Shown here piece by piece: positions 1-64,000 of a stretch of 64,000 bases of DNA. Where the stretch lies: assembly GCF_900880625.1 (NCBI RefSeq), contig NZ_CAAHFB010000005.1, positions 62,001 to 126,000 of the forward strand, written 5' to 3'. The DNA is from Halorhabdus rudnickae (GTDB taxonomy: Archaea; Halobacteriota; Halobacteria; Halobacteriales; Haloarculaceae). Within the stretch, counting starts at the first letter, position 1. Each line of letters opens with the position of its first letter. The notes under the pieces were generated by a model. It made no database searches. It saw only the letters and a program-made list of their open reading frames with translations, and was not told the DNA's origin. The position numbers were made by a program, and so were the translations under genes.

Positions 1-1
1 C

Positions 2-196
2 CAGGTCGTCTACGTGGTCCCCTCTTCGTTCTGGGGGGAGGATCCGTTGAGTGCCCTTCCGGAAGATCCTGGTCTACGTGAGGCGGTCAGGCAAGTCCAC
101 TACTACACGGCTGACCAGATGGACGACGACGTCGAGGCTGATCTTTCTACTCAGCTTCTCGCAATGGATGCCTTCGTCGTTAAAAAGACAGAATAG
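2..196 (+). CDS. C-terminal part of an unknown protein cut by the window edge
   Basis: The frame is open from the first base, so the gene begins upstream of the window. The visible 64 residues are acidic and end in VVKKTE. A GTG lies at 14 but there is no reason to start there. It is followed after 19 bases by the next small gene on the same strand, so the two may be co-transcribed. Function not recognised. Confidence 0.5.
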   Translation, partial: QVVYVVPSSFWGEDPLSALPEDPGLREAVRQVHYYTADQMDDDVEADLSTQLLAMDAFVVKKTE

Positions 197-215
197 CATC
201 CCGTCTCTGACCACC

Positions 216-527
216 ATGTCCAGTAGCAACACAGAAGAAGAGCAACATGACTTGGAGCGCCGACTAATTACAATAGAACGTGCCCTCAAACGGGCAGCTG
301 AGGACCCATCTACAGACCCCGATCCAGGAAACGCTGGATATCATGCGACTGTGGTCGCGGAATTCGATCCTGAGTGCCGAACGGAACGGAGTGTGAGATC
401 TCTCCTAGATGATCTCGCCGAACGAGGCCGGGCCAGGAAGCGAACGGGTTTCAGCCCTGTGGACAGTCGTCCCCGCCCCTCATATCTCCCTGTCGAGGAC
501 GACTCATCTGGAGAACCCAATCACTGA
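216..527 (+). CDS. Small unknown protein, possible regulator
   Basis: The 103-residue protein starts at the ATG at 216; an earlier in-frame ATG at 51 lies inside the upstream gene and gives an uncharacteristic basic N-terminus. Residues 7-30 form a charged heptad-like helix (EEEQHDLERRLITIERALKR). A later stretch with LLDDLAERGRARKR followed by an RPRPSYLP tail resembles the recognition helix and wing of winged-helix proteins. That resemblance is weak. It sits 19 bases behind the partial gene. Confidence 0.45.
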   Translation: MSSSNTEEEQHDLERRLITIERALKRAAEDPSTDPDPGNAGYHATVVAEFDPECRTERSVRSLLDDLAERGRARKRTGFSPVDSRPRPSYLPVEDDSSGEPNH

Positions 528-575
528 CACCTCGGACCCTCGAGGTCAGAGAGACGATCACTTTTACTCGATGAT

Positions 576-1697
576 ATGCAACGTAGGCATATGATGGGTG
601 GTCCAGGTCTACATCGGAGGCAGTGGCGTGTGATCCTTGCGGTGGGGGTCGCGATTCTAATCACTCTATCTGGGTGTGGTCAGTATGTTCCGGGGACGTA
701 TACAGAAGAGAAGTCCTTCGAGGATATCATGTCTGGCCCGGACATTAATGTCTCACTGTCGGGGGATCAGAATTCTGGCTCCACTCCCAAAGCACTCGAA
801 GATCTTCAGATCCATCATATCGATGTGGGTGACGGGTCGTCGACATTGGTGATAGCACCGAATGGAGAGACGATGTTGATCGACTCAGGTCCCCGAGAGG
901 CAAACGGATCTGAGGTTATCAGCTACTTAGAGGAGGTTAACGTCAGTCGTATCGATCATCTCGTGGCGACAAACCCGGATCCCAGCCATATCGGCGGCCA
1001 CGCTGCGGTGATTCACCACTTCGAAACAAATCATGACGGCATCGGTCAAGCATATGGATCAGGTGTTTCCACGAGCTCCGAAACGTACACTGAATACACC
1101 AGCGCCCTCAGGGAACACGATCTTGCCCGATACAACGTTGCTTCAGGTTACCAGCTACCTTTCGGCGCCGAAACACGGGTTGCAGTAATCAACCCGCCCA
1201 GGACCGGCACTGACAGCAATGGACCAGAGACGAATAGTGTGGCCCTCTCCATCCACTACGACGACTTCACGTACCTGATCACGAGTGATGCAGGACGGCA
1301 GGCAGAACGACGAATGGCCAACCAGTACCCCGATCAGATAAACGCCGACGTGTACCAGGTCGGCAATCATGGAGAGTCTACGAGCTCGACTGATCTGTTC
1401 TTCGAGATGGTCGCCCCTTCAGCCACGATCATTTCTAGCGGTCAGAACGGCGAGCATGGCTCTCCCTCGAGAGAGGTAATGCAGCGTCTCGAATCGACTG
1501 GCGTCGAAACGTATTGGACTGCTACCCACGGCGATACAGTGATCATATCGAACGGCACCGATTTTCAAGTACGAACACAGATGAATCATACAACGGATGC
1601 AGGAGAAATCGGGTCGATCTCGATTGGAGCAACAGAGATGGTCGTCCCTGCGGGACAGGTGGATACTCGCCGACCCCACACCGAACTTGGCCTATGA
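576..1697 (+). CDS. ComEC-like metallo-beta-lactamase-fold lipoprotein with decayed metal site
   Basis: The 373-residue protein begins with a hydrophobic segment ending in the lipobox LSGC (Cys34), so it should be exported and lipid-anchored. The remainder matches the extracellular beta-lactamase domain of ComEC/Rec2 proteins: HHIDVGDGSSTLVIAPNG near residue 80, then LIDSG. The metal-binding motif, normally HxHxDH, reads NPDPSH at residues 133-138, so only the last His remains. A paralogue at 46.3 kb keeps the full motif in an otherwise colinear protein. Hydrolase activity is therefore doubtful here; a binding role is possible. The start could also be the ATG at 591, about 25 nt after a TATA-like TTTTACT. 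Confidence 0.8.
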   Translation: MQRRHMMGGPGLHRRQWRVILAVGVAILITLSGCGQYVPGTYTEEKSFEDIMSGPDINVSLSGDQNSGSTPKALEDLQIHHIDVGDGSSTLVIAPNGETMLIDSGPREANGSEVISYLEEVNVSRIDHLVATNPDPSHIGGHAAVIHHFETNHDGIGQAYGSGVSTSSETYTEYTSALREHDLARYNVASGYQLPFGAETRVAVINPPRTGTDSNGPETNSVALSIHYDDFTYLITSDAGRQAERRMANQYPDQINADVYQVGNHGESTSSTDLFFEMVAPSATIISSGQNGEHGSPSREVMQRLESTGVETYWTATHGDTVIISNGTDFQVRTQMNHTTDAGEIGSISIGATEMVVPAGQVDTRRPHTELGL

Positions 1698-1840
1698 GTA
1701 AAAATACAGCCTTAGAGACCTTCACGTGTCCGGAATGTGACGAAGAGATCAAGTCTGACCCGATTCATGAGGGTGAAATTCAGCGATCGACGATCTGCCC
1801 TAATTGTGGGAACTGGGTCACCGTCTACGAGGCAAAGTAG
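1694..1840 (+). CDS. 48-residue zinc-ribbon protein
   Basis: The ATG overlaps the stop of the lipoprotein gene (ATGA), a sign of translational coupling. The protein carries two CxxC pairs, CPEC and CPNC, about 25 residues apart, the classic zinc ribbon. It is basic-to-neutral and too short for any other domain. It may bind nucleic acid or a protein partner. Its direct coupling to the membrane lipoprotein gene does not reveal a function. Confidence 0.6.
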   Translation: MSKNTALETFTCPECDEEIKSDPIHEGEIQRSTICPNCGNWVTVYEAK

Positions 1841-2202
1841 CTCAGAGATCGAAGCCTATCCTCGAGGTAGCTGCCTAGATTCTGACCTCCGAAGTGTTCG
1901 ACCGACCCCCTCGCATTCAAATAGAGAGCCGGGAAAATCTTAGATGCCTGGTGAGGGCCAGGCTGGAAACGTCACCTGGACCGTCGTAGCGCCGCCGAGT
2001 TGACGTCAGAGGCACAGGAAAGAACGCCACTGTCCGACCATCTGAGGCCCCGTCTGGCCACCCCTTTCTGGTCGTTCCTTGCCTTCCGAGAGTGAGAAGA
2101 TATGGATATCGAGGGTTGGGACGGACGAGTGTATCAACTCAAGATCGCGAAACAGGCATTGGGGTATGAATAATTTATATCGTCCACCCACAATGGACTG
2201 GT
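1841..2202. other. Non-coding gap with promoter at its right end
   Basis: No convincing gene is seen on either strand in this 362-base stretch; short open frames here have atypical composition. A TATA-like ATTTATAT lies at about 2173-2180 and should serve the genes starting at 2203 and 2276. Confidence 0.5.
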
Positions 2203-2283
2203 ATGGGTCAAGAATTGCTGACTGACGGGGTCCGAAGGGGAATTTCAGGTAATCCTGTAGTACAACAGCGAGACAATGAGTGA
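2203..2283 (+). CDS. Possible 26-residue leaderless peptide coupled to next gene
   Basis: A TATA-like ATTTATAT is centred about 25 nt upstream of this ATG, the usual spacing for leaderless haloarchaeal genes. The frame ends in AATGAGTGA, overlapping the ATG of the gene at 2276. It could be a leader peptide coupling translation of that gene, or chance. No recognisable domain. Confidence 0.35.
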   Translation: MGQELLTDGVRRGISGNPVVQQRDNE

Positions 2284-2734
2284 ATTCGAATCAGCGGAAG
2301 TGTGGGGTGAAGCTGCGGAATCCCTCCCGATTCGGCCGCTCGAACCTTCTGAATTGAATGAGTTCGCTCAAAAAGAATCGATCACTGAGGTCCGGATTCC
2401 TGAAACTGGGCAGGTATTCTCAGATGAAGCAATGGGTCCTACTGTGACAGGTGGAGAAGGGGAGATATCTGAGTTCCTGGTTATCTCATCAACTGGCACA
2501 GTCACCCAGTTTAGGTACGGATGGCCCGAGGTGACATCAGGAGAGCTTCGCGTACCTCGGTCTATTGAGGCAGGTGTCCAGGAAGGATATGTAAAGTGGT
2601 GGAAAAACACCCTTTCGTTTGAAGATATCGAGGTAGACGACCAGAACGGCGTAGAAATAGGCGATCAGACATGGGACTACTATAAGTCTCGGACAGTTCC
2701 ATTAGAAGCGGGATCCAAGACCGCTGACAATTGA
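2276..2734 (+). CDS. Unknown acidic protein (152 aa)
   Basis: The protein is soluble and strongly acidic, without transmembrane segments or cysteine motifs. The middle reads as alternating beta strands (FLVISSTGTVTQFRYGWP), and the C-terminal third contains WKNTLSFEDIEV. The start overlaps the stop of the small frame at 2203. A perfect 12-bp palindrome follows its stop. Not recognised. Confidence 0.6.
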   Translation: MSEFESAEVWGEAAESLPIRPLEPSELNEFAQKESITEVRIPETGQVFSDEAMGPTVTGGEGEISEFLVISSTGTVTQFRYGWPEVTSGELRVPRSIEAGVQEGYVKWWKNTLSFEDIEVDDQNGVEIGDQTWDYYKSRTVPLEAGSKTADN

Positions 2735-2743
2735 ACTTCTGTA

Positions 2744-2755
2744 GCGGGGCCCCGC
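2744..2755. repeat. Perfect 12-bp palindrome
   Basis: GCGGGGCCCCGC lies nine bases after the stop of the 2276 gene. It could act as a terminator or a protein-binding site. No T-run follows it, so a role as terminator is only possible. Confidence 0.4.
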
Positions 2756-2846
2756 AAAGGTATTTCCAGGCAGAGCAGGTCGGGTAGGGCTGGATTCGAC
2801 CTACGGATAGCACGCTGATACACCTCTAACGGTAACTTCCCGCGCA

Positions 2847-2913
2847 TTCTAATCTAACCCGTAAGTTTTAAGTTATACTCGATCTAACGTGGTAGTAGGT
2901 AGGAGGCGCTACG
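2847..2913 (+). promoter_or_regulatory. Regulon promoter-leader element, copy 1
   Basis: The element contains the box CTAACCCGTAAGTTTTAAG followed by CTAACGTGGTAGTAGG and the ribosome-binding site GGAGG before the ATG at 2914. It matches the other copies over about 60 bases. The TTTTAAGTTA part is at TATA-box distance from the second block, which should hold the transcription start. Confidence 0.85.
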
Positions 2914-3186
2914 ATGGTTAAAACTGAATACACACTTCCGGACGGTAGCACAGTCAACGTCGCCAAGGCGGAGAACCGGGCATGGAAAGAAAAGCGGGAC
3001 TCGTCTTCCACGGTATCCACCCTGATGGCCATCGAGGACCTTGTGACGGACGCTGTTCTCGTTCGAAACGAGCACGAACCGGACGAGGTGGTATCCATTT
3101 CGTCCACGGACTTCGCCCAGCAAGTCCGTGAGGGCGAAATTGTACCGATTGATCGAGAAGACCTTCCAGAAGAACTCCGGCTGTAG
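2914..3186 (+). CDS. Unknown regulon protein (90 aa)
   Basis: A small soluble protein that opens with a TEYTLPDGSTVNVAKAENRAW segment and contains a VREGEIVPIDREDLPEELRL C-terminus. The start is fixed by the GGAGG site of the regulon leader; it is the only gene of its transcript before a gene on the opposite strand. No recognisable domain. Confidence 0.65.
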   Translation: MVKTEYTLPDGSTVNVAKAENRAWKEKRDSSSTVSTLMAIEDLVTDAVLVRNEHEPDEVVSISSTDFAQQVREGEIVPIDREDLPEELRL

Positions 3187-3252
3187 TCTGCTTTTGCCGT
3201 CGGTTTGATTCCAAATCAGTGCTGTTGAGCGGTTGATTTTGGTACCGCTGGA

Positions 3253-4539
3253 TCAGAGAACACCAAAGACGATCAGAGCGCCGAGAACCACTAGGATGAT
3301 GCCGGCGATGAGATTCAGACGGTGAATGTTCTCCTCTCGCCACGACGAGATATCTTCGACAGCTGCGAAGCCACTCGAGACGGCGACCGTGATCCCCACC
3401 ATCGGGAGGATGAATAGCAAGTTGTAGAAAATCAGGGCCGGGATGGCCTGGATCCAGGGGACGGATGCAAGCAGGCCACCAGCGACGAGATACGGCCCAC
3501 TAGTGCAGGGTAGTAGGAACAGACTCACGAGAATTCCAGCGATCACTGAGCCGGTGATGACGCTCCGTCGTTCCCAGAGTGGTTCGGTCAAATACCGCTG
3601 CATCGTCGGCTTCCAGGACTCGGGAACTTCGGGTGTGAGTGAGCTCCCGCTCGAGATCCAGTCGTAGACGTTCAATACGCCAAAGACAACAGCCAATCCT
3701 CCGAAGGCGTAGCGAATGAAGGAGAGATCGATCGCAGAGATCGATGCGACGGTCTTGAGCCCGCTGATAAGGAGATATCCCATCACGAAGTACGTGAGCA
3801 TCACAGAAAGAGAAAACGCCAGGCCGCTGGCGAGTACACGCCGCTGATTGTCTGGATGACGGGTGAGGACGGTGGTCAACAGGATCAACAGGACAGCGAG
3901 CGCACAGGGGTTGACAGCGTCGCCGGCAGCCAAGGTGGCTAGCGTAGAGATCAGGCCAAGTGAAAGCGATCGCCCACCAAGTGATTGCGATCCTGATAGA
4001 GTGGGGAACGTGTCTGTCCCACCTTCAGCAATCGTCTGGTTTACCAGAGATTTCACTTGCTCGGTGCCAACTGCGTATCCGTCGTCGATGAAGACAGTGG
4101 GTGTGCCACCCCATAGCTGTTCAGGGACATCGTATTCCTCAAGATACTCTCTGAAAGCTTCCGAATTCAGTTGGACGCGGTATTCCCTGATCTGGAGATC
4201 GTGAGTTTCGTTCATCGCCGCGAAGAATTCCTCAGTATCTTCGCAGTGGGGACAGTTAGGGGAGTAAAAGTAGACGATGTGGACTGTTGTCGAGTTCGCT
4301 GACGTCTGATAGTCTTCTAGACCGCCCTGAGCAGGCGGCCCTTCTCCGTCGAGAACGGTCGTAGCCGGTGCTGACGTAGCGGCTGTGACTTCGGTGTCAG
4401 GAGCGGCGATAGCGGGTGAGGTGGCACTGAATATAAGGAGTACAGCCGCCGTGAGTATGAGAATCCCTGCCCCAATACGGCCTTTTTCTGTCACTTTTCC
4501 CCAGACGGCCCCATCTCGTTCCATTTTGTCGCTACTCAT
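3253..4539 (-). CDS. Thioredoxin-like / CcdA (DsbD-type) membrane fusion protein
   Basis: The 428-residue protein has an N-terminal membrane or signal segment (about 23-46). A thioredoxin-like domain follows, with the active-site motif CPHC at 96-99 and a TPTVFIDD strand-loop at the usual cis-Pro position. From about residue 190 a six-helix CcdA/DsbD membrane domain follows, with a conserved NPCAL near 210 and a second Cys in LPCTSGP. Proteins of this type pass reducing equivalents across the membrane to extracytoplasmic thiol proteins. A TATA-like TTTAAA at about 4570 is 25-30 nt before the ATG, so the mRNA is probably leaderless. It diverges from the regulon gene at 4647. Confidence 0.85.
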   Translation of the reverse strand: MSSDKMERDGAVWGKVTEKGRIGAGILILTAAVLLIFSATSPAIAAPDTEVTAATSAPATTVLDGEGPPAQGGLEDYQTSANSTTVHIVYFYSPNCPHCEDTEEFFAAMNETHDLQIREYRVQLNSEAFREYLEEYDVPEQLWGGTPTVFIDDGYAVGTEQVKSLVNQTIAEGGTDTFPTLSGSQSLGGRSLSLGLISTLATLAAGDAVNPCALAVLLILLTTVLTRHPDNQRRVLASGLAFSLSVMLTYFVMGYLLISGLKTVASISAIDLSFIRYAFGGLAVVFGVLNVYDWISSGSSLTPEVPESWKPTMQRYLTEPLWERRSVITGSVIAGILVSLFLLPCTSGPYLVAGGLLASVPWIQAIPALIFYNLLFILPMVGITVAVSSGFAAVEDISSWREENIHRLNLIAGIILVVLGALIVFGVL

Positions 4540-4582
4540 ATCTCGTCATGGGTTTGATCCTATCGAAGTTTAAATCGGAGTA

Positions 4583-4646
4583 TACTGTTTTAACCCGTAA
4601 GCTTAAAGTGTAAACCAATTCAACGTGGTAATACGAGGTGAGGTTC
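4583..4646 (+). promoter_or_regulatory. Regulon promoter-leader element, copy 2
   Basis: Box TTTTAACCCGTAAGCTTAAAG, split here as TTTTAACCCG and TAAGCTTAAAG, then TTCAACGTGGTAATAC and a GAGGTGAGG ribosome-binding site 4-5 nt before the ATG at 4647. A GTG at 4638 lies inside the binding site and is not the start. Confidence 0.85.
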
Positions 4647-5219
4647 ATGCAAGGACATACACCAAACGGAAATCAGCGAGCCACGGATGACGTCGCTGAG
4701 AATATTCGAAACGAGCAGCAGAGGGCAGCTGTACCAGGGCCGGAAGAGGTGGAGAAACAACGACGGAAGACGGAAGAGTTCCACGCTGAGATGAAGGCTG
4801 TCCAGGCTTTTCTCGAGAGTCTTGACGAGCGAGACCATGTGGATTTGGCCTTCTCGGTGGCCGAACACTGCGACTTTCAGACGTTCGAAGAGAAGGCAGG
4901 ATCCCGGATTCACCGGTGGCATCAGGGGCAACGGAAGTGGAAGGAGCTCAAGCGAGGCCATCTGGAGGACTATGAGCACCCTGGTCCTCCTAGTGATTTC
5001 GAGAGACAGGCTCCACCATCTGCTTCCATTCCCCCGTTCGAGGTGACTGAACGGGTTCGGGAACTCAAAGCGCAGGCGTGGCTTCAGCTTCCCGATCCAG
5101 ATGAGACGACAATCGAAAAGGAACACCTGGATGCCGGTGGGGCGGTTCGGTATCGGGTGACGATCACGTCACCTCGGGGGGAAACCATCACTCAATTGAT
5201 CGAGGAGCGAGACAACTGA
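4647..5219 (+). CDS. Unknown regulon protein (190 aa), helical
   Basis: The protein is highly charged. Residues about 20-65 look like a long alpha helix or short coiled coil (EEVEKQRRKTEEFHAEMKAV). The rest has no cysteine or catalytic motif. The start chosen is the ATG after the regulon ribosome-binding site. It is followed by the lipoprotein gene at 5268 with its own GGAGG, so the two may share a transcript. Not recognised. Confidence 0.65.
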   Translation: MQGHTPNGNQRATDDVAENIRNEQQRAAVPGPEEVEKQRRKTEEFHAEMKAVQAFLESLDERDHVDLAFSVAEHCDFQTFEEKAGSRIHRWHQGQRKWKELKRGHLEDYEHPGPPSDFERQAPPSASIPPFEVTERVRELKAQAWLQLPDPDETTIEKEHLDAGGAVRYRVTITSPRGETITQLIEERDN

Positions 5220-5267
5220 CACGAAGTCACAATCACTACAAAACGAGCAAGGAGGATTTAGACTGCC

Positions 5268-6398
5268 ATGAACCGGAAGATCGTAGCCGTCCTCGCCGTT
5301 GTGGCCCTCGTTACGGTGGCTGGGTGTGGAGAGCTCACTGGTGCGGGGACTCCATCTGGACCTACTGATCAGAGTACGGCCACGGGAACCCCGACTCCAG
5401 AACCAACTGATTCGTCATCAAGCACACCCACCGGGACCTCATCTACGACAACTTCGCCAACGGGGCCTGGCGTATCCGATTCAGGTGTTACCAACGCCTC
5501 TCAGTTGGTTCACTCCCACTTTTCCCACCTGAACGACTCCTCGTATCGCACCAACTTCGAGATCCGATCGGACTATACCGAGATCGTCGATCTCACACTC
5601 CGGTCGGAGGTAGCTTACCTGGAATTGGCGAATGAGCCCGATACCGATCAGTATCTTCTCCGACTGAGGAAAGACTTCCAGAACGGTACTCGATCTAGGA
5701 TGGAATTCTTCAAGAACGGCAGTTACGTCCAAGTCTACACATCTCCAGCCGGCGATGGTCCACCCGAATATCTACGGACGCAGGGGGGTCTGACCTCGCA
5801 GTATCCTCAGGGGGCAGGGCGCTACGTCACGCAGACTTATCTAAATCAGACCCACCAACTGTTCAACTACAGCAAGGTCGGCGAGGGAACGTACCAGGAT
5901 AGGGAAGTCATCAGACTCCGCGGTGAGACGAATGCGAGTCTCGATGGGTCCCAAACGAAACTTGAATCGACCCTTCACGTTACCCGCGATGGATTAATTC
6001 TCACCTCGAGGATCACTGTCCCAGGAAGAGATGCCCCCCTCGCCGAGTACAATCTAGACGAATATGGCTCGGTTGATGTTCTACTCCCTGAGAGCATGGA
6101 TCATATTCCCGAGATAGTCGTCGATACCGTGGACACCTCAGAAGAGGGCACGGTCCTTCGGATCAAGAACCGTGCCGGTGGAGATATACCTCAATCGACT
6201 CAGGTTGAGGTTCGGCGGGGCTATTCCACGACATATTCGACACGCCTTCCACGGATTCAAGCCGGAGGACAGGCCTACTTGTACGTCCAAGGGGAATCCC
6301 CTCAGGATGCGACACTCCAGGCTTCCGAGACCCGGCCAGCCGAAACTAATATCCGACGTCTTGGCGATCGTCTAACCATCTCCATGAGCCTGTCATAG
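5268..6398 (+). CDS. Secreted lipoprotein truncated at its C-terminus by an IS
   Basis: The signal peptide ends in the lipobox VAGC (Cys19). A Thr/Ser/Pro-rich linker follows (about 25-75) and then a beta-rich domain with many N-glycosylation sites (NGT, NGS, NQT, NYS, NAS). This is the usual build of haloarchaeal surface lipoproteins. The last three residues (SLS) and the stop come from the inverted repeat of the IS at 6386. The uninterrupted reading continues after the IS at 7449: ISM is followed by SIDNIQIQLRHESNP and TAA at 7502-7504. The IS therefore replaced 15 residues and probably left the protein functional. Confidence 0.85.
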   Translation: MNRKIVAVLAVVALVTVAGCGELTGAGTPSGPTDQSTATGTPTPEPTDSSSSTPTGTSSTTTSPTGPGVSDSGVTNASQLVHSHFSHLNDSSYRTNFEIRSDYTEIVDLTLRSEVAYLELANEPDTDQYLLRLRKDFQNGTRSRMEFFKNGSYVQVYTSPAGDGPPEYLRTQGGLTSQYPQGAGRYVTQTYLNQTHQLFNYSKVGEGTYQDREVIRLRGETNASLDGSQTKLESTLHVTRDGLILTSRITVPGRDAPLAEYNLDEYGSVDVLLPESMDHIPEIVVDTVDTSEEGTVLRIKNRAGGDIPQSTQVEVRRGYSTTYSTRLPRIQAGGQAYLYVQGESPQDATLQASETRPAETNIRRLGDRLTISMSLS

Positions 6399-7448
6399 AA
6401 AGGGTCACGTACGAAGCAGCAGGGTGCGGAAAGTGTGTCCAACACCAGCGCAACCCTGCAAGATGTAGCTTCGGTAGACGACTTCTTGAATGTCGCGGCT
6501 ACTGAGACGGTACCACTGTTCGAACATCTTGAGTTCGAATTTCTGTTGGAGTACGACGTGTTCGCCCCCTCGAAACGGGGGCGAACACGAGTTCACAAAC
6601 CACCAGACCTCTTTCGCGGCTTTCTCCACTGCTACTACGAGGATGTTTACGGGACACGTCCAGTTACACGAGAACTCCAGCACGGCCTCGTCTGGTACTA
6701 CTGCGGGCTCGACAAACCGCCATCTAGAGACACGATTGATCGCTTTCTCACCGATCTCGAACACGTTATCGACGATATTTTCGACAGGCTCGTCGAGCAG
6801 GCCGCTGCCCGCGGCCTGCTCGACTCCACGTACTCCATCGATTCGACACACGTCGAGGCGATCCAACACAACGACGCCGCCTCGTGGAACTACGATCCAA
6901 CAGCCGAAGAGTACTACTACGGCTTCGGCTGTACGATTGTCTCGACTGGCGCAAAGATCCCGATAGCAGCGGAGTTCACCCAAACCAAGCAAGCGGATCA
7001 GGAGACGGCGATGCGCGTCACGCGTGACGCGCTCGCCGTCGACACACCCATCTGGATGCTTGGAGACAGCGCTTACGATCTCCTCGATTGGCACGACTAC
7101 CTGCTGGCTGCAGGGGTCGTGCCAATCGCTCCGTACAATCCGCGAAACACTGACGACCCGAAAGACATCGAGTACAGGGTCGAAGACCGCATCGAGGAAC
7201 ACAGCGAGGACGTGCAGCTGAAACAATCCATCTTGGACGAGACGTACAACAACCGGACAGGCGTCGAACGAACCAACGACGCAGTCAAGGACTGCGGCCT
7301 CGGGCACGTTCGCGCCCGAGGCCGCGTCCACGCACGAACAGAAGTGTTCGTTGCGCTCTGTCTCCGGGTTATCGTTGCAATCACCAACTATGAGCGAGGA
7401 AACGAACCGGGTTGTGAGAAGCTATGAGACAGATTCTATGACAGGCTC
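6386..7448 (+). mobile_element. Complete IS5-like (ISH-type) insertion sequence, 1063 bp
   Basis: The ends are inverted repeats: GAGCCTGTCATAGAA at 6386-6400 and its exact complement at 7434-7448. They are flanked by an 8-bp direct repeat ATCTCCAT (6378-6385 and 7449-7456), the target duplication. The element holds one DDE transposase gene. An 8-bp duplication fits the ISH1-like group of the IS5 family; family placement is from the transposase pattern only. Intact ends and duplication point to a recent insertion. Confidence 0.92.
6435..7427 (+). CDS. IS5-like DDE transposase
   Basis: The 330-residue protein begins at a GTG. It has the transposase catalytic triad in expected order: Asp136 in SIDSTHVEA, Asp211 in MLGDSAYD, and Glu278 in the Y(2)R(3)E(6)-like stretch YNNRTGVERTND. 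The length is full, without frameshift. It occupies nearly all of the IS, so it should be active if expressed. Confidence 0.92.
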   Translation: MSNTSATLQDVASVDDFLNVAATETVPLFEHLEFEFLLEYDVFAPSKRGRTRVHKPPDLFRGFLHCYYEDVYGTRPVTRELQHGLVWYYCGLDKPPSRDTIDRFLTDLEHVIDDIFDRLVEQAAARGLLDSTYSIDSTHVEAIQHNDAASWNYDPTAEEYYYGFGCTIVSTGAKIPIAAEFTQTKQADQETAMRVTRDALAVDTPIWMLGDSAYDLLDWHDYLLAAGVVPIAPYNPRNTDDPKDIEYRVEDRIEEHSEDVQLKQSILDETYNNRTGVERTNDAVKDCGLGHVRARGRVHARTEVFVALCLRVIVAITNYERGNEPGCEKL

Positions 7449-7517
7449 ATCTCCATGTCTATCGACAACATCCAGATTCAGCTGCGGCACGAATCCAATC
7501 CGTAAGGCGCTGAACGT

Positions 7518-8054
7518 TCAATCGGCGTCGCTATAGCCGTCTGCGGCCTTCCTGATGGTTTCTGTGAAATGATCAGGATCCCATACGTCATTGAGAAAGA
7601 GATACGTCCCGCTCGAGGGAACTACTGAAACGTCCCCATAGTTAAAGAATTGCCCGAAATACCCTTTCTCAACACTTGTATTGGCGATATCGTCGATTTG
7701 AACACTCGAATAGGTGAGCGGGTAAACCGCGAACCGTCCCGAGATGATCCCCTTCTTTTCGTATATCTCGTCTGTCGTCACCACGTATTCGCTCGAATAC
7801 CAGTCCAGAAGTTGAGCTCCTAAGTTGAGAACACCAAGGAGAACTAGGAGACCTCCAGTTAGCCCTCGAGGGAACGGTCCAGGGAATCCTAATAGGTTCA
7901 TACCTGCCAGCATCAACAGCCCAAATAGGGCGACTACGATCCCGACCACACACTGAAACAGGTACGGGATGATCGATGGACGATCCTGTTGAACGACTTT
8001 TTCGTCTTCGTTCAGATCCAACCAGCTTGGTGGATGGGTCGTATCGTTCATCAA
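7518..8054 (-). CDS. Bacterial-PH-domain (YdbS-like) membrane protein
   Basis: The 178-residue protein has two transmembrane helices at about 30-55 and 65-85. They are followed by a cytosolic-looking domain with the bPH_2 pattern: YVVTTDEIYEKKGIISGRFAVYPLTYSSVQIDDIANT. Related proteins are small membrane proteins of unknown role, often linked to stress or envelope. The start is ATG 8054 or 8051. It faces away from the gene at 8138 with a short shared promoter region. Confidence 0.75.
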   Translation of the reverse strand: MMNDTTHPPSWLDLNEDEKVVQQDRPSIIPYLFQCVVGIVVALFGLLMLAGMNLLGFPGPFPRGLTGGLLVLLGVLNLGAQLLDWYSSEYVVTTDEIYEKKGIISGRFAVYPLTYSSVQIDDIANTSVEKGYFGQFFNYGDVSVVPSSGTYLFLNDVWDPDHFTETIRKAADGYSDAD

Positions 8055-8137
8055 TTGCTTGTATATTCTAAATCCCTATCACATTTCCCCTCGGACTGTG
8101 CGCGCTCCTTTATATACGGCTACGAGCGATTCTGTCT

Positions 8138-8488
8138 ATGGCCTCTACCGATGGTGGGCAGTCCCCACCTGAGATTCCTGAAGGGGACACGGTTCCCGAA
8201 GGCTTCTACGCCACCCTTCCAGCCCTCGATGAGGATGAGTATCGAAATCATCTCCCCTTCTGGATCACAGTCCAAGCGGCGGATAGAACAGAAGGTGCCC
8301 GCGGTTCTTCAGACCTACATTTTCCCGCTGAGGGCTCTTCTCGGGACGATCCAGAGAAGCTTTGTGGAACCTCAATCTCCCGGAAGAGCAAGTTAGTGCC
8401 GAAGGATATTCCGACATTCCCGAAAGGGTTCGCATCGAAATGCACTCGGTGTAAGAAGCAGGCCCGAGAACGCCGGTCTGATGGGTAA
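8138..8488 (+). CDS. Unknown protein with C-terminal CxxC (116 aa)
   Basis: A strong TATA box TTTATATA at about 8110-8117 is about 25 nt before the ATG, so the transcript is probably leaderless. The protein is acidic at the N-terminus and basic at the C-terminus, which carries a lone CTRCKK pair. A single CxxC is too little for a confident zinc-site call. Function unknown. Confidence 0.6.
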   Translation: MASTDGGQSPPEIPEGDTVPEGFYATLPALDEDEYRNHLPFWITVQAADRTEGARGSSDLHFPAEGSSRDDPEKLCGTSISRKSKLVPKDIPTFPKGFASKCTRCKKQARERRSDG

Positions 8489-8571
8489 TTCGACTGGTAA
8501 ATTCAGCCGACGGTCGTTAACCTCGCCCTCCAGGGACCCTCACTCACCGTGTTGATTCAGCTGTTGTAGCG

Positions 8572-9669
8572 TCACGAGGAGGGCCACAGCCGGAAGGTGG
8601 CCCGTAGCATGAGCCACAACAGTCCAGTCAGAAGGATATAGGCTGGCAACGTTGTCCACCACTGCGAAGTTGGAAGGTATTGCGGAGCGGCGTATGTGAG
8701 GATAGCACCGGGAACGAGTCCCCGTGTAGCGAGGTAGATGATCGTATCAATCACATACGAAGGTGCATCTCTCCTTAGTGGGGGCGGAGCGACTGTCTCC
8801 GAAACCTCTCTTTGAGACGATCTCCCCGAGAATCTGACCGACTCCGTAGTAGTTTGTCCGTCGCCTTCAGTGATTGTTACATCTGCGTAGCTAGCATCGG
8901 GTGTGAAAAGGTAATCACCGGAGACCAGGTCTTCATCCCGGTCTGACTCCAGTTCATCAGAACCCGGATCTTTGTCCGGGTCTTCCTCTATCAGTTCAGC
9001 ATTAGATTCAACAGAAACCTCTGGTGACCAGCGCCGGACTAATCCTTTCACGCCGGATAATTTGACGTCAACCTCAAGCTCGTGGAAGGGGTTGCTTCGA
9101 GGGACGTATCCATTCCCCTTCAAGTAGTAATAAAGACGATCTTCAGCATTCCTCGCGTACCTAGAACTAGTATTAGCGGTTGCCTCATTTACAGCATACT
9201 TGTTTGTGCTAGGGCTACTCAGCTCTTCCAGAAGTCCAATATCTACTGCCTCTCGATATGTTATACCAGCCTTCCGTATCACTGCCACTCGAGAGTCCCC
9301 GTCGTCAGATGGGTACATGGGAGCGTTCTCATAGCGCCCAGATGTATCTGGAATATCTGGGTGCATCAGAGCATGGCAATCCGCACAGAGTCCGACAAGA
9401 TTCGACAGTTCGTTTGACCCACCGTCTGAGAGATGGTGTAGATGGTGGACTTCCGACGGGCCGGTAGTATCTCCTTTGTACCGCTGACACCGGCCACATC
9501 GGTAATTCTGCCGTTCCCAAACTGCGTCTTGACGCCTCGACCAATCGGATGGGTACTTCCCCTTACCGTAGTAGGACTTTCCGCGAGAGTAGCTGTTTGG
9601 ATCATCATATGTCTTGTTTATGTCGTACTCCGAGTAGAGATCAGACGTCGAAGCGGTGGCAATACCCAT
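8572..9669 (-). CDS. HNH nuclease-domain protein with C-terminal membrane anchor
   Basis: The 365-residue protein has an N-terminal HNH domain: CGRC, then VHHLHHLSDGGSNELSNLVGLCADCHALMH at about 55-105. This gives the two zinc-binding CxxC pairs and the catalytic His. A charged linker of about 170 residues follows. The C-terminus has two transmembrane helices (about 305-355). An HNH domain tied to the membrane is unusual for restriction or homing enzymes and suggests a nuclease acting at the cell boundary. Halophile proteins of this general build exist; the role is not known to me. Confidence 0.75.
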   Translation of the reverse strand: MGIATASTSDLYSEYDINKTYDDPNSYSRGKSYYGKGKYPSDWSRRQDAVWERQNYRCGRCQRYKGDTTGPSEVHHLHHLSDGGSNELSNLVGLCADCHALMHPDIPDTSGRYENAPMYPSDDGDSRVAVIRKAGITYREAVDIGLLEELSSPSTNKYAVNEATANTSSRYARNAEDRLYYYLKGNGYVPRSNPFHELEVDVKLSGVKGLVRRWSPEVSVESNAELIEEDPDKDPGSDELESDRDEDLVSGDYLFTPDASYADVTITEGDGQTTTESVRFSGRSSQREVSETVAPPPLRRDAPSYVIDTIIYLATRGLVPGAILTYAAPQYLPTSQWWTTLPAYILLTGLLWLMLRATFRLWPSS

Positions 9670-9785
9670 AAACCAAGATATCCGACAATCTATCTTAAAT
9701 ACAACGTATCATAGAATGGACTCAGGGGTGCCGACGAATTCGGAGCTATGGTCTCTAAACGACCAACCGCGTTCTCGGATCACTA

Positions 9786-11996
9786 TCACACGGACAGAAA
9801 GGCAGGGTCGACATCGCGCACCCGGCTCGTATCCTGGAAATGATCGGGGAACGATCGGATAGGCCCCGGTGTATCTTCAGAGTCCGTATACTGGAACGTG
9901 TGAAGGTCAGCCACAACGGCACAGTATCGTTTCGCTCGAGTGAGTGCTACGTTCAACCGTCGTGGTCCGTCGGGATCACGACTGAGGAAGCCCAGCTTGC
10001 CTTCACTATTCGATCGGACGAGTGAGAGAATGATAGCTTCGCGTTCGCTCCCTTGGAAGGAGTCGATCGTGTCGACTGTGGGCATATCATCCGAAACGTG
10101 GTCCTCGAGCATCGACCGGATTTCCCGAACTTGAGCCCGATAGGGGGTGATCACTCCGACATCCCCCGGCGGGAGATCGTCCAGTAGATCGGTCACGAGG
10201 TGCGTGACCATCTTTGCCTCATTCTCGTTCGATCGTGAGTGTTCGTCGACGGCAACGGATCCGCCGATATTGAACGCCTCGATCGCTTCGTCTCGTGATG
10301 AGAGTAAATCGACAGTGCGGCCGCTTCGGAGCTCTTTGTCGTAGAATTCCCGATTCGAGAAGGCCGCGATATCCCGGTGCATCCGATACTGCGTCTTCAG
10401 CTGCATCCCGACACCTTCGTAGATGCCGCCCGACGCGTAGAGATGCTCGAACAGAGACATCCCCAACTCAGAGTCCGGAGGAGATTCGGTCGATCGAAAC
10501 GGTGGGAGTTGCTTGTGATCGCCGGCCAGGACGATACGATCGCCTTTCGTGAGCGGGATACACGATGACGGGACCGTCGCCTGGGTTGCTTCGTCGTGAA
10601 CGACCAGATCGAACGTGCCGGCGACTTCCGCGGCGCCATTGTTCGTCGTCGCGACGACGTCGGCAAGCCCTTCGAAGTCACTGTATTGCTCAACTAGATC
10701 GGACGAAGAGTGCTGTCCTCCCCGGGGTCGGTAGAGTGTAAGCTCCTCGGCGCCGTGCTGAGCATAGGAATGTAGTGATGACTCGTCCGGGCTATCTGGC
10801 GTCGAGTCTCCGACGACGATGTTATCGACCGCCTGATTTGAGTCGGCACAGACGAGGACTCGCTCGCCGGCGTCGACCGCTCGGCGGATAATCTCGATCA
10901 GGGTCCGCGTCTTCCCCGTGCCCGGCGGACCGTGGATGCAGAACACGTCGTCGGCGAGCATCGCGAGCTCGGCAGCGATCTCTTGCTCCTGATTTAGTTC
11001 CGGGTCCAGAGTTTCCGAGTTGGACGCTGCGGCGTGTGAAAACGTGAGTGGCCGCTGTCCGGTGAGGACCTCGAGCATGGGATCGTGTCGAAGATCATCG
11101 ATCGCCCCCAGTTCTCGTTCCGTCGGGACAGGGTTCAACAGGGCGGACATGCCGATCTCCCCACCGTTCATCAGTGTCGACCGAACCTGCGATGGAGAGT
11201 CGACGTCTACCCACTGAACCTTGACCTCCAGGTCTAACCCTCGGATATTGGCCACCGTTGCAGAGATGGGGAAGGTGTCTGTCGGCCCGTGTATGAGTAC
11301 CTCGTTCCCCTGGTAGATACCGAACGTTGACGGGACGTAGTATGCCCAATTCTCACGATCACTGTGCCAGTCTCGATCGAGAGCCTGGGCTTTGAACCGG
11401 ATCGTCTGCCCTTGATCGTCGAGATACTCAAGAGCCGGAATGGCGTCCCCGTTCGCTTCGAAGATCTCCCGTGGCGTCGACGTCTGGGCCTGTTTTCGAT
11501 TCCCTTCCCGGGTGGCGTCACGCTCGTCGACGACGTGGGTCTCGAGGTCCTCGACGAACTCTTCGGGGTCGATCCGTCGCGACGGCGGTTCGCGATCGTT
11601 CACCGGCCGATCGAAGCTCGGGGGAAACTCCGCTGGCTGGTAGTCTGAATGCCAAAAGCGGATACGGCGAGCGAGACGAGTCTGGGCAAACTCGTCGATC
11701 TCGATTGCCTCTCTGTCGCCATCCTCGAGGTAGATGATCACCTCCCCGTGGATGTTCGTGTCCCCGTATGCGAGAAACTCACCCGTCAACTTAGCCCGAT
11801 TCTCGCCGTGTAACGGGATACAGACGTAATCGTCGTCGGGATTCGGATGTGTGAGCCCCCGCTGGCCGGCGAAGTCGATGATGGGTTTGACTGGAATCCT
11901 TTCACCGGTCGATTCCAGATCCCCCTCTATGATCGTATAGTGGTCCTCCGGGTCCGGGTCGAAGTCTGATATGACGTGATCGAAGAGCAGTGACAT
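9786..11996 (-). CDS. Superfamily 1 helicase of the UPF1/Dna2-like type
   Basis: The 736-residue protein has an N-terminal beta-rich region. The two-part helicase core follows: Walker A GPPGTGKT near residue 355, Walker B as VVHDEATQ, GDHKQLPP (motif III), TQYRMH (motif IV), VDTIDSFQGSE (motif V) and LNVALTRAK (motif VI). All key residues are present. Enzymes of this group unwind DNA or RNA with 5'-3' polarity and act in repair or RNA processing. It is a single gene with no operon partner; codon use resembles the DNA-modification genes nearby. Confidence 0.9.
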   Translation of the reverse strand: MSLLFDHVISDFDPDPEDHYTIIEGDLESTGERIPVKPIIDFAGQRGLTHPNPDDDYVCIPLHGENRAKLTGEFLAYGDTNIHGEVIIYLEDGDREAIEIDEFAQTRLARRIRFWHSDYQPAEFPPSFDRPVNDREPPSRRIDPEEFVEDLETHVVDERDATREGNRKQAQTSTPREIFEANGDAIPALEYLDDQGQTIRFKAQALDRDWHSDRENWAYYVPSTFGIYQGNEVLIHGPTDTFPISATVANIRGLDLEVKVQWVDVDSPSQVRSTLMNGGEIGMSALLNPVPTERELGAIDDLRHDPMLEVLTGQRPLTFSHAAASNSETLDPELNQEQEIAAELAMLADDVFCIHGPPGTGKTRTLIEIIRRAVDAGERVLVCADSNQAVDNIVVGDSTPDSPDESSLHSYAQHGAEELTLYRPRGGQHSSSDLVEQYSDFEGLADVVATTNNGAAEVAGTFDLVVHDEATQATVPSSCIPLTKGDRIVLAGDHKQLPPFRSTESPPDSELGMSLFEHLYASGGIYEGVGMQLKTQYRMHRDIAAFSNREFYDKELRSGRTVDLLSSRDEAIEAFNIGGSVAVDEHSRSNENEAKMVTHLVTDLLDDLPPGDVGVITPYRAQVREIRSMLEDHVSDDMPTVDTIDSFQGSEREAIILSLVRSNSEGKLGFLSRDPDGPRRLNVALTRAKRYCAVVADLHTFQYTDSEDTPGPIRSFPDHFQDTSRVRDVDPAFLSV

Positions 11997-12052
11997 GGTA
12001 TCTCTAGAGCGTCGCGATCAAAGGTGTGAATGTGTCTTCCACCCAGAAAGCG

Positions 12053-12727
12053 TTAGTATTTCTCATCTCGCCCTTCACTTTTGGTCCTCCATTTCCACCG
12101 TTCCATCCGGTCGAGACACGTTTGACAGGTCACCGGCGGAATGAATGACTCACCGTTCTCGTCTTGCCGGCGCTCACCATCGTCGAAACGGAGGTTTGCC
12201 TCGTTGTTACAGAGGTAGACGCCCTCTGGACGGCTCAGACGTCCATCTTCGAACGCTTCCAGGACGTAGAGGTGCTCGACAGTGCTGCTATCCCGCCCGG
12301 TCCCGCTGCTGCCACGGAGCAAGCCAGAACGACGGCCCTTGATCGCGACGTCGTACTCGAACGGGATATCGTACTGATCCCAGAACGCTTCTGCCTCTTG
12401 GCGGGCCTCTTTCCGCTTCTGCCGCCGTTCGCGGGCCTTCAAGAACTTCTCGGCCTTCTTCTCCCGCTTGCGGCGCTTTACCTCTTCCAGAGACGTACAC
12501 GCACTCCCTCGACTGTTCACCTGAACACGGGTGCCTTCTGCTACAGCTTCCGGGTTCTTGAGGGCAAGATGGACGCCATCGAGATCGTCGAGCTCGATCG
12601 CACCCTTCTCACGGACAGTACCTTTCGCCCCACCCTGGAGAACGTCGGAAAGGCGGGGTGGGACCATGCCGACAGACTTCACTGAAACCGGCCAGTCAGA
12701 ACTCTTCTGCGGGGATTCTTGGCTCAT
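12053..12727 (-). CDS. Unknown regulon protein with basic coiled coil and Cys cluster
   Basis: The 224-residue protein starts at the ATG at 12727, which overlaps the stop of the upstream gene (ATGA). Residues about 85-120 are an extremely basic helix (KRRKREKKAEKFLKARERR), suited to binding nucleic acid. The C-terminal part has LCNNEANL and CQTCLDRM, a plausible HNH-like or zinc-ribbon-like cysteine set. It shares the transcript of the regulon element at 13000-13070. Function unknown. Confidence 0.65.
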   Translation of the reverse strand: MSQESPQKSSDWPVSVKSVGMVPPRLSDVLQGGAKGTVREKGAIELDDLDGVHLALKNPEAVAEGTRVQVNSRGSACTSLEEVKRRKREKKAEKFLKARERRQKRKEARQEAEAFWDQYDIPFEYDVAIKGRRSGLLRGSSGTGRDSSTVEHLYVLEAFEDGRLSRPEGVYLCNNEANLRFDDGERRQDENGESFIPPVTCQTCLDRMERWKWRTKSEGRDEKY

Positions 12728-12999
12728 AGTTCGAAGTTTTCCTCTCCACTGTCTTGCTGAACCCCGCACTCTCGAAGTTCGTCTGCCGTGAACGTGCCGT
12801 GCTCCCAATCGCTCTTACCCTGGCCGCGGGTGATCGGGGACGAAACACGGCCCCGGTAGACCGTCGTAGTCGTCTTCTGAGGTTCATCGCCTTGGACCCC
12901 AGTCACTACGTTCTCTTCCCCGACTTTTTCGTGAATCTCCCACATCCATTTACCCTGCATCGTCTGTTTGCTAAATGTCGCGAGGGGATCGGTTTCCAT
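12724..12999 (-). CDS. Unknown regulon protein (91 aa) with PITRGxG motif
   Basis: The start is the ATG at 12999, 6 nt after the GGAGGTCA site of a reverse regulon element; an in-frame upstream ATG lies inside the leader. A segment SPITRGQGKSDWEHGTFTADEL recurs in altered form in the protein at 29636-30343 (TPITRGHGEEIWDPEKGTDLL), so the two may share a small domain. Both are first-gene products of reverse regulon units. Function unknown. Confidence 0.65.
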   Translation of the reverse strand: METDPLATFSKQTMQGKWMWEIHEKVGEENVVTGVQGDEPQKTTTTVYRGRVSSPITRGQGKSDWEHGTFTADELRECGVQQDSGEENFEL

Positions 13000-13070
13000 C
13001 GTCAATGACCTCCGATGTAGTACCACCTTGGTACGGGATTAACTTAATATTAACGGGTTAGAATAGTATA
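13000..13070 (-). promoter_or_regulatory. Regulon promoter-leader element, copy 3 (reverse)
   Basis: On the minus strand the copy reads CTAACCCGTTAATATTAAG, then ACCAAGGTGGTACTACATC and GGAGGTCA before the ATG at 12999. It stands back-to-back with copy 4. Confidence 0.85.
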
Positions 13071-13130
13071 CAGAACGGTCGTTCAGGATCCCGTTACTGG
13101 CTGAGAGACTACTGGGCGCGGGCCGGTGAA

Positions 13131-13193
13131 ACCTAATTTAACCCGTAAGTTTTAAGTTATATTCGATTCAATAGGGGAATGGAGGTCAATACG
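13131..13193 (+). promoter_or_regulatory. Regulon promoter-leader element, copy 4
   Basis: Box TTTAACCCGTAAGTTTTAAG, a diverged second block (TTCAATAGGGGAA), then GGAGGTCA before the ATG at 13194. The in-frame ATG at 13179 overlaps the binding site and is not the start. Confidence 0.85.
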
Positions 13194-13820
13194 ATGGCTG
13201 AACGTTCGAAAGTCGTCACATCAGACCCGGAAGTTACCGAGCAGCTGATCGACGAAGAATCGGGGTCCACTGTTGATGACGGTGAAGAGCAAGCCGAGCT
13301 CGAAGCCGTACAGTTCGAGACGAGTGCGGGAGAGCCGGTCACGTTCGAACGTGGCGTCGATCTATTCGATGGGGCCGGGAACTACGTCGGCGAGATCACC
13401 GAGATCCTGTATAGCCTCACGGCGACACAGACGGCAAGCCACTCGACTGACTGGTATCACACCATCACGATCGCCTACGACAGCGACGACGTCTGCGAAG
13501 GCGGCGTTCCCCTAGGGGAACTAGCCCAACAGTGGGACGAAGGGGTTCTCACTACCATCCCAGAGGCTCTCGCCGAGCACGGTCGCCGAAAACTCCTTCT
13601 CTGGGAGCTCAATTCAGACGGACAAGGGTGTTGCGGGGTTCAGTTCCTCGCTTCGGAACGTGGTCTTGAGAATGCGCCCGTGGAAGAAAAGGTCGAAGCG
13701 TTCGTCGACGACATGCTGACCGAGGATGGGACCGTTCGGGACGAATACGACGATCTCGTTGACTGGGACGATCTCGAAAACCGTTACGGGGAGATCGCGG
13801 ATCTCTACCTTTCAGACTGA
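13194..13820 (+). CDS. Unknown acidic regulon protein (208 aa)
   Basis: The protein is very acidic and soluble. A likely beta-barrel core starts with GEPVTFERGVDLFDGAGNYVGEITEILYS. A CC pair (GQGCCGVQF) is present but no zinc pattern. The C-terminus has DDLVDWDDLENRYGEIADLYLSD. It is followed after 9 bases by the adenine methyltransferase gene, so both lie in one operon. Function unknown. Confidence 0.65.
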   Translation: MAERSKVVTSDPEVTEQLIDEESGSTVDDGEEQAELEAVQFETSAGEPVTFERGVDLFDGAGNYVGEITEILYSLTATQTASHSTDWYHTITIAYDSDDVCEGGVPLGELAQQWDEGVLTTIPEALAEHGRRKLLLWELNSDGQGCCGVQFLASERGLENAPVEEKVEAFVDDMLTEDGTVRDEYDDLVDWDDLENRYGEIADLYLSD

Positions 13821-13829
13821 GGGTGACAC

Positions 13830-14708
13830 ATGCCAGTCGAGAACGGCTTCGTCCCGACGCCGGCGCCGGTGGCTGACTACGCGGCCTCAGTAGCCTTCGG
13901 TGCTGAGCGGCCGAGCGAGGTTGAAGGTGGCGGGCGCCTGCTACTCCCAGGACTGGGACAGGGAAACCTCTACGACGCCGTCCGCCGGTATTGTACGGAG
14001 GGGGAGAACTGGAAGAACCCGGAATTCGACTACCCCGTCCCCGAGTGCGTCGGGGTCGAATCCGATCCCGAACGGCTGGCAGAATTCCGAGAGCGGCATA
14101 CAGATGCGGAGATCACCCTCGTAGAGAGTGACTTCCTCCTGGACCCGCCGGAAGGTCGCTTCGACTGGGTGCTGGCAAATCCACCATACACGCGCTACAA
14201 GCGGATTCCTGAGCCGAAGCGTGAGGAGTACCGTGATCGGTTCGACCTTGCGAGAGGGCAATTCCCGCTGTATGCCCCGTTCTTCGAGCAAGCGCTTCGG
14301 TTGCTCAAGCCCGGCGGCTGGCTCACGTTCATTCTACCGTTTTCCGCGTTGACGACTGGTGTGACCAAGCCTCTGAGAGAGGTGATCCGGGGGAACTTCG
14401 CCGGCCCGATCATGTACCTCCCGGAGGAAACGTTCGACGTCCAGGTCGAGACGATCCTTCTCGGCCTTCAGAAGAAGCGAGACGACAGCGGCGACTACCT
14501 CTGGCTGGAAGAGCTCTACGGCTACGAAACGCGCCCGATATTGGAACGTCTTGGTGTCGAAGAGGTCGAGGACGCTGCAAACGAGTACTACGAGCGGTTC
14601 AAGAAGAAGCGAACGCTGGTGAACAACCGCGACAATTGGGAGCGCAGCAATCGCGACGAGAGTGCAAACCGGACGATCCGACAAGCTGGCATCCAGGAAT
14701 TCGCTTGA
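13830..14708 (+). CDS. N6-adenine DNA methyltransferase with PIP-box-like tail
   Basis: The 292-residue protein has an SAM-binding region (LLLPGLGQGNLYDAV, residues 37-51; VGVESDP) and the catalytic motif NPPY at 117-120 in the context VLANPPYTRYKRI. This places it among Eco57I/HsdM-like N6-adenine methyltransferases. It is compact and no separate restriction domain is seen. The last eight residues, QAGIQEFA, fit the PCNA-binding pattern Q-x-x-h-x-x-F. No cognate restriction enzyme is next to it, so it is probably an orphan modification enzyme, perhaps protecting element DNA. Confidence 0.85.
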   Translation: MPVENGFVPTPAPVADYAASVAFGAERPSEVEGGGRLLLPGLGQGNLYDAVRRYCTEGENWKNPEFDYPVPECVGVESDPERLAEFRERHTDAEITLVESDFLLDPPEGRFDWVLANPPYTRYKRIPEPKREEYRDRFDLARGQFPLYAPFFEQALRLLKPGGWLTFILPFSALTTGVTKPLREVIRGNFAGPIMYLPEETFDVQVETILLGLQKKRDDSGDYLWLEELYGYETRPILERLGVEEVEDAANEYYERFKKKRTLVNNRDNWERSNRDESANRTIRQAGIQEFA

Positions 14709-14772
14709 GCCACCCACTTCGTTCTCTAACTTTATCGAACCCTCCGTTGACCAAACTTAGAACGCCCCTACA

Positions 14773-14804
14773 CCGTCTAACTTGGAGCCGATGAAGTTAG
14801 ACGG
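14773..14804. terminator. Inverted repeat between convergent genes
   Basis: Perfect 11-bp arms CCGTCTAACTT (14773-14783) and AAGTTAGACGG (14794-14804) surround a 10-base loop. It lies between two genes that converge, so a two-way terminator is the simplest reading. A second hairpin with the same CCGTCTA stem start lies at 24050, also between convergent genes. Confidence 0.6.
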
Positions 14805-14840
14805 CGGACTATACTGCAAAAACAACATCGACGCAGGTCG

Positions 14841-15725
14841 TCACCGCACATGCATGGCCGATGACGGCGGGTGGGTCCCTCGCTGGTTGGTCGGAACGAC
14901 GATCTGATCGACGAAAACGTGCTCGAACCCGTGTTCTCGGTCGTGCTTCCGGCAGATCACCTCGCTTCCGTCTCCCGACTGACTCAGAGAGAACCACGTC
15001 TCTGTGCCGTCATCGTGCTGGAACACGGCCGTAAGTTCGAACACACCTGAATCCCGCTCTCGACGAACCAGCGGAACTAGCGTCACTGTCTGGCGGTGCT
15101 TATCCCCCACTTCGACGGGGTCGGGGAAGCGAACACGAATCCGGTCGGCCCGGCTGATGTCCGGCAGGACCGGGTTCGATGTCGGCCGGATCTCGTTGAA
15201 CCCGTCACCGTCGACGGCAACCCAGCCAAGCGATTCGAAATGCTCGCGAAGCGCAGCCGGGAACTCCCCGAATGCCGTCAGGACGATCGGGAAGTCCGCG
15301 CCCTTCTCGAACCCCGCGAACTTGAAGCGCTCTTCGGGGAAGCAGATCAGACCGGCTTCAAGCACGTACTCGTGAAACCAGTCAGTACTCGGGTCGGCCT
15401 TTGAGAGTGCAACGACGAGGTCGGCGTCGGACTCGACGGCCTTCTTGAGCCACGGTTCAGGGTCAGCGAACGGATGGTTGAGCCAGACCGTTCCGTACTG
15501 TCCCCAGTCGTGGAGTAGGCCGCCCTCGTTGCGGATATTGGTCTCGGCCAGCGTCGACGTGTCTGAGGCACACGGGTCGAGATCGAACCCACGGACAGCC
15601 TCGGCGATCGGCTGGAAATCCTCGAGGCGGGTAGCGTAATCGTACTGGCCTTCGCGAATACCACTACCGCCCTCGCTGACGTGCTGAGCATCAACGCCGG
15701 TCGGAAGCTGAGTCTGACTCCCCAT
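14841..15725 (-). CDS. Phage-type DNA N6-adenine methyltransferase
   Basis: The 294-residue protein has the signature order of the phage Dam family: FDLDPCASDTSTLAETN near residue 47, then a Trp and VWLNHPFADPEPW at 80-92, then later FAGFEKGADFPIVLTAFG. The catalytic motif is normally NPPY/F; here it is NHPF (83-86), so His replaces one Pro. The C-terminal 110 residues form an added beta domain. It is driven by its own reverse regulon element and diverges from the cytosine methyltransferase operon. Confidence 0.75.
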   Translation of the reverse strand: MGSQTQLPTGVDAQHVSEGGSGIREGQYDYATRLEDFQPIAEAVRGFDLDPCASDTSTLAETNIRNEGGLLHDWGQYGTVWLNHPFADPEPWLKKAVESDADLVVALSKADPSTDWFHEYVLEAGLICFPEERFKFAGFEKGADFPIVLTAFGEFPAALREHFESLGWVAVDGDGFNEIRPTSNPVLPDISRADRIRVRFPDPVEVGDKHRQTVTLVPLVRRERDSGVFELTAVFQHDDGTETWFSLSQSGDGSEVICRKHDREHGFEHVFVDQIVVPTNQRGTHPPSSAMHVR

Positions 15726-15790
15726 CGTAGTTCCTCCTATACCTCCGTTGGATCGGTGATAACTTAATACTTACGGGTTAAATTAGAATG
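15726..15790 (-). promoter_or_regulatory. Regulon promoter-leader element, copy 5 (reverse)
   Basis: On the minus strand: TTTAACCCGTAAGTATTAAG, then ATCCAACGGAGGTATAGGAGG before the ATG at 15725. The second block is shortened compared with other copies. Back-to-back with copy 6, 48 bases apart. Confidence 0.85.
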
Positions 15791-15838
15791 AAGTGTGCCC
15801 GGACAGACCGGCAGGGAGGCGACCCCCGGCACTTGGAT

Positions 15839-15904
15839 ACTATTCTAACCCGTAAGTATTAAGTTATCACCGCTCCAACGTTGTAGTACATCGGAGGTCT
15901 CAAC
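15839..15904 (+). promoter_or_regulatory. Regulon promoter-leader element, copy 6
   Basis: Close to consensus: CTAACCCGTAAGTATTAAG, CTCCAACGTTGTAGTACATC and GGAGGTC before the ATG at 15905. Confidence 0.88.
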
Positions 15905-16711
15905 ATGGCCGTAGCTATCGACGACTGTGGGCGCACTCATACGGACGCTCAGTCGCTTCGTGAGCGGATTCTTGCGGACTACGATGAACACCAAGTCCCG
16001 CTCGCGATCGACCTGTTCTGCGGTGTGGGCGGCGTTGCTCGCACCCTCCACAGCTACGGCCACCGAGGCCCAGGCTGGGAGACGCTTGGGATCGACATCG
16101 ACGGGTCGAAGGCCGACACGTATCCCGGTCACTTTCTCGAGTGGAATCTCGAAGAGGGGCTTCCGGAGATCGTCGACGAGCTCGTCGCCGCCGGCATCGT
16201 CGACGTGATCTGGGCGTCACCGCCTTGCCAGTTCGCGACGAACGTTCAGTTCCGTCGCGACGGCAAGAACCTGATCCCGGTCGCCCGGGATCTTCTCTCG
16301 TCGATTGACGCCCCGGTGAAGATCATCGAGAACGTTCCCGGCGCCGAAGAGCATCTCGAGAACCCGGTTCAATTCTGCGGCGGGGCGTTCGGTCTCGGCG
16401 TCCAGAAGCACCGGCTCTTCGAGACTAATTTCTTCGCTCACGGGACGGACTGTGAGCACCCGGATGGTGGGTTCGAGTACTGCATCGGCGATCGGGAGAC
16501 GCCGGTCGAGGGGTACCGGGCAGCCCACGGCTTCCGGTCGGACGTCGACCTCACGACCAAAGAGGTTCGCGAGGCGATCCCGCCGGCCTACGTTGAGGAG
16601 TTGCTTCGACAGCACGCGAAGTACGGCCGAGTCTCACCCTCGCCGGCGACCGACCAAGCGAACCGTCCCGGTACGCGTGGCGTCGTCAGTGGGGTGGGTG
16701 GTTCGCCATGA
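15905..16711 (+). CDS. C5-cytosine DNA methyltransferase, compact
   Basis: The 268-residue protein shows motif I (AIDLFCGVGGVA, 34-45), motif IV with catalytic Cys108 in SPPCQF, motif VI (ENV, 142-144) and a motif VIII-like VQKHRLFETN. It lacks the long target-recognition domain of classical enzymes, as do many phage versions. The next gene overlaps its stop (ATGA) and the operon ends with a diverged paralogue at 17280. Role: modification of element DNA; target unknown. Confidence 0.82.
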   Translation: MAVAIDDCGRTHTDAQSLRERILADYDEHQVPLAIDLFCGVGGVARTLHSYGHRGPGWETLGIDIDGSKADTYPGHFLEWNLEEGLPEIVDELVAAGIVDVIWASPPCQFATNVQFRRDGKNLIPVARDLLSSIDAPVKIIENVPGAEEHLENPVQFCGGAFGLGVQKHRLFETNFFAHGTDCEHPDGGFEYCIGDRETPVEGYRAAHGFRSDVDLTTKEVREAIPPAYVEELLRQHAKYGRVSPSPATDQANRPGTRGVVSGVGGSP

Positions 16712-17283
16712 CCAACCTTCCAGTCCGATACGAGTGTCCGCTTGCCGGCGAAGAGCACTCGGTCCCTGGCCCGGAAGTTCGGATCATGAAGGTGGGGGAC
16801 GGCGGGTTTGTCGTCGCCTGCAATTGCGCTGAAGAGTCACTCGACGACGTCGACGAAGCGCCACATCCCACGACCGACCATCTCGTCAATATCTACGCCG
16901 ACGACCCCAGTCCGGAGGCGTGGTTCGTCCTCGAGGACGCAGCCGACGGCTGGTATGACACAACCCAGTGGGACTCGCCGGACGGGTACAAAGGGACGTT
17001 CGGCCAGCGGCGGGCCAACTTCCGGGAGAAGATGAAGGAGATAGCTGACGACAACGACCGGAACAAGCGGGGCGGGGCGGACGAAACCGACGAGAAGGCC
17101 CGTGAGGTCCCGTGCCCGCAATGTGGTGCCGAGGCAGGCCAGAAATGCAAGCGTCCGAGTGGCCACCGGGTGCGTCAGTCCCACAGTGAGCGGGTAGACA
17201 AAGCGATGGACGAGAACGTCATCACAGACGAGGGGGACGGGGGGAAAGCCGCCGAGCAGGCCAGTCTGGAGGGATTCGCATGA
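16708..17283 (+). CDS. Zinc-finger protein with PIP-box-like tail
   Basis: The 191-residue protein has an N-terminal half without known domain. Residues about 132-160 match a small phage-type zinc finger: PCPQCGAEAGQKC, then RPSGHRVRQSHSER. The last eight residues are QASLEGFA, which fit a PCNA-binding motif. It sits between two cytosine methyltransferase genes with 4-base overlaps on both sides, so it probably works with them. It might provide DNA targeting or clamp tethering for those short enzymes; this is inference. Confidence 0.7.
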   Translation: MTNLPVRYECPLAGEEHSVPGPEVRIMKVGDGGFVVACNCAEESLDDVDEAPHPTTDHLVNIYADDPSPEAWFVLEDAADGWYDTTQWDSPDGYKGTFGQRRANFREKMKEIADDNDRNKRGGADETDEKAREVPCPQCGAEAGQKCKRPSGHRVRQSHSERVDKAMDENVITDEGDGGKAAEQASLEGFA

Positions 17284-18173
17284 GCCGACCCGACGAACTT
17301 CGGGAGACACCCCGGTTCGACCGAAGTGACGTTCCCCAGGAATGGACGACGAAGTGGCAGTTCCAGGTCGTCGATCTCTTCAGTGGGCGTGGGGGCGTCG
17401 GTCTCTCGCTGTTCGACAAGGCCCCGCTCCCGATCGAGCCACGAGTGTTCGCTGGCTTCGACATCGAGGATTACAGCGACACGTACCCCGGGCGATTCGC
17501 ACAGGCTGACCTCCTGGACGATCCGTCCTTCGAGGACCTCGCCGAGAAGGTGGGGATGCCCACGGGCGGATACGATTCGATCCGGGTGCCCCGGAACGTC
17601 GTCGACGACGAGTACGGCCTTCCAGTCTTGCGTGGGCTCACTGCCGACGTCGTCTGGTGCTCGTTCCCCTGCCAGGCGTATTCGTCGCTCAGCCCGACCT
17701 ACTACGGCTCTCAAGAAGCAGCGCTCGAAGCGAACCCGCGTATCACCGACGAACTCCGGGAGTTTCTCTTAGACATTGCACCCAACTACGTCATCGAGTG
17801 TACCCCGAGAGCAACGAAAATCGGAGACTTAGATGCCAATGTCCGGATCAATGGCTTAGCCTTTGGTTTGCCGTTCGATCTCACTCGCCATTTCGAGACA
17901 ACTTTCCCGTGCCCGGATGCGTATCTGGATGGAGAGCCGGAAGTCGCGGTCAGCACACGAGAAGGGGACGACCAATCTTCAAACGCGCTTGCAGAGGCCA
18001 AGGGCGTCCCTGCCGGGTGGGGAAAGCAGGGCGTCCGGTCGGCGATGCCGTGGCAGTACGTCTACTGGTTAGTTCACCACTGTCCCACAGTCCCCGGTCC
18101 TGCCCCCAAGAGAGTGTATCAGACCTTAACACCGACAATGGGGAACGCCCTAGGAATGGTTGAGCAGCTATAG
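17280..18173 (+). CDS. Diverged C5-cytosine methyltransferase paralogue
   Basis: The 297-residue protein has motif I (QVVDLFSGRGGVG, 29-41) and the catalytic-Cys motif as SFPCQAYS (Cys131), where the usual PPC is FPC. The ENV motif is replaced by ECT (173-175). A shared stretch, GLPFDLTRHFETTF, matches AFGLGVQKHRLFETNF of the first enzyme, so the two are paralogues. Activity is uncertain because the Asn/Val of ENV are missing; the Cys and Glu are kept. It ends five bases before the convergent HNH gene. Confidence 0.75.
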   Translation: MSRPDELRETPRFDRSDVPQEWTTKWQFQVVDLFSGRGGVGLSLFDKAPLPIEPRVFAGFDIEDYSDTYPGRFAQADLLDDPSFEDLAEKVGMPTGGYDSIRVPRNVVDDEYGLPVLRGLTADVVWCSFPCQAYSSLSPTYYGSQEAALEANPRITDELREFLLDIAPNYVIECTPRATKIGDLDANVRINGLAFGLPFDLTRHFETTFPCPDAYLDGEPEVAVSTREGDDQSSNALAEAKGVPAGWGKQGVRSAMPWQYVYWLVHHCPTVPGPAPKRVYQTLTPTMGNALGMVEQL

Positions 18174-18178
18174 TGCTC

Positions 18179-19129
18179 CTACTGACTGAGAGTAGGGACT
18201 ACTGTCTCGCCTTTATGAGTGGACGAATGACAACCGAGACAGAGAGTAGTGAGGTTCACCATTGCGTTCCGCTTTTCTGCCTCATCATCGTCGAATTTCC
18301 GGGCCTTCACGATATGGTGGACGTGTAGAACCGTCCCGTGTTTGTCGAGATGCTCTTTTTCAGCCATCCCACATTGGGTACACTTCCGGCCGTCGCGATC
18401 TCGGACAGCCCGGCGTTTTGCTGCGTTCCAACCAGGTCCGTAGTCGAATGAACCACCCTCCCACGCCGGGTGGTCTTCGCCGCTTGGGAATACGTCTGGC
18501 CGGCCAGGGTGTACGTCGAAACCGGCCTTCTCGAGGGCTGCTATCCAAGACTCGAACCTGCGGTGGTAGGTAGTAAGGGCGTATTCGCCGTGTTCTCGGA
18601 CCTCGTTCGCCGAGGGTGCGCGGCCAATTTCTTCGCCAAGATCGCGCAGACTCTCGATGAGAACCCTCTCTGAGACGACGATCCCTCGGTCAGAAACGTC
18701 CACATCAGCCGCCAGCAGTGCTTCACTCCACGACCCGAATCGGTCCTCTAACGTCTTGGAAGCGAATGTTCCACGTTCGTCCATATCATCTTGGCGTGGG
18801 GCATGTCCCAATTCCTCGCTGAGCCTTTCGACCTCCTCCAGCAGAGTTGCATCACTCACACCCCAGCTCCCCTCCATATTCGGCTCAAGCCCTGCCTCCC
18901 GGAGAGCACCATTGAAAGAACCGAATCTCTGCTTGTACGGGTCAGAAGACGGGGAATCTATCTCAGGATCATCCATTATTCGCGTCGTCGGCGTCCGGCC
19001 AATCTCCTCAGCGACTCGTCGGAGTTCGCTTAGAAGGGCTTCTCTAATCTCCTTCTCATCGTGTACTCTCATATGGAGCGGTAGACGGCCGAACGTTTCC
19101 CCACAAACCCAACACTCGACTTCACTCAT
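18179..19129 (-). CDS. HNH endonuclease with homing-endonuclease-associated repeats
   Basis: The 316-residue protein has an N-terminal zinc finger (CWVCGETFGRLPLHMRVH). Three tandem repeats of about 55 residues follow, each with a helix-like LL-LRRVAEEIGRTPT start and an F-SW-ALL-A end. This is the repeat known from homing endonucleases. The C-terminal HNH domain has CTQCG, LHVHHIVKARKFDD and CLGCHSSTHKG. The start is ATG 19129; a TTG two codons earlier is also possible. It sits against the tail of the methyltransferase operon, a typical location for a selfish nuclease gene. Confidence 0.82.
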   Translation of the reverse strand: MSEVECWVCGETFGRLPLHMRVHDEKEIREALLSELRRVAEEIGRTPTTRIMDDPEIDSPSSDPYKQRFGSFNGALREAGLEPNMEGSWGVSDATLLEEVERLSEELGHAPRQDDMDERGTFASKTLEDRFGSWSEALLAADVDVSDRGIVVSERVLIESLRDLGEEIGRAPSANEVREHGEYALTTYHRRFESWIAALEKAGFDVHPGRPDVFPSGEDHPAWEGGSFDYGPGWNAAKRRAVRDRDGRKCTQCGMAEKEHLDKHGTVLHVHHIVKARKFDDDEAEKRNAMVNLTTLCLGCHSSTHKGETVVPTLSQ

Positions 19130-19147
19130 GTTCAATCCCTGCGGCGA

Positions 19148-19213
19148 TCAGGTCCTCTCTGTCGTCGCGCCGTAGAGTCGCATGAGCGCCTGGATAGGGT
19201 CGTTGTCTTCCAT
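19148..19213 (-). CDS. Possible 21-residue peptide
   Basis: The frame begins at an ATG preceded by AAAGGTCACG, a good ribosome-binding site like that of the regulon leaders. It ends 18 bases before the HNH gene. The peptide begins MEDNDPIQALMRLYGA and looks like real protein sequence in composition. It could be a leader or micro-protein of the HNH operon. Confidence 0.35.
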   Translation of the reverse strand: MEDNDPIQALMRLYGATTERT

Positions 19214-19233
19214 CGTGACCTTTCATGTCTACT

Positions 19234-19578
19234 CTACGAGGAGAGCAACCGACTAAGCATGGCCCCATCGAGTTTGTAGAGCAGTTCAGCTATTTCGTCG
19301 TCGGTGTCTAGCTTGTAGCGCTTGCTTGGCCCGGTTTCCCTGGTTTCTTTGACAATACCTAGGTCCGTTAGGTCCTCAAGGTGGTTGTAGACCGTGCTTC
19401 TGGCTACCCCAGCTTGTCGGGCAAGCTCACTAGGGTTGAGATCTTGCTGTCGTTCGTCGACAAATACGCTGAGTAGCTTAGCTCGGGCCGGTGTTCCAAA
19501 GAGTTCGACGAGTGGCGTCCCCTCAGCGAAGGCTTCGCCTTGATCTTCCCCTTGGTGTTCGTCAGCTATTTCGGCCAT
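19234..19578 (-). CDS. Winged-helix (ArsR/MarR-like) transcriptional regulator
   Basis: The 114-residue protein has a clear helix-turn-helix: LNPSELARQAGVARSTVYNHLEDLTDLGIVKETRE, followed by a wing (GPSKRYKL). The start is the ATG at 19578 because a TATA-like TTTATAG lies about 25 nt upstream, making it leaderless; an earlier in-frame ATG at 19629 lies beyond that promoter. It diverges from the gene at 19690 and may control both. Confidence 0.78.
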   Translation of the reverse strand: MAEIADEHQGEDQGEAFAEGTPLVELFGTPARAKLLSVFVDERQQDLNPSELARQAGVARSTVYNHLEDLTDLGIVKETRETGPSKRYKLDTDDEIAELLYKLDGAMLSRLLSS

Positions 19579-19689
19579 ATAGGATATATTGGCTTCCCCA
19601 TCTATAAATCTGTTGAATCGGTAAACCAAGGGTGTAGTATTGAATGAACATATTTAAATAGATGTAGCACTAATACAACACTGTAAGGG

Positions 19690-19968
19690 ATGGACAATCA
19701 AGACATCAAGAATCGAATCGTTCGGAAAATGCTCCGAAATCGAGTGGTGGGAGATCATAAAAAGCAGATAGATACTGTCGTCGGATGGGCTGTTCCTTCC
19801 CATGCTGAAGGGCAGGCAAAGACCCTTATCGACGAAATGGTGAGCGGGTCCGAGCCAGTCGAACAGTACGGTGGCGGGGCTCGAGAGAATATTCGTCTGA
19901 CAAGTGTTGAGGATGCTGTCGAATACCTCAAAGATAATGGGGGTGATGTACCGTTCGGATTTGATTAA
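19690..19968 (+). CDS. Unknown small protein (92 aa)
   Basis: A TATA-like ATATTTAAAT at about 19651-19660 lies 30-35 nt before the ATG. The protein has a basic N-terminus (NRIVRKMLRNRVVGDHKK), then ENIRLTSVEDAVEYLKDNGGDVPFGFD. No cysteine or catalytic motif. It is divergent from the winged-helix gene. Function unknown. Confidence 0.6.
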   Translation: MDNQDIKNRIVRKMLRNRVVGDHKKQIDTVVGWAVPSHAEGQAKTLIDEMVSGSEPVEQYGGGARENIRLTSVEDAVEYLKDNGGDVPFGFD

Positions 19969-20087
19969 TATCTCTACACTTCAGTTGGATAGAGGCCACT
20001 TGTCTGTTTCTACCGCTACTGCAATCGATTGCGCTTGTCCCTGCGGACGGGTGGCGATTTATATCGCTGAGGGCTCGATATTGGAGT

Positions 20088-20447
20088 GTGACCGACGACG
20101 ATCCCGTGGAACTGGGCGTTGAACTACTGGCCCACTGTGAGGAGCCCGAACTGTCGGTCGCCGAGGCAATCGACCGACTCGAGGCGATCACGACCGAACC
20201 ACGGCTGACCAGGGAGATCCTGGAGACTGCTGAGCGACGGGGCATCATCGATCGCGAGGAGGCGACGATTGAACCTCAAAGTGGCAATTACGTCAACTTC
20301 GAAAGTCAGGTCGTCACCAAAGAGGGAGAGTTTACGTGCCGTCGCTGCGGCTCCGGCCTTTCCACGGGGCATTTCATCCGCTTCGATTCTGGGGAACTCG
20401 GGCCCTTTGGCTCTTCTTGCATCCGGAAGGTGACCGGTCGCGATTGA
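20088..20447 (+). CDS. DUF5830-like zinc-containing protein
   Basis: The 119-residue protein starts at a GTG about 25 nt after a TATA box (TTTATATC, about 20056), so it is probably leaderless. The N-terminal 60 residues form a helical, HTH-like bundle (LSVAEAIDRLEAITTEP, LTREILETAERRGIIDR). The C-terminal part has CRRCGSGLSTGHF and a later single Cys in GSSCIRK. The layout fits a haloarchaeal family I know as DUF5830; function unknown. Confidence 0.65.
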   Translation: MTDDDPVELGVELLAHCEEPELSVAEAIDRLEAITTEPRLTREILETAERRGIIDREEATIEPQSGNYVNFESQVVTKEGEFTCRRCGSGLSTGHFIRFDSGELGPFGSSCIRKVTGRD

Positions 20448-20479
20448 GAGCGATTAGTGTCAATGAAAGTGCTGGGTCC

Positions 20480-20890
20480 GACATATCTTCCGCACATGCT
20501 TGGAAATCCCACGTACTCTTTCAAAGCTGCATTTTCTATAGCCGAACTGTGAGAGCATCTTGGACCCGCAAGGGCCACACGTCAGACCCGGTACCCCTTC
20601 AGGACCGAATGGCGTGTGCGTGTCGACGATCTCTGTCCCGGGAGCGGTCCGGCGGGACAACACGGCGTGATGTCGGTGGTACCAGCCTCGAAGCCACGTG
20701 CCCTCAGAGGGTGCGTATAGCCCCCTGGCAGGTGGCGACCCCGCCTGTTGGGTACGCGGAAGGATTCGGGCGCTCCTCGAGTGTTCGACCGTAAAGGGGC
20801 GTGTTGATACACGCTCGCCGCCGGGCTGCGGCGTTCGAGGGGCCAGGACTGCCAGTCACGCCGTGGGAGAGTAGGCTTTCAACAGTGACC
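20480..20890. ncRNA. Hairpin-rich non-coding region, candidate structured RNA
   Basis: This GC-rich stretch has no convincing gene but a run of close inverted repeats: GTCCC/GGGAC (about 20635-20660), GCCC-TCAGA-GGGTGC (about 20700), AGGTGG-CGACC-CCGCCT (about 20730), GCGTGT-TGAT-ACACGC (about 20800), CGCCGC/GCGGCG (about 20817) and GACT-GCC-AGTC (about 20847). Several stems in series are typical of a folded RNA. I could not match it to SRP RNA, RNase P RNA or 5S rRNA. Strand is not determined. Confidence 0.4.
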
Positions 20891-20912
20891 AGCTTACCGG
20901 CGAGCGGACTGA

Positions 20913-21374
20913 CTATTCACTATTACCCGTAGGCGGCATCTCGTCGGCATCGAGCAATATTTGATCACTTGAGTCCGGTAGACGGCCGGCTTCTTGACTT
21001 TCCGTGAGGGCCTCGGCGACAGCTTCGGCTTGATCCTCGTCGAGTTCGCTGCGAAGGATCTTGGCCATCCTCTGTCCCTTTGAGGTGAGTGTGATTCGCG
21101 ATTCGATATCGAACCTTCCCAAGAAGCCAATACTATCGAACATCTTGAGATCGTCCAATAGATCCTCATAGACGGCCACTTCGTCGAAAATGAAGGGATC
21201 GAGATCGACGTGGGTCAAGACGTTGTGAAGTTCACCGATATGGAGTCCGTTCTTGCGGTGCTTCCAGCCTTCCATGTGGGCGGGCCGTTCAGTCATCGCC
21301 GTATCTAGGATGACGAGCTCGAGATCAGAGGCAAGGTCGACTCGATTCAGACGTCCAGGCATGTTCTCCCTCAT
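20913..21374 (-). CDS. Probable winged-helix regulator (153 aa)
   Basis: The start is the ATG at 21374, about 25 nt after a TATA-like ATATTTAC; an in-frame ATG at 21413 lies upstream of that box. The middle of the protein (LHIGELHNVLTHVDLDPFIFDEVAVYEDLLDDLKMFDSIGFLGRF, given here in outline only by its end residues) has the helix pattern of a winged helix, followed by a wing (SRITLTSKGQRMAKIL). It diverges from the regulon gene at 21504 and could control it. Regulator assignment is moderate. Confidence 0.55.
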   Translation of the reverse strand: MRENMPGRLNRVDLASDLELVILDTAMTERPAHMEGWKHRKNGLHIGELHNVLTHVDLDPFIFDEVAVYEDLLDDLKMFDSIGFLGRFDIESRITLTSKGQRMAKILRSELDEDQAEAVAEALTESQEAGRLPDSSDQILLDADEMPPTGNSE

Positions 21375-21437
21375 GCGAATGTTGTTCGTTGAACCGTAAA
21401 TATCGGCACCCACCGGTCACTACATACCCGAATAGTA

Positions 21438-21503
21438 TACTACTTTAACCCGTAAGATTTATATTTAGACCGATACAACGAGGGAGTACACGGAGGTCAC
21501 ACG
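21438..21503 (+). promoter_or_regulatory. Regulon promoter-leader element, copy 7
   Basis: Box TTTAACCCGTAAGATTTATA, then ATACAACGAGGGAGTACAC and GGAGGTCAC before the ATG at 21504. Confidence 0.85.
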
Positions 21504-22613
21504 ATGAGCCAAGCCACTCTCACCGAGTACGAGGGCCAGACAGGGCCGACCGGGTTTCAACCGGATCTCCCAGATCGCGAGTATTCCTGGCAGGATGAAT
21601 CGGCATCGATGGCGGGGCTGGACGTCGTCATGCCTGACGTGAGCCACCGGGGAAATCCTGGAGTGGTGTCTGTCGGTGGGGATCGAACCCTCCGGGCAAA
21701 CGAATTCGGGTACGTAGTCGGCGGCCTCGACGAGTATCTCGAGCAGCACCGCGACGAGGAGATCGAGATTCCTGTCTATTACTCTCGCTTCGAGGAGGAA
21801 GGTGAGGGGTACCTTGGCGGCGTGACGGCGGCGAACGGCAGTTTCGGTGTCGGGGCCACACCCCGGCGCTTGGAAGCAGCTGTCCGGGCGGCGACTGGTG
21901 GCGGTTCGTTCTCTGCTTCGGAGACAGAGGTGATCGGGTGCGGGAAGCATCCGTTCATCGTTCGGAACGGTCAGGGCGCGTTCGTCTTCACGACTGTCGA
22001 TCTTGAGCGCCCGGACAGCTTCGACCTGGATAGTCACCCCCGTCACGAGGTGGCTGACCTTTCTGTCCCGGAAGACGTCAAGGAGGTCCGTAAGGGGATC
22101 TCGTTCGCCAAGACGGCACTCGCCGAGGAATTCGACATCGAGATCGCTTCGCACGTGACTCTTTCCGACGGCTTCCACCATTTCGAGACCGTCAACGGTC
22201 GGCGACTCCGGATCAAAGGATATCACCTCAAGCGCCTCTCGGGTGTCGTCCGCGATGCTGGTCAGATCACTGGCCAGATGGCTTACGAAGACCCGTGGGG
22301 GGAAACGTTCGAAGCTGAGGTGACGGACGTGGAGTATCATCTTGGCAGGCCGATGGCCCGCCGGGGGAAGCCAGTGCATCGCCGGCCTCGGAATGATCGT
22401 GTCGTCGGCTTTGCTCGGACGTGGTTCGATCCCCGTCGTTCAAGCCGTGTATCGCTGTCTTCGGAGGTACAGGCCAAGATGGTTTATGTCAGGTTGCAGC
22501 TATCGGTCGATCAGTCGGGTATGATCACGGCCGATCGGGAAACGCATACCGAGACTGTCGACGGTCGCCGGCCTGAAAACAAGCGAGAGGAAGCCACTTG
22601 GAAGGGTATCTAA
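21504..22613 (+). CDS. Unknown regulon protein (369 aa)
   Basis: The protein is rich in beta strands and soluble. It has a central ETEVIGCGKHPFIVRNGQGAFVF region and a basic C-terminal quarter (MARRGKPVHRRPRNDRVVGFARTW). The N-terminus reads MSQATLTEYEGQ; QATLTEY resembles a PIP-box, though Tyr stands where Phe is usual. It is a single-gene transcript with the regulon leader. I do not recognise the family. Confidence 0.65.
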   Translation: MSQATLTEYEGQTGPTGFQPDLPDREYSWQDESASMAGLDVVMPDVSHRGNPGVVSVGGDRTLRANEFGYVVGGLDEYLEQHRDEEIEIPVYYSRFEEEGEGYLGGVTAANGSFGVGATPRRLEAAVRAATGGGSFSASETEVIGCGKHPFIVRNGQGAFVFTTVDLERPDSFDLDSHPRHEVADLSVPEDVKEVRKGISFAKTALAEEFDIEIASHVTLSDGFHHFETVNGRRLRIKGYHLKRLSGVVRDAGQITGQMAYEDPWGETFEAEVTDVEYHLGRPMARRGKPVHRRPRNDRVVGFARTWFDPRRSSRVSLSSEVQAKMVYVRLQLSVDQSGMITADRETHTETVDGRRPENKREEATWKGI

Positions 22614-22711
22614 CATTTGAAAAACACAACTTCATATAAATACCATCAGGGTGGATATTGGATGTGGAGAACCGGAAACAAGCGGTTCATCCATAACTGA
22701 CGATAGATACT

Positions 22712-24004
22712 ATGGCTCTAAGCACGCAATTCAGTACGGGACAGGGGAGTGGTGAAAATGGTCGCCTCGTCGGTCGTGAGGCCGCTTCGGAAGCGCTGGA
22801 TGACTTACCAGTAGAGAGAGTCGATTACTGTCAGATTTTCACGTCGAGCAAATACGACTACGAGAACGTCCTCGACGGTGTTCGTGATATCGTCGGTGAT
22901 GAAGCCACACTCTTCGGGGCCTCTGCTGCGGGGGAATTTACCGAAGCTGGTGTCGAAGCTGGAAGCGTCACAGTATCCCTCGTCGCCTCGGACACGCTCA
23001 AGTTCTTCACGAGTCTGTCGACTGGGCTCACCGAGGACCCTCACGAGGCGATCTTCGAGGCCGTGAACGATCTTCCTCGTCTGGATGATCCTCGCCTGGA
23101 AGAGTACCCGCATCGTGCCGCGATCAATCTTCACGACGGACTATCCGGAATCGGGAACACGGTCTCACGGCTGTCTCTGAAGTACTTCGATGGCGATGTG
23201 AAACTCGCCGGCGGAGCAGCTGGGGATGATCTCCAACTTGAGGAGACCGTTGTTTTCGCGGATGGGGAGATCGCGAGCGATGCCGTCGGGTACACGCTGA
23301 TCGCCTCCAAGAACCCCATTCCGATGACGGTCAACCACGGTCATGAACCCATCTCTGAACCGATGACCGTCACGGAAGCGGAGGGCAGCACCGTCTACAA
23401 ACTCAACGACGAACCAGCATATCAGGTGTGGAAGGAGGCGATTCGCGAGTCCGCTCAGGAGACCTACGGTATCGATGTCGATACGCTTCAGGATGGCTCA
23501 GATGAGCTCTCGATGATGCTCACCCGGTACGAATTCGGGATCGAGTCTGAGCCTGATCAAGAAGCCGACGACAAAGGGATCGTTTCACGACTCCGCGAGT
23601 ATATCGAGGAGAAGATGATCTCGACGAGCGGGTACAACATCCGCTGGCCTGGCCTGACCGAAACAACGGGTGGCGCTCTAGAATTCGCTGTCGAAGTCCA
23701 CGAAGGAACTGAACTTCGTGTGATGCACAGTAGCCCTGAGGACCAGATCAACTGTGTTCGTGAGGCTGCATCTGATGCTGTCGCTCGTTCGGATGGGGAA
23801 GAGATCGCTGGTGGGTTCGTCTACGACTGTATCTGCCGTGGCACGATTCTGGGGAACGATTTCGACAAAGCGGTCACCGCAATCAGTGACGAAGTTCAGT
23901 CACCGTTCGCGGGCTTCGAGACGTATGGAGAAATCTGTTCGGACGTAGAAGAGTACACCAGCTACCACAATACGAGCTCGGTCGTCATGTTGTTGCCGGA
24001 GTAA
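22712..24004 (+). CDS. FIST-domain sensor protein
   Basis: The 430-residue protein matches the two-part FIST N/FIST C layout: an N-terminal half with CQIFTSSKYDYENVLDGV and TLFGASAAGEFTEAGV, GGAAGDD in the middle, and a C-terminal domain with GGFVYDCICRGTILG and FAGFETYGEI. FIST domains are thought to bind small ligands such as amino acids and act as sensory input. No kinase or output domain is attached. A TATA-like ATATAAATAC lies at 22633; the leader of about 50 nt contains a 12-codon frame (22662-22700). Confidence 0.8.
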   Translation: MALSTQFSTGQGSGENGRLVGREAASEALDDLPVERVDYCQIFTSSKYDYENVLDGVRDIVGDEATLFGASAAGEFTEAGVEAGSVTVSLVASDTLKFFTSLSTGLTEDPHEAIFEAVNDLPRLDDPRLEEYPHRAAINLHDGLSGIGNTVSRLSLKYFDGDVKLAGGAAGDDLQLEETVVFADGEIASDAVGYTLIASKNPIPMTVNHGHEPISEPMTVTEAEGSTVYKLNDEPAYQVWKEAIRESAQETYGIDVDTLQDGSDELSMMLTRYEFGIESEPDQEADDKGIVSRLREYIEEKMISTSGYNIRWPGLTETTGGALEFAVEVHEGTELRVMHSSPEDQINCVREAASDAVARSDGEEIAGGFVYDCICRGTILGNDFDKAVTAISDEVQSPFAGFETYGEICSDVEEYTSYHNTSSVVMLLPE

Positions 24005-24049
24005 TCTCTTTTCCGCGTCTGATCTCAGCGTTCTGTGGATAAATCGAAA

Positions 24050-24070
24050 ACCGTCTACTGGGTAGACGGT
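24050..24070. terminator. Hairpin between convergent genes
   Basis: Perfect 9-bp arms ACCGTCTAC and GTAGACGGT flank the loop TGG. It lies between the FIST gene and the convergent MinD-like gene, so it probably ends transcription from one or both sides. Confidence 0.6.
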
Positions 24071-24122
24071 AGACACGATCTCGAGCCAAGCACCAACAGC
24101 GCTACTCAAGAAACGAAAACCG

Positions 24123-24941
24123 TCAACCGAAGATCTCGAAAGACCCGCCAATCTCCTCTTCGTCCTTGTTTGGGATATCGATGCTGGAATCGAACCAAGC
24201 TTCGTTGAAAGTCATCTCGACCTCTTCACTGTCCCTACCCTCGAGGAAGATCTTGGTCAGCGATTCGCCAAGGATATGATAAGCTTCGGCGATATCCGTA
24301 CCCGGGCTGTTCAGGACGAGCGGTTCTTCTTTTGTCGCCTCGCAGTCTCGCGGGATAGTACCCATGAGGGGAGCATCGAACGAATCGAACGAGGACATCG
24401 TCTCTTCCACCTCGCTATCACCATCGACCTGCGTGAGGAGGATCCCGAGAATGTCCCCCTCAACACGTTCGGCCATCTCGATGGTTTTCTGGCCGTCTAA
24501 TCGGGCGTACTGCCGAGGCGTAGACAGAACAAGAATTCCATCTGAAAGTCCGAATGGGACCAGAACCTCGTGAGAAAGCCCTGCGCTAGTGTCCAAGAGC
24601 ACGACGTCGAACTCGGACTGGAGTTCTGCTACGATGTTCTGTAGCTTTTCGGGTTCTGCATCCGCGTAGGCCTCGAGATCTTTCTCTCCCGGAAGGAACA
24701 GGCACCCACCAGGACCCTCAACGAGAGCCTCTTTGAGCGACGCTTCACCCGCTAGCAGCGAGTGAATGCTATGCTCGAAGTCCACATCTACCATCTCCCC
24801 CAGATTTGCCATCTGGAGATCGGAATCGACTGCAACGACATCGTGACCGTTCGATGCAAGTGTGGTCGCGACGTTCGCCACGGTCGTCGTCTTCCCTACC
24901 CCGCCCTTTGCCCCGGCGATACTACAAACATAACCTGTCAT
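24123..24941 (-). CDS. MinD/ParA-family ATPase
   Basis: The 272-residue protein starts with MTGYVCSIAGAKGGVGKTTT, the deviant Walker A of MinD/ParA proteins with both lysines. It continues with VDSDLQMANLG (Walker A') and VVLLDTSAGL (Walker B). The C-terminal tail of about 50 residues is acidic. No ParB or MinE-like partner is adjacent, so the cargo is unknown: DNA partition or protein placement. A TATA-like TTTATAA is about 28 nt upstream, with a palindrome between it and the start. Confidence 0.85.
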   Translation of the reverse strand: MTGYVCSIAGAKGGVGKTTTVANVATTLASNGHDVVAVDSDLQMANLGEMVDVDFEHSIHSLLAGEASLKEALVEGPGGCLFLPGEKDLEAYADAEPEKLQNIVAELQSEFDVVLLDTSAGLSHEVLVPFGLSDGILVLSTPRQYARLDGQKTIEMAERVEGDILGILLTQVDGDSEVEETMSSFDSFDAPLMGTIPRDCEATKEEPLVLNSPGTDIAEAYHILGESLTKIFLEGRDSEEVEMTFNEAWFDSSIDIPNKDEEEIGGSFEIFG

Positions 24942-24946
24942 TGTTC

Positions 24947-24956
24947 ACAATATTGT
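24947..24956. promoter_or_regulatory. Palindrome at the MinD-like gene start
   Basis: ACAATATTGT is a perfect 10-bp palindrome lying 6 bases before the start codon and after the TATA-like box. Its place fits an operator, perhaps for autoregulation. Confidence 0.35.
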
Positions 24957-25178
24957 TCTTCTCACGATCTTATAAATGTTCGATGGGGAGAAAATGCAGA
25001 CATACTACTATATTTCGCCCATCTCTGAAACTCCTTTTAAATACCATCTTTCGAAAGCTTATAAATACAGGTCGGGGACCCAGTTTGAAGATATTGTGGC
25101 GATCTTATTCTCCATCGAGAGGCCGTAGCTATCGCCTTTCTTCGTTACCGGGTTCAAATTTAGAGCCCGAATCCAGAA

Positions 25179-25210
25179 ACTATTCTAACCCCTAATTTTT
25201 AACTTATTTC
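25179..25210 (+). promoter_or_regulatory. Decayed regulon box upstream of the alcohol dehydrogenase
   Basis: CTATTCTAACCCCTAATTTT and AACTTATTT resemble the regulon box (CCCCTAA instead of CCCGTAA). The second block and the GGAGGTC site are absent. The gene start is 21 nt later. It could be a weak or old copy, or a related promoter. Confidence 0.45.
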
Positions 25211-25231
25211 CAGCTTTCAAATCCAGTTGAT

Positions 25232-26290
25232 ATGCAGGCAGCAGTAATGGAGGCATTCCAAGAGTCGCTGACAGTCAAAGAAGTAGACGATCCGGAGCCC
25301 GAACCGGACGGCGCCGTTGCACGAATCGACAGCGTGGGGGTGTGTCGATCCGACTGGCACGCTTGGCAAGGCCACTGGGACTGGATCGACTACCGACCCG
25401 AACCGCCGCACATTCTCGGTCACGAACCGGTGGGGACGATCATCGAGACCGGGCCACAGGTCGAAGAAGTCGAAGTCGGTCAGCAGGTGGCGATCCCCTT
25501 CAACTTCGGCTGTGGTCACTGTCACCTCTGCCGGACCGGCCACGAGAACATCTGCGAGAACCACATCGGTCTCGGGTTCTCGGACGAGGCTCCGGGGGCG
25601 TTCGCCGAGAAGGTCCACATCCCAACCGCTGACGTGAACGCCGTCCCGCTCCCGGACTCGATCGATCCGAAGACTGCCGCTGGCATCGGGTGCCGGTTCA
25701 TGACCTCGTACCACGGCGTAGCCCATCGGGCCGATGTCGGGCGGGGGGAAGACGTCGTCATCTACGGTCTGGGTGGAGTCGGTCTTTCAGGCGTCCAGAT
25801 CGCTGACGCTCTGGGGGCGAATGTCATCGGCGTCGACATCAACGATGCCAAACTCGAGAAGGCAGAGGACCTAGGCGCTGTCGAGACGGTCAACGCCAAC
25901 GAAGTGGATCCCGTCGACGAGGTCACCGCGATCACGAACGGCGGTGCCGACGTGTCCGTCGACGCTCTGGGCATCGAAGAGACGACCCGGAACGCGGTTC
26001 ACTCGCTGGCGAAGAACGGCCGTCATGTCCAGCTGGGGCTGACGACCGAAGAAGAGAGTGGCGAGATCCCGCTTCCGGTCGACCTGTTCGTCGCGACTGA
26101 GATCGACTTCTACGGCTCACTCGGTCTTCAGCCGTCGCACTACCCCGAGATGCTCGACATGATCCGCACCGGCAAACTCGATCCGACCGAGCTCGTCTCC
26201 GAGACAATCAGTCTCGACGAAATCCCCGGCACGCTTGAGGACATGAGCGAGTTCAACACGATCGGGCTGCCGGTCTGTAACGAGTTCTAG
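25232..26290 (+). CDS. Zinc-dependent alcohol dehydrogenase (MDR family)
   Basis: The 352-residue protein has the GroES-like N-terminal domain with the catalytic-zinc signature (VCRSDWHAWQGHW, ILGHEPVGTI), the structural-zinc loop CGHCHLCRTGHENIC, and a Rossmann fold with VIYGLGGVGLSGVQIA and VIGVDINDAKLEKA (Asp favours NAD). It oxidises alcohols or reduces aldehydes; the substrate cannot be read. It is a single gene and the only clear metabolic enzyme in the window, with higher GC than its neighbours, possibly a recent cargo gene. Confidence 0.88.
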   Translation: MQAAVMEAFQESLTVKEVDDPEPEPDGAVARIDSVGVCRSDWHAWQGHWDWIDYRPEPPHILGHEPVGTIIETGPQVEEVEVGQQVAIPFNFGCGHCHLCRTGHENICENHIGLGFSDEAPGAFAEKVHIPTADVNAVPLPDSIDPKTAAGIGCRFMTSYHGVAHRADVGRGEDVVIYGLGGVGLSGVQIADALGANVIGVDINDAKLEKAEDLGAVETVNANEVDPVDEVTAITNGGADVSVDALGIEETTRNAVHSLAKNGRHVQLGLTTEEESGEIPLPVDLFVATEIDFYGSLGLQPSHYPEMLDMIRTGKLDPTELVSETISLDEIPGTLEDMSEFNTIGLPVCNEF

Positions 26291-26387
26291 AACCTACTCC
26301 GGTTTTCGGCCCATCGTTGCCATCTCGCACGTACTGCCTACCTATTTAGTGAGAGAATCCTAGCCTGAAGGCCGGCCGCTAAGCATG

Positions 26388-26756
26388 TTATTGATTCCTG
26401 TCTTCACCGTGTTTTTGACCCCGTGAATCCATGTGCGGGAGCTGATCTTTCCCTTCTGAGAGAGCGAACACCCACCCATCGGCTGTATACTGAGCAAAGA
26501 GAACTTGCCATCCGTTTCTATCATTCGTCGCTCCGATAGGGGCCCACGTCCCCTCACGATCCAGATCGATGTTGGGGCTTTCTAGATCAGCTTGGTCGAT
26601 GACCTTCTGAGCATATTCCCACCCGTCAGAGAGCTCTCGCCCGAAGAGTATCTGCCATCGATTTACAACTTCGCTTGTCGATCTAGGTTCTGCCGCGATC
26701 GGCGACCACGGTATTTCAGCATCATCGGCATCAAACGGATCTGGTGACCTGCTCAT
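26388..26756 (-). CDS. Small protein with two internal repeats
   Basis: The 122-residue protein contains two similar segments: NRWQILFGRELSDGWEYAQKV and NGWQVLFAQYTADGWVFALSE. They are preceded by similar PWSPIAAEP and WAPIGATND. So it looks like a tandem duplication of a 50-residue beta unit. No cysteines. A TATA-like TATATTTAG lies about 40 nt upstream. Function unknown. Confidence 0.6.
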   Translation of the reverse strand: MSRSPDPFDADDAEIPWSPIAAEPRSTSEVVNRWQILFGRELSDGWEYAQKVIDQADLESPNIDLDREGTWAPIGATNDRNGWQVLFAQYTADGWVFALSEGKDQLPHMDSRGQKHGEDRNQ

Positions 26757-26836
26757 AATTTATCAGATCAGATGCCCTCGAGAGGCACGTTCTAAATATA
26801 CCCACCCATCCGGTTTAAGAGTACGCCGTTGTACCA

Positions 26837-27037
26837 GTGAACTACCTCTGCCCACTCGTCACCTTTGGCGGCCCCTTAAAGCGCCCTATCCTCAGACTTC
26901 CGTCCCCAGCTCTTTTCTCCAGCCAGCACCTCTTAGCTGAACACTCAAATTGCGGAGACACCGTCAATCCGGATGTCAACACAGCATTCAATGTCGCGAG
27001 TGACGGGGTCGAAATCGCCGACGAGAGCAAAGAGTAA
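26837..27037 (+). pseudogene. Possible remnant of a TnpB C-terminus
   Basis: The last 30 residues of this frame read NCGDTVNPDVNTAFNVASDG followed by VEIADESKE. That resembles the zinc-ribbon end and last catalytic Asp region of TnpB proteins (compare CETTMNADVNGAVNI at 33.1 kb). The upstream part has no TnpB similarity. It may be a worn-down IS200/IS605 piece. The rest of the 26757-27085 gap holds only a TATA box for the next gene. Confidence 0.3.
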
Positions 27038-27085
27038 CGCCATTTCGCCTTCGGATTTATACTGGAGTAACTGGGATTTAGAGAT

Positions 27086-27658
27086 ATGATTCGAGATACA
27101 CCGCCCCAGGCATGTGATCTCCACGAGCCGGGGCGAACGGGTGACGGAAGCATCGTCTTCGCGTTCGATCGAGACTATACTGTCGGGTCGAACCCACCGA
27201 CAGATGACGATTGGCCGGGAGTCCCGCTGGCGTGGATCGCCCATTTGGCCCACAATACGGAGCATCTCGTCTACGCGACCGGCAACCAGATGCTCACTTC
27301 CGAGGCGGAAATTCCGGGCATCCCGGAGATCCTCGAAGCCCACCCGGACGCGACTGATGATTCTGACGAGCTCAGCTTCGATGACCGTCCTGATCGCCGG
27401 GAGCGCGTGGACATGCTTCGGGATATCTATCCCGAGGCAGACGAGTACATCGTCGTCGACGATATCGACCTGTCTGATATGGACGGGTGGACGCACTACT
27501 ACTCGTGGACGTTCGTCCCCGAGGCCCGTTCCTCTGGAATTCCGGACCTTCCACCGAATCCAGGGATCGTCCGAGAGATCGGCCCAATGCTTGATCCACG
27601 GACAACGGAGCGGTTCGATATCGGGACGACGCAATCGACGACTACCCCCACTAGCTGA
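27086..27658 (+). CDS. HAD-like protein
   Basis: The 190-residue protein shows the HAD pattern: motif I as FAFDRDYTV (DxD), motif II as VYATGNQ, and an acidic motif IV-like VVDDIDLSDMDG. A cap domain is absent, as in small phosphatases. A TATA-like ATTTATAC about 27 nt upstream indicates a leaderless transcript. The substrate is not predictable; the Lys of motif III is not obvious, so activity is uncertain. Confidence 0.6.
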   Translation: MIRDTPPQACDLHEPGRTGDGSIVFAFDRDYTVGSNPPTDDDWPGVPLAWIAHLAHNTEHLVYATGNQMLTSEAEIPGIPEILEAHPDATDDSDELSFDDRPDRRERVDMLRDIYPEADEYIVVDDIDLSDMDGWTHYYSWTFVPEARSSGIPDLPPNPGIVREIGPMLDPRTTERFDIGTTQSTTTPTS

Positions 27659-27735
27659 GAATTTGAACCAGTTGCCTACAGTTTTTACCAATGAATGACA
27701 AGAATGATACTCTTCTATATTTCTTTATCTAAGAT

Positions 27736-28017
27736 ATGGACGATCTGACCACCCTTCAGCGAGATCTGTTGTATGCGATTGCGGGCGAAGACAGGCCGAG
27801 CGGTGTTGCAGTCAAGGCAGTATTGGATGAGTATTACGAGAAGGATGTCCTCCACGGGAATTTGTACCAGACGATCGATGTCCTTGTCGACAAAGGCCTC
27901 GTCGAGAAAGGCGAGAAGGATGGGCGGACGAACTACTACAATTTGACAGAACGAGGGGTAAAGAAGCTTGAGGCCCGACAAAAGTGGGAAAGGCAGCAAT
28001 TCGAAGAGCCCGAGTGA
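27736..28017 (+). CDS. PadR-family regulator, first of a tandem pair
   Basis: The 93-residue protein has the PadR winged-helix pattern: LTTLQRDLLYAIAGEDRPSG, HGNLYQTIDVLVDKGLVEKGEKDGRTNYYNLTERG (outlined by its ends) and a C-terminal dimerisation helix. It lies 78 bases before a close paralogue at 28096. In the usual Y-P site the second copy has LYPNLDTL, here LYQTIDVL. Target genes unknown. Confidence 0.85.
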   Translation: MDDLTTLQRDLLYAIAGEDRPSGVAVKAVLDEYYEKDVLHGNLYQTIDVLVDKGLVEKGEKDGRTNYYNLTERGVKKLEARQKWERQQFEEPE

Positions 28018-28095
28018 CGATGGCTAACATCTCTTGACAGGGGTTATGCATCAGCTTCAGAATATATTTAAACCTGGTACTAACCCTTCTCGTAT

Positions 28096-28368
28096 ATGTA
28101 CGACCTCACAGGCTTCCAGCGTGACCTGTTGTACGTGATCGCCGGCGAAGACGAACCCCACGGCCTTGCCATCAAAGAAGAGCTCGAGGACTACTACGAG
28201 AAAGAGATCCACCACGGCCGACTCTACCCGAACTTAGATACGCTGGTCGACAAAGGACTCGTCGAGAAAGGCGAGAAGGATCGCCGAACGAACTACTACA
28301 TGGTCACGAAGCGGGGTCGGCGGGAAATTCAAGCACGGCGGGAGTGGGAAGAACAGTACATCGAATAG
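28096..28368 (+). CDS. PadR-family regulator, second of a tandem pair
   Basis: The 90-residue protein is about two-thirds identical to the upstream copy, with shared VDKGLVEKGEKD and RTNYY stretches. It has its own TATA-like box (ATATTTAAAC, about 28 nt upstream), so the two are probably transcribed separately despite their tandem order. A recent duplication with separate promoters suggests division of labour in regulation. Confidence 0.87.
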   Translation: MYDLTGFQRDLLYVIAGEDEPHGLAIKEELEDYYEKEIHHGRLYPNLDTLVDKGLVEKGEKDRRTNYYMVTKRGRREIQARREWEEQYIE

Positions 28369-28382
28369 ACAGGCCCTAGGGA

Positions 28383-29639
28383 TCAGGCGAACTCTTTCAG
28401 CTTCGTCTGGCCTGACAGCGTTTTACCGTCCGTCACTTCGATACACTGCTTTCTGTAGTAGGCTCCCAGGTGAGCAGCGAGGAGCGGCGGCACGGCGTTC
28501 CCCACCAGCCGGTAGCGGTCGCGTTTTAGGCCGGGGAAGCAGAAGTGATCGGGGAAGGTCTGGATACGGGCCACTTCACGGACGGTCAGCCGGCGCACCC
28601 GGTCGTCAACTTCGGATTCACTCTTGACCGGGGGTGTCGCCCCCTGGTAGTGGACCGGAGGCGTCCCGTTCGAGACGGTCATGGTCGGCGCCGGCTCGTC
28701 CGGGTGAAGCCGACGCTCGGTCACTGATGACCCTGAGTGTCCTAGCGGGTATTGCGCGATCTTCTTCCGGTGGTCCTCACTGTGGTCGTGAGCGATATGG
28801 TTCGGCGGCATCCAGACTGCTTCATCATCCATCTCGATCTCTTCCCCGCAGGCGTGGGGTGTCACCCGTCGGTCGCCGTCGAAGCGTGTTCCAGTATGGA
28901 TGTTATCCGTCACGGGCGAGTGCGGGTCCATCGCCGGCGGGAGGTCCTCGAGGGCGTCACGTGCCGTCTCGTAAGGCCGGACTTCCTCGCCGGCATCGAC
29001 GCCAGGATCGTCTGCATACCTCTCTGGCGGCTTCCAGGTAGCTGGTTTGTTCATATCCTCGCGAACAGCCACGATGAAGGCCCGTGACCGATGCTGCGGA
29101 ACGCCGTAGCTGGCTGCATCAAGACAGATCGTTTCGTGTCTATAGCCAAGGTCCTCGAGGCGTTCCGTCACGATGGAATGGAGGTTTCCGTGATCCCGGA
29201 CGAGAGCGTCGACGTTCTCAATAATCGCCACCTGGGGTTCGAGGACGCGAATCCACTCCGGCGTAGCCAAGATGTGCTCGTTCCGGGGATCGTAGGGGTC
29301 TATATCTCCGCCGGCCTGAGAGAGGCCCTGGCAGGGCGGCCCTAGAAAAAGCAGGTGAAGCTCGTCACGCTCTTCCGGACGGTCGAACATCATCTCGCCC
29401 GGTGCCCAATTCCCGTCCCCACCGGCGCTGTGAGGCACTACAGTCGGGTCAACATCAGAGCAGTCGTGGCTCTTAGCTGCGGCCCCCGGAATCTGGACTT
29501 TGACCGAATAGAACGCTGAGGGGGCCACGTCAACGCCTACCTGGACGTCGAACCCTGCCATCTGGAGGCCGTACATATCCCCGCCGGCACCACAATACAG
29601 GGATGCAGCGGTCGGCGGAAGCTGTTCTGGCCGGCTCAT
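28383..29639 (-). CDS. C5-cytosine DNA methyltransferase with PIP-box-like tail
   Basis: The 418-residue protein has the full motif set: SLYCGAGG (I), GPPCQG with Cys103 (IV), IIENV (VI), PQHRSRAF (VIII), a target-recognition region, TVREVARIQTFPDHF (IX) and VGNAVPP (X). It should be active. The protein ends in QTKLKEFA, a likely PCNA-binding motif. Its start overlaps the stop of the upstream gene (ATGA), placing it in the operon of the reverse regulon element at 30379. No restriction partner is visible. Confidence 0.92.
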   Translation of the reverse strand: MSRPEQLPPTAASLYCGAGGDMYGLQMAGFDVQVGVDVAPSAFYSVKVQIPGAAAKSHDCSDVDPTVVPHSAGGDGNWAPGEMMFDRPEERDELHLLFLGPPCQGLSQAGGDIDPYDPRNEHILATPEWIRVLEPQVAIIENVDALVRDHGNLHSIVTERLEDLGYRHETICLDAASYGVPQHRSRAFIVAVREDMNKPATWKPPERYADDPGVDAGEEVRPYETARDALEDLPPAMDPHSPVTDNIHTGTRFDGDRRVTPHACGEEIEMDDEAVWMPPNHIAHDHSEDHRKKIAQYPLGHSGSSVTERRLHPDEPAPTMTVSNGTPPVHYQGATPPVKSESEVDDRVRRLTVREVARIQTFPDHFCFPGLKRDRYRLVGNAVPPLLAAHLGAYYRKQCIEVTDGKTLSGQTKLKEFA

Positions 29640-30343
29640 GCTTCCCCTCCGAAGTGACCGAGTTCCATCTGCCCGCTGGACGGTTGCGACGGCGTCGGAG
29701 CGTTCGAGGTAAACTGTTCGATGTCGAGCTCGCCACGATCCGGAACCGTCACCGTCGACGGATTGGCCTCGATCGCCGTCGCGACGCGCCGAACCCTAGC
29801 GAGTACGTCGAGAAGATCGGTCCCCTTCTCCGGGTCCCAGATCTCCTCGCCGTGGCCACGGGTGATCGGCGTCCGATTGATTTCCACCGTCCAATTGTCC
29901 GTCGAATCGTAGCCTTCGATCCGGATACGGACCACACGAACGGCCTCAGGACAGTCATCAAGTTCGTAGCGGATCGACGTTTTCTGCTTACCCAGAGAGT
30001 AGATATCCAGGCTGTATCCCTCTGGAATATCGAAGGCAGACGGTTCAAGCCGGGGGTGGTGCCACTCTTCAGGGTCATTCCGCTCCATCCACCCAACTAC
30101 CTCTGAAACCGCCCGTTCCAGCGAGTAGGACTCATCTCCATCACCGAGTAGGTACTCGTAAGCGCCACTTGCGCGCTCGTCGTTGACCTTCGCGTAGACG
30201 TTCCCCGAGATGCTAGCTGAAACGAGCACCGACACCCGGCCGTCGTCCCCGAACCAGGGGAGCCCGTTGTATGGTTCCGGATCGAGCGTCCACCCATTCA
30301 CTTCATGGGGTGTACCGTCCGGAATATCGGGTGTCACGCCCAT
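29636..30343 (-). CDS. Unknown regulon protein (235 aa) with PIP-box-like motif
   Basis: The protein is soluble and beta-rich. A region TPITRGHGEEIWDPEKG resembles one in the 91-residue protein at 12724-12999. Near the C-terminus it carries QMELGHFG (225-232), fitting Q-x-x-L-x-x-F. It is translationally coupled on both sides: its start overlaps the small frame 30334-30378 and its stop overlaps the methyltransferase start. It is likely a partner of the methyltransferase; inference from context. Confidence 0.68.
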   Translation of the reverse strand: MGVTPDIPDGTPHEVNGWTLDPEPYNGLPWFGDDGRVSVLVSASISGNVYAKVNDERASGAYEYLLGDGDESYSLERAVSEVVGWMERNDPEEWHHPRLEPSAFDIPEGYSLDIYSLGKQKTSIRYELDDCPEAVRVVRIRIEGYDSTDNWTVEINRTPITRGHGEEIWDPEKGTDLLDVLARVRRVATAIEANPSTVTVPDRGELDIEQFTSNAPTPSQPSSGQMELGHFGGEA

Positions 30344-30378
30344 CGGCCATCCCCCCAGGCTGAATTGATGTGGTTCAT
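30334..30378 (-). CDS. Possible 14-residue leader peptide
   Basis: The ATG at 30378 is the first after the GGAGGTCACTACG site of the regulon leader, exactly where the gene start lies in other copies. The frame MNHINSAWGDGRWA ends in TGA overlapping the ATG of the 29636-30343 gene. The larger gene has no binding site of its own, so its translation is probably coupled to this peptide. Confidence 0.5.
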   Translation of the reverse strand: MNHINSAWGDGRWA

Positions 30379-30449
30379 CGTAGTGACCTCCGGTGTATTA
30401 CCACGTTGGAACGGGTCTAACTTAATACTTACGGGTTAGAATAGTATAT
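30379..30449 (-). promoter_or_regulatory. Regulon promoter-leader element, copy 8 (reverse)
   Basis: On the minus strand: CTAACCCGTAAGTATTAAG, GTTCCAACGTGGTAATACACC, GGAGGTCAC. It is nearly identical to copy 9, which faces the other way 155 bases off. Confidence 0.88.
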
Positions 30450-30604
30450 ATCAGATCAACCAAGGGGGTGCTCACCGGTTTGGAGCGGCGCCAATTCCCG
30501 CCCCCACGCCCATCGAGGGGCATGGTCGGACGGGCTCAACACGCAGGCGCTTGGGCGCTCACTTCATTACTAAGATCAGAGGGAGATAAACATTCCCCCA
30601 CAGC

Positions 30605-30674
30605 ATACTATTCTAACCCGTAAGTATTAACTTAGACCCGTCCCAACGTGGTAATACACCGGAGGTCAACAACG
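30605..30674 (+). promoter_or_regulatory. Regulon promoter-leader element, copy 9
   Basis: CTAACCCGTAAGTATTAAC, GTCCCAACGTGGTAATACACC, GGAGGTCA before the ATG at 30675. The earlier in-frame start at 30648 lies inside the leader and is rejected. Confidence 0.88.
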
Positions 30675-31361
30675 ATGGCTACAGCTCAATACGTGACGGT
30701 TAGCAACGACCCGGAGATCGACCAGGATCGCGTCGACGAGCTCGATGAACTACTCGACGAGTACGTCTACGGCACTGGTCCCCACGGCGAAACGACGGCT
30801 GAAGTCGATCGCGAGCCGAACGGGGGTGTTCCGCATCTCCGCATTTGCGGGTATGCGGATTTCGCACCCGTGGTTCGGAAAGATCGATTCGAGATCATCA
30901 ACGAAGAGGGCGATCGAGACTTCCACTCAGATACTCGCCGTCGAGAAGACGACACGGTTGAGTTCCTTCAGCGACTTTCCGAATTCCTCGAGTCGGCGCT
31001 GGTGATCCAGGTCGTCTCGAATACGAAACTCCGCTTCCCGGCCGCTTTCGGCCAGTATCGTGCTGATCCTGATGGCACGGTGACCAAGTGGTATTCCAAC
31101 GCCGGCGATGCAACGGTTCAGAAAGAGGTTCATCGTCCGGACTCGGACGTTCAGTCAGAGGGTCATGGGATGGCATCGACGCCCGATACTGTCCCCGTCG
31201 AGCGGGAGCTGCTGGAAACGATCGTCGATACGGTGTCGACGATCCGGGAAAACCGCCCGGATGACCCGGAGACCGTCAGCTACGCGCTCGACGATCTCGA
31301 ACGCTGCCTGGACGATCTCCCGATCGGCGAAGAGGAGGCCGTAGCGGAGATGGAGGCGTGA
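30675..31361 (+). CDS. Unknown acidic regulon protein (228 aa)
   Basis: A soluble, acidic protein. The central part is rich in strands (FLESALVIQVVSNTKLRFP) and is followed by YRADPDGTVTKWYSN; the C-terminal 55 residues are a helical region (ELLETIVDTVSTIREN). No known motif. The next gene follows after 3 bases in the same operon. Confidence 0.65.
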   Translation: MATAQYVTVSNDPEIDQDRVDELDELLDEYVYGTGPHGETTAEVDREPNGGVPHLRICGYADFAPVVRKDRFEIINEEGDRDFHSDTRRREDDTVEFLQRLSEFLESALVIQVVSNTKLRFPAAFGQYRADPDGTVTKWYSNAGDATVQKEVHRPDSDVQSEGHGMASTPDTVPVERELLETIVDTVSTIRENRPDDPETVSYALDDLERCLDDLPIGEEEAVAEMEA

Positions 31362-31364
31362 CAC

Positions 31365-31865
31365 ATGAGCGTATCCAAGGGAACGCAGCCCGAACTAGAT
31401 CTCGTTCGGGAGTTGCTCACTATCATGTTCAGTGACGCTATTCCCGAAGTGGAGGCAGACGGCCTTCGACTCACTGTCGAACAGAACCCGCTCGACCATG
31501 ATGAGATCGAGATGGACAGCGGTGCGGATGTGTTTTCGATCACTGTCGGATTCGAAGGCATCACGGTTCATGGGCGGCGGAAGATGGGTGATGGTCGGGT
31601 ACCCTACGCTGACAAACCGACGACGCACAAATCACTTCTTGAGCATCCCACGCTCGCGGATACTGAGGGGACCGTCGTGTATCCGAAGGGCAGTGGGGGA
31701 GAAGATGGCCTTCGCCTTCCGAAGACCCTCTATTTCGAGGAATCCCGGATGTTCGGGGAATGCGACGACGCGTCGTCTCCCGTCGAAACTCCGGAGGACC
31801 TCGTGGAAGCGGTGAATGCTGTCCTCGACATCAGAATCAGCTACGAGAAGACAGAGAGTGAGTAA
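31365..31865 (+). CDS. Unknown regulon protein (166 aa)
   Basis: Second gene of the 30675 operon, 3 bases behind the first. The protein has an N-terminal helix (ELDLVRELLTIMFSDA), then beta-rich sequence (SITVGFEGITVHGRRK). No known motif. The TnpB element begins shortly after its stop, so the operon may once have extended further. Confidence 0.62.
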   Translation: MSVSKGTQPELDLVRELLTIMFSDAIPEVEADGLRLTVEQNPLDHDEIEMDSGADVFSITVGFEGITVHGRRKMGDGRVPYADKPTTHKSLLEHPTLADTEGTVVYPKGSGGEDGLRLPKTLYFEESRMFGECDDASSPVETPEDLVEAVNAVLDIRISYEKTESE

Positions 31866-32005
31866 GTGGATCGTGCTTTATAGGCTGAACAGGCGCAATA
31901 CCACGCCGTTCACGGCGTGGATACGCGCCGTCACTCAGTAACTCTTTCCACCGACTCCGACAGGCCGGATATTCCACGTCAAACACATACTTTAATACAC
32001 TCTGT

Positions 32006-32023
32006 TTCATAACTGGTTATGAA
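32006..32023. promoter_or_regulatory. Inverted repeat upstream of tnpB
   Basis: TTCATAAC-TG-GTTATGAA is perfect over 8 bp per arm and is extended by CTGT/ACAG. It lies between a TATA-like TTTAATA (about 31991) and the tnpB ATG, so it may control tnpB or belong to the element's structure. Confidence 0.45.
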
Positions 32024-32032
32024 CACAGTACG

Positions 32033-33289
32033 ATGCTGAAGACGACCCGCACCTACGTCGCACGCATCACGAACCACAGTCAAGTTCGTGACGATCTCGA
32101 CCAGTGCGGGTTTGCCGCATCGAAACTGTGGAACGTTGGTCGCTACTATATCCAACAACGGTGGGATGACGATGGCGAAATACCCGACGAAGCCGAACTG
32201 AAATCGGAGTTGAAAGACCACGAACGCTACAGTGACCTGCATTCTCAGTCAAGTCAGCGAGTTCTTGAAGAACTTGCTGAAGCGTTCACGGGCTGGTACA
32301 ACTCCGACGACGGCAACAACCCACCGGGCTACCGGAAACGTGGCAACGACCATCCACGCTCGACCGTGACGTGGAAACAGAAGGGTATCAAACACGACGA
32401 CAAGCACGGCCAACTCCGGCTCTCAAAAGGCTTCAACCTGAAAGAGAATCGGTCTGACTACATCCTCGCGGAGTACGAAACTCGCCCCGACGTAGAAGTC
32501 GAGAACATCCAGCAAGTGCGTGCCGTCTGGAACGGCAACCGCTGGGAACTCCATCTCGTCTGCAAGAAGGAAATTCCCGTCGAGGACGCCCCCGGCGAGA
32601 AGACGGCGGGTATCGACCTCGGCATTAGCAACTACCTCGCTATCGACTACGAGGACGGTCCCTCGGAGTTGTATCCGGGGAATGTGCTGAAAGAGGACAA
32701 GCACTACTTCACCCGCGAGGAGTACCAGACCGAAGGCGAGAACGGCCCAAGTAAGCGTGCGCGGAAGGCTCGTCGGAAACTCTCCCGGCGCAAAGACCAC
32801 TTCCTCCACACGCTCTCGAAACACATCGTTGAGCGGTGTGTCCAGGAAGGCGTGGAGAAGATAGCAGTTGGCGACCTCAGTGAGATTCGAGAGGACGACG
32901 ACGGCGGGTCACGGAACTGGGGAGCGTCGGGGAACAAGAAGTTGCACGGCTGGGAGTTCGACCGCTTCGCCCGTCTACTTGAATACAAGGCCGAGGAATA
33001 CGGCATCCTCGTTGACCGCGTTGACGAGGAGAACACCTCTAAGACGTGTTCGTGTTGCGGGCAGATTCGAGATAGCAACCGTGTGGAGCGTGGTCTGTAC
33101 GTTTGTTCGTCGTGCGAGACGACGATGAACGCAGACGTGAACGGAGCGGTGAACATCCGACGAAAGATAACTCAAACTCCCCCAACCGGGGATATGAGTA
33201 ACGGCTGGTTGGCACAGCCCGGAGTCTACCTGTTCGATCGCGAGAGCGGACGGTTCACACCGAGAGAACAGGGAGACTGCAAACCCTAA
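32033..33289 (+). CDS. tnpB: TnpB RNA-guided nuclease (IS1341 type)
   Basis: The 418-residue protein has the RuvC-like triad: Asp195 in GIDLGISNYLA, Glu284 in VGDLSEI, and Asp368 in NADVNGAVNI. The zinc ribbon is CSCCG with CSSC. All catalytic residues are kept, so it should be active as an RNA-guided DNA nuclease using a guide from the element's right end. TnpB proteins help the element persist by cutting empty sites. Confidence 0.92.
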   Translation: MLKTTRTYVARITNHSQVRDDLDQCGFAASKLWNVGRYYIQQRWDDDGEIPDEAELKSELKDHERYSDLHSQSSQRVLEELAEAFTGWYNSDDGNNPPGYRKRGNDHPRSTVTWKQKGIKHDDKHGQLRLSKGFNLKENRSDYILAEYETRPDVEVENIQQVRAVWNGNRWELHLVCKKEIPVEDAPGEKTAGIDLGISNYLAIDYEDGPSELYPGNVLKEDKHYFTREEYQTEGENGPSKRARKARRKLSRRKDHFLHTLSKHIVERCVQEGVEKIAVGDLSEIREDDDGGSRNWGASGNKKLHGWEFDRFARLLEYKAEEYGILVDRVDEENTSKTCSCCGQIRDSNRVERGLYVCSSCETTMNADVNGAVNIRRKITQTPPTGDMSNGWLAQPGVYLFDRESGRFTPREQGDCKP

Positions 33290-33304
33290 TATCCCAACGC
33301 TCGG

Positions 33305-33339
33305 GATTCCTCCGCCTTCAGGCGGAGGTGGATGTCAAG
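33305..33339 (+). ncRNA. Right-end hairpin, probable guide (omega/reRNA) scaffold end
   Basis: In TnpB elements the guide RNA covers the 3' part of tnpB and the right end, and the guide segment is the flanking DNA just outside. The hairpin CCTCCGCCTTCAGGCGGAGG fits that scaffold. The guide would then read into the 3' end of the MCM gene from about 33340. Extent is inferred. Confidence 0.5.
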
Positions 33340-35440
33340 TCGTTCTCAGGTGGTCGGTTCGGGGTTCGTAGACATCGCCTTGCTGTTTGAGCTTCTCGAT
33401 TTCCTGCTCGACTTTACTGGGTTCCATCCCGATCTTTTCGGCCTCTTCGACCACTACATCGACGGGAGCACCTTCGTCGAACTTATTTTCGAGCTCGTGG
33501 ATGACTCCCCGGATATTTTGTAGCCGTTCACGCTCTTCTTCCGACAGGCCACGTAGAGCCCCCTCGGCATCGACTTCTCCTGTTTCCGGATCAATGCCGA
33601 GGTGTTCCATCGAAGACCGGAGAAGTCTGATCACCCGTTCGGCGTCTTCTTTTTCCACGGTATCGGACAGTCGCACTCGCGCGCTGGCTTCGGCGAGTTT
33701 CACCAGTGACTCCAGGTTTCGCATCGAAACCGGTACAGGAGCGCCCTCTTGCTTGCCTTGAGACCGCAACTCCACGAAGAAATCCCGGAGGGCTGCTTTG
33801 GCATCTTCCGTCAACGAGGGGAAACAGCTACGTTTGGCATAGGCGACGTAACTTCGGAAGAGATGGGGGTTGATCTCAGGTTCAACTTCGCTCGTGATCT
33901 TTTCGACTTGTTCGTCGGTATATGCCGAGGCATCAGCCTTCTTGGCTTGCGCTTGAACCTCGCCAGCGAGTGAGGCGTCCAGAATATCGCTGGCTACCTC
34001 GGCGTCACCATCAGCATCGGGCTGGTCTGTTTGTATGAACAGTAGATCGAACTGAGAGATGACATCCGGGTCGAGGCCCACCTGTTCACCGATCGGCTCA
34101 TATTCGCCGAAGCGGCCGTGTTTGGGGCGGGCTGACGCCAAAACGGAGGCATCCGCAGGGAGGGCGCGAGTAGCGGTTCCTTTGCTGGCAAGCACCTCTT
34201 GTTCTCGCAGGGCGCTTTCGAGACCGGCTGCCGCATCTGAACTGAGCTCATCGGCCCGTGTGATGGCAGCAAGCCCCCCGTCTGCGAGGACGAGTGCGCC
34301 GGCATCAAGAGCCCAGTTTTTGGACCCGCCCGAACTCCGGTATGCGGCTGTTGTTAGTCCGACTTGCGTGGTATTCGTTCCATCTACGCGGATGCTTTTC
34401 GGGTTCAATCTGGCGGCATACCGCACAACTTCGTCGACGTAGGTTCCGGGATCTGTAACGATTCCAGTGTTGATCGTACCGGGGAGGGTCGTCCCGTCCT
34501 CGAGAGTCTTCTCTACACCGCCGAACATCTGGAGGACCACACCCAGCTTAATTTCATCTGAGATGGGGGCGTGAGGGGCTACACTTTCTGTGAACTGATC
34601 GTAGATGTCGTCAGCTTCCGAGAGATCAAGAATCGCATCTTTGTCGTCCTCCGAAAGGTAGATGAGATCTTCTGGTTCGACGTGTTCATAACTCAATAGT
34701 GAAACGTATTTATCAGAGATGGTCGCGTCGAAGTAGCTGTCTTCGCTGGGATCGACCACCTTGAGGACCCCATTGGCCAGTACGGTATCGCCAGGCTGGA
34801 CGTCCCCAACCGTGTCGTCACTCGCAACCAGGACAATGCTTTCAGGCGACTCCCGAGCATTATCCGTGAAAGCAGCTTCGAGGCGAACCAGTTGACGGTC
34901 TTCCATTTCCGACTGATCCAAGTTTACGCGAAACGGCCCGTCTCTCTCACATCCACGGCATTCGATGGGCTCTGAGATTGAGAAATCTCCTGCCGTAATT
35001 CCTTGTGGTATCCGCGTGAGCGCCCCACACCGCTGACACTCGAATGCGGCTTCTGTTGTGTAGGAAACTACCGAACTGACAGACCGAACAGTCCCCGGAA
35101 CGCTGATGAGTTGCCCCCGGTGTTCGGCCCGTATCTCATCGATAGGCGTCTTTTCTGGAAGGTTTTTCACCCGAACGTGAGCCTGTCCGAGCCTCACGTC
35201 GACTGGGAACTCGAAACACCGTAGCGCTTCTTCGGCGTACTCTTGGAGTTGGTCCGGTTTGGTCCGGAAGTCTTCTGCGAGATCCGGGTCGAACTGGTGG
35301 AGATCTTTCCAGTCAATGACCAGTGACTTCTGGCGATTCGGATATTTTTTGGCAAGTTCACCGACCTCGTTGCGATAGTAATCCCGATAGAACTCATCGA
35401 ACAAGTCGACGAACTCCGTGTTGACATTCCTTGCCGTCAT
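33335..35440 (-). CDS. MCM helicase homologue with degraded ATPase motifs
   Basis: The 701-residue protein is colinear with archaeal MCM throughout. The N-terminal domain keeps the zinc site (Cys135, 138, 161, 164) and VPGTVRSV. The ATPase core is still recognisable (GALVLAD, GRFGEYEPIGEQ) but every key motif is altered: Walker A is TDPGTYVDE (328-337) without the GKS; Walker B is ITRADEL (393-399) in place of VDELDKM; the sensor-1 Asn is Arg (ARPK, 437-440); the arginine finger is Gln463 in ISQFD. A C-terminal winged helix is present. The start is the ATG at 35440, preceded by AGGTGAT. The stop lies in the right end of the TnpB element. Confidence 0.88.
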   Translation of the reverse strand: MTARNVNTEFVDLFDEFYRDYYRNEVGELAKKYPNRQKSLVIDWKDLHQFDPDLAEDFRTKPDQLQEYAEEALRCFEFPVDVRLGQAHVRVKNLPEKTPIDEIRAEHRGQLISVPGTVRSVSSVVSYTTEAAFECQRCGALTRIPQGITAGDFSISEPIECRGCERDGPFRVNLDQSEMEDRQLVRLEAAFTDNARESPESIVLVASDDTVGDVQPGDTVLANGVLKVVDPSEDSYFDATISDKYVSLLSYEHVEPEDLIYLSEDDKDAILDLSEADDIYDQFTESVAPHAPISDEIKLGVVLQMFGGVEKTLEDGTTLPGTINTGIVTDPGTYVDEVVRYAARLNPKSIRVDGTNTTQVGLTTAAYRSSGGSKNWALDAGALVLADGGLAAITRADELSSDAAAGLESALREQEVLASKGTATRALPADASVLASARPKHGRFGEYEPIGEQVGLDPDVISQFDLLFIQTDQPDADGDAEVASDILDASLAGEVQAQAKKADASAYTDEQVEKITSEVEPEINPHLFRSYVAYAKRSCFPSLTEDAKAALRDFFVELRSQGKQEGAPVPVSMRNLESLVKLAEASARVRLSDTVEKEDAERVIRLLRSSMEHLGIDPETGEVDAEGALRGLSEEERERLQNIRGVIHELENKFDEGAPVDVVVEEAEKIGMEPSKVEQEIEKLKQQGDVYEPRTDHLRTT

Positions 35441-35664
35441 ATCTATCACCTATTCTTCCCGGTGTATGAAGGTAGTTAACCGTACCGTTGGCCTGAACTA
35501 CGTTAAAGAGGATTAGGGGAATCCCACCAGAATGTAGCTCCCCTTACGGACGAGATCGAAGACGCCCATGTCCAGTATTGGTCTGCCGACGGTTTCGAGG
35601 CGTTCGTGACCCCGCTGACTTGACGGTAGCTGAAATACTTATTCGAGGGGGGAGAAACAGAGAT

Positions 35665-35769
35665 ATGCGAGTTGTAACTGTATTCGACCGCTTTTATCTA
35701 CAAAAACCCGGATTTTGGAACGGTAATTTCGAAACCAGTCCTGTAATCCATCCAGATGGGGGTGCGTAA
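35665..35769 (+). CDS. Possible 34-residue peptide before the MBL gene
   Basis: The ATG at 35665 lies about 28 nt after a TATA-like TACTTATTC and the frame ends 2 bases before the next ATG at 35772. The peptide starts MRVVTVFDRFYLQKPG. Position and spacing fit a leaderless first gene of a two-gene operon. No domain. The DNA from 35441 to 35664 otherwise holds nothing recognised. Confidence 0.4.
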   Translation: MRVVTVFDRFYLQKPGFWNGNFETSPVIHPDGGA

Positions 35770-35771
35770 GT

Positions 35772-37397
35772 ATGAACGTCTCGTTCCAGATAGCTAATCC
35801 CCGCCACGGACGGGAGTCCTATCTCATCAGGTTACACGGTGATAACGGGCTCGATCAGCCGACGTGTATCCTCGTGGATTCTGGCGAGGGGGTGGACGTC
35901 GATTCTCTCTTGGACGATGGAGAGTATCTTCATGCAGTACTCTTGACTCACGCGCATTTCGATCACTACTGTTCCCTCGGTTCGAATCTCCGTGATGGTG
36001 CCCCGGTGTTCGCGACACCTGAGACAGTCAAGGCTCTCCAGACGCGGCTGGATCTCTCGTCTCAAGACCTTTCACATTCCGACGAAATCCGTCAGTCACT
36101 AGAGCCGACGACCGGCTGGAGGCTGGTCACGGAAGACGCCCGTGTGCATCCGGTCCCCGCCGGCCATGCTCCCGGGGCGTGCGGGTTCAACATACAATTC
36201 CGAGAGGATGGGGAGAACTACCACTTACTGGCCACTGGCGACTTCACGACTCGGCGGGCCGCCGGCTACCCTGGGTTTCGGACGGACATTCCCGCTGATG
36301 CGGTCTTTATAACCGGCGCAACTTCACATGACTACGAAGATACGCTCACGGAAGCAGTTTCCACGATCAAGAACCGAGCGGACGCCGGCTCTCCTGTTCT
36401 TGTGACGGCTAGCGGGACGAATGGCATCCAACTCGCGTATCTGCTCGCTCAAGTGTCCAAAGTGAGCAGGGTGGCGAATCCGATCACTGTTGCGGGCCGC
36501 GTCGCTCAGTTATGGAAAGAATTTGGCTACGATCACCCTGAGGTCGAAGCTGTCCCAGAATTCGACGACCCTGTCGACCTTCTCGGCCCCGAGCGGATCA
36601 CGATAGCTGGTCCGGCCTCTCCCGTCGCTGGCAGCAGCAAGGAAATCTTCGATGTGATAGGTGATCGAGGAGAGGCGACACTAGTTCAAGTCACAGACGG
36701 AGGGTCTGACCCCATTCAGTCGGCGAGTTGTACCATCCACGATTACACCCTTCGGAACCACCCGACTGAGGAGACGATCGACGACGTCGTACACGAGTTT
36801 GAGCCCGTTCACGTCATTATTACGCATCAGCAGGGGCAAGGCGGTCGGCGGTTCAAAGACCGATACAACAGCTTCGTCTGGGCAATTGAGGATGGCGACC
36901 CGTACACTCTTTTCGACGATGGGTGGGAAGGGCCGCCGTGGGTGACACGTTCCACAATCGAGCGGGTCAAACCCCGTTTCTCTACCGAGTATCGAGCGAA
37001 TGGCACTCTCGACACGACTGAGATGCCACTCCCCACAGTCGAGCGTCACGAAGACATCGATCTGGCAGCAGAAGGACTTAATCTCGATCGCCTCTCGACA
37101 GAGACCGGGATTGATGTACGGGCTCTGGAGATGGGCGAGCCAATCGTAGAAGCCCAGGGAGGTAGCGCTGATGCCGGCGGGTCTGAGACCGGAGACGATC
37201 AGGGCCCCGTCGAAGAGATCCTCACACGTCTCGATGATATCGAGGACGCATTACAGGGAACAGAGGCTCGGGCAACTGTGATCGATACAAACGAGGGGAC
37301 CGTACTGTTTCGGCTTGAAGACGCTGATCTCGCCGAACAGCTATCGCGTGGTCAGACTCTCGATGTGAGCTTTTCAGATCCTCTTTCCAGTAAGTAG
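35772..37397 (+). CDS. Metallo-beta-lactamase protein, RNase J/CPSF-like
   Basis: The 541-residue protein has the complete metal motif HAHFDH in VLLTHAHFDHYCSLG (near residue 60), then PAGHAPGACGFNI and LLATGDFTTRR, giving the further ligands. The middle part (PVLVTASGTNGIQLAYLL, THQQGQGG) resembles the beta-CASP insert of nucleic-acid enzymes. A C-terminal part of about 100 residues includes a helical segment and a TRAM-like beta part (VLFRLEDADLAEQLSRGQTL). A role as nuclease is likely but not certain. Confidence 0.75.
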   Translation: MNVSFQIANPRHGRESYLIRLHGDNGLDQPTCILVDSGEGVDVDSLLDDGEYLHAVLLTHAHFDHYCSLGSNLRDGAPVFATPETVKALQTRLDLSSQDLSHSDEIRQSLEPTTGWRLVTEDARVHPVPAGHAPGACGFNIQFREDGENYHLLATGDFTTRRAAGYPGFRTDIPADAVFITGATSHDYEDTLTEAVSTIKNRADAGSPVLVTASGTNGIQLAYLLAQVSKVSRVANPITVAGRVAQLWKEFGYDHPEVEAVPEFDDPVDLLGPERITIAGPASPVAGSSKEIFDVIGDRGEATLVQVTDGGSDPIQSASCTIHDYTLRNHPTEETIDDVVHEFEPVHVIITHQQGQGGRRFKDRYNSFVWAIEDGDPYTLFDDGWEGPPWVTRSTIERVKPRFSTEYRANGTLDTTEMPLPTVERHEDIDLAAEGLNLDRLSTETGIDVRALEMGEPIVEAQGGSADAGGSETGDDQGPVEEILTRLDDIEDALQGTEARATVIDTNEGTVLFRLEDADLAEQLSRGQTLDVSFSDPLSSK

Positions 37398-37456
37398 AGC
37401 GGATAAACCTCAAAACAGCCAATGTTGACATTCGGCGTGGTTTACCAAATACCCGA

Positions 37457-37527
37457 ATACTAATTTAACCCGTAAGAATTAAGTTAGAATCGGACCAACG
37501 TGGTAGTACACAGGGGGTCACGAAGAC
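37457..37527 (+). promoter_or_regulatory. Regulon promoter-leader element, copy 10
   Basis: TTTAACCCGTAAGAATTAAG, GACCAACGTGGTAGTACACA, GGGGGTCAC before the ATG at 37528. Confidence 0.87.
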
Positions 37528-38301
37528 ATGGCAACGAATTCCAGTCCGGCATCTGGCGAAGCAGCACGAATCAACGAGCGCGATATCAACGATGCAGAGA
37601 TCATCCGATACGAGGATGGCGACATTCTGATTCACGAGAATGGCGGTAGTGGATCGTATGATGTCCAGGAGCAGATCGTTCTCTCACCCTCGCAGCTGGC
37701 GACGATCACTCGGCAGTGGCCGATCGAAGAGGGGGACTCGCTGTATCTTGGCGAGGACGATCTAGGCCGTGAGGCAGCTGTTGGCATGGAAGGGCCCGAA
37801 ACGGTCGTCATCGAAAACTCGGAATCGAATGTGGCCCTCTCGCCTGAAACGGTCACCTCGATGGTGGAACAGCTTGATTTCTGGAACTACGATCAGTACG
37901 TTTCCGGGTCGGCCGACCGGGTCGAGCTCGATGGCGATCACGTTCAGGGCCTCCTGGAATTCGCCTGGAACAACCATCCTCGGGACGGTGTCGGGTGGGT
38001 CGGTGACTTCGCAGAAGCCCTTATAGAAGCAGAGACGGCTCTCTACGACCGAATTGTCGCTCTCCCCCGGGAACCCCTGGAAACTGTCGTCGAGGGGGTG
38101 GAGGATGATGACGAGTCGGCTGTTCACGAGCCAAAACAACTCCGGGAGGTCAAGCATCGGCTTCACACGTTCGGAATCGACCGTGTTGCTGTGAACCGGA
38201 ACTACGTGAATTCGCTCCTAGAAGACGCCCAAGAAGACGGCACCGTGGAAGACGAGATCGCCGAAGCTATCGACGAAATCCAGGGCCGCCTCGGCGAGTG
38301 A
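37528..38301 (+). CDS. Unknown acidic regulon protein (257 aa)
   Basis: The protein is very acidic. Strand-rich N-terminal half (DAEIIRYEDGDILIHENGG; VVIENSESNVALSP), helical C-terminal half with DYVNSLLEDAQ-like and EDEIAEAIDEIQGRL segments. No cysteine motif or membrane segment. It is alone on its transcript; another regulon element follows at once. Not recognised. Confidence 0.65.
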   Translation: MATNSSPASGEAARINERDINDAEIIRYEDGDILIHENGGSGSYDVQEQIVLSPSQLATITRQWPIEEGDSLYLGEDDLGREAAVGMEGPETVVIENSESNVALSPETVTSMVEQLDFWNYDQYVSGSADRVELDGDHVQGLLEFAWNNHPRDGVGWVGDFAEALIEAETALYDRIVALPREPLETVVEGVEDDDESAVHEPKQLREVKHRLHTFGIDRVAVNRNYVNSLLEDAQEDGTVEDEIAEAIDEIQGRLGE

Positions 38302-38337
38302 AGCCTGGGGGCGAGCTGAAGCCGATCCGAATGTGGA

Positions 38338-38400
38338 TACTATTCTAACCCGTAAGTATTAAGTTAAAGCCGCTCCAACGTGGTAGTACAGGGAGGTCAC
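38338..38400 (+). promoter_or_regulatory. Regulon promoter-leader element, copy 11
   Basis: One of the cleanest copies: TACTATTCTAACCCGTAAGT, ATTAAGTTA, CTCCAACGTGGTAGTACA, GGGAGGTCAC. Useful as the reference sequence. Confidence 0.9.
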
Positions 38401-38757
38401 ATGATGGCTGCAACCTCTTGCACTTCACCGCCGCCGTCCCAAGTCGTCGACGAATACGAGCATCAATTCCGCCGTCTGTCGGCGACTGATCGGGTCGAAC
38501 CAGTCCACGAGTCCTGGTGCGAGTCGAACGGCGTCGACGAGGTTCTGAAGCATCACCACGAGCTCCGGGTGGAAGTTTCCGACCCGGATGATACCCGCGT
38601 CCAGCGTCATTTCACTGAACTCCGCGACAGGCATCAGGCGACGGTCGATCGTGTCGGTGTGTTCGTCGTCGGCCCGGATGGTACCCGCTCGGAGGTCTCT
38701 GACGGCTCGGAGGATCTGGAAACGACCGTCACGGAGTACCGGATCAAGCCGGAGTGA
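38401..38757 (+). CDS. Unknown regulon protein (118 aa)
   Basis: Starts at ATG 38401 or 38404 behind the regulon leader. An N-terminal helical part (QVVDEYEHQFRRLSATD) is followed by a beta-type part (VDRVGVFVVGPDGTRSEV). It is separated by 6 bases from the frameshifted GNAT gene. Function unknown. Confidence 0.62.
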   Translation: MMAATSCTSPPPSQVVDEYEHQFRRLSATDRVEPVHESWCESNGVDEVLKHHHELRVEVSDPDDTRVQRHFTELRDRHQATVDRVGVFVVGPDGTRSEVSDGSEDLETTVTEYRIKPE

Positions 38758-38763
38758 GTACCC

Positions 38764-39758
38764 ATGCTATCGTACACTGACGGCCGGGACTACCTCGGTC
38801 ACGACACAACGAATCGATTCGATGGGTGGGGCTTTCGTCTCGGTGGCCCGTCGCCGTCGACGCGAACGCTGGCGGCGGTGGGCCCGGACGACCAGATGGT
38901 CAGGCTCTCAGTCGGGAACTACGTCTGGCACACTCAAGATCGCACGTCTAAGGCGGGGATGCGCCAGCTGGAAACCCGCCGTGGACGCATCGCCGAGATG
39001 GAAGAGTGCCGGGATGGCGAATATCTCGCTCTCGTGGACTTCGGCGAGGGGATCGCCCGGATTGACGCCCGCGAGATCGCCGTGTCCATCGCGACCGGCG
39101 AGGGCGACAGCAAGATGGTCGCCACGACCGAGTGGGCGCTGGAACCCCCGGAGATGATGGACTTCGACGATCGCCGCCAGATGCGGTGGATCGATCTTCT
39201 GGAAGAGACGGGCATCCCGGAACCGGACGGCATCGACGACCTCACCTTCGAGCGTATGTCTGGCCGTGGATCGCGGAAGACGGTCATGCGTTCCTGGAAG
39301 GATATGAGGATGGCGCTGTCGATCACGCTTGCGGGGGTGTCCACCACTGGAAGGCCGCGTTCGTCGCCCGCTACGAGGGCCACATCATCGGGGCGATCGT
39401 CCTTGCCCCACCGCAGAACGGTGTCTTGGCTGCCGAACGTGAAGAAATAGTCATCTCTCGGATCGCCAGCCACCCGGTTCGACCGCCAAACATGTCTTCG
39501 TGGCTGATTTCGAAGGCCCGCGATTGGGCCGAACGCGCCGGGTACAGTCGGATCGCAGCGCTCGCCGGCGTCGATGGCAACCGCGGTCACTGCTACCCGG
39601 CTGCTGGCTTCGAGCTCGAAGAGAAGGTGTCCCAGTACGTCGACGGAAACGGAAACGTCTGGCCGAAGCGTCGGTATGTCGACGATCTGGATCCCGAGAC
39701 GTATGCCGATCGCGACGTTCCGATGCCCGGCGAAGAACCCGAGGCGTGCCCCGCGTAG
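38764..39758 (+). pseudogene. Frameshifted gene: unknown N-terminal domain plus GNAT/Mom-like domain
   Basis: Frame 1 gives good protein from 38764 (MLSYTDGRDYLGHD...) to about 39255 (GIDDLTFE) and then turns poor in composition. From about 39255 another frame gives good protein to 39758, with YVWPWIAEDGHAFLEGYEDG, HHWKAAFVARYEGHIIGAIV and a GNAT-like core IVISRIASHP, SSWLISKARDWAERAGYSRI and CYPAAGFELEEK. The second frame has no sensible start there, so a one-base loss (or programmed -1 slip) in a single gene is likely. The GNAT part, with RPPNMSSWL and GHCYPAAGF, recalls Mu Mom-type DNA-modifying acyltransferases; that link is tentative. Confidence 0.6.
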
Positions 39759-39802
39759 CGCCGATTTAAACGAGAGAACGACCAATATTTGAATACCCGG
39801 AC

Positions 39803-40306
39803 ATGTCACGACCAGGTTCCATTCCACCGAGGGGCGACCCGCTTCGAGACAAGCCAGTCGTCTTCATGAGCATCGACGAGCAATGGGCAGAGGCAATTCT
39901 CGAGGGCGAGAAGCTGTACGAGTATCGTCGCCAGCCACCGTCGATCGATGCCCCGTATCGCGTCGTCGTATACGCCAGCGGCGGTCCCAAGGCCGTCGTG
40001 GGCGGCTTCGAGACCCACCGCGTCCTCGAAGCCTCGATCGACGAGCTCGTCGAACAAACAGTATCACAGACGCCGCACGATCCGGAAGACATCCGGAACT
40101 ACTTCGAGGGTATGGAGACGGGTTCAGCGATCAGCGTGGATAGCTACCTTCCATATGACGACCCCGTCCCGATCACGACGCTACAAGAAGCCGATCCGGA
40201 CCTCACGGCGCCGCAGAACTTCCGGTATCTACGTCCGGACCAAGAGCAAGACCAGGGCGTCCTCGAGAAACTCCCCCACGATCGAGGTGTTCCCTTTGAG
40301 TGGTAG
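39803..40306 (+). CDS. ASCH-domain protein
   Basis: The 167-residue protein has the ASCH layout: VFMSIDEQWAEAILEGEKLYEYRR followed by YRVVVYASGGPKAVVGGFE. ASCH domains belong to the PUA-like fold with EVE and YTH, and bind RNA or modified bases. Its position directly after the GNAT/Mom-like gene fits a role linked to modified nucleic acid. A TATA-like TTTAAAC lies about 35 nt upstream, so it has its own promoter. Confidence 0.72.
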   Translation: MSRPGSIPPRGDPLRDKPVVFMSIDEQWAEAILEGEKLYEYRRQPPSIDAPYRVVVYASGGPKAVVGGFETHRVLEASIDELVEQTVSQTPHDPEDIRNYFEGMETGSAISVDSYLPYDDPVPITTLQEADPDLTAPQNFRYLRPDQEQDQGVLEKLPHDRGVPFEW

Positions 40307-40517
40307 CCAGGGTGGCAATGGAGGCAGGGACGCCGGGACGAAGTTGACCCAAGCAGCGCCACTTGCGCCCTACTGCTCGCTCTGTGGGCGGGGATACAAG
40401 CCGACAATGGATGTCTCAATCGCGGACGAGCCACGCGAGGGAGAGTACCGGTGGGTTCACGAACAATGTAAGCGTGACCACGATCGCGCGTTCCTGAGCT
40501 CCTTCGCTGACGAGTAA
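40296..40517 (+). CDS. Small zinc-binding protein, TTG start
   Basis: A 73-residue protein whose TTG start overlaps the end of the ASCH gene. It has CSLCGRGY and HEQC, a CxxC...HxxC zinc site. The frame is good from about 40320 on. Start codon choice is uncertain; an internal start is possible. Function unknown. Confidence 0.5.
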   Translation: MSGSQGGNGGRDAGTKLTQAAPLAPYCSLCGRGYKPTMDVSIADEPREGEYRWVHEQCKRDHDRAFLSSFADE

Positions 40518-40527
40518 TCCTCGAATC

Positions 40528-40857
40528 ATGTCTTCCGGAATCAGTGAATCGAACGGTGGTGCCAGCAGCGAGCATCCCCGACACTTCTCTCGCCGGGCAG
40601 AGCTCGAACATGGCGACCGGATTTACGTGTGGCGAGATATCTGGCCGGAAGAACATGGAGACGCTGACTGTCCCGCACCGATCACCGTGTGGATCCTCGA
40701 GAGCCCACTTGGGATGGGAAAGTACGGTGTTCGGACGGATCGTGTGCAACCAGGAGAGGAGATCACTGATATCGATGGGTCTGAACATATCGCCGCTGCC
40801 GGTTCTGAGGACGAGGCCAAGCAGATAGCGATCGACTGGATGGCCGAGAAGTGCTAG
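40528..40857 (+). CDS. Unknown protein (109 aa)
   Basis: Third gene behind the ASCH gene, 10 bases after the zinc protein. Central beta-rich part (GDRIYVWRDIWPEEHGDADC, PITVWILESPLGMGKYGVRTD). The C-terminus is a helix ending in WMAEKC. Not recognised. Confidence 0.6.
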   Translation: MSSGISESNGGASSEHPRHFSRRAELEHGDRIYVWRDIWPEEHGDADCPAPITVWILESPLGMGKYGVRTDRVQPGEEITDIDGSEHIAAAGSEDEAKQIAIDWMAEKC

Positions 40858-40882
40858 CTGGAGAGGACTACCGTTCGGTTAG

Positions 40883-41173
40883 TTACTCTTCCGTCGCTTG
40901 CTGCGCCGAGTCGAAGACCTTCGGACACAGAACTTGTCCCTTCACGCCTTCGAACGATGCTTCCCATAGTCGTTCATTTTGGCGTTCAAAGTCCTCGATG
41001 GTAGCGTTGAAGCCGTACTTAGATAGGGCCCCGACAGCATGGTTTAGAGCGGCTTCCGGGTTTGAGAACAACAATTCATCTGTGTGGTGGCCAAGAGATT
41101 CATCGAAGACGCTTCCCTGCCATACAACGGGTTCTTCTCCACCTTCGATCGAGAAGAAGGTACTAGGCTCCAT
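40883..41173 (-). CDS. Unknown small protein (96 aa)
   Basis: Starts at the ATG at 41173 (MEPSTFFSIEGGEEPVVWQG). Later sequence: SNPEAALNHAVGALSKYGFN and WEASFEGVKGQVLCPKVF. It is the last of three genes on the minus strand (41910 to 40883), 7 bases after the previous one. Function unknown. Confidence 0.6.
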   Translation of the reverse strand: MEPSTFFSIEGGEEPVVWQGSVFDESLGHHTDELLFSNPEAALNHAVGALSKYGFNATIEDFERQNERLWEASFEGVKGQVLCPKVFDSAQQATEE

Positions 41174-41180
41174 CTTTGTT

Positions 41181-41441
41181 TCAGGCTTTAGCAGCTTCGA
41201 GATCGTCCAGCGCTGCGTTTGCTCGCTTTTGGATGGTTTCGTCCCCATTAGGGTGCTCAGCGTGATCTCGGAGGATCCTTTCACCTCTTTCGCGTTCGTA
41301 TGGTGTCTCGAGGATTTCTGACGCATCGACGTATTCACGATCCCCTGCATAGAGAATCCAGTCCACCTTCTCCTTCACTTTTGCCGACGAAGTCGGCCGC
41401 TCCGGCCCTTCTCCGTCCTCGCTCGGGGTTGTATCATCCAT
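41181..41441 (-). CDS. Unknown small acidic protein (86 aa)
   Basis: The ATG at 41441 overlaps the end of the upstream gene. The protein has VKEKVDWILYAGDREYVDAS and a charged helical C-terminus (ERGERILRDHAEHPNGDE). Middle gene of a three-gene operon. Function unknown. Confidence 0.6.
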   Translation of the reverse strand: MDDTTPSEDGEGPERPTSSAKVKEKVDWILYAGDREYVDASEILETPYERERGERILRDHAEHPNGDETIQKRANAALDDLEAAKA

Positions 41442-41910
41442 CGTAGTGTTCCTCCCGAAATTCGGCGATGAACTCCGGATCAAGGAGCGAAACCCAACGA
41501 CACTCCTGACAGTCGAGCGTTCGGCCCGCGAACTCGTCTGGGTCTCCTTTTAGAGCGTTCTTCGACGCGCAGCGGGGACAGACGAACGCGAATCGGAAAG
41601 TACCGTCATCGGGGTCAGAGAGATCGAGACCATGACCAGTCGTGAATTCAGTACACACCCCTTCGTCGTTGACCTTCCGTTCTCGAGCCACTTCGGGCCG
41701 GTTCTCCTCCACCCACGATCGAATGGCGCTGGCTGTCTGTTTCCCCACGCCGTCTATATCCATGAAGTCAACAGCGTGCCGATAGTGTTCTAAGAGGTCC
41801 TCTCTGCTGTCGAACGCATCGGCGATCGCTTTTGCTGGTTGGTCAGCAAGGTCGAACGTGCTTTTGACGGCCCCTTTACCCCATTGTGAGCGGTGTTCTG
41901 TTTGACTCAT
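41434..41910 (-). CDS. Helix-hairpin-helix plus zinc-ribbon protein
   Basis: The 158-residue protein starts at ATG 41910, about 28 nt after a TATA-like ATTTATACC. Residues about 48-70 (FMDIDGVGKQTASAIRSW) form a helix-hairpin-helix, a DNA-backbone binding motif. The C-terminal third has CPRC and CQEC, a zinc ribbon. It probably binds DNA; perhaps a small nuclease partner or repair accessory. Confidence 0.68.
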   Translation of the reverse strand: MSQTEHRSQWGKGAVKSTFDLADQPAKAIADAFDSREDLLEHYRHAVDFMDIDGVGKQTASAIRSWVEENRPEVARERKVNDEGVCTEFTTGHGLDLSDPDDGTFRFAFVCPRCASKNALKGDPDEFAGRTLDCQECRWVSLLDPEFIAEFREEHYDG

Positions 41911-42033
41911 CCAGACGAATATATCAATCCCTCCGGTATAAATCAATGACACCTAGTCGGTGGGAGAGTGCTAAAACCGATATCTTCCGGCTAGTTGGCC
42001 CGGGACTTGCAGTCCACGCTTTAATTCTCTAAA

Positions 42034-42082
42034 TACTATTCTAACCCGTAACTTTATATACCCGGGGCCAGAATAATCAGAT
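42034..42082 (+). promoter_or_regulatory. Regulon box with ordinary TATA box, copy 12
   Basis: TACTATTCTAACCCGTAACT matches the upstream box, but it runs straight into a strong TTTATATA and lacks both the second block and the GGAGGTC site. The ATG follows 25 nt after the TATA. It separates the upstream box from the leader. Confidence 0.75.
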
Positions 42083-42232
42083 ATGAGTCAACACAACCAC
42101 GCGACGGTCGTCGTGGAACTGGCCGACGTGCCAGGAGATCGAGAGGGAATCGCTGAACAGGTAGAGGACACTCTCGAGGACAAGGGCATGAACGTCGAAA
42201 ACGCCCACACGAAGTACTTGAAGGAGCTCTAA
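42083..42232 (+). CDS. Unknown 49-residue protein
   Basis: Begins MSQHNHATVVVELADVPG and continues as an acidic helix with EDTLEDKGMNVENAH; a beta-alpha-beta ACT-like half is possible but the protein is too short to be sure. It is followed after 2 bases by the next gene, clearly in one operon. The transcript should be almost leaderless. Confidence 0.6.
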   Translation: MSQHNHATVVVELADVPGDREGIAEQVEDTLEDKGMNVENAHTKYLKEL

Positions 42233-42234
42233 CT

Positions 42235-43014
42235 ATGAGTGCTGATCAGCTGGAACCCACACAGAGCAAGATTCGGCGCCGAAAGAATGACCAGTACGAC
42301 CTCCCTCTGGGAGAGCTCTCCCAGTCCCACGACTTCTCAGGGCGGGTCAACTACTCGATCGTCCCGAAGTGGGCTGACGCAGGCCGTGAGACGAATCTCG
42401 TTTACGAGGCGCGTCCGGGAGAAGGTCGGAAGGGGAACACTCGAAGCGTCCTGAAAAACGGCGAGAAGTTCACGATCCGGTTCCCGAAAACCCTACTCCG
42501 GGAGCGGGGGCTCCTGGGTGGGGAGACGTCGGTGACCCTGTTGTCCCCTGAAGAGGGACGAGTCCAGATCGTCCTCCCGGAACCATTCGAACACATCCAC
42601 GAGTTCCACCCGGTCGATAACGTCGCCTCGAAGGAGAAAATCCCGACGAAGCGTATGGGCCCTGGACGGGAATATGAGAAATACCGGCTGTTCCTCCCGA
42701 CGCAGTACAACCGACACTACGAGGATCTGCCGAGAACGACTCGGTGGTCCCTGGCTATCGCAGGGGGTCAGCCGGCACTCGCGATGACGTTCATCGACGA
42801 AGACGATGTCGACGAGGAGAACATGCTGGTTTCGAAGCGTCGGACGAAGATCTCAGGAGAGTCCGGCCACCAGATGGAACAGATCGCCGTGTTCCCGCCG
42901 ATCGGACTTGTCGATGCTCTCGGATGGTACGACAGTCCGGTCGGTCTCATCCCGGAGGAAGACCGCATCGTGTTCGTTCCCGATCCGGCTGGGTCGCCGA
43001 TGGACCTGAAGTAA
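42235..43014 (+). CDS. Unknown regulon protein (259 aa), possible AbrB-like segment
   Basis: Two bases after the 49-residue gene. A segment KFTIRFPKTLLRERGLLGG followed by TSVTLLSPEEGRVQIVLPE resembles the swapped-hairpin (AbrB/SpoVT) DNA-binding fold. The rest is strand-rich. If the resemblance is right it may be a DNA-binding regulator; this is tentative. Confidence 0.58.
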   Translation: MSADQLEPTQSKIRRRKNDQYDLPLGELSQSHDFSGRVNYSIVPKWADAGRETNLVYEARPGEGRKGNTRSVLKNGEKFTIRFPKTLLRERGLLGGETSVTLLSPEEGRVQIVLPEPFEHIHEFHPVDNVASKEKIPTKRMGPGREYEKYRLFLPTQYNRHYEDLPRTTRWSLAIAGGQPALAMTFIDEDDVDEENMLVSKRRTKISGESGHQMEQIAVFPPIGLVDALGWYDSPVGLIPEEDRIVFVPDPAGSPMDLK

Positions 43015-43069
43015 ACTCGAGGGCGAGTCAACCCATCATTATATAAAAGTTTAAATGGAGTGATATATT

Positions 43070-45280
43070 ATGAGTTTCAATCTAACTGTCAAGCCCATTA
43101 AGCAGAAGGATGCTGGGCAGCGGATGGCACTTATCGACACCCAACTTGTCCAAAACCACGAGCTCAACGGGGAGTATATCCTCATTCAAGGGCCGAACGG
43201 AACCGCGACCACCGCTCAGGCGTGGTCCGGATATGCGGACGATGAAGGGCAGGGCATTATCCGGATTGACGGAGAAATTCGGAGCGAGCTCGGTATCAAT
43301 ATCGACGACTCTGTCCGGGTGGATGTCGCAGACGTTGAGCCTGCCCAAGCGATCGGGGTGATCATTCCGGAGGACCTCCCGGTCAAGGGGAATTTAGAGC
43401 CCTCGCTGCGAGACGAATTCCAGGATCGTGTCGTCCAGGCTGGACAGAAAATCAGCGTAGTTCTGGGACTTGGACCTCGGCAGGAAAACGAGTCGATTCC
43501 GGTCTCTATTGAAGCGACTCAGCCCACTGATTCTCTCGTCGTTGTTAGGGAGAACACGAAGATCGAGATCAAACAAGGCGACCCGACTGCAAAGGAGACT
43601 GCCAACCAGGAAGGAGAGGCGCTCCCGGACGTTAACTACGAGGATATTGGTGGCCTCAACGATGAGATCACGCAAATCCGGGAGATGATCGAGGTGCCAA
43701 TGCGGCATCCGGAACTCTTCACCAAGCTGGGGGTCGAACCGCCCCGAGGGCTCCTTCTCCACGGCCCGCCTGGGACGGGCAAAACGTTGCTCGCGAAGGC
43801 CGTCGCAAACGAGGTGAACGCTCACTACTACCCCATCTCTGGCCCGGAGATCATGTCCAAGTACTACGGGGAGAGTGAAGAGCGGCTCCGCGAAGTGTTC
43901 GAGAAGGCTCAGCAGCATGAGCCTGCCATCATCTTTATCGACGAAGTGGACTCGATCGCGTCTGACCGGGCGAATGGCGATAGCGATGAATTCGAGAAGC
44001 GGATTGTCTCGCAGATGCTTACCCTCATGGACGGCCTCGAAGGTCGCGGTGACGTCATCGTGATCGGGGCGACGAACCGGCCAGACGCTATTGACGACGC
44101 TTTGCGCCGGGGCGGCCGGTTCGATCGTGAGATCGAGATCGGCGTCCCTGACAAAAACGGTCGGAAGGAGATCCTCCAGGTTCACACCCGAGAAATGCCG
44201 CTGGCAGACAACGTTGATATCGAGGCCTTCGCCGATCGGACCCACGGGTTCGTCGGTGCGGACCTGGCTGAGCTCGTGAAAGAGACAGCCATGAATTCCT
44301 TGAGCCGGGTGCGGCCCGATATCGATCCTGAGACAGACGAAATCGATGCTCAGGTGCTTCAGAATCTCGAAGTCAAGCAAAAAGACTTCGAAGAGGCCCT
44401 CAAAGGAATCGAACCCTCGGGGATGCGGGAGGTGTTCACCGAAGTCCCGGATGTAACGTGGGAAGACATTGGAGGCCTCGAGGGGCAGATTCAACGACTC
44501 CGGGAGATGGTCGAATGGCCGTTAGAGTGTCCCCAGATGTTCGAAGAGCTCTCCACCGATCCGACGAAGGGTGTGCTACTCTACGGACCGCCTGGGACCG
44601 GGAAGACGTTGCTCGCAAAGGCCGTCGCAAACCAAACGCAGAGCAACTTTATCTCGATCAAGGGGCCCGAACTTCACAGCAAGTGGATGGGCGAAAGCGA
44701 AGAGCGCGTCAGGGAGATCTTCGCCAAGGCCCGAGAGAATGCTCCGTCTGTGATCTTTTTCGACGAGATTGACGCGCTCGCTCCGCAACGGGGCGCTTCT
44801 CCACACTCTTCGGAGGTGTCGACGAACATCGTCTCTCAGCTACTCACCGAGATGGACGGTCTCGACCAACTTGAGAACGTGGTCGTGATCGGAGCGACGA
44901 ACCGGCCGGAAGCGATCGATGATGCGCTTCTCCGGCCTGGCCGCTTCGATGAACACGTCCGGGTCGGGCTTCCGGACCACGAGGCTCGAAAGCAAGTTTT
45001 CGAGGCGCACACCCGAGGTATGCCTCTCGGAGATGTCAGCTTCGAGAAGCTGGCTGAAGAGACTGAAGACTACTCGGGAGCCGATATCGAGGCCGTCTGC
45101 CGCGAAGCTGCGATGATCACAGCCAGGGAAACCTTCGGGAAAAAGGACCCATCGTCAATCGAAGAAGTTCCGTCAGGGGTCAAGGTTGAGCAGGCACACT
45201 TCGAGCATGCTATCGACAGCGTCGGCTCGAGTCTCAGGGCCGCTGATGAAGGGTCACCGCTCAGCGGCCAATACGGCTAA
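43070..45280 (+). CDS. Cdc48/VCP-family AAA+ ATPase
   Basis: The 736-residue protein has the N domain (double-psi barrel, residues 1-90, plus 100-190) and two AAA modules. Walker A is GPPGTGKT near 233 and again near 506; Walker B is IIFIDEVDS and VIFFDEIDA. Arginine-finger regions ([19 protein letters not shown]) are kept. It should be an active unfoldase that remodels protein complexes. A TATA-like TATATAAAA at about 43040 puts the ATG at leaderless distance. Carrying its own Cdc48 is unusual for a plasmid. Confidence 0.93.
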
Positions 45281-45330
45281 TACTATTTTAACCCGTAAGA
45301 TTTAAGTTAAATCCGAATCAATTGGGGGAT
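45281..45330 (+). promoter_or_regulatory. Regulon promoter-leader element, copy 13
   Basis: TACTATTTTAACCCGTAAGA, TTTAAGTTA, then ATCAATTGGGGGATATG: the second block is shortened and the binding site is GGGGG. A TTG at 45322 lies within it; the ATG at 45331 is the start. Confidence 0.82.
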
Positions 45331-45681
45331 ATGAAACAGACAGCAGCCTTCGAGAGTGAAGAAGAGGCAACGATGTGGATCCGGGAAACCGTCATTCCGG
45401 AGCACGCCAACGAAATCAAAAAGCACGGACCACACGAGGTCGCAACGCACCTTGACTACTCGCACATCGACCGGTACAGTCTCGCGAAACACCTCACCGA
45501 CCCCGTCGAAACAAATCACGTTCCAGGCCCGATCGAACGTCTCGAACGTGAGGTTCAGCTACGGGTCGCACGAACAATAGCCGACTGTATAGCAGCAGGT
45601 GACGTCGACGCCGCAATTCAGGTCGATGATCTACCACCGGCCTACCGCCCCGATTCAAATGAGGTGACGGCTCATGCTTAG
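45331..45681 (+). CDS. Unknown regulon protein (116 aa)
   Basis: A mostly helical soluble protein (MKQTAAFESEEEATMWIRET, LEREVQLRVARTIADCIAAG). The last residues overlap the start of the membrane protease gene. It could be its regulator or substrate, but nothing in the sequence shows it. Confidence 0.6.
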   Translation: MKQTAAFESEEEATMWIRETVIPEHANEIKKHGPHEVATHLDYSHIDRYSLAKHLTDPVETNHVPGPIERLEREVQLRVARTIADCIAAGDVDAAIQVDDLPPAYRPDSNEVTAHA

Positions 45682-46246
45682 CGTTCGTCGGTACCTGCTG
45701 CCTATCGTGATGGCTCCCGGAGTGATCGTTCACGAGCTCGCGCACTTCTTCGCCTGCGTGTTCACCGGGGTTTCAGTCAACAAGGTCGTTCTTTTCCGGT
45801 TCGGGAGTCCGCCAGGGTACGTTGAGCACGATGTCCCGAGAAGCTACACGAAACGCATCGTGATCGCCATAGCCCCCCTACTGCTGAATCTGAGTCTCGG
45901 GACGCTACTCTTTGCCTGGAGTGCCTCAGCGGATGTCGTTTCGGGTGTTGCAGCAATGATCCTCGGGACGATCATCATAGCTGCATCTCTCCCAAGTGAA
46001 ATCGATATGGAGAGCCTGATCCCGTACTCACTCTTGGGCTATCTTCATCCGATGTTCCTCATCTCGCTTCCGATGATCATTGTGCTGTATTTGATTAGCC
46101 GTTTCCGGGCTTTTGGCACGAATGCTATCTTCACTATCGGCGCGGTAGTGACGCTCTTCCTGATGTTCCACACGTCAGTAATCAATCCACCTACCTTGGA
46201 TGCCGTCATTCAGGCCGGCCAGAACCTCTTGGAACCGTCGTCTTGA
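45674..46246 (+). CDS. M50-like membrane zinc protease
   Basis: The 190-residue protein has the zinc motif HELAH in VIVHELAHFFACVFTG near residue 20 inside a first membrane helix. Four or five further hydrophobic segments follow. This matches short site-2-protease-like or DUF3267-like families that cut proteins within the membrane. The third metal ligand is not clear. It is in the operon of regulon copy 13. Confidence 0.7.
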   Translation: MLSVRRYLLPIVMAPGVIVHELAHFFACVFTGVSVNKVVLFRFGSPPGYVEHDVPRSYTKRIVIAIAPLLLNLSLGTLLFAWSASADVVSGVAAMILGTIIIAASLPSEIDMESLIPYSLLGYLHPMFLISLPMIIVLYLISRFRAFGTNAIFTIGAVVTLFLMFHTSVINPPTLDAVIQAGQNLLEPSS

Positions 46247-46309
46247 GCCACTCTGAGCGATACTCTCCACTTTTATGACGACAGGAATTAGATTTCAGAG
46301 AGTCAGACT

Positions 46310-47488
46310 ATGGTAAAGCGCATAGCGCTCATCCTTCTGGTGGGGTGTTTGGTTGCGTTCGCCGGTTGTTCCGACATTACTGACGATCTCGGATCAGAAT
46401 CGGCGGAGTTAGAAACGACTCCGCAAGACACCCCCCTCGTCGACAGTACAACCGATACAAGTGAACCAGCAGAAAGTTCAGCAGCTATCAGTGAGACAGC
46501 GACAGCGGGAGATACCACCGCTAACGAGGGTGATTCGAGCGATACCCCCAGAACTGACGGGACTCTTGAGATACATCATATCGATGTTGGGCAAGCAGAC
46601 TCAACGTTGATCGTTACGCCGGATGGGGAGACGATTCTCATTGATACAGGTGGGTGGCGAGACGACGGCGAAACAGTACTACAGTATCTCGATTCCCAAG
46701 GTGTCGACCGGATCGACCACCTCGTTGAAACCCACCCGCACGCAGACCATATCGGCGGTCACGAAGCGGTGATCAACCACTTCGAAACCGAGGGAGAAGG
46801 AATCGGTGCAGCATACGGTTCCGGAGTTACCTCGACATCCAACACGTATGAAGAGTACATCGATGCCGTCGAGAACCACGGAGTCGACTTGTATCGCGTG
46901 GAAAGCGGTGATTCCCTTTCCCTCGAAGGGGAGTCAGTAAGTGCGACTGTCCTGAATCCGACCCCGGAAGCGGGTGATGGTATCCACGAAAACTCCGTCA
47001 GCCTCCTGGTTGAATACGGCGAGACAAGTTACGTGACTACGGGCGATGCTGAGAGTGATTCCGAGCAACGGATGGTCCAAGCGTTCCCGGAGAAACTTGA
47101 CTCAGAAGTCTACCAGGCTGGCCACGCCGGCTCCTCAACATCGTCCTCGTCCCAATTCATGAATGTGGTCGACCCCGAGATCGCCGTGATCTCAAGCGCG
47201 TATGATAGCCAGTACGGACACCCACACTCCGAAACGCTCGAACGGTTTGCTGAGATGGATATCGAGACGTACTGGACGGGTGTCCACGGTAACGTAGTCC
47301 TCGAATCTGATGGGAGTAGTTTCACCGTCACGACTGAAGAAGAGTTCTCGACTGACCCGATGGACATCCTGGACGAAAAACCGACTGATGGGTCGGGGTC
47401 AAACTCGCTCGATCCCACTGTTGGTATCGATCCCGGGCCGAGCCTTGGGCCGGCGAGCTCACCAGCTGCCGCAGTCGCACCAGCATGA
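46310..47488 (+). CDS. ComEC-like metallo-beta-lactamase lipoprotein
   Basis: The 392-residue protein has a signal peptide with lipobox FAGC (Cys20), a Thr/Ser/Glu-rich spacer (about 25-85), and the ComEC-type hydrolase domain: HHIDVGQADSTLIVTPDGETILIDTG, then THPHADHIGGH with all ligands (His142, His144, Asp146, His147). ComEC-type domains cut single-stranded DNA in uptake; here it is a free surface lipoprotein. The next gene is a DUF3006 protein, a usual neighbour. Paralogue of the protein at 576-1697. Confidence 0.87.
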   Translation: MVKRIALILLVGCLVAFAGCSDITDDLGSESAELETTPQDTPLVDSTTDTSEPAESSAAISETATAGDTTANEGDSSDTPRTDGTLEIHHIDVGQADSTLIVTPDGETILIDTGGWRDDGETVLQYLDSQGVDRIDHLVETHPHADHIGGHEAVINHFETEGEGIGAAYGSGVTSTSNTYEEYIDAVENHGVDLYRVESGDSLSLEGESVSATVLNPTPEAGDGIHENSVSLLVEYGETSYVTTGDAESDSEQRMVQAFPEKLDSEVYQAGHAGSSTSSSSQFMNVVDPEIAVISSAYDSQYGHPHSETLERFAEMDIETYWTGVHGNVVLESDGSSFTVTTEEEFSTDPMDILDEKPTDGSGSNSLDPTVGIDPGPSLGPASSPAAAVAPA

Positions 47489-47763
47489 ACGGGACCTACA
47501 CAGCAGTCGTCGATGAGATCGTCGACGGTGAGACGGCAGTGCTACTTGTCGAGGACCAGGGCGGTGACGAGATCATCAAGCAACTCGATGTCGACGTCGG
47601 TAGCCTACCGGACGGATGCAACGAGGAGGGTGTCGTGTGCGAGGCCGTCCTCGAGGATGGAGAGTTGATCAATATTGACCGTCGCGACGAAGAGACAACA
47701 CGGCGCCGTGAAGACATCCAAGAACGAGTCGATCGCCTCTCGAAGTCACTCAGTGACGAATAG
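47485..47763 (+). CDS. DUF3006-like protein
   Basis: The start overlaps the stop of the lipoprotein gene (ATGA). The 92-residue protein begins NGTYTAVVDEIVDGETAVLLVE and has the short beta-barrel pattern with LPDGCNEEGVVCEAV, typical of DUF3006 proteins that accompany ComEC-type hydrolases. A charged helical tail follows. It probably works with the hydrolase. Confidence 0.75.
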   Translation: MNGTYTAVVDEIVDGETAVLLVEDQGGDEIIKQLDVDVGSLPDGCNEEGVVCEAVLEDGELINIDRRDEETTRRREDIQERVDRLSKSLSDE

Positions 47764-47790
47764 TCCTCTTGGATTCAACCGTTTTTCATT

Positions 47791-48483
47791 TCACGAGGAG
47801 GTATCAGACCGGTCCTCACCACGCTCTTCCATCTGTGCTAGTGTGACTGATTCAGACTCGCGCATAGCGTCCTGGAACGCTTGATCGTAATCTGGTTTGG
47901 GGTCTATCGGGGCCAGCCCTCCATAATCGAATAAACAACTCCGCTGGGTAAGGTGGTCATAGCCCGTATTCTCATCCGCGTCATCCAACGTCCATCCGTG
48001 TTGCTCGAAAAGGTCTCTGAAATCGTTTGGCTCGAGTGTTTGAGAGAGATTGATGTGTGGGATGCGATATGGATGGCAGTCTTCTATTCTCCGCATCACC
48101 AACCATGTGAAGTCTTCTCCCCACGCGTCTACCGGTGCTAGATGGCAAGCTAACGTGGAATGGTCATGAAGAGACTGCCAAGCACGGATCTCGTGAAATA
48201 TTTCGGTTTCAGGTGCGTATGAGATTTTAGCAACATAGTGAGTGTCGTGGAGAGAGTCGATATAGTGTTCGTTCACGAATTCATCTGGGAGTGCAATAAT
48301 GGACCGCCCGCCTCTTGGTGAGATTTTAAGATGAGACCATTCCTCTGGAAGTCGGTAGACATCCTTCTCTGATTCATCGAAAAATTCGACAAGGCCATTC
48401 AGGAATTCCACGCCTTCCTTGGTCACATTACCTGGCCGAAGGTGGCGAATGTCTGTCTCAATCCCCTTCTCATAAGTTGCCAT
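47791..48483 (-). CDS. Unknown protein (230 aa), possibly kinase-like
   Basis: The start is the ATG at 48483, about 26 nt after a TATA-like TTATAGG. Sequence such as YVAKISYAPETEIFHEIRAWQSL, WLVMRRIEDCHPYR and RSCLFDYGGLAPIDPKPDYD resembles, in order, the lysine strand, hinge and DFG-like parts of small kinase-like (APH-type) folds. The HxD catalytic loop is not clear. So a kinase relation is only a suggestion. Confidence 0.55.
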   Translation of the reverse strand: MATYEKGIETDIRHLRPGNVTKEGVEFLNGLVEFFDESEKDVYRLPEEWSHLKISPRGGRSIIALPDEFVNEHYIDSLHDTHYVAKISYAPETEIFHEIRAWQSLHDHSTLACHLAPVDAWGEDFTWLVMRRIEDCHPYRIPHINLSQTLEPNDFRDLFEQHGWTLDDADENTGYDHLTQRSCLFDYGGLAPIDPKPDYDQAFQDAMRESESVTLAQMEERGEDRSDTSS

Positions 48484-48607
48484 TGGAATATCGAGCAGTT
48501 CCTTCCTATAACAGGCCTGCGCTGATACTTTTTGTAGCAGCACCGGCAATTCAGTATCACGATGGTTGATATTCGAAAGGCGGCAGACAGAACAAGGGTG
48601 AGTAGCC

Positions 48608-49267
48608 GTGAGTGAAGAAGGTGGATCGATGCCGGAAGGAATACCAGCGGTCGTCGACGCGATTAACGATGCAGCTGAGGACTTCCGCATCCTCTCACAC
48701 GGGCCAGAAGACGCCCAGGACCTCCACGAAGACCTGGACACACCGTACCAAGAGTATATCCACACCCACGACCCGTGGGATCGAGCATTCGTGATCTGGT
48801 GGGATCAGGCGCCACTACGCGTCGTAGCCGAATATCGAGACATGTTCGTCGCGACTCCGAGCCCAGAGAAACGTTGTGATGAACGGGCAAGCATCTATGC
48901 GAACAAGGGAGGGGGAGAGCGGGGCTTAATCCCGGGTCTTCAATACGAGCGTGCTGACGAGACCACAGCATCGGTTTATCTTCGCCCTCAGCCTGTAGAA
49001 GGGGAAGAACACCTGTTTCGACTGGTATCCAAACAGAACGAGCCGGTCCCATCACTCACCATTCAGACGTGGGACTTTGGTGTCGAAGAGCCAGCCATCG
49101 ACGCCGAGCGTCACTTCGAACGCGGAGAACAGGTTCAGGTGACGGAAACTGGAGTGGTGGGGACGGTCGAGTCGATCATCGGTCGGACTGTCGCCATCGA
49201 TTCCGACAGAACCGAAGAGTACGAACTCGAGCAGTACCGCCCATCCGAGCTCGAATCGGTCGATTAG
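48608..49267 (+). CDS. Unknown protein (219 aa) with C-terminal beta-barrel
   Basis: Starts at a GTG; a downstream ATG (MPEGIPAVV) is also possible. It contains ESIIGRTVAIDSDR preceded by FERGEQVQVTETGVVGTV, a KOW/SH3-like barrel at about 165-205. The N-terminal part has DRAFVIWWDQAPLRVVAEYR. It diverges from the kinase-like gene. Function unknown. Confidence 0.58.
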   Translation: MSEEGGSMPEGIPAVVDAINDAAEDFRILSHGPEDAQDLHEDLDTPYQEYIHTHDPWDRAFVIWWDQAPLRVVAEYRDMFVATPSPEKRCDERASIYANKGGGERGLIPGLQYERADETTASVYLRPQPVEGEEHLFRLVSKQNEPVPSLTIQTWDFGVEEPAIDAERHFERGEQVQVTETGVVGTVESIIGRTVAIDSDRTEEYELEQYRPSELESVD

Positions 49268-49393
49268 CGAGATTAAGCGGGTAGTGGCCGGGGACTGGGA
49301 CGAAAAATTCTTGAAACAATCGACAGCGCTGAAGAGAACGGATAGCGCTCTGTGTTGAGTTGGGTCGCTATGGTGACCGCGAAAGCCCGTGTA

Positions 49394-49446
49394 AACTATT
49401 TTAACCCGTAAGTATTAAGCTATATCCGACCAAATAGGTAGTAAGC
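49394..49446 (+). promoter_or_regulatory. Regulon promoter-leader element, copy 14
   Basis: ACTATTTTAACCCGTAAGTA, TTAAGCTATATCC, GACCAAATAGGTAGTAAGC. It has a weak binding site (AGGTAG). It heads the longest operon of the window, 49447 to about 50672 and probably on to 56299. Confidence 0.82.
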
Positions 49447-49755
49447 ATGAGTGGGAGTGAAACCGGAGACAATCACGAGGAAGTCTTCACCGAGATCGGG
49501 CGGCAACTGGCCGAACAGCTTGGAGAGTCGATAGACGAAGAGGTTTCATCAGCCGTTGAGAAGCTAGAAGACGACGATATCGTCGCGTTCGGTTTGGTCG
49601 CCATTCGGAACGGTGATGAGGGGATTCAGTCAGCCACTCAGCGCGTCATTGACCCGGAGGTAGTCCAGGAGTCGAACAAACCGCCGGAAGAGGTGATCGA
49701 CGTCTTGCATACGAAGCTGTGTTCGGTCTGGGAAACGGAGGTGGCTGACCGATGA
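49447..49755 (+). CDS. Unknown acidic protein (102 aa), first gene of long operon
   Basis: A helical acidic protein (EEVFTEIGRQLAEQLGESID, KPPEEVIDVLHTKLCSVW). It has no motif. The stop overlaps the next start (ATGA). Confidence 0.62.
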   Translation: MSGSETGDNHEEVFTEIGRQLAEQLGESIDEEVSSAVEKLEDDDIVAFGLVAIRNGDEGIQSATQRVIDPEVVQESNKPPEEVIDVLHTKLCSVWETEVADR

Positions 49756-49922
49756 TGGGGCGGAGAAGTACCGATGGGGGCAGCCACCTTAAGGCCAAGA
49801 TCGAACAGTCACAGCGGCAATGCTGGGAGTGCGGTGCCTACTATACGACCCCTACAGACCACCGCGAGTACTGTTCTTTCCATCCGACCACCAGCCGATT
49901 GGGGAGTGATCAACATGTGTGA
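49752..49922 (+). CDS. 56-residue zinc-finger protein
   Basis: Contains CWECGAYYTTPTDHREYCSFH, a CxxC...H...C site of the zinc type. It overlaps both neighbours. The N-terminus is basic (MMGRRSTDGGSHLKAK). It may bind nucleic acid. Confidence 0.6.
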   Translation: MMGRRSTDGGSHLKAKIEQSQRQCWECGAYYTTPTDHREYCSFHPTTSRLGSDQHV

Positions 49923-50232
49923 GAGAGGTGTCGGTCGGGACGGGAGCGCGATGTCACGGCTCGATGGGAGCCAGTACGGGGATTCCGAAGGCGATCGGCC
50001 AGCGCACGTCGCACCCCCAGAAGCAGAGGAAGCAGATCAGGATAGTGAGGGCGTCCTCGACCTTCGGGTTCTGGGGATTGATGTCGAAGACGAGGAAGCA
50101 CGGGAAGTGGCCAACACGGTTTATAGCGCCCTCGTCGACGAGCACGACATTCAGGGTGTTGCGCCCGTCCTTCGCGACGATTCAGAGCTCGTCATTGGCG
50201 ATACCGGGGAGGGATCGACGCATGAGCGATAG
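49915..50232 (+). CDS. Unknown acidic protein (105 aa)
   Basis: The start overlaps the zinc-finger gene. A long low-complexity acidic N-terminal half is followed by a folded-looking part (VLDLRVLGIDVEDEEAREVA, VYSALVDEHDIQGVAPVLR). Function unknown. Confidence 0.58.
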   Translation: MCERGVGRDGSAMSRLDGSQYGDSEGDRPAHVAPPEAEEADQDSEGVLDLRVLGIDVEDEEAREVANTVYSALVDEHDIQGVAPVLRDDSELVIGDTGEGSTHER

Positions 50233-50278
50233 CTGCAAAGACGCCACTTATCGGATCGTCGGGGTAATGTCCACATGA
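50222..50278 (+). CDS. Possible 18-residue peptide
   Basis: Overlaps the stop of the previous gene and the start of the next (ACATGA). Its N-terminus MSDSCKDATYR resembles the start of the protein at 51076 (MSDNCKSGTDR), and the DNA is similar too. It may be a relic of a duplicated gene or a coupling peptide. Confidence 0.4.
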   Translation: MSDSCKDATYRIVGVMST

Positions 50279-50672
50279 CACTCAGCAATCAGGATCAAGC
50301 AGCGCTTTCACTCGGCCAGTCGATGACCGAGAAAGACCAAGATCCACGACTCAGACTTGGTATTCTTGCGGCGACGCTAGCGATCGACCGGTGGGGGAGA
50401 GATCTCGAGCGCGACGGGGTGAGCAACGGTACAGTGCGTTCGACGAGGCCGTCAAGGAAGCGACCGACGCTGTCGTTGCGAAATACACTGATGGCGAAGA
50501 TGCCGACGTCGACGGTATCGAGGGATATGTCGTCGAAGGGCGAGTTCTCGAACGCGAGCTCTTGAGAGATACCGTCGAGATGGTCGTCGGCATGATCGAA
50601 GAGGAAAGCGAATTTGATCGGCATACCCCGGGCCCGATCGTCGAGCCGGCCGAAGAAGAAACAAACACGTGA
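50275..50672 (+). pseudogene. Probable single gene split by a frameshift
   Basis: From 50275 one frame reads MTLSNQDQAALSLGQSMTEK to IDRWGRDLERDG at about 50420 and then loses protein character. The other frame becomes good there (RGEQRYSAFDEAVKEATDAV) and runs to 50672. Both halves are typical acidic halophile sequence. A G-run (GACGGGGTGAG) lies at the join; one more G would fuse the frames. Two overlapping genes, the second starting at GTG 50391, are the alternative. Confidence 0.5.
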
Positions 50673-50698
50673 ACTGGTGTGAATTCGAGGACCGTCTG

Positions 50699-50726
50699 CC
50701 CCTCTCGCAACTTTATGAGAGAGGGG
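50699..50726. promoter_or_regulatory. Hairpin overlapping a TATA-like box
   Basis: CCCCTCTC (50699-50706) and GAGAGGGG (50719-50726) form 8-bp arms; the loop holds ACTTTATG, a TATA-like box. It could be an internal terminator, an operator or both. Small frames at 50746-50817 and 50756-50809 follow, the latter with AGGAG before its ATG. Confidence 0.45.
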
Positions 50727-50813
50727 TAGATATAACAGATAGGAGATGACTGACAATGCTGAGCAAACGCCAGCTAGGACAGAGGAAAGCGGTCATCACG
50801 GGGGAGTGAAGGT

Positions 50814-51086
50814 TTGAACGCGATCGTCGAGTTTGTCCAAGAAAAGGTCGCAAAGCAGGTGGACCCCGACGACGACCTTCTGGGATTCTCTCAACAGCAG
50901 GTTGAGGACTGGCGTGGTTTCGACATAGCCGACCCTTCCGATCACAACCGAGATCATGACCGGTGTTGGACCGGTGCGCCCGGAGTTTGGCACTGTCGAG
51001 ACTGTAGCGAGTGGTATCGAATCTGGGATGAAACGCCGGAATGGGCCGACGAACAGTCTAACGAAAGTGAACAACATGAGCGATAA
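50814..51086 (+). CDS. Small zinc-containing protein (90 aa)
   Basis: Starts at a TTG overlapping the small upstream frame; the exact start is uncertain. It has DRCWTGAPGVWHCRDCSEWYRIW, with WHCRDC as likely part of a zinc site (one further Cys at CW). The stop overlaps the next ATG. Confidence 0.55.
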   Translation: MNAIVEFVQEKVAKQVDPDDDLLGFSQQQVEDWRGFDIADPSDHNRDHDRCWTGAPGVWHCRDCSEWYRIWDETPEWADEQSNESEQHER

Positions 51087-51306
51087 CTGCAAAAGCGGCA
51101 CTGACCGCGAGGAAACGCGAACGGTTGACCTGATCGGCCCGACCCGCTTCCGCTTCGAGTTGACTGATGAGGAGTTAGAGCGCGTGAAAGAGTCAGATTC
51201 ACCGCTCGAGGCAGTAGACCAGAGTCCAGTCGAGTGGGAACCCGACAGAGGCGAGTGGGAAGTCTACACGGAAAAAGAGCAGTCGGATGGGGGTAAGGAT
51301 GCCTGA
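51076..51306 (+). CDS. Unknown small protein (76 aa)
   Basis: ATG overlaps the previous gene. Contains DLIGPTRFRFELTDEELERVKE. N-terminus MSDNCKSG is like that of the 18-residue peptide at 50222. No domain. Confidence 0.58.
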   Translation: MSDNCKSGTDREETRTVDLIGPTRFRFELTDEELERVKESDSPLEAVDQSPVEWEPDRGEWEVYTEKEQSDGGKDA

Positions 51307-51673
51307 GAACAGTACTGAACGGGCCCAATCTTCACCAGACGGGAGGCCAGACGAGGACATCCCGGATGACATTCTCCAAGAATCCGATGTGGATGGACCG
51401 TACCAGGCGAAGATCGGGACCCACACACCCACCAGTATTTGGATACACGAAGACGATCTGCCATTTGATGAGGGCGACGCAATCAGGTTCGTGACCACCG
51501 ATCCTGCCGAGAGACATCCAGAGTGGGGTAGTGAGCAAACAGCAGGACGAATCAACGAGATCCGCTCTCGGCTGGGGTCTCAACTGCTATTCATCACGGA
51601 AGAAGATATCCTGGCCCACGAAGCCAAGGAACAGACACCCGATTCGAGAGAGAACAGTACGGGAGGGAAATGA
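51299..51673 (+). CDS. Unknown protein (124 aa)
   Basis: Overlaps the previous stop by 8 bases. A beta-rich middle part (YQAKIGTHTPTSIWIHEDDL, GDAIRFVTTDPAERHP) could be a small barrel. No Cys motifs. Part of the long operon. Confidence 0.58.
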   Translation: MPENSTERAQSSPDGRPDEDIPDDILQESDVDGPYQAKIGTHTPTSIWIHEDDLPFDEGDAIRFVTTDPAERHPEWGSEQTAGRINEIRSRLGSQLLFITEEDILAHEAKEQTPDSRENSTGGK

Positions 51674-52005
51674 CGATGCCGAACATCTGGCAGGGGTGCG
51701 TCAAGATCCATCAAGGATGTGGTGGAGTCTGTCGCTGGGTCGAGGCCATCGACCGCCCGGGAGTGGGGTACACGGGGGAGTGTTGCCACTGTGGGAGTAC
51801 GGACATCCCGACTGAGCAGATGATCCCGCTCAAGGACTACAGCGATCGCCGACTCCTACGAGTCGGCCCGACGGAAGCACTGGCAGATATCGAGTGGGAC
51901 GAACAGGCGGATTGGGAAGAGAACCAGGCCCGGCTTTCAGCTATCGTCGACGAGATCATGCGGCGAGAGACCGGGCAAACAAGCGCAACTGGTGAGACTG
52001 TATGA
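51670..52005 (+). CDS. Zinc-ribbon protein (111 aa)
   Basis: Start overlaps the previous stop (ATGA). Carries HQGCGGVCRW and CCHCGST, a C-x(3)-C / C-x(2)-C zinc ribbon in the N-terminal 50 residues. The C-terminus is helical. Stop overlaps the next ATG. Confidence 0.62.
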   Translation: MTMPNIWQGCVKIHQGCGGVCRWVEAIDRPGVGYTGECCHCGSTDIPTEQMIPLKDYSDRRLLRVGPTEALADIEWDEQADWEENQARLSAIVDEIMRRETGQTSATGETV

Positions 52006-52625
52006 CAGAAGCCGACAGCGACCGCGAGAAGAGGGGTCAAGACTCAGCTGTCGACGATCAGTGTGCGACGGGTGGATGTGAGCGTGAGCCGGTGGACGTC
52101 GTCGATCTCGGCCCAGGTCCGAAGGCGCTCTGTCGACCCTGCAAAGCCGCCTATCTCGCCGGCCATAGTGGCGGGCAAGGAGACTTCGGAAAATGGCTTC
52201 GGGAGCGAAAAGAGGAGGCAAGAAAACAGTACAAAAGCGGAGGTCCCCGGTCGGCCGATCCTCGGCAGACGGACATCCAACTCGGGAAACACCGGGCGTA
52301 CAAGCAAGCGTTTCAGGAGTACCTTGATCGGGCTCTGGATGGGGAGGCTGAAGAGTGGGCTTTCGAGGAAGGAGAAGTCATCCGGGAAGAGCACGAGATG
52401 CACGCACCCGGTGGCGTCCCGATCGGAAAGTCCGAGTACAAAGTGAAGTACCGGGTTCGTCGCGAGGGGGACGGCGAGCGTTGCTACCTTCTCGAGAAGG
52501 AAAACGCCGAGCTCACGCTCTACGCGGCCGGCGCTATCGAAGGGACTTGCGAGGTGATCGAAAAAGCAGAGTCCCAGACGTGGCCGAGAGATGGTTCTAC
52601 AGGTGGAATTACCGATGCCGGATGA
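52002..52625 (+). CDS. Zinc-binding protein (207 aa)
   Basis: Cys pattern C-x(4)-C (CATGGC) and C-x(2)-C (CRPCKAAYLAGH) near the N-terminus, forming one zinc site. A long charged helix follows (DFGKWLRERKEEARKQYKSG), and then a domain with KVKYRVRREGDGERCYLLEK. Overlaps its neighbours by 4 to 11 bases. Function unknown. Confidence 0.6.
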   Translation: MTEADSDREKRGQDSAVDDQCATGGCEREPVDVVDLGPGPKALCRPCKAAYLAGHSGGQGDFGKWLRERKEEARKQYKSGGPRSADPRQTDIQLGKHRAYKQAFQEYLDRALDGEAEEWAFEEGEVIREEHEMHAPGGVPIGKSEYKVKYRVRREGDGERCYLLEKENAELTLYAAGAIEGTCEVIEKAESQTWPRDGSTGGITDAG

Positions 52626-52884
52626 CCTTGCTCTTGATCAGACAAGAGTCGAAGAGTTGCGCGAACGGTTGCGACAGAAGGACGATGGCCCTTGGTGGGT
52701 GGTAGTTTGTAGCGAGTGTGGGCTTCTCGATCACGATTCAGCCTACGGATCAGCTGAGCGAACAGGGATGCAGCACGTCGACGAACACGTGAGCGACACC
52801 CGACACCACGACATCTCTATCGACAAGATCGTCGACCCCACTGACGGGGAAACGTCAGGAGTCGACCAAGGTGATGGTCTGTGA
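52615..52884 (+). CDS. C2H2-type zinc-finger protein (89 aa)
   Basis: Starts at ATG 52615 within the previous gene's end. Contains CSECGLLDHDSAYGSAERTG followed by MQHVDEHVSDTRHH, a C2H2-like finger. The N-terminus is a helix (RVEELRERLRQKDDG). Confidence 0.6.
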   Translation: MPDDLALDQTRVEELRERLRQKDDGPWWVVVCSECGLLDHDSAYGSAERTGMQHVDEHVSDTRHHDISIDKIVDPTDGETSGVDQGDGL

Positions 52885-53183
52885 AGGCCCCCACCACAAG
52901 AGACGTTCTTCAGAGAAACGGTGTGAGAGCAGCAGTAAGAGTGCTTTTCGCGAGGATCCTCTCAACCGCAATATGCGAACCAAAGCTACGCCTGGGACGG
53001 TTCCGTCATGATGGGATCTGTGACTGTTGTGGCGAACCTATTGGGGAGTATGCGGCTGAAAAGCTGGAGTTCGATACCGACAGCACCGACTTAGAGACTA
53101 ACACCCGCCGGGAGAATCTCCGGGTAATGCTTGAAGCCGAGTATACGCGGATCTGCTTCGATTGTTCTGTTGAAGCCGAATAG
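52881..53183 (+). CDS. Small zinc protein with GTG start (100 aa)
   Basis: GTG overlaps the previous stop. Cys pairs CDCCGEPIG and CFDC lie 40 residues apart and form a likely zinc ribbon. The N-terminal 35 residues are basic. Next gene is 75 bases away and has its own TATA-like GTTTATACC, so transcription may be re-initiated there. Confidence 0.58.
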   Translation: MKAPTTRDVLQRNGVRAAVRVLFARILSTAICEPKLRLGRFRHDGICDCCGEPIGEYAAEKLEFDTDSTDLETNTRRENLRVMLEAEYTRICFDCSVEAE

Positions 53184-53257
53184 GACACTCTCGCCCACAC
53201 CGGCAGATCGGGGTTTATACCGCAGCAAGAACAACTTCGAATATCAGGAGGAGACCG

Positions 53258-53677
53258 ATGACACGGCATGAAGGTGAGGATTCGGGGGAACGGGCTAGGT
53301 GTGACGGTGGAAGGGTGCCTGAACTTGAGGATCTGCTGGATCAAGTCGACATACCCGACGGATGGATCAGCCAGTGGGATGGCGAAACACTCTCCTTGAC
53401 CTACAAAGCCGTCCCTTTAGATCGTCTCTCCAGACGTTCCTGGCCCGGTATCGACATCAACTATATCGGCCAGATGTGGATGCTGGCCAGCTACGATAGT
53501 ATCGGTCACGATCTCGGAATCGACCATCAGGGGATTCTCAACCACGGGAAGACGGTGGATTGTCAGCAACTCGACGACGCTGTCGAAGCTACTGAGCATG
53601 GGATGAAGCGTGTAGAGGAAGAGGTCGGCGAAGAATTGGACGAAGCCCATCAGACAGGGGAGTGGCCCTATGCTTGA
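53258..53677 (+). CDS. Unknown protein (139 aa)
   Basis: Preceded by AGGAGGAG, a very strong binding site, and a TATA-like box at about 53212. Sequence such as PDGWISQWDGETLSLTYKAV and YDSIGHDLGIDHQGIL. Helical acidic tail. The stop overlaps the next gene. Confidence 0.6.
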   Translation: MTRHEGEDSGERARCDGGRVPELEDLLDQVDIPDGWISQWDGETLSLTYKAVPLDRLSRRSWPGIDINYIGQMWMLASYDSIGHDLGIDHQGILNHGKTVDCQQLDDAVEATEHGMKRVEEEVGEELDEAHQTGEWPYA

Positions 53678-53885
53678 GACGATCCCTGATGAGTGTCAGC
53701 TGTGTCGGCCCCTGGAATATCGCGGCGAGGACCTCAACAGCCCGGAGGGGATGGTCGAGATCGCACGGATCGATGGAGGAGCGAAGATCATTCACTGCTG
53801 CCGACGGTGTGCTGAAGAACTCTTCACGAATCCAGATTTCACCGAGTACGATACCGATACCGCCCCAGAACAACCGCCTGCTTGA
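53670..53885 (+). CDS. Small zinc protein (71 aa)
   Basis: Contains CQLC near residue 9 and CCRRCAEELF near 45, a two-pair zinc site. Overlaps the previous gene by 8 bases. Function unknown. Confidence 0.6.
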   Translation: MLETIPDECQLCRPLEYRGEDLNSPEGMVEIARIDGGAKIIHCCRRCAEELFTNPDFTEYDTDTAPEQPPA

Positions 53886-53891
53886 GAGAAC

Positions 53892-54557
53892 ATGAATGCT
53901 GAATGCGCTCAAGATAGTAGGGGAGTGGGTTGTTCGGTCCCAGGGGTTGAGCTCCGAGAGGTGGACAGCAGAGATGATCTATTCGAGATCGCTCGAGTAT
54001 GGCATCACTGGTTCGGTGCAAGGTACGGGCCAGATAGGCTCCCAAGAGAGCTCGCGCATATCGTGGGTTGGGTTGACGAGGACGATGCTCCGATCGATGT
54101 CTACGCTGTAATCGCCGAACACGAGACGGTTTCTGTTGGGTGGGGGATCGCTGTTCACGCGACACGCCAAGAAACACTTGAGGACCTTCCCGAAGGGTCG
54201 TTTGACGCTGAAGAACTTGTTCCAGGATCGGCCGGCTGGATGCAGTTTAGTGCCGTCGATCGAGCGTGGCGAAGCCAAGGGATCGGCCGTGCGCTCTTCG
54301 AAAACCGCCTTCGATGGCTAGCTGACCAAGATCCTTCAATCGTTCTGGGCCTGTCTTGGGAGCGCGACGGCCGGACGAGTCGGCCGTTATTCGAGGGGTG
54401 TGGCTTCCATCCGATCGAATACTTTCCGGACTACTACGCGAACGTTGACTGGGACCGATCACCGTGCCCGGAGTGCGGAATCACCGTTTCTGACGATGAG
54501 GTATGCGAATGTGGGGCTACACTGTGGGCCCTTGACGGGAGTGATATCGATGCTTGA
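53892..54557 (+). CDS. GNAT acetyltransferase with C-terminal zinc ribbon
   Basis: The 221-residue protein has the GNAT core: SAGWMQFSAVDRAWRSQGIGRALFENRLRWL gives the beta4 strand and the acyl-CoA loop (RSQGIGRA). It continues with VLGLSWERDGRTSRPLFEGCGF. The last 40 residues add CPECG and CECG, a zinc ribbon. It could acetylate a protein or small molecule; the ribbon may tether it to nucleic acid or a partner. Confidence 0.75.
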   Translation: MNAECAQDSRGVGCSVPGVELREVDSRDDLFEIARVWHHWFGARYGPDRLPRELAHIVGWVDEDDAPIDVYAVIAEHETVSVGWGIAVHATRQETLEDLPEGSFDAEELVPGSAGWMQFSAVDRAWRSQGIGRALFENRLRWLADQDPSIVLGLSWERDGRTSRPLFEGCGFHPIEYFPDYYANVDWDRSPCPECGITVSDDEVCECGATLWALDGSDIDA

Positions 54558-54774
54558 AGACCTTATTGAGCCGCCGGAACGGTCCACAGCAAGAAGCCGG
54601 CTGGATCGCTGGCTCACGCTCCTTCGTCCGGAAGAGAATGTCGACGAAGATCCCGACGGTCTGATCTGCCTCTACTGCGGAGAGTCTGGCTTCGAATCAC
54701 AGGAAGAACTGGAGAACCATCTCGACGACCATCCGTACCTCACCCGGAGGGATGTGCGTGACAGACGCGAGTGA
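54550..54774 (+). CDS. C2H2 zinc-finger protein (74 aa)
   Basis: One clean C2H2 finger: CLYCGESGFESQEELENHLDDH. Upstream is a helix (STARSRLDRWLTLLRPEE). Starts inside the end of the GNAT gene and overlaps the HNH gene by 23 bases. Likely nucleic-acid or protein binding. Confidence 0.65.
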   Translation: MLEDLIEPPERSTARSRLDRWLTLLRPEENVDEDPDGLICLYCGESGFESQEELENHLDDHPYLTRRDVRDRRE

Positions 54775-55303
54775 AGGGGGTCGTTTTGAGGAGGTTAGCC
54801 GGAAGGACCTCCGCAAGTCGATGGACACGCTTTTCCCGCAGTCTGAACACGATCGGTGCCGCGTCTGTGACGAACCAGTCGTTGACGGCCGCTGGAATTA
54901 CTGTTCGGAGCGCTGCCGGGAGATAGCGCAGGCAGTCCAGCAGATGTTCATCTGGGATGAAGTTCGAGAAGAGGTCCTCGAACGAGACAACCACACTTGC
55001 CAGGAATGCGGTCTCTCGAAAGACCGCTGGTGGCGGGCCTATTGGCAGACGCAAGAGCTCGTGTACGATCACGTCGGTCGCGACGGTTCACGGCTACCCG
55101 AATCAGCGTTGATCGAAGCACCGTCGCGTGGCGGCTTCCACGTCGACCACATCGAGCCGATATCTGACGGAGGCCACCCGTTCGACGAGTCGAACCTCCA
55201 GACGCTATGCAAGCACTGCCACCACCAGAAGACGGCCAAAGAGAACCGATCTAGTGAGGACATCGAAGAGCGGCCCGAGATCGGCCTCGAGGAGTATCTA
55301 TGA
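54752..55303 (+). CDS. HNH endonuclease
   Basis: The 183-residue protein has an N-terminal zinc site (CRVCDEPVVDGRWNYCSERC). The HNH domain follows: CQECG, then FHVDHIEPISDGGHPFDESN and CKHCHHQKT. All catalytic and zinc residues are there. HNH proteins of this size occur as phage terminases' helpers, restriction or homing enzymes. Being inside a tight operon argues for a fixed role rather than homing. Confidence 0.8.
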   Translation: MCVTDASEGGRFEEVSRKDLRKSMDTLFPQSEHDRCRVCDEPVVDGRWNYCSERCREIAQAVQQMFIWDEVREEVLERDNHTCQECGLSKDRWWRAYWQTQELVYDHVGRDGSRLPESALIEAPSRGGFHVDHIEPISDGGHPFDESNLQTLCKHCHHQKTAKENRSSEDIEERPEIGLEEYL

Positions 55304-55316
55304 CCGGGGGGACACG

Positions 55317-56168
55317 ATGCAGATAACAGACATCAGCTGGTGTACGTACAGCTGGAATCCGGTCACGGGGTGTACCCGCTGCGGGCCGGAATGTGAGAAT
55401 TGCTACGCGGAGCGGTTCATGCGCCGCCAAGCGAAACGTGATGATGCCCCCGCGTACATGTCGGGAAAAGCATGGACCCGTGAGAACGAGAACGAGGTCG
55501 TCACCTGCCACCCTGATCGATTAGATGAGCCACTCGAGTACTCGTATCCAGACGGGCCGGGCAGGATATTCGTTGTATCGTTCGGCGACCTCTTCCATCG
55601 GTGCGTATCCGACTCGTTCATCCAGTCAGTCGTCGATACTGCCCGCGAGTGCCCCGCACAAGAGTTTGTTTTCCTGACGAAGCGTCCAGACCGGGCGGCT
55701 CAAATGGAGATCGACTGGCCGACGAACGCCATCGTGGGGACGTCAGTCGGGAGTGGGCCTGGGGGTGAAGAGCCCGACACCACCCACCGGATCGATCAGC
55801 TTCGCGGCGTCGACGCTCGCCTCTGGATCAGCTTCGAACCGCTGATCGAACCGGTAGGTGACGTCGACCTCAGCGGCATCGACTGGGTCGTGATCGGCGG
55901 CGAGAGCGCGCCCGCTGACGAACGCCGGGAAATGGAACATGTGTGGGCAAAAGCCGTCTACGATCAAGCACGCGCCGCTGACATCCCCGTGTACTACAAG
56001 CAGGATAGTGGGGCCAAGCCAGGGGAAAACCCGTATCTCACCGTCCAAGATCCAGAGACAGGTGTGTTCAAACAGCTGGAGATTCAGGAGCACCCTGACA
56101 TACCCGAGGTGACTCAACGAGCTCGCCAAGAGAAAGAAAATGTGGGGGAGCACGGGGGACGCCGATGA
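55317..56168 (+). CDS. Gp37/Gp68-family (DUF5131) three-Cys protein
   Basis: The 283-residue protein opens MQITDISWCTYSWNPVTGCT, followed by RCGPECENCYAERF, the hallmark of the phage Gp37/Gp68 family, whose Cys cluster resembles a radical-SAM iron-sulfur site. Further family features: FVVSFGDLFH, EFVFLTKRPDR, WISFEPLIEPV, WVVIGGESAP. Its usual partner TcmP (three-Cys-motif partner) is not seen in this window. The biochemical role is not established; a nucleic-acid modification is possible. Confidence 0.85.
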   Translation: MQITDISWCTYSWNPVTGCTRCGPECENCYAERFMRRQAKRDDAPAYMSGKAWTRENENEVVTCHPDRLDEPLEYSYPDGPGRIFVVSFGDLFHRCVSDSFIQSVVDTARECPAQEFVFLTKRPDRAAQMEIDWPTNAIVGTSVGSGPGGEEPDTTHRIDQLRGVDARLWISFEPLIEPVGDVDLSGIDWVVIGGESAPADERREMEHVWAKAVYDQARAADIPVYYKQDSGAKPGENPYLTVQDPETGVFKQLEIQEHPDIPEVTQRARQEKENVGEHGGRR

Positions 56169-56299
56169 GATACCGGTTGGAAGAATGCCCTCGATGTGAT
56201 GGGCCTACCTGGTTCGAAAAGCACCCGTCTGGCTGGCGGTGTATGTCCTGCTCGATCTGTTGCCAGGAGTTCCAAAAACCACTATCTCACTGGATATAA
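56165..56299 (+). CDS. 44-residue zinc-ribbon protein
   Basis: ATG overlaps the stop of the previous gene (ATGA). The Cys pattern CPRC and CMSC plus CC makes a compact zinc ribbon. It is the last clear member of the operon. Confidence 0.58.
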   Translation: MRYRLEECPRCDGPTWFEKHPSGWRCMSCSICCQEFQKPLSHWI

Positions 56300-56513
56300 G
56301 CCGAGATCTAAGATTCCTTGTTCGATAGTCAGATTGATCGCCAAACTCAAGTGCCGACGCACCGCACCGGTTGGCTGGCCGAGCGTATTGACCTTAAGGG
56401 GGTCTGGTCGCTCGGCCAATTCCAAACTCCCGACCCACCACCCTTTCCGCATTCTAACGTGATCTACGGATTGACGACTGAGATTTATATGCCAAAACGG
56501 TGAAGCTATTTCC
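56300..56513. other. Intergenic stretch with promoter
   Basis: No gene is seen. A TATA-like ATTTATATG at 56482-56490 lies about 28 nt before the ATG at 56514, so transcription restarts here and the next gene is leaderless. Confidence 0.5.
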
Positions 56514-56771
56514 ATGACAGAAAGCGCGAGTGACCCCTCTCCCACCGAGGTCCTCGAGAATTGTGAGGTGGGAGACGAAATAGTGGTTTCTGCCCGAAAG
56601 ACGCCCATGACGGTTGCAGAGAAGACTGAGATGGCTGTTGGTGGTGTCTCAGTAGAAGCGAAAAACCACCACGGGAGATACCGTCTCCGGGCTCACGGGG
56701 ACGGGACGGTTTCGTTCAAAACAGGAGGGAAACTGGTTGACGGGGCAGTGGAAGTGAGTCTGCATGAGTGA
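56514..56771 (+). CDS. Unknown small protein (85 aa)
   Basis: A beta-barrel-like protein (VGDEIVVSARKTPMTVAEKT, GRYRLRAHGDGTVSFKTGG). No cysteine motifs. First gene of a two-gene unit; the stop overlaps the next start. Confidence 0.6.
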   Translation: MTESASDPSPTEVLENCEVGDEIVVSARKTPMTVAEKTEMAVGGVSVEAKNHHGRYRLRAHGDGTVSFKTGGKLVDGAVEVSLHE

Positions 56772-57114
56772 GAGCGAAGATGCCGATGGACCCCCGAGTC
56801 GGGTCGGCCCAATAGTCTTCGCGGACGAAACAGCCCGCCAGCAACTTCTCGAAGAAGGCGAAGTAGTCACCTTCCGGGCCAGAGAACGGTCGACAGGTGA
56901 GACGTGGTGGCGTCGGTCCCGAACAGGTCCGAAAGAAGGCGACGTGATCGTCGAAGAGATCGGCGAGTGCGATCCTCGAGATATCGAGCAACTCGAACCC
57001 TACGGGGACAAGAGCGGGTTCCAGAGTGCTCGCGAGTGGAGACACGCGATCAATGCGTTGAACGACGGTCTCGAACCTGGATACCTGTATCGCGTTCGCC
57101 CCATAAACAGGTGA
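56764..57114 (+). CDS. Possible ASCH/PUA-like protein (116 aa)
   Basis: Sequence GEVVTFRARERSTGETWWRR followed by GDVIVEEIGEC has the strand pattern of ASCH domains (an inlet YTFR-type strand and an ExxxC strand). That is a weak match. It overlaps the previous gene by 8 bases. If right it is the second ASCH protein of the element. Confidence 0.5.
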   Translation: MSESEDADGPPSRVGPIVFADETARQQLLEEGEVVTFRARERSTGETWWRRSRTGPKEGDVIVEEIGECDPRDIEQLEPYGDKSGFQSAREWRHAINALNDGLEPGYLYRVRPINR

Positions 57115-57228
57115 CGGTGGTTTTCAGTCCTTGCTGGTCCGTTTTTCTGGTGAAGAGTAGTACAGCTGGCCGAGTAGCATTGCTTTGATCGCTCGCCTAA
57201 CACTTCGAACCGTATCGGCCGGAAGTGA

Positions 57229-57292
57229 ATACTGTTCTAACCCGTAATGTTTAACTTGGGACCGGACCAACTTGGTGCCAGGAAGGGGTAGC
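57229..57292 (+). promoter_or_regulatory. Regulon promoter-leader element, copy 15
   Basis: TACTGTTCTAACCCGTAATG, TTTAACTTGG, GACCAACTTGGTGCC, AGGAAGGGG. A diverged copy with the same layout, followed first by the small frame at 57293. Confidence 0.8.
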
Positions 57293-57364
57293 ATGATACA
57301 GCGGTCACAACGCACCAAAAATAGCTTCATACGACCGGAGGTTCTGGAGGGGGTACAATGGTAG
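57293..57364 (+). CDS. Possible 23-residue leader peptide
   Basis: First ATG after the regulon leader's AAGGGG site. The basic peptide begins MIQRSQRTKNSFIRP and ends in TGGTAG, overlapping the ATG of the next gene at 57358. The next gene also has its own GGAGG. Same layout as at 30334-30378. Confidence 0.45.
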   Translation: MIQRSQRTKNSFIRPEVLEGVQW

Positions 57365-57780
57365 AACTCTCTGAGAAAGAAAGGGGGTGGATTCACAGGA
57401 ATGCGGGGTATCTCAAGCCCCTACTAGAGATAGACGGGTCATTTCTATGGAGAGAAATAAGCCTCTCAAACTCTCTATTGCGGAAAGCTAAAGAAAACCT
57501 GGCGATCAAACCCGCCGGGACCGAGTCGTTTGACGGGACAGGAATCAAGCGATGGAAGCTGACTGAGCCTGCTCGGGAGATCATCGAGGAATTCGAACCA
57601 GAACAGACCCTTCCGTGCGACTGCCACTACCACGTCAACAGCACGGAAGAGGGAATTAAATGTGAAGTGTGCGGGGAGATCCACACCAAGGCAGAAGTCG
57701 AGAAACATCTCTTATCGGACGGGAAAGAGGCGGTAGCTGACGGTGGTGCCAAGAACGGGGGGTCAGGCGATGGCCGATAG
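57358..57780 (+). CDS. Winged-helix-like protein with zinc site (140 aa)
   Basis: The N-terminal 85 residues have a helical DNA-binding look (SLSNSLLRKAKENLAIKPAG, IKRWKLTEPAREIIEEF, a wing-plus-helix ending). The C-terminal part has CDCHYH and CEVCGE, likely one zinc site. A regulator is possible. The stop overlaps the next gene. Confidence 0.58.
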   Translation: MVELSEKERGWIHRNAGYLKPLLEIDGSFLWREISLSNSLLRKAKENLAIKPAGTESFDGTGIKRWKLTEPAREIIEEFEPEQTLPCDCHYHVNSTEEGIKCEVCGEIHTKAEVEKHLLSDGKEAVADGGAKNGGSGDGR

Positions 57781-58312
57781 TGAGAAGACTGAAGAGACCG
57801 CTACCGACGAGGACGACGAAGAATTTGCTAGAGAAATTCTCGATCGAATGGTCGGCCAACACGAAGCAACAATCGGCGACGATGGAGTCGTTTACGTCGG
57901 CGACGACGACGATTTCGGTCGGTTCATTCGAGGGTTGGTGAGCCTGTCCCAGAAATCGGAGCGCGATCCGGTCGTAGACGGGTTCACGCCCGAGACCGTC
58001 AAGGAAATGGCAGGCGCTCTCGCCGCTTCTCCCGGCGAATACGTCGTCCGAATCGAACGAGGGTGGCAAGCGCCGTGCTACATCTGGTACGTAGAAGCCA
58101 AGGAATCGTTCCACTCCGCGGTATTCATCCCCGACGATGAGCGGCCGAGCACGCCCGAGCTCGGGGATACAGGCCGGATGAACCCCTCCGTCTGGAACCA
58201 TTATTTCGAGTCGGCTCTCGATCCAGACGACGAATACACGTGGGAACTGTTTTTGAAGGAAGATGTTCCTACACTCGTTCGCGGACAGATCGAGAAAGGG
58301 GTGGATTCGTAG
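57770..58312 (+). CDS. Unknown acidic protein (180 aa)
   Basis: Starts at ATG 57770 inside the previous gene's end. Highly acidic N-terminus (TEETATDEDDEEFAREI). Middle part: TPETVKEMAGALAASPGEYV. No known motif. Two bases before the membrane protein gene. Confidence 0.6.
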   Translation: MADSEKTEETATDEDDEEFAREILDRMVGQHEATIGDDGVVYVGDDDDFGRFIRGLVSLSQKSERDPVVDGFTPETVKEMAGALAASPGEYVVRIERGWQAPCYIWYVEAKESFHSAVFIPDDERPSTPELGDTGRMNPSVWNHYFESALDPDDEYTWELFLKEDVPTLVRGQIEKGVDS

Positions 58313-58314
58313 CT

Positions 58315-58848
58315 ATGCACAGAAAGGGTCATTTCGGAGTTACGCTGGCCGTCTGGTCTATTCTTGGGGTGACACTGACCACGCTCGGCTACCCTGGCGT
58401 TGCAGCCCTCGCCCTCCTGGTCATGCTTACCGTCGAGCATCTCCCTGATAGCGATTTCAAAGTTCCAGGCCTCTCGCACCGGGGAGTGTCTCACACCGTG
58501 TGGGCCGCTCTCGCCGTCGGTATCGTCGCCGGAGTTGCCCTCTGGTACGTCGCTAAGTCGTCGCCAGCGATAGCCTCTGTAGCGCCGGCGTATGCAGAAA
58601 TAGGGCTAACCTCCGAACGGTCTGTAGGACTTCTCGGGTTCACGTTCGGAACGATCGGTGTTCTCTCTCACTATGTGGCTGACCTTCTGACCCCGATGGG
58701 AGTGACGCTGTTCTGGCCGCTTTCGGATGAAACGTACTCGCTAGACGTGACGAACGCAAGTAACAAGATCGCCAATGTCGTTCTGCTACTCCTTGGTGGG
58801 GCGATGGCCAGCGGTGCCGGCTACGTCACTTACTCAGCTTTGGTCTGA
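58315..58848 (+). CDS. YdjM-like (DUF457) membrane hydrolase
   Basis: The 178-residue protein has 4-5 membrane helices and the family's His/Asp motifs: MHRKGHFG at the start, EHLPDSDF, LSHRGVSHTVWAAL and SHYVADLLTPMGVTLFWPL. These are the metal ligands of LexA-regulated YdjM/DUF457 proteins, thought to be phospholipase-like membrane hydrolases. The gene overlaps the 3' end of the opposite gene by 19 bases. Confidence 0.8.
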   Translation: MHRKGHFGVTLAVWSILGVTLTTLGYPGVAALALLVMLTVEHLPDSDFKVPGLSHRGVSHTVWAALAVGIVAGVALWYVAKSSPAIASVAPAYAEIGLTSERSVGLLGFTFGTIGVLSHYVADLLTPMGVTLFWPLSDETYSLDVTNASNKIANVVLLLLGGAMASGAGYVTYSALV

Positions 58849-59696
58849 GTGTCGAACGGAGGATTGGCCGATGCACTCGACTGTAGGGGCTCCGCGACGG
58901 TAGGCGTGACCCCGAGAGCGTTCGCGACGTCGATCTCGAGTTGCTCGTGGGTCTCCCGCATCGACAGCGGGTTTTCCTTCCGTGGCGTCACCTGATCCCG
59001 CCAAGCGTGCTGGCCAGCGCCAGCCACCACCTGCTCAGGGACACGGGCCAGGTAGTTCGGCGAAAGAAGCCCGATCAGCAGAATCGGTCGATCCGTCTCT
59101 TCCGTGATCGTCTCGAGGTCGTCGACGATTCGCTCAAGTGGGGTTCCCCCGCCGTCAAAGTAGTTGACCGCGTAGTACGCCACGAGCGAGGCATTGAGTT
59201 CCTCGAATAGCTGGTAGGAGTACTGACGCTCGTCGAGAGTGCATCCTTTCAGCAGCGGGATTAACTCGGTATCGACACCTTCGTCATGGAGTTTGTCCCG
59301 AAGCCACAGTGTGCCTTTGAATACCTTCTTCACCCGTGAGAGGCGTTCTTCTTTCGGAATATCGTTATAGTCAGAATGGTCCATCGGGACGTAGTAGTCC
59401 GGCTCAAACTCCCGCACAATATCGAGCTCACCACGACGGAAGTCGTTGTGCTTCCAAGGAATGATATCCAAGAGGTCGTCGTCGATCGTCGACGTCGCGA
59501 TCACCGTGGTATTCCCAGGGAAGTAGCTCTCCGCATCTTCGCCCCGTTTGACCACGCGACGTGCGTCCTCGAGGTTCATCATCGCAACGCTCGGCTCTGC
59601 GGCGTCGAGAAACTCCGAGTGCGACCACTGAGGTTGCACTCGGCAGACAGCCCCCCTTATCGGTAGATCTCGTTCGTCGCTTTTGTTCATCATCAA
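58830..59696 (-). CDS. Possible DpdA/TGT-like barrel protein
   Basis: The 288-residue protein reads like an alpha/beta barrel. Candidate tRNA-guanine-transglycosylase-like parts are REFEPDYYVPMDHSDYND, VDTELIPLLKGCTLDERQYS, SLVAYYAVNYFDGGGTPLER, and RPILLIGLLSPNYLARVPEQ, in the order of the substrate loops, the query-like strand and the GxGxP-like strand. In haloviruses such DpdA-type proteins insert 7-deazaguanine bases into DNA. Catalytic Asp residues cannot be fixed by eye. The assignment is tentative but fits the modification theme and the DUF6884-like gene at 60551. Confidence 0.45.
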   Translation of the reverse strand: MMMNKSDERDLPIRGAVCRVQPQWSHSEFLDAAEPSVAMMNLEDARRVVKRGEDAESYFPGNTTVIATSTIDDDLLDIIPWKHNDFRRGELDIVREFEPDYYVPMDHSDYNDIPKEERLSRVKKVFKGTLWLRDKLHDEGVDTELIPLLKGCTLDERQYSYQLFEELNASLVAYYAVNYFDGGGTPLERIVDDLETITEETDRPILLIGLLSPNYLARVPEQVVAGAGQHAWRDQVTPRKENPLSMRETHEQLEIDVANALGVTPTVAEPLQSSASANPPFDTQTKAE

Positions 59697-59740
59697 GCTG
59701 TTCCAGGCCCGCCCAAATGACAGTTTCCCTCAAACTGTAT

Positions 59741-59807
59741 CCTATTATAACCCGTAAGTATTAAGTTGTGCCCGTTACAACGTGGAAGTACATCGGAGGT
59801 CACTACG
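59741..59807 (+). promoter_or_regulatory. Regulon promoter-leader element, copy 16
   Basis: CTATTATAACCCGTAAGTAT, TAAGTTGTG, GTTACAACGTGGAAGTACATC, GGAGGTCAC before the ATG at 59808. Strong match. Confidence 0.88.
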
Positions 59808-60203
59808 ATGATCCAGAAAAATCGATCCGTCAAGGAGGTCAACGAATTGGTTCCCAGTCGGGTGGGGAAGTTCATTCGAGATCGGGACTTCGACGGGGCC
59901 GGTTCAGCACGTATCGCAACCTACGTCTACGAACCCGACCACACCGGGGAATTGCCGTCCGAATGGGCGCTCGGGCTCTCTAAGCGCCGTTCCGACGTTT
60001 GGATCGACGTATACCGCTGGAGTGCGACCCATCACGGTTATATTTCTCTCCGTGACTTCGTCGACGAGGAAGCTGTCAGCGACGACGATCCGCTCGGGGA
60101 AATGATTCCCATCCTGGAAGCACTCCTGAGCGAAGTGAGCGAACAGGGGCCGGACAGTCTAGATTCGATCGAAGTCGAAGACATTCTGCCACTGGAGGAC
60201 TGA
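59808..60203 (+). CDS. Unknown regulon protein (131 aa)
   Basis: Soluble, with an N-terminal IQKNRSVKEVNELVPSRVGK and a strand-rich middle (ARIATYVYEPDHTGELPSEW). Acidic tail. First gene of the four-gene operon ending with the HerA-like ATPase. Not recognised. Confidence 0.62.
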   Translation: MIQKNRSVKEVNELVPSRVGKFIRDRDFDGAGSARIATYVYEPDHTGELPSEWALGLSKRRSDVWIDVYRWSATHHGYISLRDFVDEEAVSDDDPLGEMIPILEALLSEVSEQGPDSLDSIEVEDILPLED

Positions 60204-60206
60204 ATC

Positions 60207-60554
60207 ATGGAGACACCCACAGCTACGCAGACGGCCCGTGTCGTACAGGAGATGGCGTGCCTAAAAGCCGGACAGGCTGAGGCCACGAACGAGCGCTTCG
60301 AGTCTGAAGAGATCCGCGCCTTCGCCGGCGAGCACGCCAAGTGTTCCCTCTCGGAACTCTACAGCCGGTGGCAGTCGTGGGTCGGCGAGTGGCTGGCCTC
60401 CCGATCTGAAATAGACGGTGATGTTCCTACCGAAGACTGGATCGCCAAGCAGTTTCTCGCGGTCCTTCTCGGTGAAGAACGACCCTACGGGTTCGGTCAC
60501 TCGGTGATCGTGAGCGAAGACCTGATCAAGGATCTGCGAGGTGATGACGCATGA
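60207..60554 (+). CDS. Unknown regulon protein (115 aa)
   Basis: Mostly helical, with EHAKCSLSELYSRWQSWVGE and EDWIAKQFLAVLLGEERPYG. Three bases after the previous gene; stop overlaps the next (ATGA). Not recognised. Confidence 0.6.
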   Translation: METPTATQTARVVQEMACLKAGQAEATNERFESEEIRAFAGEHAKCSLSELYSRWQSWVGEWLASRSEIDGDVPTEDWIAKQFLAVLLGEERPYGFGHSVIVSEDLIKDLRGDDA

Positions 60555-61102
60555 CTACTGTCCTCGGAATCGTCGGCTGTTCGGACAAGAAGTACGATCC
60601 TGAGAACTGGGGTAAGGCTCATCCGGACTACGATGAGGGTGATGAAGTGGACACGCTTCCGCTACAGTACCTCTACAAGAGCGGGTATTCGACGGTGAAA
60701 AACCGATACGGCAAAACTGTTCCGGGTGACTATCGTATCCTTTCCGCCGGCGTCGGCCTCGCCGATCCGAACAAGCCAATGGAGGACTCCTACGATCGGA
60801 CGCTCCACAACATGACCGACGAAGAGATCCAAGAGTGGGTCGACGAGGTGGAGCCCACGCTGCGAGAGTGGATCGACTCGAACGCAAAAGGCGACGACGT
60901 TGTCGTCCACACTATCCTCGGTTCCGATTACTTGGCGGCCATCAAGCCGATCCTCGAGGACCTTCCCGTCGAGGTGGTGAACATCTTCGAGGGGACGGGA
61001 GGCAACGGGGAGCAGATGCAGCTGATGAATTGGCTGGTCGACCAGTACCGGGAAACTGGGGAGGCTGATGTCGAAGAAGGGCGAGAAACGCTCGGGATCT
61101 AA
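60551..61102 (+). CDS. DUF6884/YaaA-like protein
   Basis: The 183-residue protein has the family order: LGIVGCSDKKYD at the start, PLQYLYKSGYSTVKNRYGK, DYRILSAGVGLADPNKPMED followed by SYDRTLHNM, and VVHTILGSDYLAAIKPIL. The GCSxKK, LYxSxxF and LSAxxGL signature is that of small proteins often linked to 7-deazaguanine or other nucleic-acid modification genes (DUF6884). The DpdA-like gene lies 0.9 kb away on the other strand. Confidence 0.65.
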   Translation: MTTVLGIVGCSDKKYDPENWGKAHPDYDEGDEVDTLPLQYLYKSGYSTVKNRYGKTVPGDYRILSAGVGLADPNKPMEDSYDRTLHNMTDEEIQEWVDEVEPTLREWIDSNAKGDDVVVHTILGSDYLAAIKPILEDLPVEVVNIFEGTGGNGEQMQLMNWLVDQYRETGEADVEEGRETLGI

Positions 61103-61120
61103 AAGTCAGGAGGAAAAAGA

Positions 61121-62923
61121 ATGGCTACAACAGTGACGGGAGACGAACGCACCGATATCGAACCGGAGACTCCGATCCGGTTAGGCTCAGACGTAGAAAC
61201 CGGGGAAGAGATCGAACTCCCGGTTGCTGAAGTGCTGACCGGACGTGCCTTCGCGACGGGGAAGTCGGGGAGTGGGAAATCCAACTCGGCGAACGTCATC
61301 GCCGAGGAGCTTCTCGAACGCGGGTTCCCCCTCCTTATCATCGACACGGATGGGGAGTACTGGTCGCTGAAAGAAGAGTACGAGATCCTCCACGCCGGCG
61401 CCGACCAAGAGTGTGATATCCAGGTGTCTCCGGAACACGGGGAGAAGTTGGCGTCACTAGCGCTCGAACAGAACGTCCCGATCATCCTGGACCTCTCCGC
61501 GTTTTTCGACGATGACGAAGCAGACGAGCTCATCTACGAGACCGCACGCCACCTGTTCAACAAGGAGAGACAGCTGAAGAAGCCGTTTCTCATCATCGCC
61601 GAAGAGGCCCACGAGTACATCCCTGAGCGGGGCGGCGGCGACGTGGCCAACATGATGGTCAGGGTCGGGAAACGGGGGCGAAAGCGTGGACTTGGCCTAT
61701 TCGCGATCAGTCAGCGGCCACAAGACGTCAAGAAGAGCTACATCAGCCAGTGTGATTGGGTACTCTGGCATCGGCTCACCTGGGATACGGAAACCGACGT
61801 CGTCCGCCGCGTGATCGACAAGGAGACAGCGAACGAAGTCCCCGACCTCGACGATGGTGAAGGGTTCCTCCAGGCCGATTTCCTCGATGATCCACTTATC
61901 AGGGTCCAGATCAAGCGGATGAAGACATTCGATGGGGGAGCCACCCCTGGCCTCGAAGGGTTCGATCAACCCGAACTGAAATCTGTCAGCGACACTCTCG
62001 TCGACGAGCTCGAAGAGATCAGCGAACGTGAAGAACAACGGCAAGACAAGATCGAACGACTCGAATCACAGCTTGAAGAGCGCGAAGAACAGATCGACGA
62101 TCTCGAGGACCGGGTGGAACGGTTGCTTGACCTCCGGGAGATGGTCGAGAATACTGAGGGACTCGGGAACGCGAGTGTCGATTCCAATTCGGGAGACTTC
62201 ACAGTTGAGATCGACGGTGAGGCTCTCGAAAGCCCAGATACGATCCAGGCAGAGGTCATGGAGATCAAGCGAGAGAAGGAGAATCTGGCCGATGAGCGTG
62301 ACGAGCTAGCCCGAACGGTCGAGGAGCAGCGAGAAAAGATCGAGTCCCTACAAGACCGTCTGGAAGAGTTGGAGTGGCTGGATTCCCATCTCGGAGAGAT
62401 GCGGGAGGCTGTTGAACGGCTCGCAGAGATCACCAACGTCGATACAGACGGCGAAGAGGAATTGCGCTCCCGACTACAGGAGAAAGCACAGCAGGTCCAG
62501 GACCTCAAAGAGCAGCGAGACGAACTGGAATCTCGAATCGAGGATCTGGAGAACAACGAAAGCCAGCCAGAAGCCGACCGATCGCCGTTGGTGGAGACAG
62601 ACGATCAGGAACTCAGCGAGGCGCTCAGCTACGAAGTAATCAAAGACGAGTTTCAAGTCGCGTGCGAAGAGGGAGATTACGCCACCGAGAAGTACCAAGA
62701 CATCCTTTCCCTAGTCTCAACAGCCGATGACGGTGTCACCGCCAAGATGGCCGGTGAGATCCTCTCAGTCTCCGACACTACGGCCCGAGACGTGCTTCGC
62801 GATCTCCGCACGCAGGGGTTCGTTCAATCGGAAGGGGCACGTCCAGAGACGTTCCACCTAGACGAAACCCGCCTCAAACGTCGAGCGGAAGTCGCTAATC
62901 GCCGTGTTGGGAAGCAATCGTAG
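61121..62923 (+). CDS. HerA-like (DUF87) ATPase with coiled coil and winged helix
   Basis: The 600-residue protein has Walker A TGKSGSGKSN (46-55), LLIIDTDGEYW, Walker B as FLIIAEEAHEYIPERGGGD and an arginine-rich KRGRKRGLGLFAISQRPQDV strand, typical of HerA/FtsK-type ATPases. From about 290 to 480 it is a long coiled coil. The C-terminus (about 520-590) is a winged helix (VTAKMAGEILSVSDTTARDV). It should be a DNA pump or translocase. Last gene of a regulon operon. Confidence 0.88.
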   Translation: MATTVTGDERTDIEPETPIRLGSDVETGEEIELPVAEVLTGRAFATGKSGSGKSNSANVIAEELLERGFPLLIIDTDGEYWSLKEEYEILHAGADQECDIQVSPEHGEKLASLALEQNVPIILDLSAFFDDDEADELIYETARHLFNKERQLKKPFLIIAEEAHEYIPERGGGDVANMMVRVGKRGRKRGLGLFAISQRPQDVKKSYISQCDWVLWHRLTWDTETDVVRRVIDKETANEVPDLDDGEGFLQADFLDDPLIRVQIKRMKTFDGGATPGLEGFDQPELKSVSDTLVDELEEISEREEQRQDKIERLESQLEEREEQIDDLEDRVERLLDLREMVENTEGLGNASVDSNSGDFTVEIDGEALESPDTIQAEVMEIKREKENLADERDELARTVEEQREKIESLQDRLEELEWLDSHLGEMREAVERLAEITNVDTDGEEELRSRLQEKAQQVQDLKEQRDELESRIEDLENNESQPEADRSPLVETDDQELSEALSYEVIKDEFQVACEEGDYATEKYQDILSLVSTADDGVTAKMAGEILSVSDTTARDVLRDLRTQGFVQSEGARPETFHLDETRLKRRAEVANRRVGKQS

Positions 62924-62990
62924 TCAGATGAACCGGCAGAAGGGGACAAGGTGCCGATAAATCGATTCTCGACAAGGTCCTAGAGTTAGT

Positions 62991-63413
62991 TCACTGAGTC
63001 GCCTCGCTCGCAAACGAACGTGCTACCTCTCCACTGTCCGTTTGAGAAACGATCTCCTGAATTTCAATATCGCATCCGATGGCCTGCGAGTAGGCTTCGT
63101 TCACCTTAATCCAAGCTGATTGCGTGACATCCGCTTCGATAACCTCGCCGATCCACCCATCCTCCTGTTCCAATCTCATGCAGATAGCGTCCCCAACAAT
63201 CTCGTTGATATCATCTTCAGATGGTGTATCGGTCGGCTGGAAGACGAACCACATCGGGACCAGAGTTTGCTCCGTGTCCCCCTCGTCCGCTACATCGGAC
63301 TGATAAGGAGCAGTCATTACCGACCAGTTGAACTTGTCCGCGATATCATCAACCTCACTCGAACGCAATGGACGATCCGGCAGCGTTTCGGCTAAGTCAG
63401 CTGGATCAATCAT
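62991..63413 (-). CDS. Unknown protein (140 aa)
   Basis: The ATG overlaps the stop of the upstream winged-helix gene (TGATG). Acidic and soluble, with KFNWSVMTAPYQSDVADEGD and TLVPMWFVFQPTDTPSED. No motif. Probably co-transcribed with the regulator. Confidence 0.58.
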   Translation of the reverse strand: MIDPADLAETLPDRPLRSSEVDDIADKFNWSVMTAPYQSDVADEGDTEQTLVPMWFVFQPTDTPSEDDINEIVGDAICMRLEQEDGWIGEVIEADVTQSAWIKVNEAYSQAIGCDIEIQEIVSQTDSGEVARSFASEATQ

Positions 63414-63760
63414 CAGGCATCACCCGCTCTATTGTGCCCGGTCGTCGGAGGCTCATCCACAGACTCGAGGGCATCATCAGACATCTCACCTAATTGCCTC
63501 GCACGCGGTCCCGCTCGCCAGATCGACGATTTGGGAACATCCCGTTCCAGCCACCCTTCTCTTTCCAACTGCCTGAAAATCCGTGCTCGAGTCGCTGTAG
63601 ATACAATTTCACCGTCATCGATCTCAGGAGCCTTGAACGCTCCAGACTGGATGGCACGCTCGATAGCTCTAGAGGATATCAAAGCAGCCCGGTGGTCCAT
63701 ATGTTCACAGAGAGCGTATAGCGACATAAATCTCATTTCCGAAACGTGAAAGAGCGCCAT
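63413..63760 (-). CDS. Winged-helix-like protein (115 aa)
   Basis: Contains DGEIVSTATRARIFRQLEREGWLERDVPKSSIWRAGPRARQLGE (outlined), with a helix-turn-helix and wing look. The start may be ATG 63760 or a later ATG at 63727. The promoter region shares two TGAG-N-CTCA sites with the divergent ParA gene, so it may be the regulator binding there. Confidence 0.6.
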   Translation of the reverse strand: MALFHVSEMRFMSLYALCEHMDHRAALISSRAIERAIQSGAFKAPEIDDGEIVSTATRARIFRQLEREGWLERDVPKSSIWRAGPRARQLGEMSDDALESVDEPPTTGHNRAGDA

Positions 63761-63780
63761 TTAGCCCGATTCCCATCAAT

Positions 63781-63802
63781 TGAGCCTCAAATATGAGACT
63801 CA
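63781..63802. promoter_or_regulatory. Two TGAG-N-CTCA sites between winged-helix and ParA genes
   Basis: TGAGCCTCA (63781-63789) and TGAGACTCA (63794-63802) are near-identical palindromes with centres 13 bp apart, each followed by AATA. A third, half-conserved CCCTCAAAAT lies at about 63825. They overlap a weak TATA-like box of the minus gene and lie before the TATA of the ParA gene. Likely operators or a partition site. Confidence 0.55.
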
Positions 63803-63863
63803 AATAGAAAAGTCCGGTATTACCCCCTCAAAATGCAGTATATATCTAATGGAGAGGAAAACT

Positions 63864-64000
63864 ATGACAACCATTTATGTACCAGGAGGCTGGACCAAAG
63901 ATATGGCAGAACCAGCCAAGGTGTCGATCGCTAATCAGAAGGGTGGAGTCGGAAAGACGTTAAGTACGGTTCAGATCGCCGGGGCGCTGAATCAGCGTGG
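63864..64000 (+). CDS. parA: ParA partition ATPase, cut by the window edge
   Basis: The frame shows KVSIANQKGGVGKTLSTVQI, the ParA-type deviant Walker A, and runs off the window. The start is ATG 63864 (about 22 nt after TATATA at 63839) or ATG 63903, which has AGGAGG 13 nt upstream. It is divergent from the winged-helix operon, with shared operator-like repeats. Together with the MinD-like gene it shows that the element has its own partition system. Confidence 0.82.
   Translation, partial: MTTIYVPGGWTKDMAEPAKVSIANQKGGVGKTLSTVQIAGALNQR

Follow-up and report, generated by a model that had tools for sequence, protein, structure and literature searches.

In haloarchaea, TFB and TBP occur as paralogues, and alternative TFB proteins choose promoter subsets. 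Element-specific regulatory sequences are already known from Sulfolobus viruses and Bacillus plasmids. The parts of the literature used here describe consensus early regulatory sequences in viruses of Sulfolobales, such as SIRV2 and others (PMC11065993), and establishment-gene regulatory sequences (EGeRS1 and EGeRS2) in conjugative plasmids of the pLS20 family (PMC8708921). For haloarchaeal promoters, the published elements, as given in the sections considered, are a BRE of CGAAA, a TATA element of TTWT and WW at -10, with 72% of the protein-coding transcripts being leaderless (PMC4983044).

The window, that is, the whole stretch of 64,000 nucleotides of Halorhabdus rudnickae DNA that was analysed (part of contig C5), carries a repeated noncoding motif, here family A (table 1). 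The original prediction had named 16 places for it, and the motif is present at all 16, on the strands given. With roughly even confidence, we consider these repeats to be haloarchaeal promoters of a plasmid-specific regulon, read by the plasmid's own 799-aa TFB.

Table 1. Family A promoters and associated features in the window (window coordinates unless a contig is named).
Feature	Position	Strand	Start codon and genes
Family A promoter, leadered	2845..2899	+	ATG 2914 (90-aa ORF)
Family A promoter, leadered	4580..4636	+	ATG 4647
Family A promoter, leadered	13015..13071	-	ATG 12999 (91-aa ORF), then 12053-12769, AAA helicase 9786-11996
Family A promoter, leadered	13129..13182	+	ATG 13194, then Eco57I-type methylase 13830-14708
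Family A promoter, leadered	15735..15789	-	ATG 15725 (Dam-like methylase 14841-15725)
Family A promoter, leadered	15836..15891	+	ATG 15905 (C5-cytosine methylase-like)
Family A promoter, leadered	21435..21491	+	ATG 21504 (369 aa, without Pfam match)
Family A promoter, leadered	30393..30448	-	14-codon ORF at 30378, then 29636-30343, C5-cytosine methylase 28383-29639
Family A promoter, leadered	30603..30659	+	ATG 30675
Family A promoter, leadered	37455..37511	+	ATG 37528
Family A promoter, leadered	38336..38390	+	ATG 38404
Family A promoter, short (upstream box and BRE only)	42032..42055	+	ATG 42083 (49-codon ORF), predicted leaderless
Genes 3′ of the first ORF of the 42032 copy	42235-43014; 43070-45280		Cdc48-type AAA ATPase at 43070-45280
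Family A promoter, short	45279..45333	+	ATG 45331, predicted leaderless
Family A promoter, short	49391..49443	+	ATG 49447
Family A promoter, leadered	57227..57282	+	ATG 57293 (23-codon ORF), next gene 57358-57780
Family A promoter, leadered	59737..59793	+	ATG 59808, gene run up to HerA-like ATPase 61121-62923
3′ end of the 799-aa TFB-fusion gene (C5:59797-62196)	1..196	+	promoter copy C5:59745, outside the window
Look-alike, not a family member	25177..25211	+	before alcohol-dehydrogenase gene 25232-26290

The whole-genome scan (sequence-only model, E<=10, 150 of the 219 first-look candidates scored) gave 20 matches in 3.36 Mb, 19 on contig C5 and one on C3; contigs C1, C2, C4 and C6 had none. 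Both ends of C5 are overlapped by C3, and the two contigs probably form one replicon of ~304 kb. Since all 20 matches lie on these overlapping contigs, the copies are confined to one replicon, as had been anticipated for a special promoter of an element-specific gene set. The window holds 17 of the 19 C5 matches, the look-alike at 25177 included, and three copies lie outside it (C5:59745, C5:215136 and C3:5756). In the other genomes of the order (391, with 14 candidates scored in each), a single weak match was found, at an alcohol-dehydrogenase gene. The site at 25179, previously taken for a decayed copy, was dropped from the family because the same promoter precedes a 95%-identical alcohol-dehydrogenase orthologue in a sister species of the genus, which gave no other family A match. 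Family A therefore has 19 members, 15 on one strand and four on the other, and about as many genes or operons of the plasmid follow them.

The 17 window sites were used to build a weight matrix, which gives 29-54 bits for them and for two more C5 sites; the next-best C5 scores are <=14.7, and the best in shuffled and reversed C5 are 10.2 and 16.6, respectively. When <=3 mismatches are allowed, the window has 12 occurrences of the 19-mer (0 expected from shuffles); of the second block it has 11 (0.32 expected). In contig collections that may omit the window's own genome, the degenerate core pattern had only two single matches among genome contigs, both in bacterial MAGs, and two among viral contigs, in DNA of 35% and 45% G+C; the longer pattern had one match only, in DNA of 30% G+C.

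Every member keeps an upstream box and BRE, TACTATTYTAACCCGTAAG, of 18-20 bp, which ends in a non-standard BRE (CGT in 19/19 members, CGTAA in 18/19). Conservation of about 60 bases had been proposed; it holds everywhere for this part, but the exact 19-mer is found in only three window copies. For recognition as a promoter, a BRE and a TATA box were required, the start site lying about 25-28 bp 3′ of the TATA centre, and family A fits a haloarchaeal promoter, with its BRE-like CGTAA and a TATTAAG-like box in register with predicted start sites. Further downstream, 17 of the 19 members have AA at about -11/-10 and 17 of the 19 have A at the predicted +1, so that the single transcription start previously expected finds support as a predicted site only. 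The WW at -10 is present, whereas the standard BRE CGAAA (PMC4983044) is not matched. A logo drawn from 73 of 502 host upstream regions had too much noise for a host BRE to be visible.

The position of the motif to the start codon is not constant, contrary to what had been claimed: the ATG lies 66-73 bases from column 1 in 15 members and 52-56 in four. The 15 form a leadered class, in which the second block is followed by a short leader with a Shine-Dalgarno motif, both being confined to this class. In the short class, the predicted start site is at or near the ATG, which lies 37-41 nt from the CCG of the BRE. The box (columns 3-14) has 83% identity in leadered and 82% in short members, and the BRE (columns 15-22) 94% in both; in short members identity is 47% in the TATA box and 30% in the spacer. 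Identity of the second block is 70% in leadered versus 27% in short members, and by geometry it falls between the TATA box and +1. It had been read as a conserved transcribed 5′ leader; its predicted position makes it the spacer and initiator of the promoter, conserved in leadered members alone.

Family A covers 31 of the 77 predicted window genes under a 150-bp operon rule, which assigns no gene to copy 42032 because of its short first ORF; control of most unknown genes, as first proposed, is not borne out. The window also encodes an HTH protein at 19234-19578, and regulators elsewhere on the plasmid such as this one are possible activators.

An element-coded factor had been postulated, and a candidate was found whose own gene carries a family A promoter. 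The gene at C5:59797-62196 encodes a TFB of 799 aa with a 450-aa extension, and its ATG is 38 nt from the BRE CCG of copy C5:59745. The protein has the TFB (TFIIB) architecture of a zinc ribbon and two cyclin repeats. In detail, Pfam gives the zinc ribbon (PF08271, 45.7 bits) and PF00382 (74.8 bits) in one stretch only; both repeats were recovered by alignment to solved TFIIB chains and the genome's other TFBs, the second with 1d3u chain B at query residues 155-331. With 219 bits it falls below the NCBIfam NF001658 full-length cut-off of 384, which makes it a divergent TFB. Its recognition-helix stretch reads TPNTIRESRRDI, against EVTIRNRY in four aligned C1 TFBs, and the divergent positions presumably contact the BRE; plasmid TFBs in general are variable there. 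The extension carries a second zinc-finger-like CxxC pair.

The TFB fusion is the only transcription-factor Pfam match among the first genes behind all 19 members (the next ORF being taken where the first was <50 codons), and we infer that it is the best candidate factor for the family A promoter. The genome has at least eight other loci for two-repeat TFBs, as well as four TBP loci, any of which could serve these promoters instead. The plasmid search with the extension gave no match at E<=0.1, and no viral relative was confirmed. Among the 391 other genomes there were two weak matches (E 6.6e-5 and 7.6e-4), the first of them a stand-alone 335-aa protein without Pfam or NCBIfam match, related to the extension at E 2e-8 in a two-sequence comparison only. 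Neither the TFB fusion nor the family A promoter was found beyond this genome in these searches, so their link rests on a single genome.

In the proposed mechanism, the 799-aa TFB would read the family A box and, with its own gene behind a copy, control itself. Together with TBP it would be expected to bind CCCGTAAG, the altered recognition helix reading the altered BRE, while contacts to the upstream box may come from the extension with its CxxC pair. The fusion, acting with a TBP of the host or of the plasmid, would recruit the host RNA polymerase to the regulon, and transcription of leadered members would start at the A of GTAGTACA. The regulon may represent an early or establishment programme of DNA methylases, helicases, a HerA-like ATPase and many orphans. 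From these sequence features we infer regulation of the family A genes, and they suggest that the plasmid directs the host transcription machine to its own genes.

It is possible, if less likely, that TACTATTYTAAC is instead the site of a separate plasmid-coded activator recruiting the ordinary host TFB to a weak BRE, like EarA or TFB-RF1. Activators typically bind 5′ of the BRE and rescue weak BREs, according to the sections of the two sources used (PMC5512572; PMC5937170), and the family A BRE departs from CGAAA in all 19 members, with the conserved box extending ~12 bp upstream of it. At ~20 bp, the box exceeds the usual BRE of 6-7 bp (PMC5512572, in the part drawn on), and a separate upstream-binding protein may therefore be needed. 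In a second promoter family, B, the BRE is standard and the upstream box differs from that of family A, which is what one would expect of a box read by a separate protein. On the other side, the Pfam scan of the first genes behind the 19 members recognised no such activator, the TFB being the only transcription factor among them.

An operator for a plasmid-coded repressor, giving transient expression of establishment genes after transfer, is improbable. Methylases and orphans do stand in several operons behind one conserved sequence, conjugation-type ATPase matches occur at two places on the replicon, and there are precedents in EGeRS2 of clade II pLS20-type plasmids (PMC8708921) and in Aca-controlled viral early genes (PMC11065993), as far as the portions of these reports go. 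However, an altered BRE would not be needed at a repressor site, and the same scan recognised no repressor; it is a TFB gene that carries the promoter instead.

Recent spread of promoter cassettes by duplication with their genes, without selection as binding sites, is very improbable. Some pairs are highly identical over nearly 60 bp, but upstream flanks (25-26%) and coding starts (28-29%) are at chance identity, against 76% in columns 1-14 and 94% in columns 15-22 across members, which indicates selection and makes recent copying an unlikely source. Moreover, variable columns are interleaved with invariant ones inside the motif, and short members keep only box and BRE. Least credible of all are single-stranded, Frpo-like promoters of a conjugative leading region: 15 of the 19 members share one strand and the gene content is like that of such regions, but four lie on the opposite strand, the copies are recognisable as double-stranded archaeal promoters, and each of the five members (of 19) folded as ssDNA was less stable than its shuffle mean (z 0.22 to 1.70), no fold thus pointing to a hairpin.

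Family B comprises 37 copies, mainly serving another part of the same replicon. Its BRE is standard (CGAA in 37/37 copies, CGAAA in 32/37) and WW is found at the columns matching -11/-10 in 33 copies; the column matching +1 has A in just 21 copies, which makes the start-site column less well defined. A pattern search for relatives gave no match, and a family B 15-mer had one match in each of 16 stretches. Repeated 10-mers upstream of ORFs also appeared in 100 kb of chromosome (57 G+C-rich words), and the repeat search was therefore confined to noncoding DNA. Within this genome it took in the full length of C5, C2, C4 and C6 and, from the 2.29 Mb of C1, five pieces of 20 kb each. Beyond this genome it covered ten stretches of 40 kb on other Haloarculaceae contigs (by size, at least two chromosomes) and, on a Salinibaculum plasmid that has related genes, 150 kb. 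The A and B regions of C5 yielded large families, as did part of C2, G091 and G098, and nothing else did; on inspection, the last three showed inverted or iteron-like repeats and one set that looks coding. The other pieces had isolated 10-mers with four occurrences, and no A- or B-like repeat was seen in one virus record or in four regions of plasmids that surround TFB genes.

Under the preferred reading, family B would be read by a host-type TFB and another plasmid factor. More tentatively, at rather less than even confidence, the plasmid may run two separate sets of promoters, both its own and centred on different parts of the replicon, one of them directed by a plasmid TFB fused to an additional DNA-contacting domain and having a promoter poorly read by host TFBs.

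If this is true, an archaeal mobile element would take a share of host transcription without a polymerase of its own, through a general transcription factor in modified form and promoters that match it, as an archaeal counterpart of phage- or plasmid-coded sigma factors. This naturally occurring pair, in which factor and site are both altered, would allow tests of BRE specificity among TFB paralogues. The promoter would also show which orphan genes act together, likely including early or anti-restriction genes.

The regulons of haloarchaeal TFB/TBP paralogues are, to our knowledge, located on chromosomes and share no promoter sequence of such length, whereas the TFB described here is encoded by a plasmid, bears a large extension and is preceded by a promoter of its own type. 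Neither a TFB fusion of this kind nor paired promoter families turned up in the literature searched. The start-associated sequence (SAS) of cluster K mycobacteriophages is likewise a repeated element-specific sequence shortly 5′ of start codons, mostly of non-structural genes; it measures 13 bp, resembles a ribosome-binding site and typically ends 3-7 bp before the start codon (PMC3203893), unlike the invariant part of family A, a promoter about 45-70 bp 5′ of the ATG in leadered members. As the EGeRS report describes in the sections used, one conserved sequence precedes several plasmid operons, anti-restriction genes are among those controlled, and two kinds exist (PMC8708921); the EGeRS kinds belong to different clades, whereas A and B share one replicon. 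The EGeRS are bacterial, EGeRS1 measuring 400-600 bp with inverted repeats and EGeRS2 being repressor-controlled (PMC8708921, same sections), whereas family A has ~60 bp, no hairpin and archaeal core promoter elements. Comparable too are the Sulfolobales viral sequences, in which, as far as the portions of that report extend, one conserved element-specific sequence with BRE and TATA box likewise stands beside unrelated coding sequences, before many small orphan and some anti-defence genes (PMC11065993). That set comes from crenarchaeal viruses, and in those portions the BRE is called strong and no element-coded TFB is proposed (PMC11065993). The locus described here, by contrast, belongs to a haloarchaeal plasmid: the BRE is altered, one replicon carries two families, the regulon includes a TFB gene, and there are both leadered and leaderless classes.

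In the whole-genome scan with the family A model (58 columns, 16 training copies, C5:215136 included), 20 places were found, 19 on C5, the contig of the window, and one on the small contig C3 (150 of the 219 first-look candidates scored); the same scan gave no match on contigs C1, C2, C4 and C6. All 16 places of the original prediction were confirmed far above chance, and the profile scan it had proposed, over the element, the chromosome and other haloarchaea, showed that the matches of the own genome are confined to C5 and C3. Two copies from outside the training set scored 29.1 bits (C5:59745) and 50.4 bits (C3:5756). Of the 391 further genomes of this order that were scanned, a single one matched (E 3.1e-4), under stricter filters with 14 candidates scored per genome, where weak matches can escape and the own genome gave 14 of its 20. 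With fuller scoring of seven genomes of the genus, matches were found in the own genome and this same other genome, and no more.

This sole match elsewhere precedes an alcohol-dehydrogenase gene. In the window, the orthologue of that gene (95% identical) stands behind the copy at 25177, earlier described as decayed. Since the sister genome carries the same promoter without any other family A match, 25177 was rejected as a member and is better read, from this comparison, as the dehydrogenase gene's own promoter. Family A is left with 19 members.

The upstream flanks of these members have a mean pairwise identity of 25-26% in five 20-bp blocks, and the 60 bases following the ATG one of 28-29%, both at chance level. 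Within the motif, identity is 76% in columns 1-14, 94% in 15-22, 70% in 23-32, 48% in 33-41 and 56% in 42-57. The sharp edges and the variable columns inside argue for copies kept by selection rather than recently copied. The ATG lies 66-73 bases from column 1 in 15 of the 19 members, and a Shine-Dalgarno-like motif was counted in 15. In the four short members it lies at 52-56 bases. Because these retain the box (82% identity) and the BRE (94%) and lose the identity of TATA box, spacer and second block (47, 30 and 27%, vs 76, 52 and 70% in leadered members), the alignment describes the A promoter as two modules: TACTATTYTAACCCGTAAG in all members, and a downstream block with the Shine-Dalgarno motif only where a leader exists.

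In three short members the ATG is 37-38 bases past the CCG of the BRE, and 41 in the fourth. Column 54, which matches this ATG position, is A in 17/19 members, and AA occupies columns 43-44 (-11/-10 of column 54), again in 17/19. This fits predicted start sites at which the short-member ATG falls where leaderless transcripts would start. Given the predicted +1, most of the block formerly regarded as a conserved 5' leader sits upstream of it and would not be leader. The geometry agrees with the haloarchaeal elements (BRE CGAAA, TATA TTWT, WW at -10) given in PMC4983044, where 72% of haloarchaeal protein-coding transcripts are leaderless.

Family A copies cover 31 of the 77 predicted window genes (gaps up to 150 bp; heuristic calls, genes with <12% acidic residues dropped). 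Methylases (Eco57I-type, Dam-like, C5-cytosine) and ATPases or helicases (AAA helicase, HerA-like ATPase, Rad3-type helicase at C5:215590) follow them, a Cdc48-type ATPase lies downstream of copy 42032, and many of the proteins have no Pfam match. We infer an early or establishment role for the regulon. A 14-codon ORF between one promoter and its gene, overlapping the gene's start, is a possible leader peptide or case of translational coupling. Behind copy 57227 there is only a 23-codon ORF.

Coordinates of features (bare numbers, window; prefixed numbers, contig)
Feature	Position	Remark
Window	C5:62001-126000
TFB fusion gene	C5:59797-62196	799 aa; last 196 bases inside window
TFB gene	C5:16843-18261	beside partial TFB match (duplicate or remnant)
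Short A members	C5:59744, C5:104031, C5:107278, C5:111391	first is the TFB-gene copy
14-codon ORF	30378 (-)	gene 29636-30343
23-codon ORF	57293-57364	next gene from 57358
B sites, C5	C5:183429-214277 (183.4-214.3 kb); C5:58490	33; one
B sites, C3	2031, 6370, 6403
TraG/VirB4-like ATPase matches	C5:168866-178295; C5:2309-8343	above Pfam cut-off; below
Other carriers of TTAACCAACA/TGTTGGTTAA repeat	L179, L180, L181, L182, L183, L167-L168 (G091:C3)	sampled stretches

The TFIIB scan of the genome returned a match on C5 within an 812-codon open frame, that of the TFB fusion, and the A copy C5:59745 is directly 5' of this gene. By Pfam, the protein has a zinc ribbon (45.7 bits) and a single TFIIB repeat (74.8 bits). 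Both repeats are covered when it is aligned to TFIIB chains of known structure, including the archaeal 1d3u. Its 219 bits against the NCBIfam full-length model fall under the cut-off of 384, and it is therefore a divergent member. The repeats are followed by an extension of 450 aa that carries another CxxC pair, the second of the protein. In comparisons of one or two sequences, this extension is related to a stand-alone haloarchaeal protein (335 aa, L101 1357-2364; E 2e-8) without Pfam or NCBIfam match; the 305-aa protein encoded directly upstream of the TFB gene resembles the same protein (E 4e-4), and its similarity to the extension is doubtful (E 0.028).

The recognition-helix region reads TPNTIRESRRDI in the TFB fusion vs EVTIRNRY in four C1 TFBs, the alignment taking in part of the genome's TFBs; these positions presumably touch the BRE, as in archaeal TFB structures. 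All 19 A members carry CGT at the position of the standard-BRE CGA. Among the first genes behind them (next ORF where the first was <50 codons), only the TFB fusion has a transcription-factor Pfam match. It was named as the candidate factor chiefly because an altered factor stands beside an altered site, a circumstantial case that it reads the A promoters. The main rival is an activator that recruits TFB to a weak BRE, as described in PMC5512572 and PMC5937170. Further TFB matches are located on C1, C2, C6 and at C5:17701, and TBP matches on C1 and in three places of C5. Among the TFBs compared, the full TFB listed in the table comes nearest to the TFB fusion (40% identity).

The own genome has 3.36 Mb in six contigs. 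C5 and C3 probably form one circular replicon of ~304 kb, because C3 (10.8 kb) overlaps the C5 end over 1,137 bp (99.7%) and the C5 start over 483 bp (100%); the former overlap is largely an insertion sequence, so that the circle is likely rather than proved. Conjugation-type ATPase matches occur in two regions of the replicon.

Comparison of C3 with C5 brought to light family B (consensus AAACCCAATnACTACCGAAACACTTATTATAATnCCGCTCTATGGACTAGATAC; model trained on 19 copies). The whole-genome scan gave 37 sites, 34 on C5 and three on C3, with no site on the remaining contigs (150 of 316 candidates scored), and another scan gave the same 37. None was found in 391 other genomes of the order, under stricter filters with 14 candidates per genome, where weak matches can escape. 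The ATG lies 58-77 bases from column 1 in 36/37 copies; at C5:185376, one of these, no frame of 40 codons starts from it, and at C5:208431 such a frame begins only further downstream. A Shine-Dalgarno motif is present in 33/37, CGAA in the BRE in 37/37 (CGAAA in 32/37) and WW at the -11/-10 columns in 33/37; the +1 column is A in only 21/37. In the consensus sequences of A and B alike, two CCG triplets are separated by a spacing of 20 bases. Family B is, by its predicted architecture, a second element-specific promoter family built as A with a standard BRE. Its copy at C5:58490 precedes the 305-aa gene.

No A- or B-like family was found in the cell's other plasmid contigs and the sampled stretches, and in this small survey such families seem peculiar to this replicon. 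An inverted repeat, TTAACCAACA-N18-24-TGTTGGTTAA, recurs on plasmids from different haloarchaeal genera and in the record of one tailed virus: eight on the own C2 (84-141 kb), 2-4 each in other carriers, single on C5 and G148:C2 (another genome), and none in 10 other sets searched. On conjugation-type plasmids, several genes in the neighbourhood of TFB genes have 5' of them a T-run and then a G+C hairpin (TTTTT-CCCC..GGGGTGCGGGG), 1-5 per region, in L179, L180, L181, L182 and the own C2, near ArdC-like genes in two of these; this may be a promoter or leader hairpin shared by the genes of an establishment region.

Among the best-ranked matches of the literature searches, which dealt with TFBs of plasmids, promoter motifs in viruses of archaea and regulons of haloarchaeal or other archaeal elements, none described such a system. 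Archaeal viruses likely use host TBP and TFB, according to a review (PMC5569661). The closest systems include the regulatory sequences conserved before early genes of Sulfolobales viruses, by which anti-defence genes were found (PMC11065993, where 'halo' appears a single time, within the reference list), the establishment regulons of pLS20 plasmids (PMC8708921) and start-associated sequences (PMC3203893).

Follow-up and report, generated by a model that had tools for sequence, protein, structure and literature searches.

A putative non-catalytic MCM subunit of a haloarchaeal plasmid family, with a degenerate ATPase core and host-like ends

What might a full-length MCM homologue do on a haloarchaeal replicon when the residues that run its ATPase are gone? 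Archaeal MCM is regarded as a homohexamer, and the question is raised by a gene of Halorhabdus rudnickae that lies in the stretch of 64,000 nucleotides analysed here (the window), on a 295-kb contig within a genome of 3.36 Mb. Judging from its sequence and those of its relatives, we give an even chance to the view that the product of this gene, referred to as pseudo-MCM, is an MCM subunit without catalytic activity and belongs to a plasmid-borne family. Its features are as follows.

33335–35440, minus strand: pseudo-MCM gene, an intact open reading frame of 701 codons from ATG, with five Pfam domains.
35150–35437, minus strand: N-terminal A-domain, a host-like end (residues 5–100, GTG numbering), 74% identical to the own-host MCM, which ranks first of 18 chromosomal MCMs.
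33878–35149, minus strand: plasmid-specific middle, comprising the zinc/OB region and the putatively dead AAA+ core (residues 101–524); residues 326–475 are 41% identical to the host and 64% to the pHsi139 relative.
34949–35038, minus strand: zinc site, all four Cys kept (C138, C141, C164, and C167).
34706–34726, minus strand: family hairpin motif ATISDKY ([AT][TS][IV]xDK[YFI]), in the N-terminal hairpin region.
34430–34456, minus strand: degenerate Walker A, TDPGTYVDE (host GDPGTGKSQ).
34244–34264, minus strand: degenerate Walker B, ITRADEL (host VDELDKM).
34121–34132, minus strand: degenerate sensor 1, ARPK (host ANPK).
34052–34054, minus strand: arginine finger replaced by Gln (Q463 in ATG numbering, Q466 in GTG numbering; SQFDL, host SRFDL).
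33719–33721, minus strand: trans-acting sensor-2 Arg, kept (R577, GTG numbering; SMRNLE).
33338–33877, minus strand: AAA+ lid and winged helix, a host-like end (residues 525–704), 70% identical to the own-host MCM and grouping with its own genus at 100/98.

An earlier note on this DNA had placed the gene, its intact 701-codon frame, and Gln463 correctly, as the ATG at 35440 aligns with the start of the H. rudnickae MCM; GGTGAT lies just upstream of this ATG, and a GTG at 35449, 9 bases further upstream, is also a possible start, giving 704 codons. The protein belongs to the MCM family by homology, with MCM_N, MCM_OB, the MCM P-loop domain, MCM_lid, and MCM_WH_arc in order and all above cut-off, and with an archaeal MCM as its best solved homologue, covering residues 17–702. 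The predicted structure (AlphaFold2; alignment rows drawn from window, whole-genome, and scan loci, annotated plasmid records being left out) matches archaeal MCM structures and has a confident AAA+ core (mean pLDDT 84, pTM 0.78). Overall identity to the own-host MCM is 54%, and there is no large internal deletion relative to it. The five domains and the four Cys bear out the earlier description of a full-length, MCM-colinear protein that keeps its zinc site.

The earlier readings of Walker A, Walker B, sensor 1, and the finger also hold against the host MCM, which has GDPGTGKS, VDELDKM, ANPK, and SRFDL at these places. Scored in the order K, S (Walker A), D, E (Walker B), N (sensor 1), R (finger), and R (sensor 2), the pseudo-MCM reads VDTRRQR, so the Walker A Lys/Ser, the Walker B Asp-Glu, the sensor 1 Asn, and the finger of active MCM helicases/ATPases are all replaced. 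As far as sequence can tell, the protein is without the residues for ATP binding and hydrolysis. The statement that every ATPase motif had been lost is right for these four sites, but it was too broad, in that the trans-acting sensor-2 Arg and the Lys of the pre-sensor-1 (PS1) hairpin remain. The DNA-channel elements are altered as well, the allosteric loop, h2 insert, and PS1 tip being replaced; the allosteric loop is gone in seven of the nine family members described below.

The chromosomal host MCM (L085; chromosome C1 2,143,500–2,152,500) has all motifs in its spliced sequence. Two inteins interrupt it, one in Walker A after GDPGTGK and one after EALEQQ, and both insertion-site sequences are lost in the pseudo-MCM. 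We did not adopt escape from MCM intein homing as an explanation, since it could account for some of the divergence at the insertion sites but would leave the finger, sensor 1, and the host-like ends unexplained. Elsewhere on the same chromosome (C1 near 774,327–774,395), a 120-residue open reading frame (L005) that is otherwise unlike MCM has as its last 22 residues the tail of the host MCM (EIEKLKQQGEVYEPRTDHLRTT), and several haloarchaeal plasmid proteins (H36–H38) also match the MCM C-terminus only.

Full-length relatives were found by tblastn on haloarchaeal plasmids, so that the family comprises nine members, namely the query and eight plasmid copies from five haloarchaeal genera besides its own. 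In the scoring order given above, their motif states are as follows.

Halorhabdus rudnickae (query): VDTRRQR
Haloarcula sinaiiensis pHsi139 (L042): TSSRQQR
Plasmid-size contig of genome G031 (L031): ESESHQR
Haloarcula taiwanensis pNYT2 (L047) and G177: VDHETQQ
Halorussus pelagicus (L043): KSDDNQR
Halorussus vallis (L044): KSDNNQR
Salinibaculum (L046): KSDNNQR
Halobacterium hubeiense (L045): KTDDNRR

The Walker B Asp-Glu pair is substituted in all nine. Eight have a Gln finger, five have lost the P-loop, and seven still carry the trans-acting sensor-2 Arg. This graded series suggests that loss began at the Walker B pair and the finger and reached the P-loop last. By contrast, K, S/T, D, E, N, R, and R are all present in the 38 viral MCMs examined, in 10 further MCMs from plasmids, and in every chromosomal MCM that could be scored; where an intein interrupts a chromosomal gene, a few columns are empty or changed. 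The family also has a hairpin motif of its own ([AT][TS][IV]xDK[YFI]), present in 7/9 members versus 0/47 other and 0/38 viral MCMs; the exceptions, L047 and G177, lack this motif and keep the allosteric loop. A specific DNA pattern for the Gln finger picked up members in 6 of the 392 genomes screened from the order and in 4 of the 146 from the taxonomic family and had no match in IMG/VR, and the scan of genome contigs returned mainly chromosomal MCM fragments. On the H. vallis plasmid, a second, near-identical pseudo-MCM copy (L084 4986–7072) is frameshifted and stands beside a duplicated N-tier-only MCM gene.

The family is, by its phylogeny, a mosaic of a common plasmid ATPase core and ends that are closest to the resident host MCM. 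With the four motif blocks removed, all nine plasmid cores cluster in a single clade (100/99) that excludes every chromosomal MCM; the query belongs there by this placement, its substituted Walker B pair, and its inferred plasmid location. It pairs with L042, the support being 100/100 for the ATPase domain and at least 100/96 for the N-tier. In trees of the lid and winged helix, by contrast, most copies fall with their own hosts: the query (100/98) and L031 (99/96) group with their own genera, L042 (96/84) with Haloarcula, and L044 (89/85) with Halorussus, while L043 (100/95) and L045 (96/89) each pair with the MCM of their own genome. For this region, a clade of the query and L042 is rejected (p 0.0375), as is holding together the six rows with a Gln finger (p ~1e-5), in AU tests whose groupings, here and below, were named after the trees were seen and several of whose p-values (0.02–0.04) are modest. 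The query is 74–76% identical to its host over residues 1–100 and 70–78% over residues 526–625, versus 29–46% over most of 151–450, while its identity to L042 is 58–72% over residues 301–475. Among 18 chromosomal MCMs, the own host ranks first for the A-domain in six of eight copies and for the lid plus winged helix in six of eight, and none of 20,000 random host assignments, a permutation that treats hosts as exchangeable, reached the observed number of own-host matches. The Salinibaculum copy shows no match to its own host, and L047/G177 match theirs in the N-tier only. This mosaic, the plasmid family, and the stepwise catalytic loss go beyond what the earlier note had proposed, and the closeness of both ends to the host's own MCM lends indirect support to its suggestion that the protein might act on host MCM or on MCM loading.

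Host-like ends could also be plain ancestry, if each plasmid had copied the MCM of its own host and the cores had then decayed in parallel. This is a question of origin that is compatible with several functions, and such repeated capture has precedent, since mobile elements are documented to have recruited host MCM more than once (PMC6972569, citing Krupovic 2010); most family members also sit on long branches. However, when the shorter-branched L031, L043, and L044 were kept alone, without the motif columns, the core clade was still 100/100, and placing L031 with its own genus is rejected (p 0.021). Placement of the L043/L044 cores with their own hosts is rejected as well (p 0.018). The hairpin motif, seen in none of 85 other MCMs, likewise counts against independent origins. 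We consider repeated capture unlikely for the family, with L047/G177, which keep the allosteric loop and lack the hairpin motif, as the place where it may still apply.

The terminal domains recur near pseudo-MCM genes as separate genes for a single MCM domain (winged helix, lid plus winged helix, or N-tier), at the following places.

L047, 10170–10703
L083, 4067–4615
L043, 7770–8447
L044, 3310–4284

The Haloarcula copies L047 and G177 have a strongly diverged winged helix; directly downstream of each, a protein of 177–183 residues is encoded with a winged helix 65–72% identical to that of the host, and on pNYT2 a cdc6 gene follows about 1 kb beyond this small gene. In L043, an MCM lid/winged-helix protein is encoded directly upstream of the pseudo-MCM, and in L044 an N-tier-only one lies upstream at a distance of about 4 kb. 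These companions again point to the terminal domains as the working parts of the pseudo-MCM.

The gene itself is solitary and divergent from a metallo-beta-lactamase-fold gene. We infer that the 295-kb contig is a large plasmid, because it carries a ParA-like gene (window 24123–24941) and three Orc1/Cdc6 genes. A TnpB gene (OrfB_IS605 / Cas12f1-like TNB; window 32033–33289) ends 46 bases from the pseudo-MCM stop, and close copies of it (~88%) are carried by many haloarchaeal plasmids. The plasmid segment also holds genes for DNA methyltransferases (C5-cytosine, Eco57I-type, and Dam-type; window 28383–29639, 13830–14708, and 14841–15725) and a full CDC48-type double AAA+ protein (window 43070–45280), and in G031 a gene resembling the second AAA domain of this protein lies directly downstream of the pseudo-MCM (L086 7457–8140). 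Local synteny between the pseudo-MCM plasmids is almost nil, so that neighbours are of little help; the only small neighbour noticed in common is the window ORF 39803–40306, 40% similar over 124 residues to the gene directly downstream of the Salinibaculum pseudo-MCM (L046 10154–10564).

Taken together, the host-like ends suggest that the pseudo-MCM works by plugging into the replication machinery of the host. With moderate confidence, we hypothesize a non-motor MCM subunit or adaptor, fitted to its host, whose probable task is to bring host MCM to plasmid origins or assemble it there. In this proposal the ends would engage the partners of host MCM, the lid meeting neighbouring MCM subunits, the winged helix Orc1/Cdc6, and the A-domain other factors, and the protein would sit at the plasmid origin to recruit, assemble, or hold host MCM there. 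We favour it because of the host-like ends, the host-like companion winged helices, the ParA and Orc1/Cdc6 genes on the contig, and the situation in Sulfolobus, where the MCM winged helix contacts Orc1-1 and an origin factor is bound by the A and B/C domains (PMC12141716). Against it, the closest Orc1/Cdc6 gene is about 38 kb away, neither an operon partner nor an origin-like repeat was found beside the gene, and host matching fails in the Salinibaculum copy and extends to the N-tier only in L047/G177; moreover, recombination alone, with no selection for a fit to partners, could have produced the host-like ends.

A more specific version, which we put forward only tentatively, is a hetero-MCM ring. 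Here the dead subunit, re-fitted to each host by swapping its ends with those of the host MCM gene, would join host MCM in one ring and act at the plasmid origin as a gate or platform that does not hydrolyse ATP. In MCM, the finger and sensor 2 work in trans, on the site of the adjacent subunit (PMC4619765). The adaptor proposal itself already implies that, in a mixed ring, each copy without P-loop and finger would silence its own ATP site and the neighbour's site that it completes, and would thereby form a fixed gate or platform in place of a motor element.

The main rival to the adaptor is poisoning of host MCM, in which a dead subunit enters or caps the MCM rings of the host, of rival plasmids, or of viruses, slowing chromosome replication or excluding competitors. 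The sequence signs of a dead subunit fitted to its host speak for such a dominant-negative inhibitor too, and haloviruses and other plasmids encode MCMs that are possible targets. However, host MCM is very likely essential (PMC3972481), so a constant poison would burden the plasmid's own host, a linked control gene or antidote is not evident, and the neighbours examined are not obvious defence genes. We regard this reading as unlikely.

It is rather doubtful, too, that the protein has been repurposed as a stand-alone, homo-oligomeric, non-motor DNA-binding or scaffold protein, for example in segregation or origin binding, that no longer meets host MCM. The replaced allosteric loop, h2 insert, and PS1 tip, unlike an MCM DNA channel, and the conservation of the core between plasmids would fit such a role, but it predicts neither that the A-domain and lid/winged helix track the own-host MCM nor that the trans-acting sensor-2 Arg is kept in 7/9 copies.

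The degenerate core is constrained by purifying selection, as read from codon-position contrasts and from one close pair of members other than the query (L047/G177). Between the query and L042, dS is saturated (core third-position identity 0.36), yet 64% of core residues are identical, with a peak of 72% in sliding windows. Changes are strongly in excess at third codon positions. For L047 versus G177 (NG86), dN is 0.026 and dS 0.244 over the whole gene (dN/dS ~0.1), and dN is 0.006 and dS 0.168 over residues 320–480 of the dead core (dN/dS ~0.04); the contrast in constraint between core and rest in this pair alone is not significant (Fisher p 0.10). A pseudogene or assembly error, for which the motif loss and the frameshifted H. 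vallis duplicate might speak, is very improbable, given intact frames in nine copies, the third-position excess, a confident predicted fold, and close-pair dN/dS far below the value near 1 that it needs. With its frame intact, its motifs absent, and purifying selection acting, the gene does appear to be maintained as a non-ATPase MCM, as the earlier note had held; that note had named a motif-intact nearest relative and relaxed selection as what would overturn it, and the nearest relative, the pHsi139 copy (55% identity), is itself without the motifs, and relaxed selection was not seen.

Among known systems, the pseudo-MCM is a variant of the mobile-element MCMs and stands outside the active MCM helicases. 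Like haloarchaeal core MCM, such as that of its host or of Haloferax volcanii, it has colinear domains, zinc site, lid, sensor-2 Arg, and winged helix, with ends ~70–74% identical to its own host's, but all cis motifs and the finger are lost and the three channel elements replaced. Members of the haloarchaeal core group are 68–95% identical and have all motifs (PMC3972481), so a protein at 54% without motifs falls outside a group defined by at least 68% identity and intact motifs. In the survey of Cherian et al. (2014), nine full-length outlier MCMs keep the Walker A Lys, Walker B, and SRF, and four others are N-terminal only, without motifs (PMC3972481). These outliers resemble the pseudo-MCM as extra paralogues, several similar in length and some plasmid-borne, whereas a full-length motif-less form is not described in PMC3972481. 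The MCM2 of Methanopyrus kandleri, whose structure is cited in PMC2933578 and PMC3972481, is an archaeal paralogue without Walker A and catalytically inactive; compared by description, it has natural internal deletions (PMC2933578), whereas the pseudo-MCM has lost Walker A without a large internal deletion, and its family, carried on plasmids and matched to hosts, has kept the full length, the zinc site, and the winged helix. Eukaryotic MCMBP, which is MCM-like, lacks Walker A, binds MCM subunits, and promotes ring assembly (PMC9018068), may be a functional analogue, although it comes from eukaryotes and resembles MCM in part only. The MCMs that plasmids and viruses have recruited from hosts are likewise mobile-element genes related to host MCM (PMC6972569, citing Krupovic 2010), but they are presented as replicative helicases, unlike a putatively dead core of shared plasmid origin with host-matching ends. 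We found no description of the pseudo-MCM family in the open-access literature searched.

The family suggests that large archaeal plasmids may capture host replication without a motor of their own. It offers a natural, testable case of subunit specialisation, combining stepwise catalytic loss, selection, and host-tracking at likely contact domains, and it bears on the origin of the heterohexameric Mcm2-7 with its specialised ATP sites. A hetero-MCM ring, if true, would be a naturally occurring counterpart to the specialised subunits of eukaryotic Mcm2-7.
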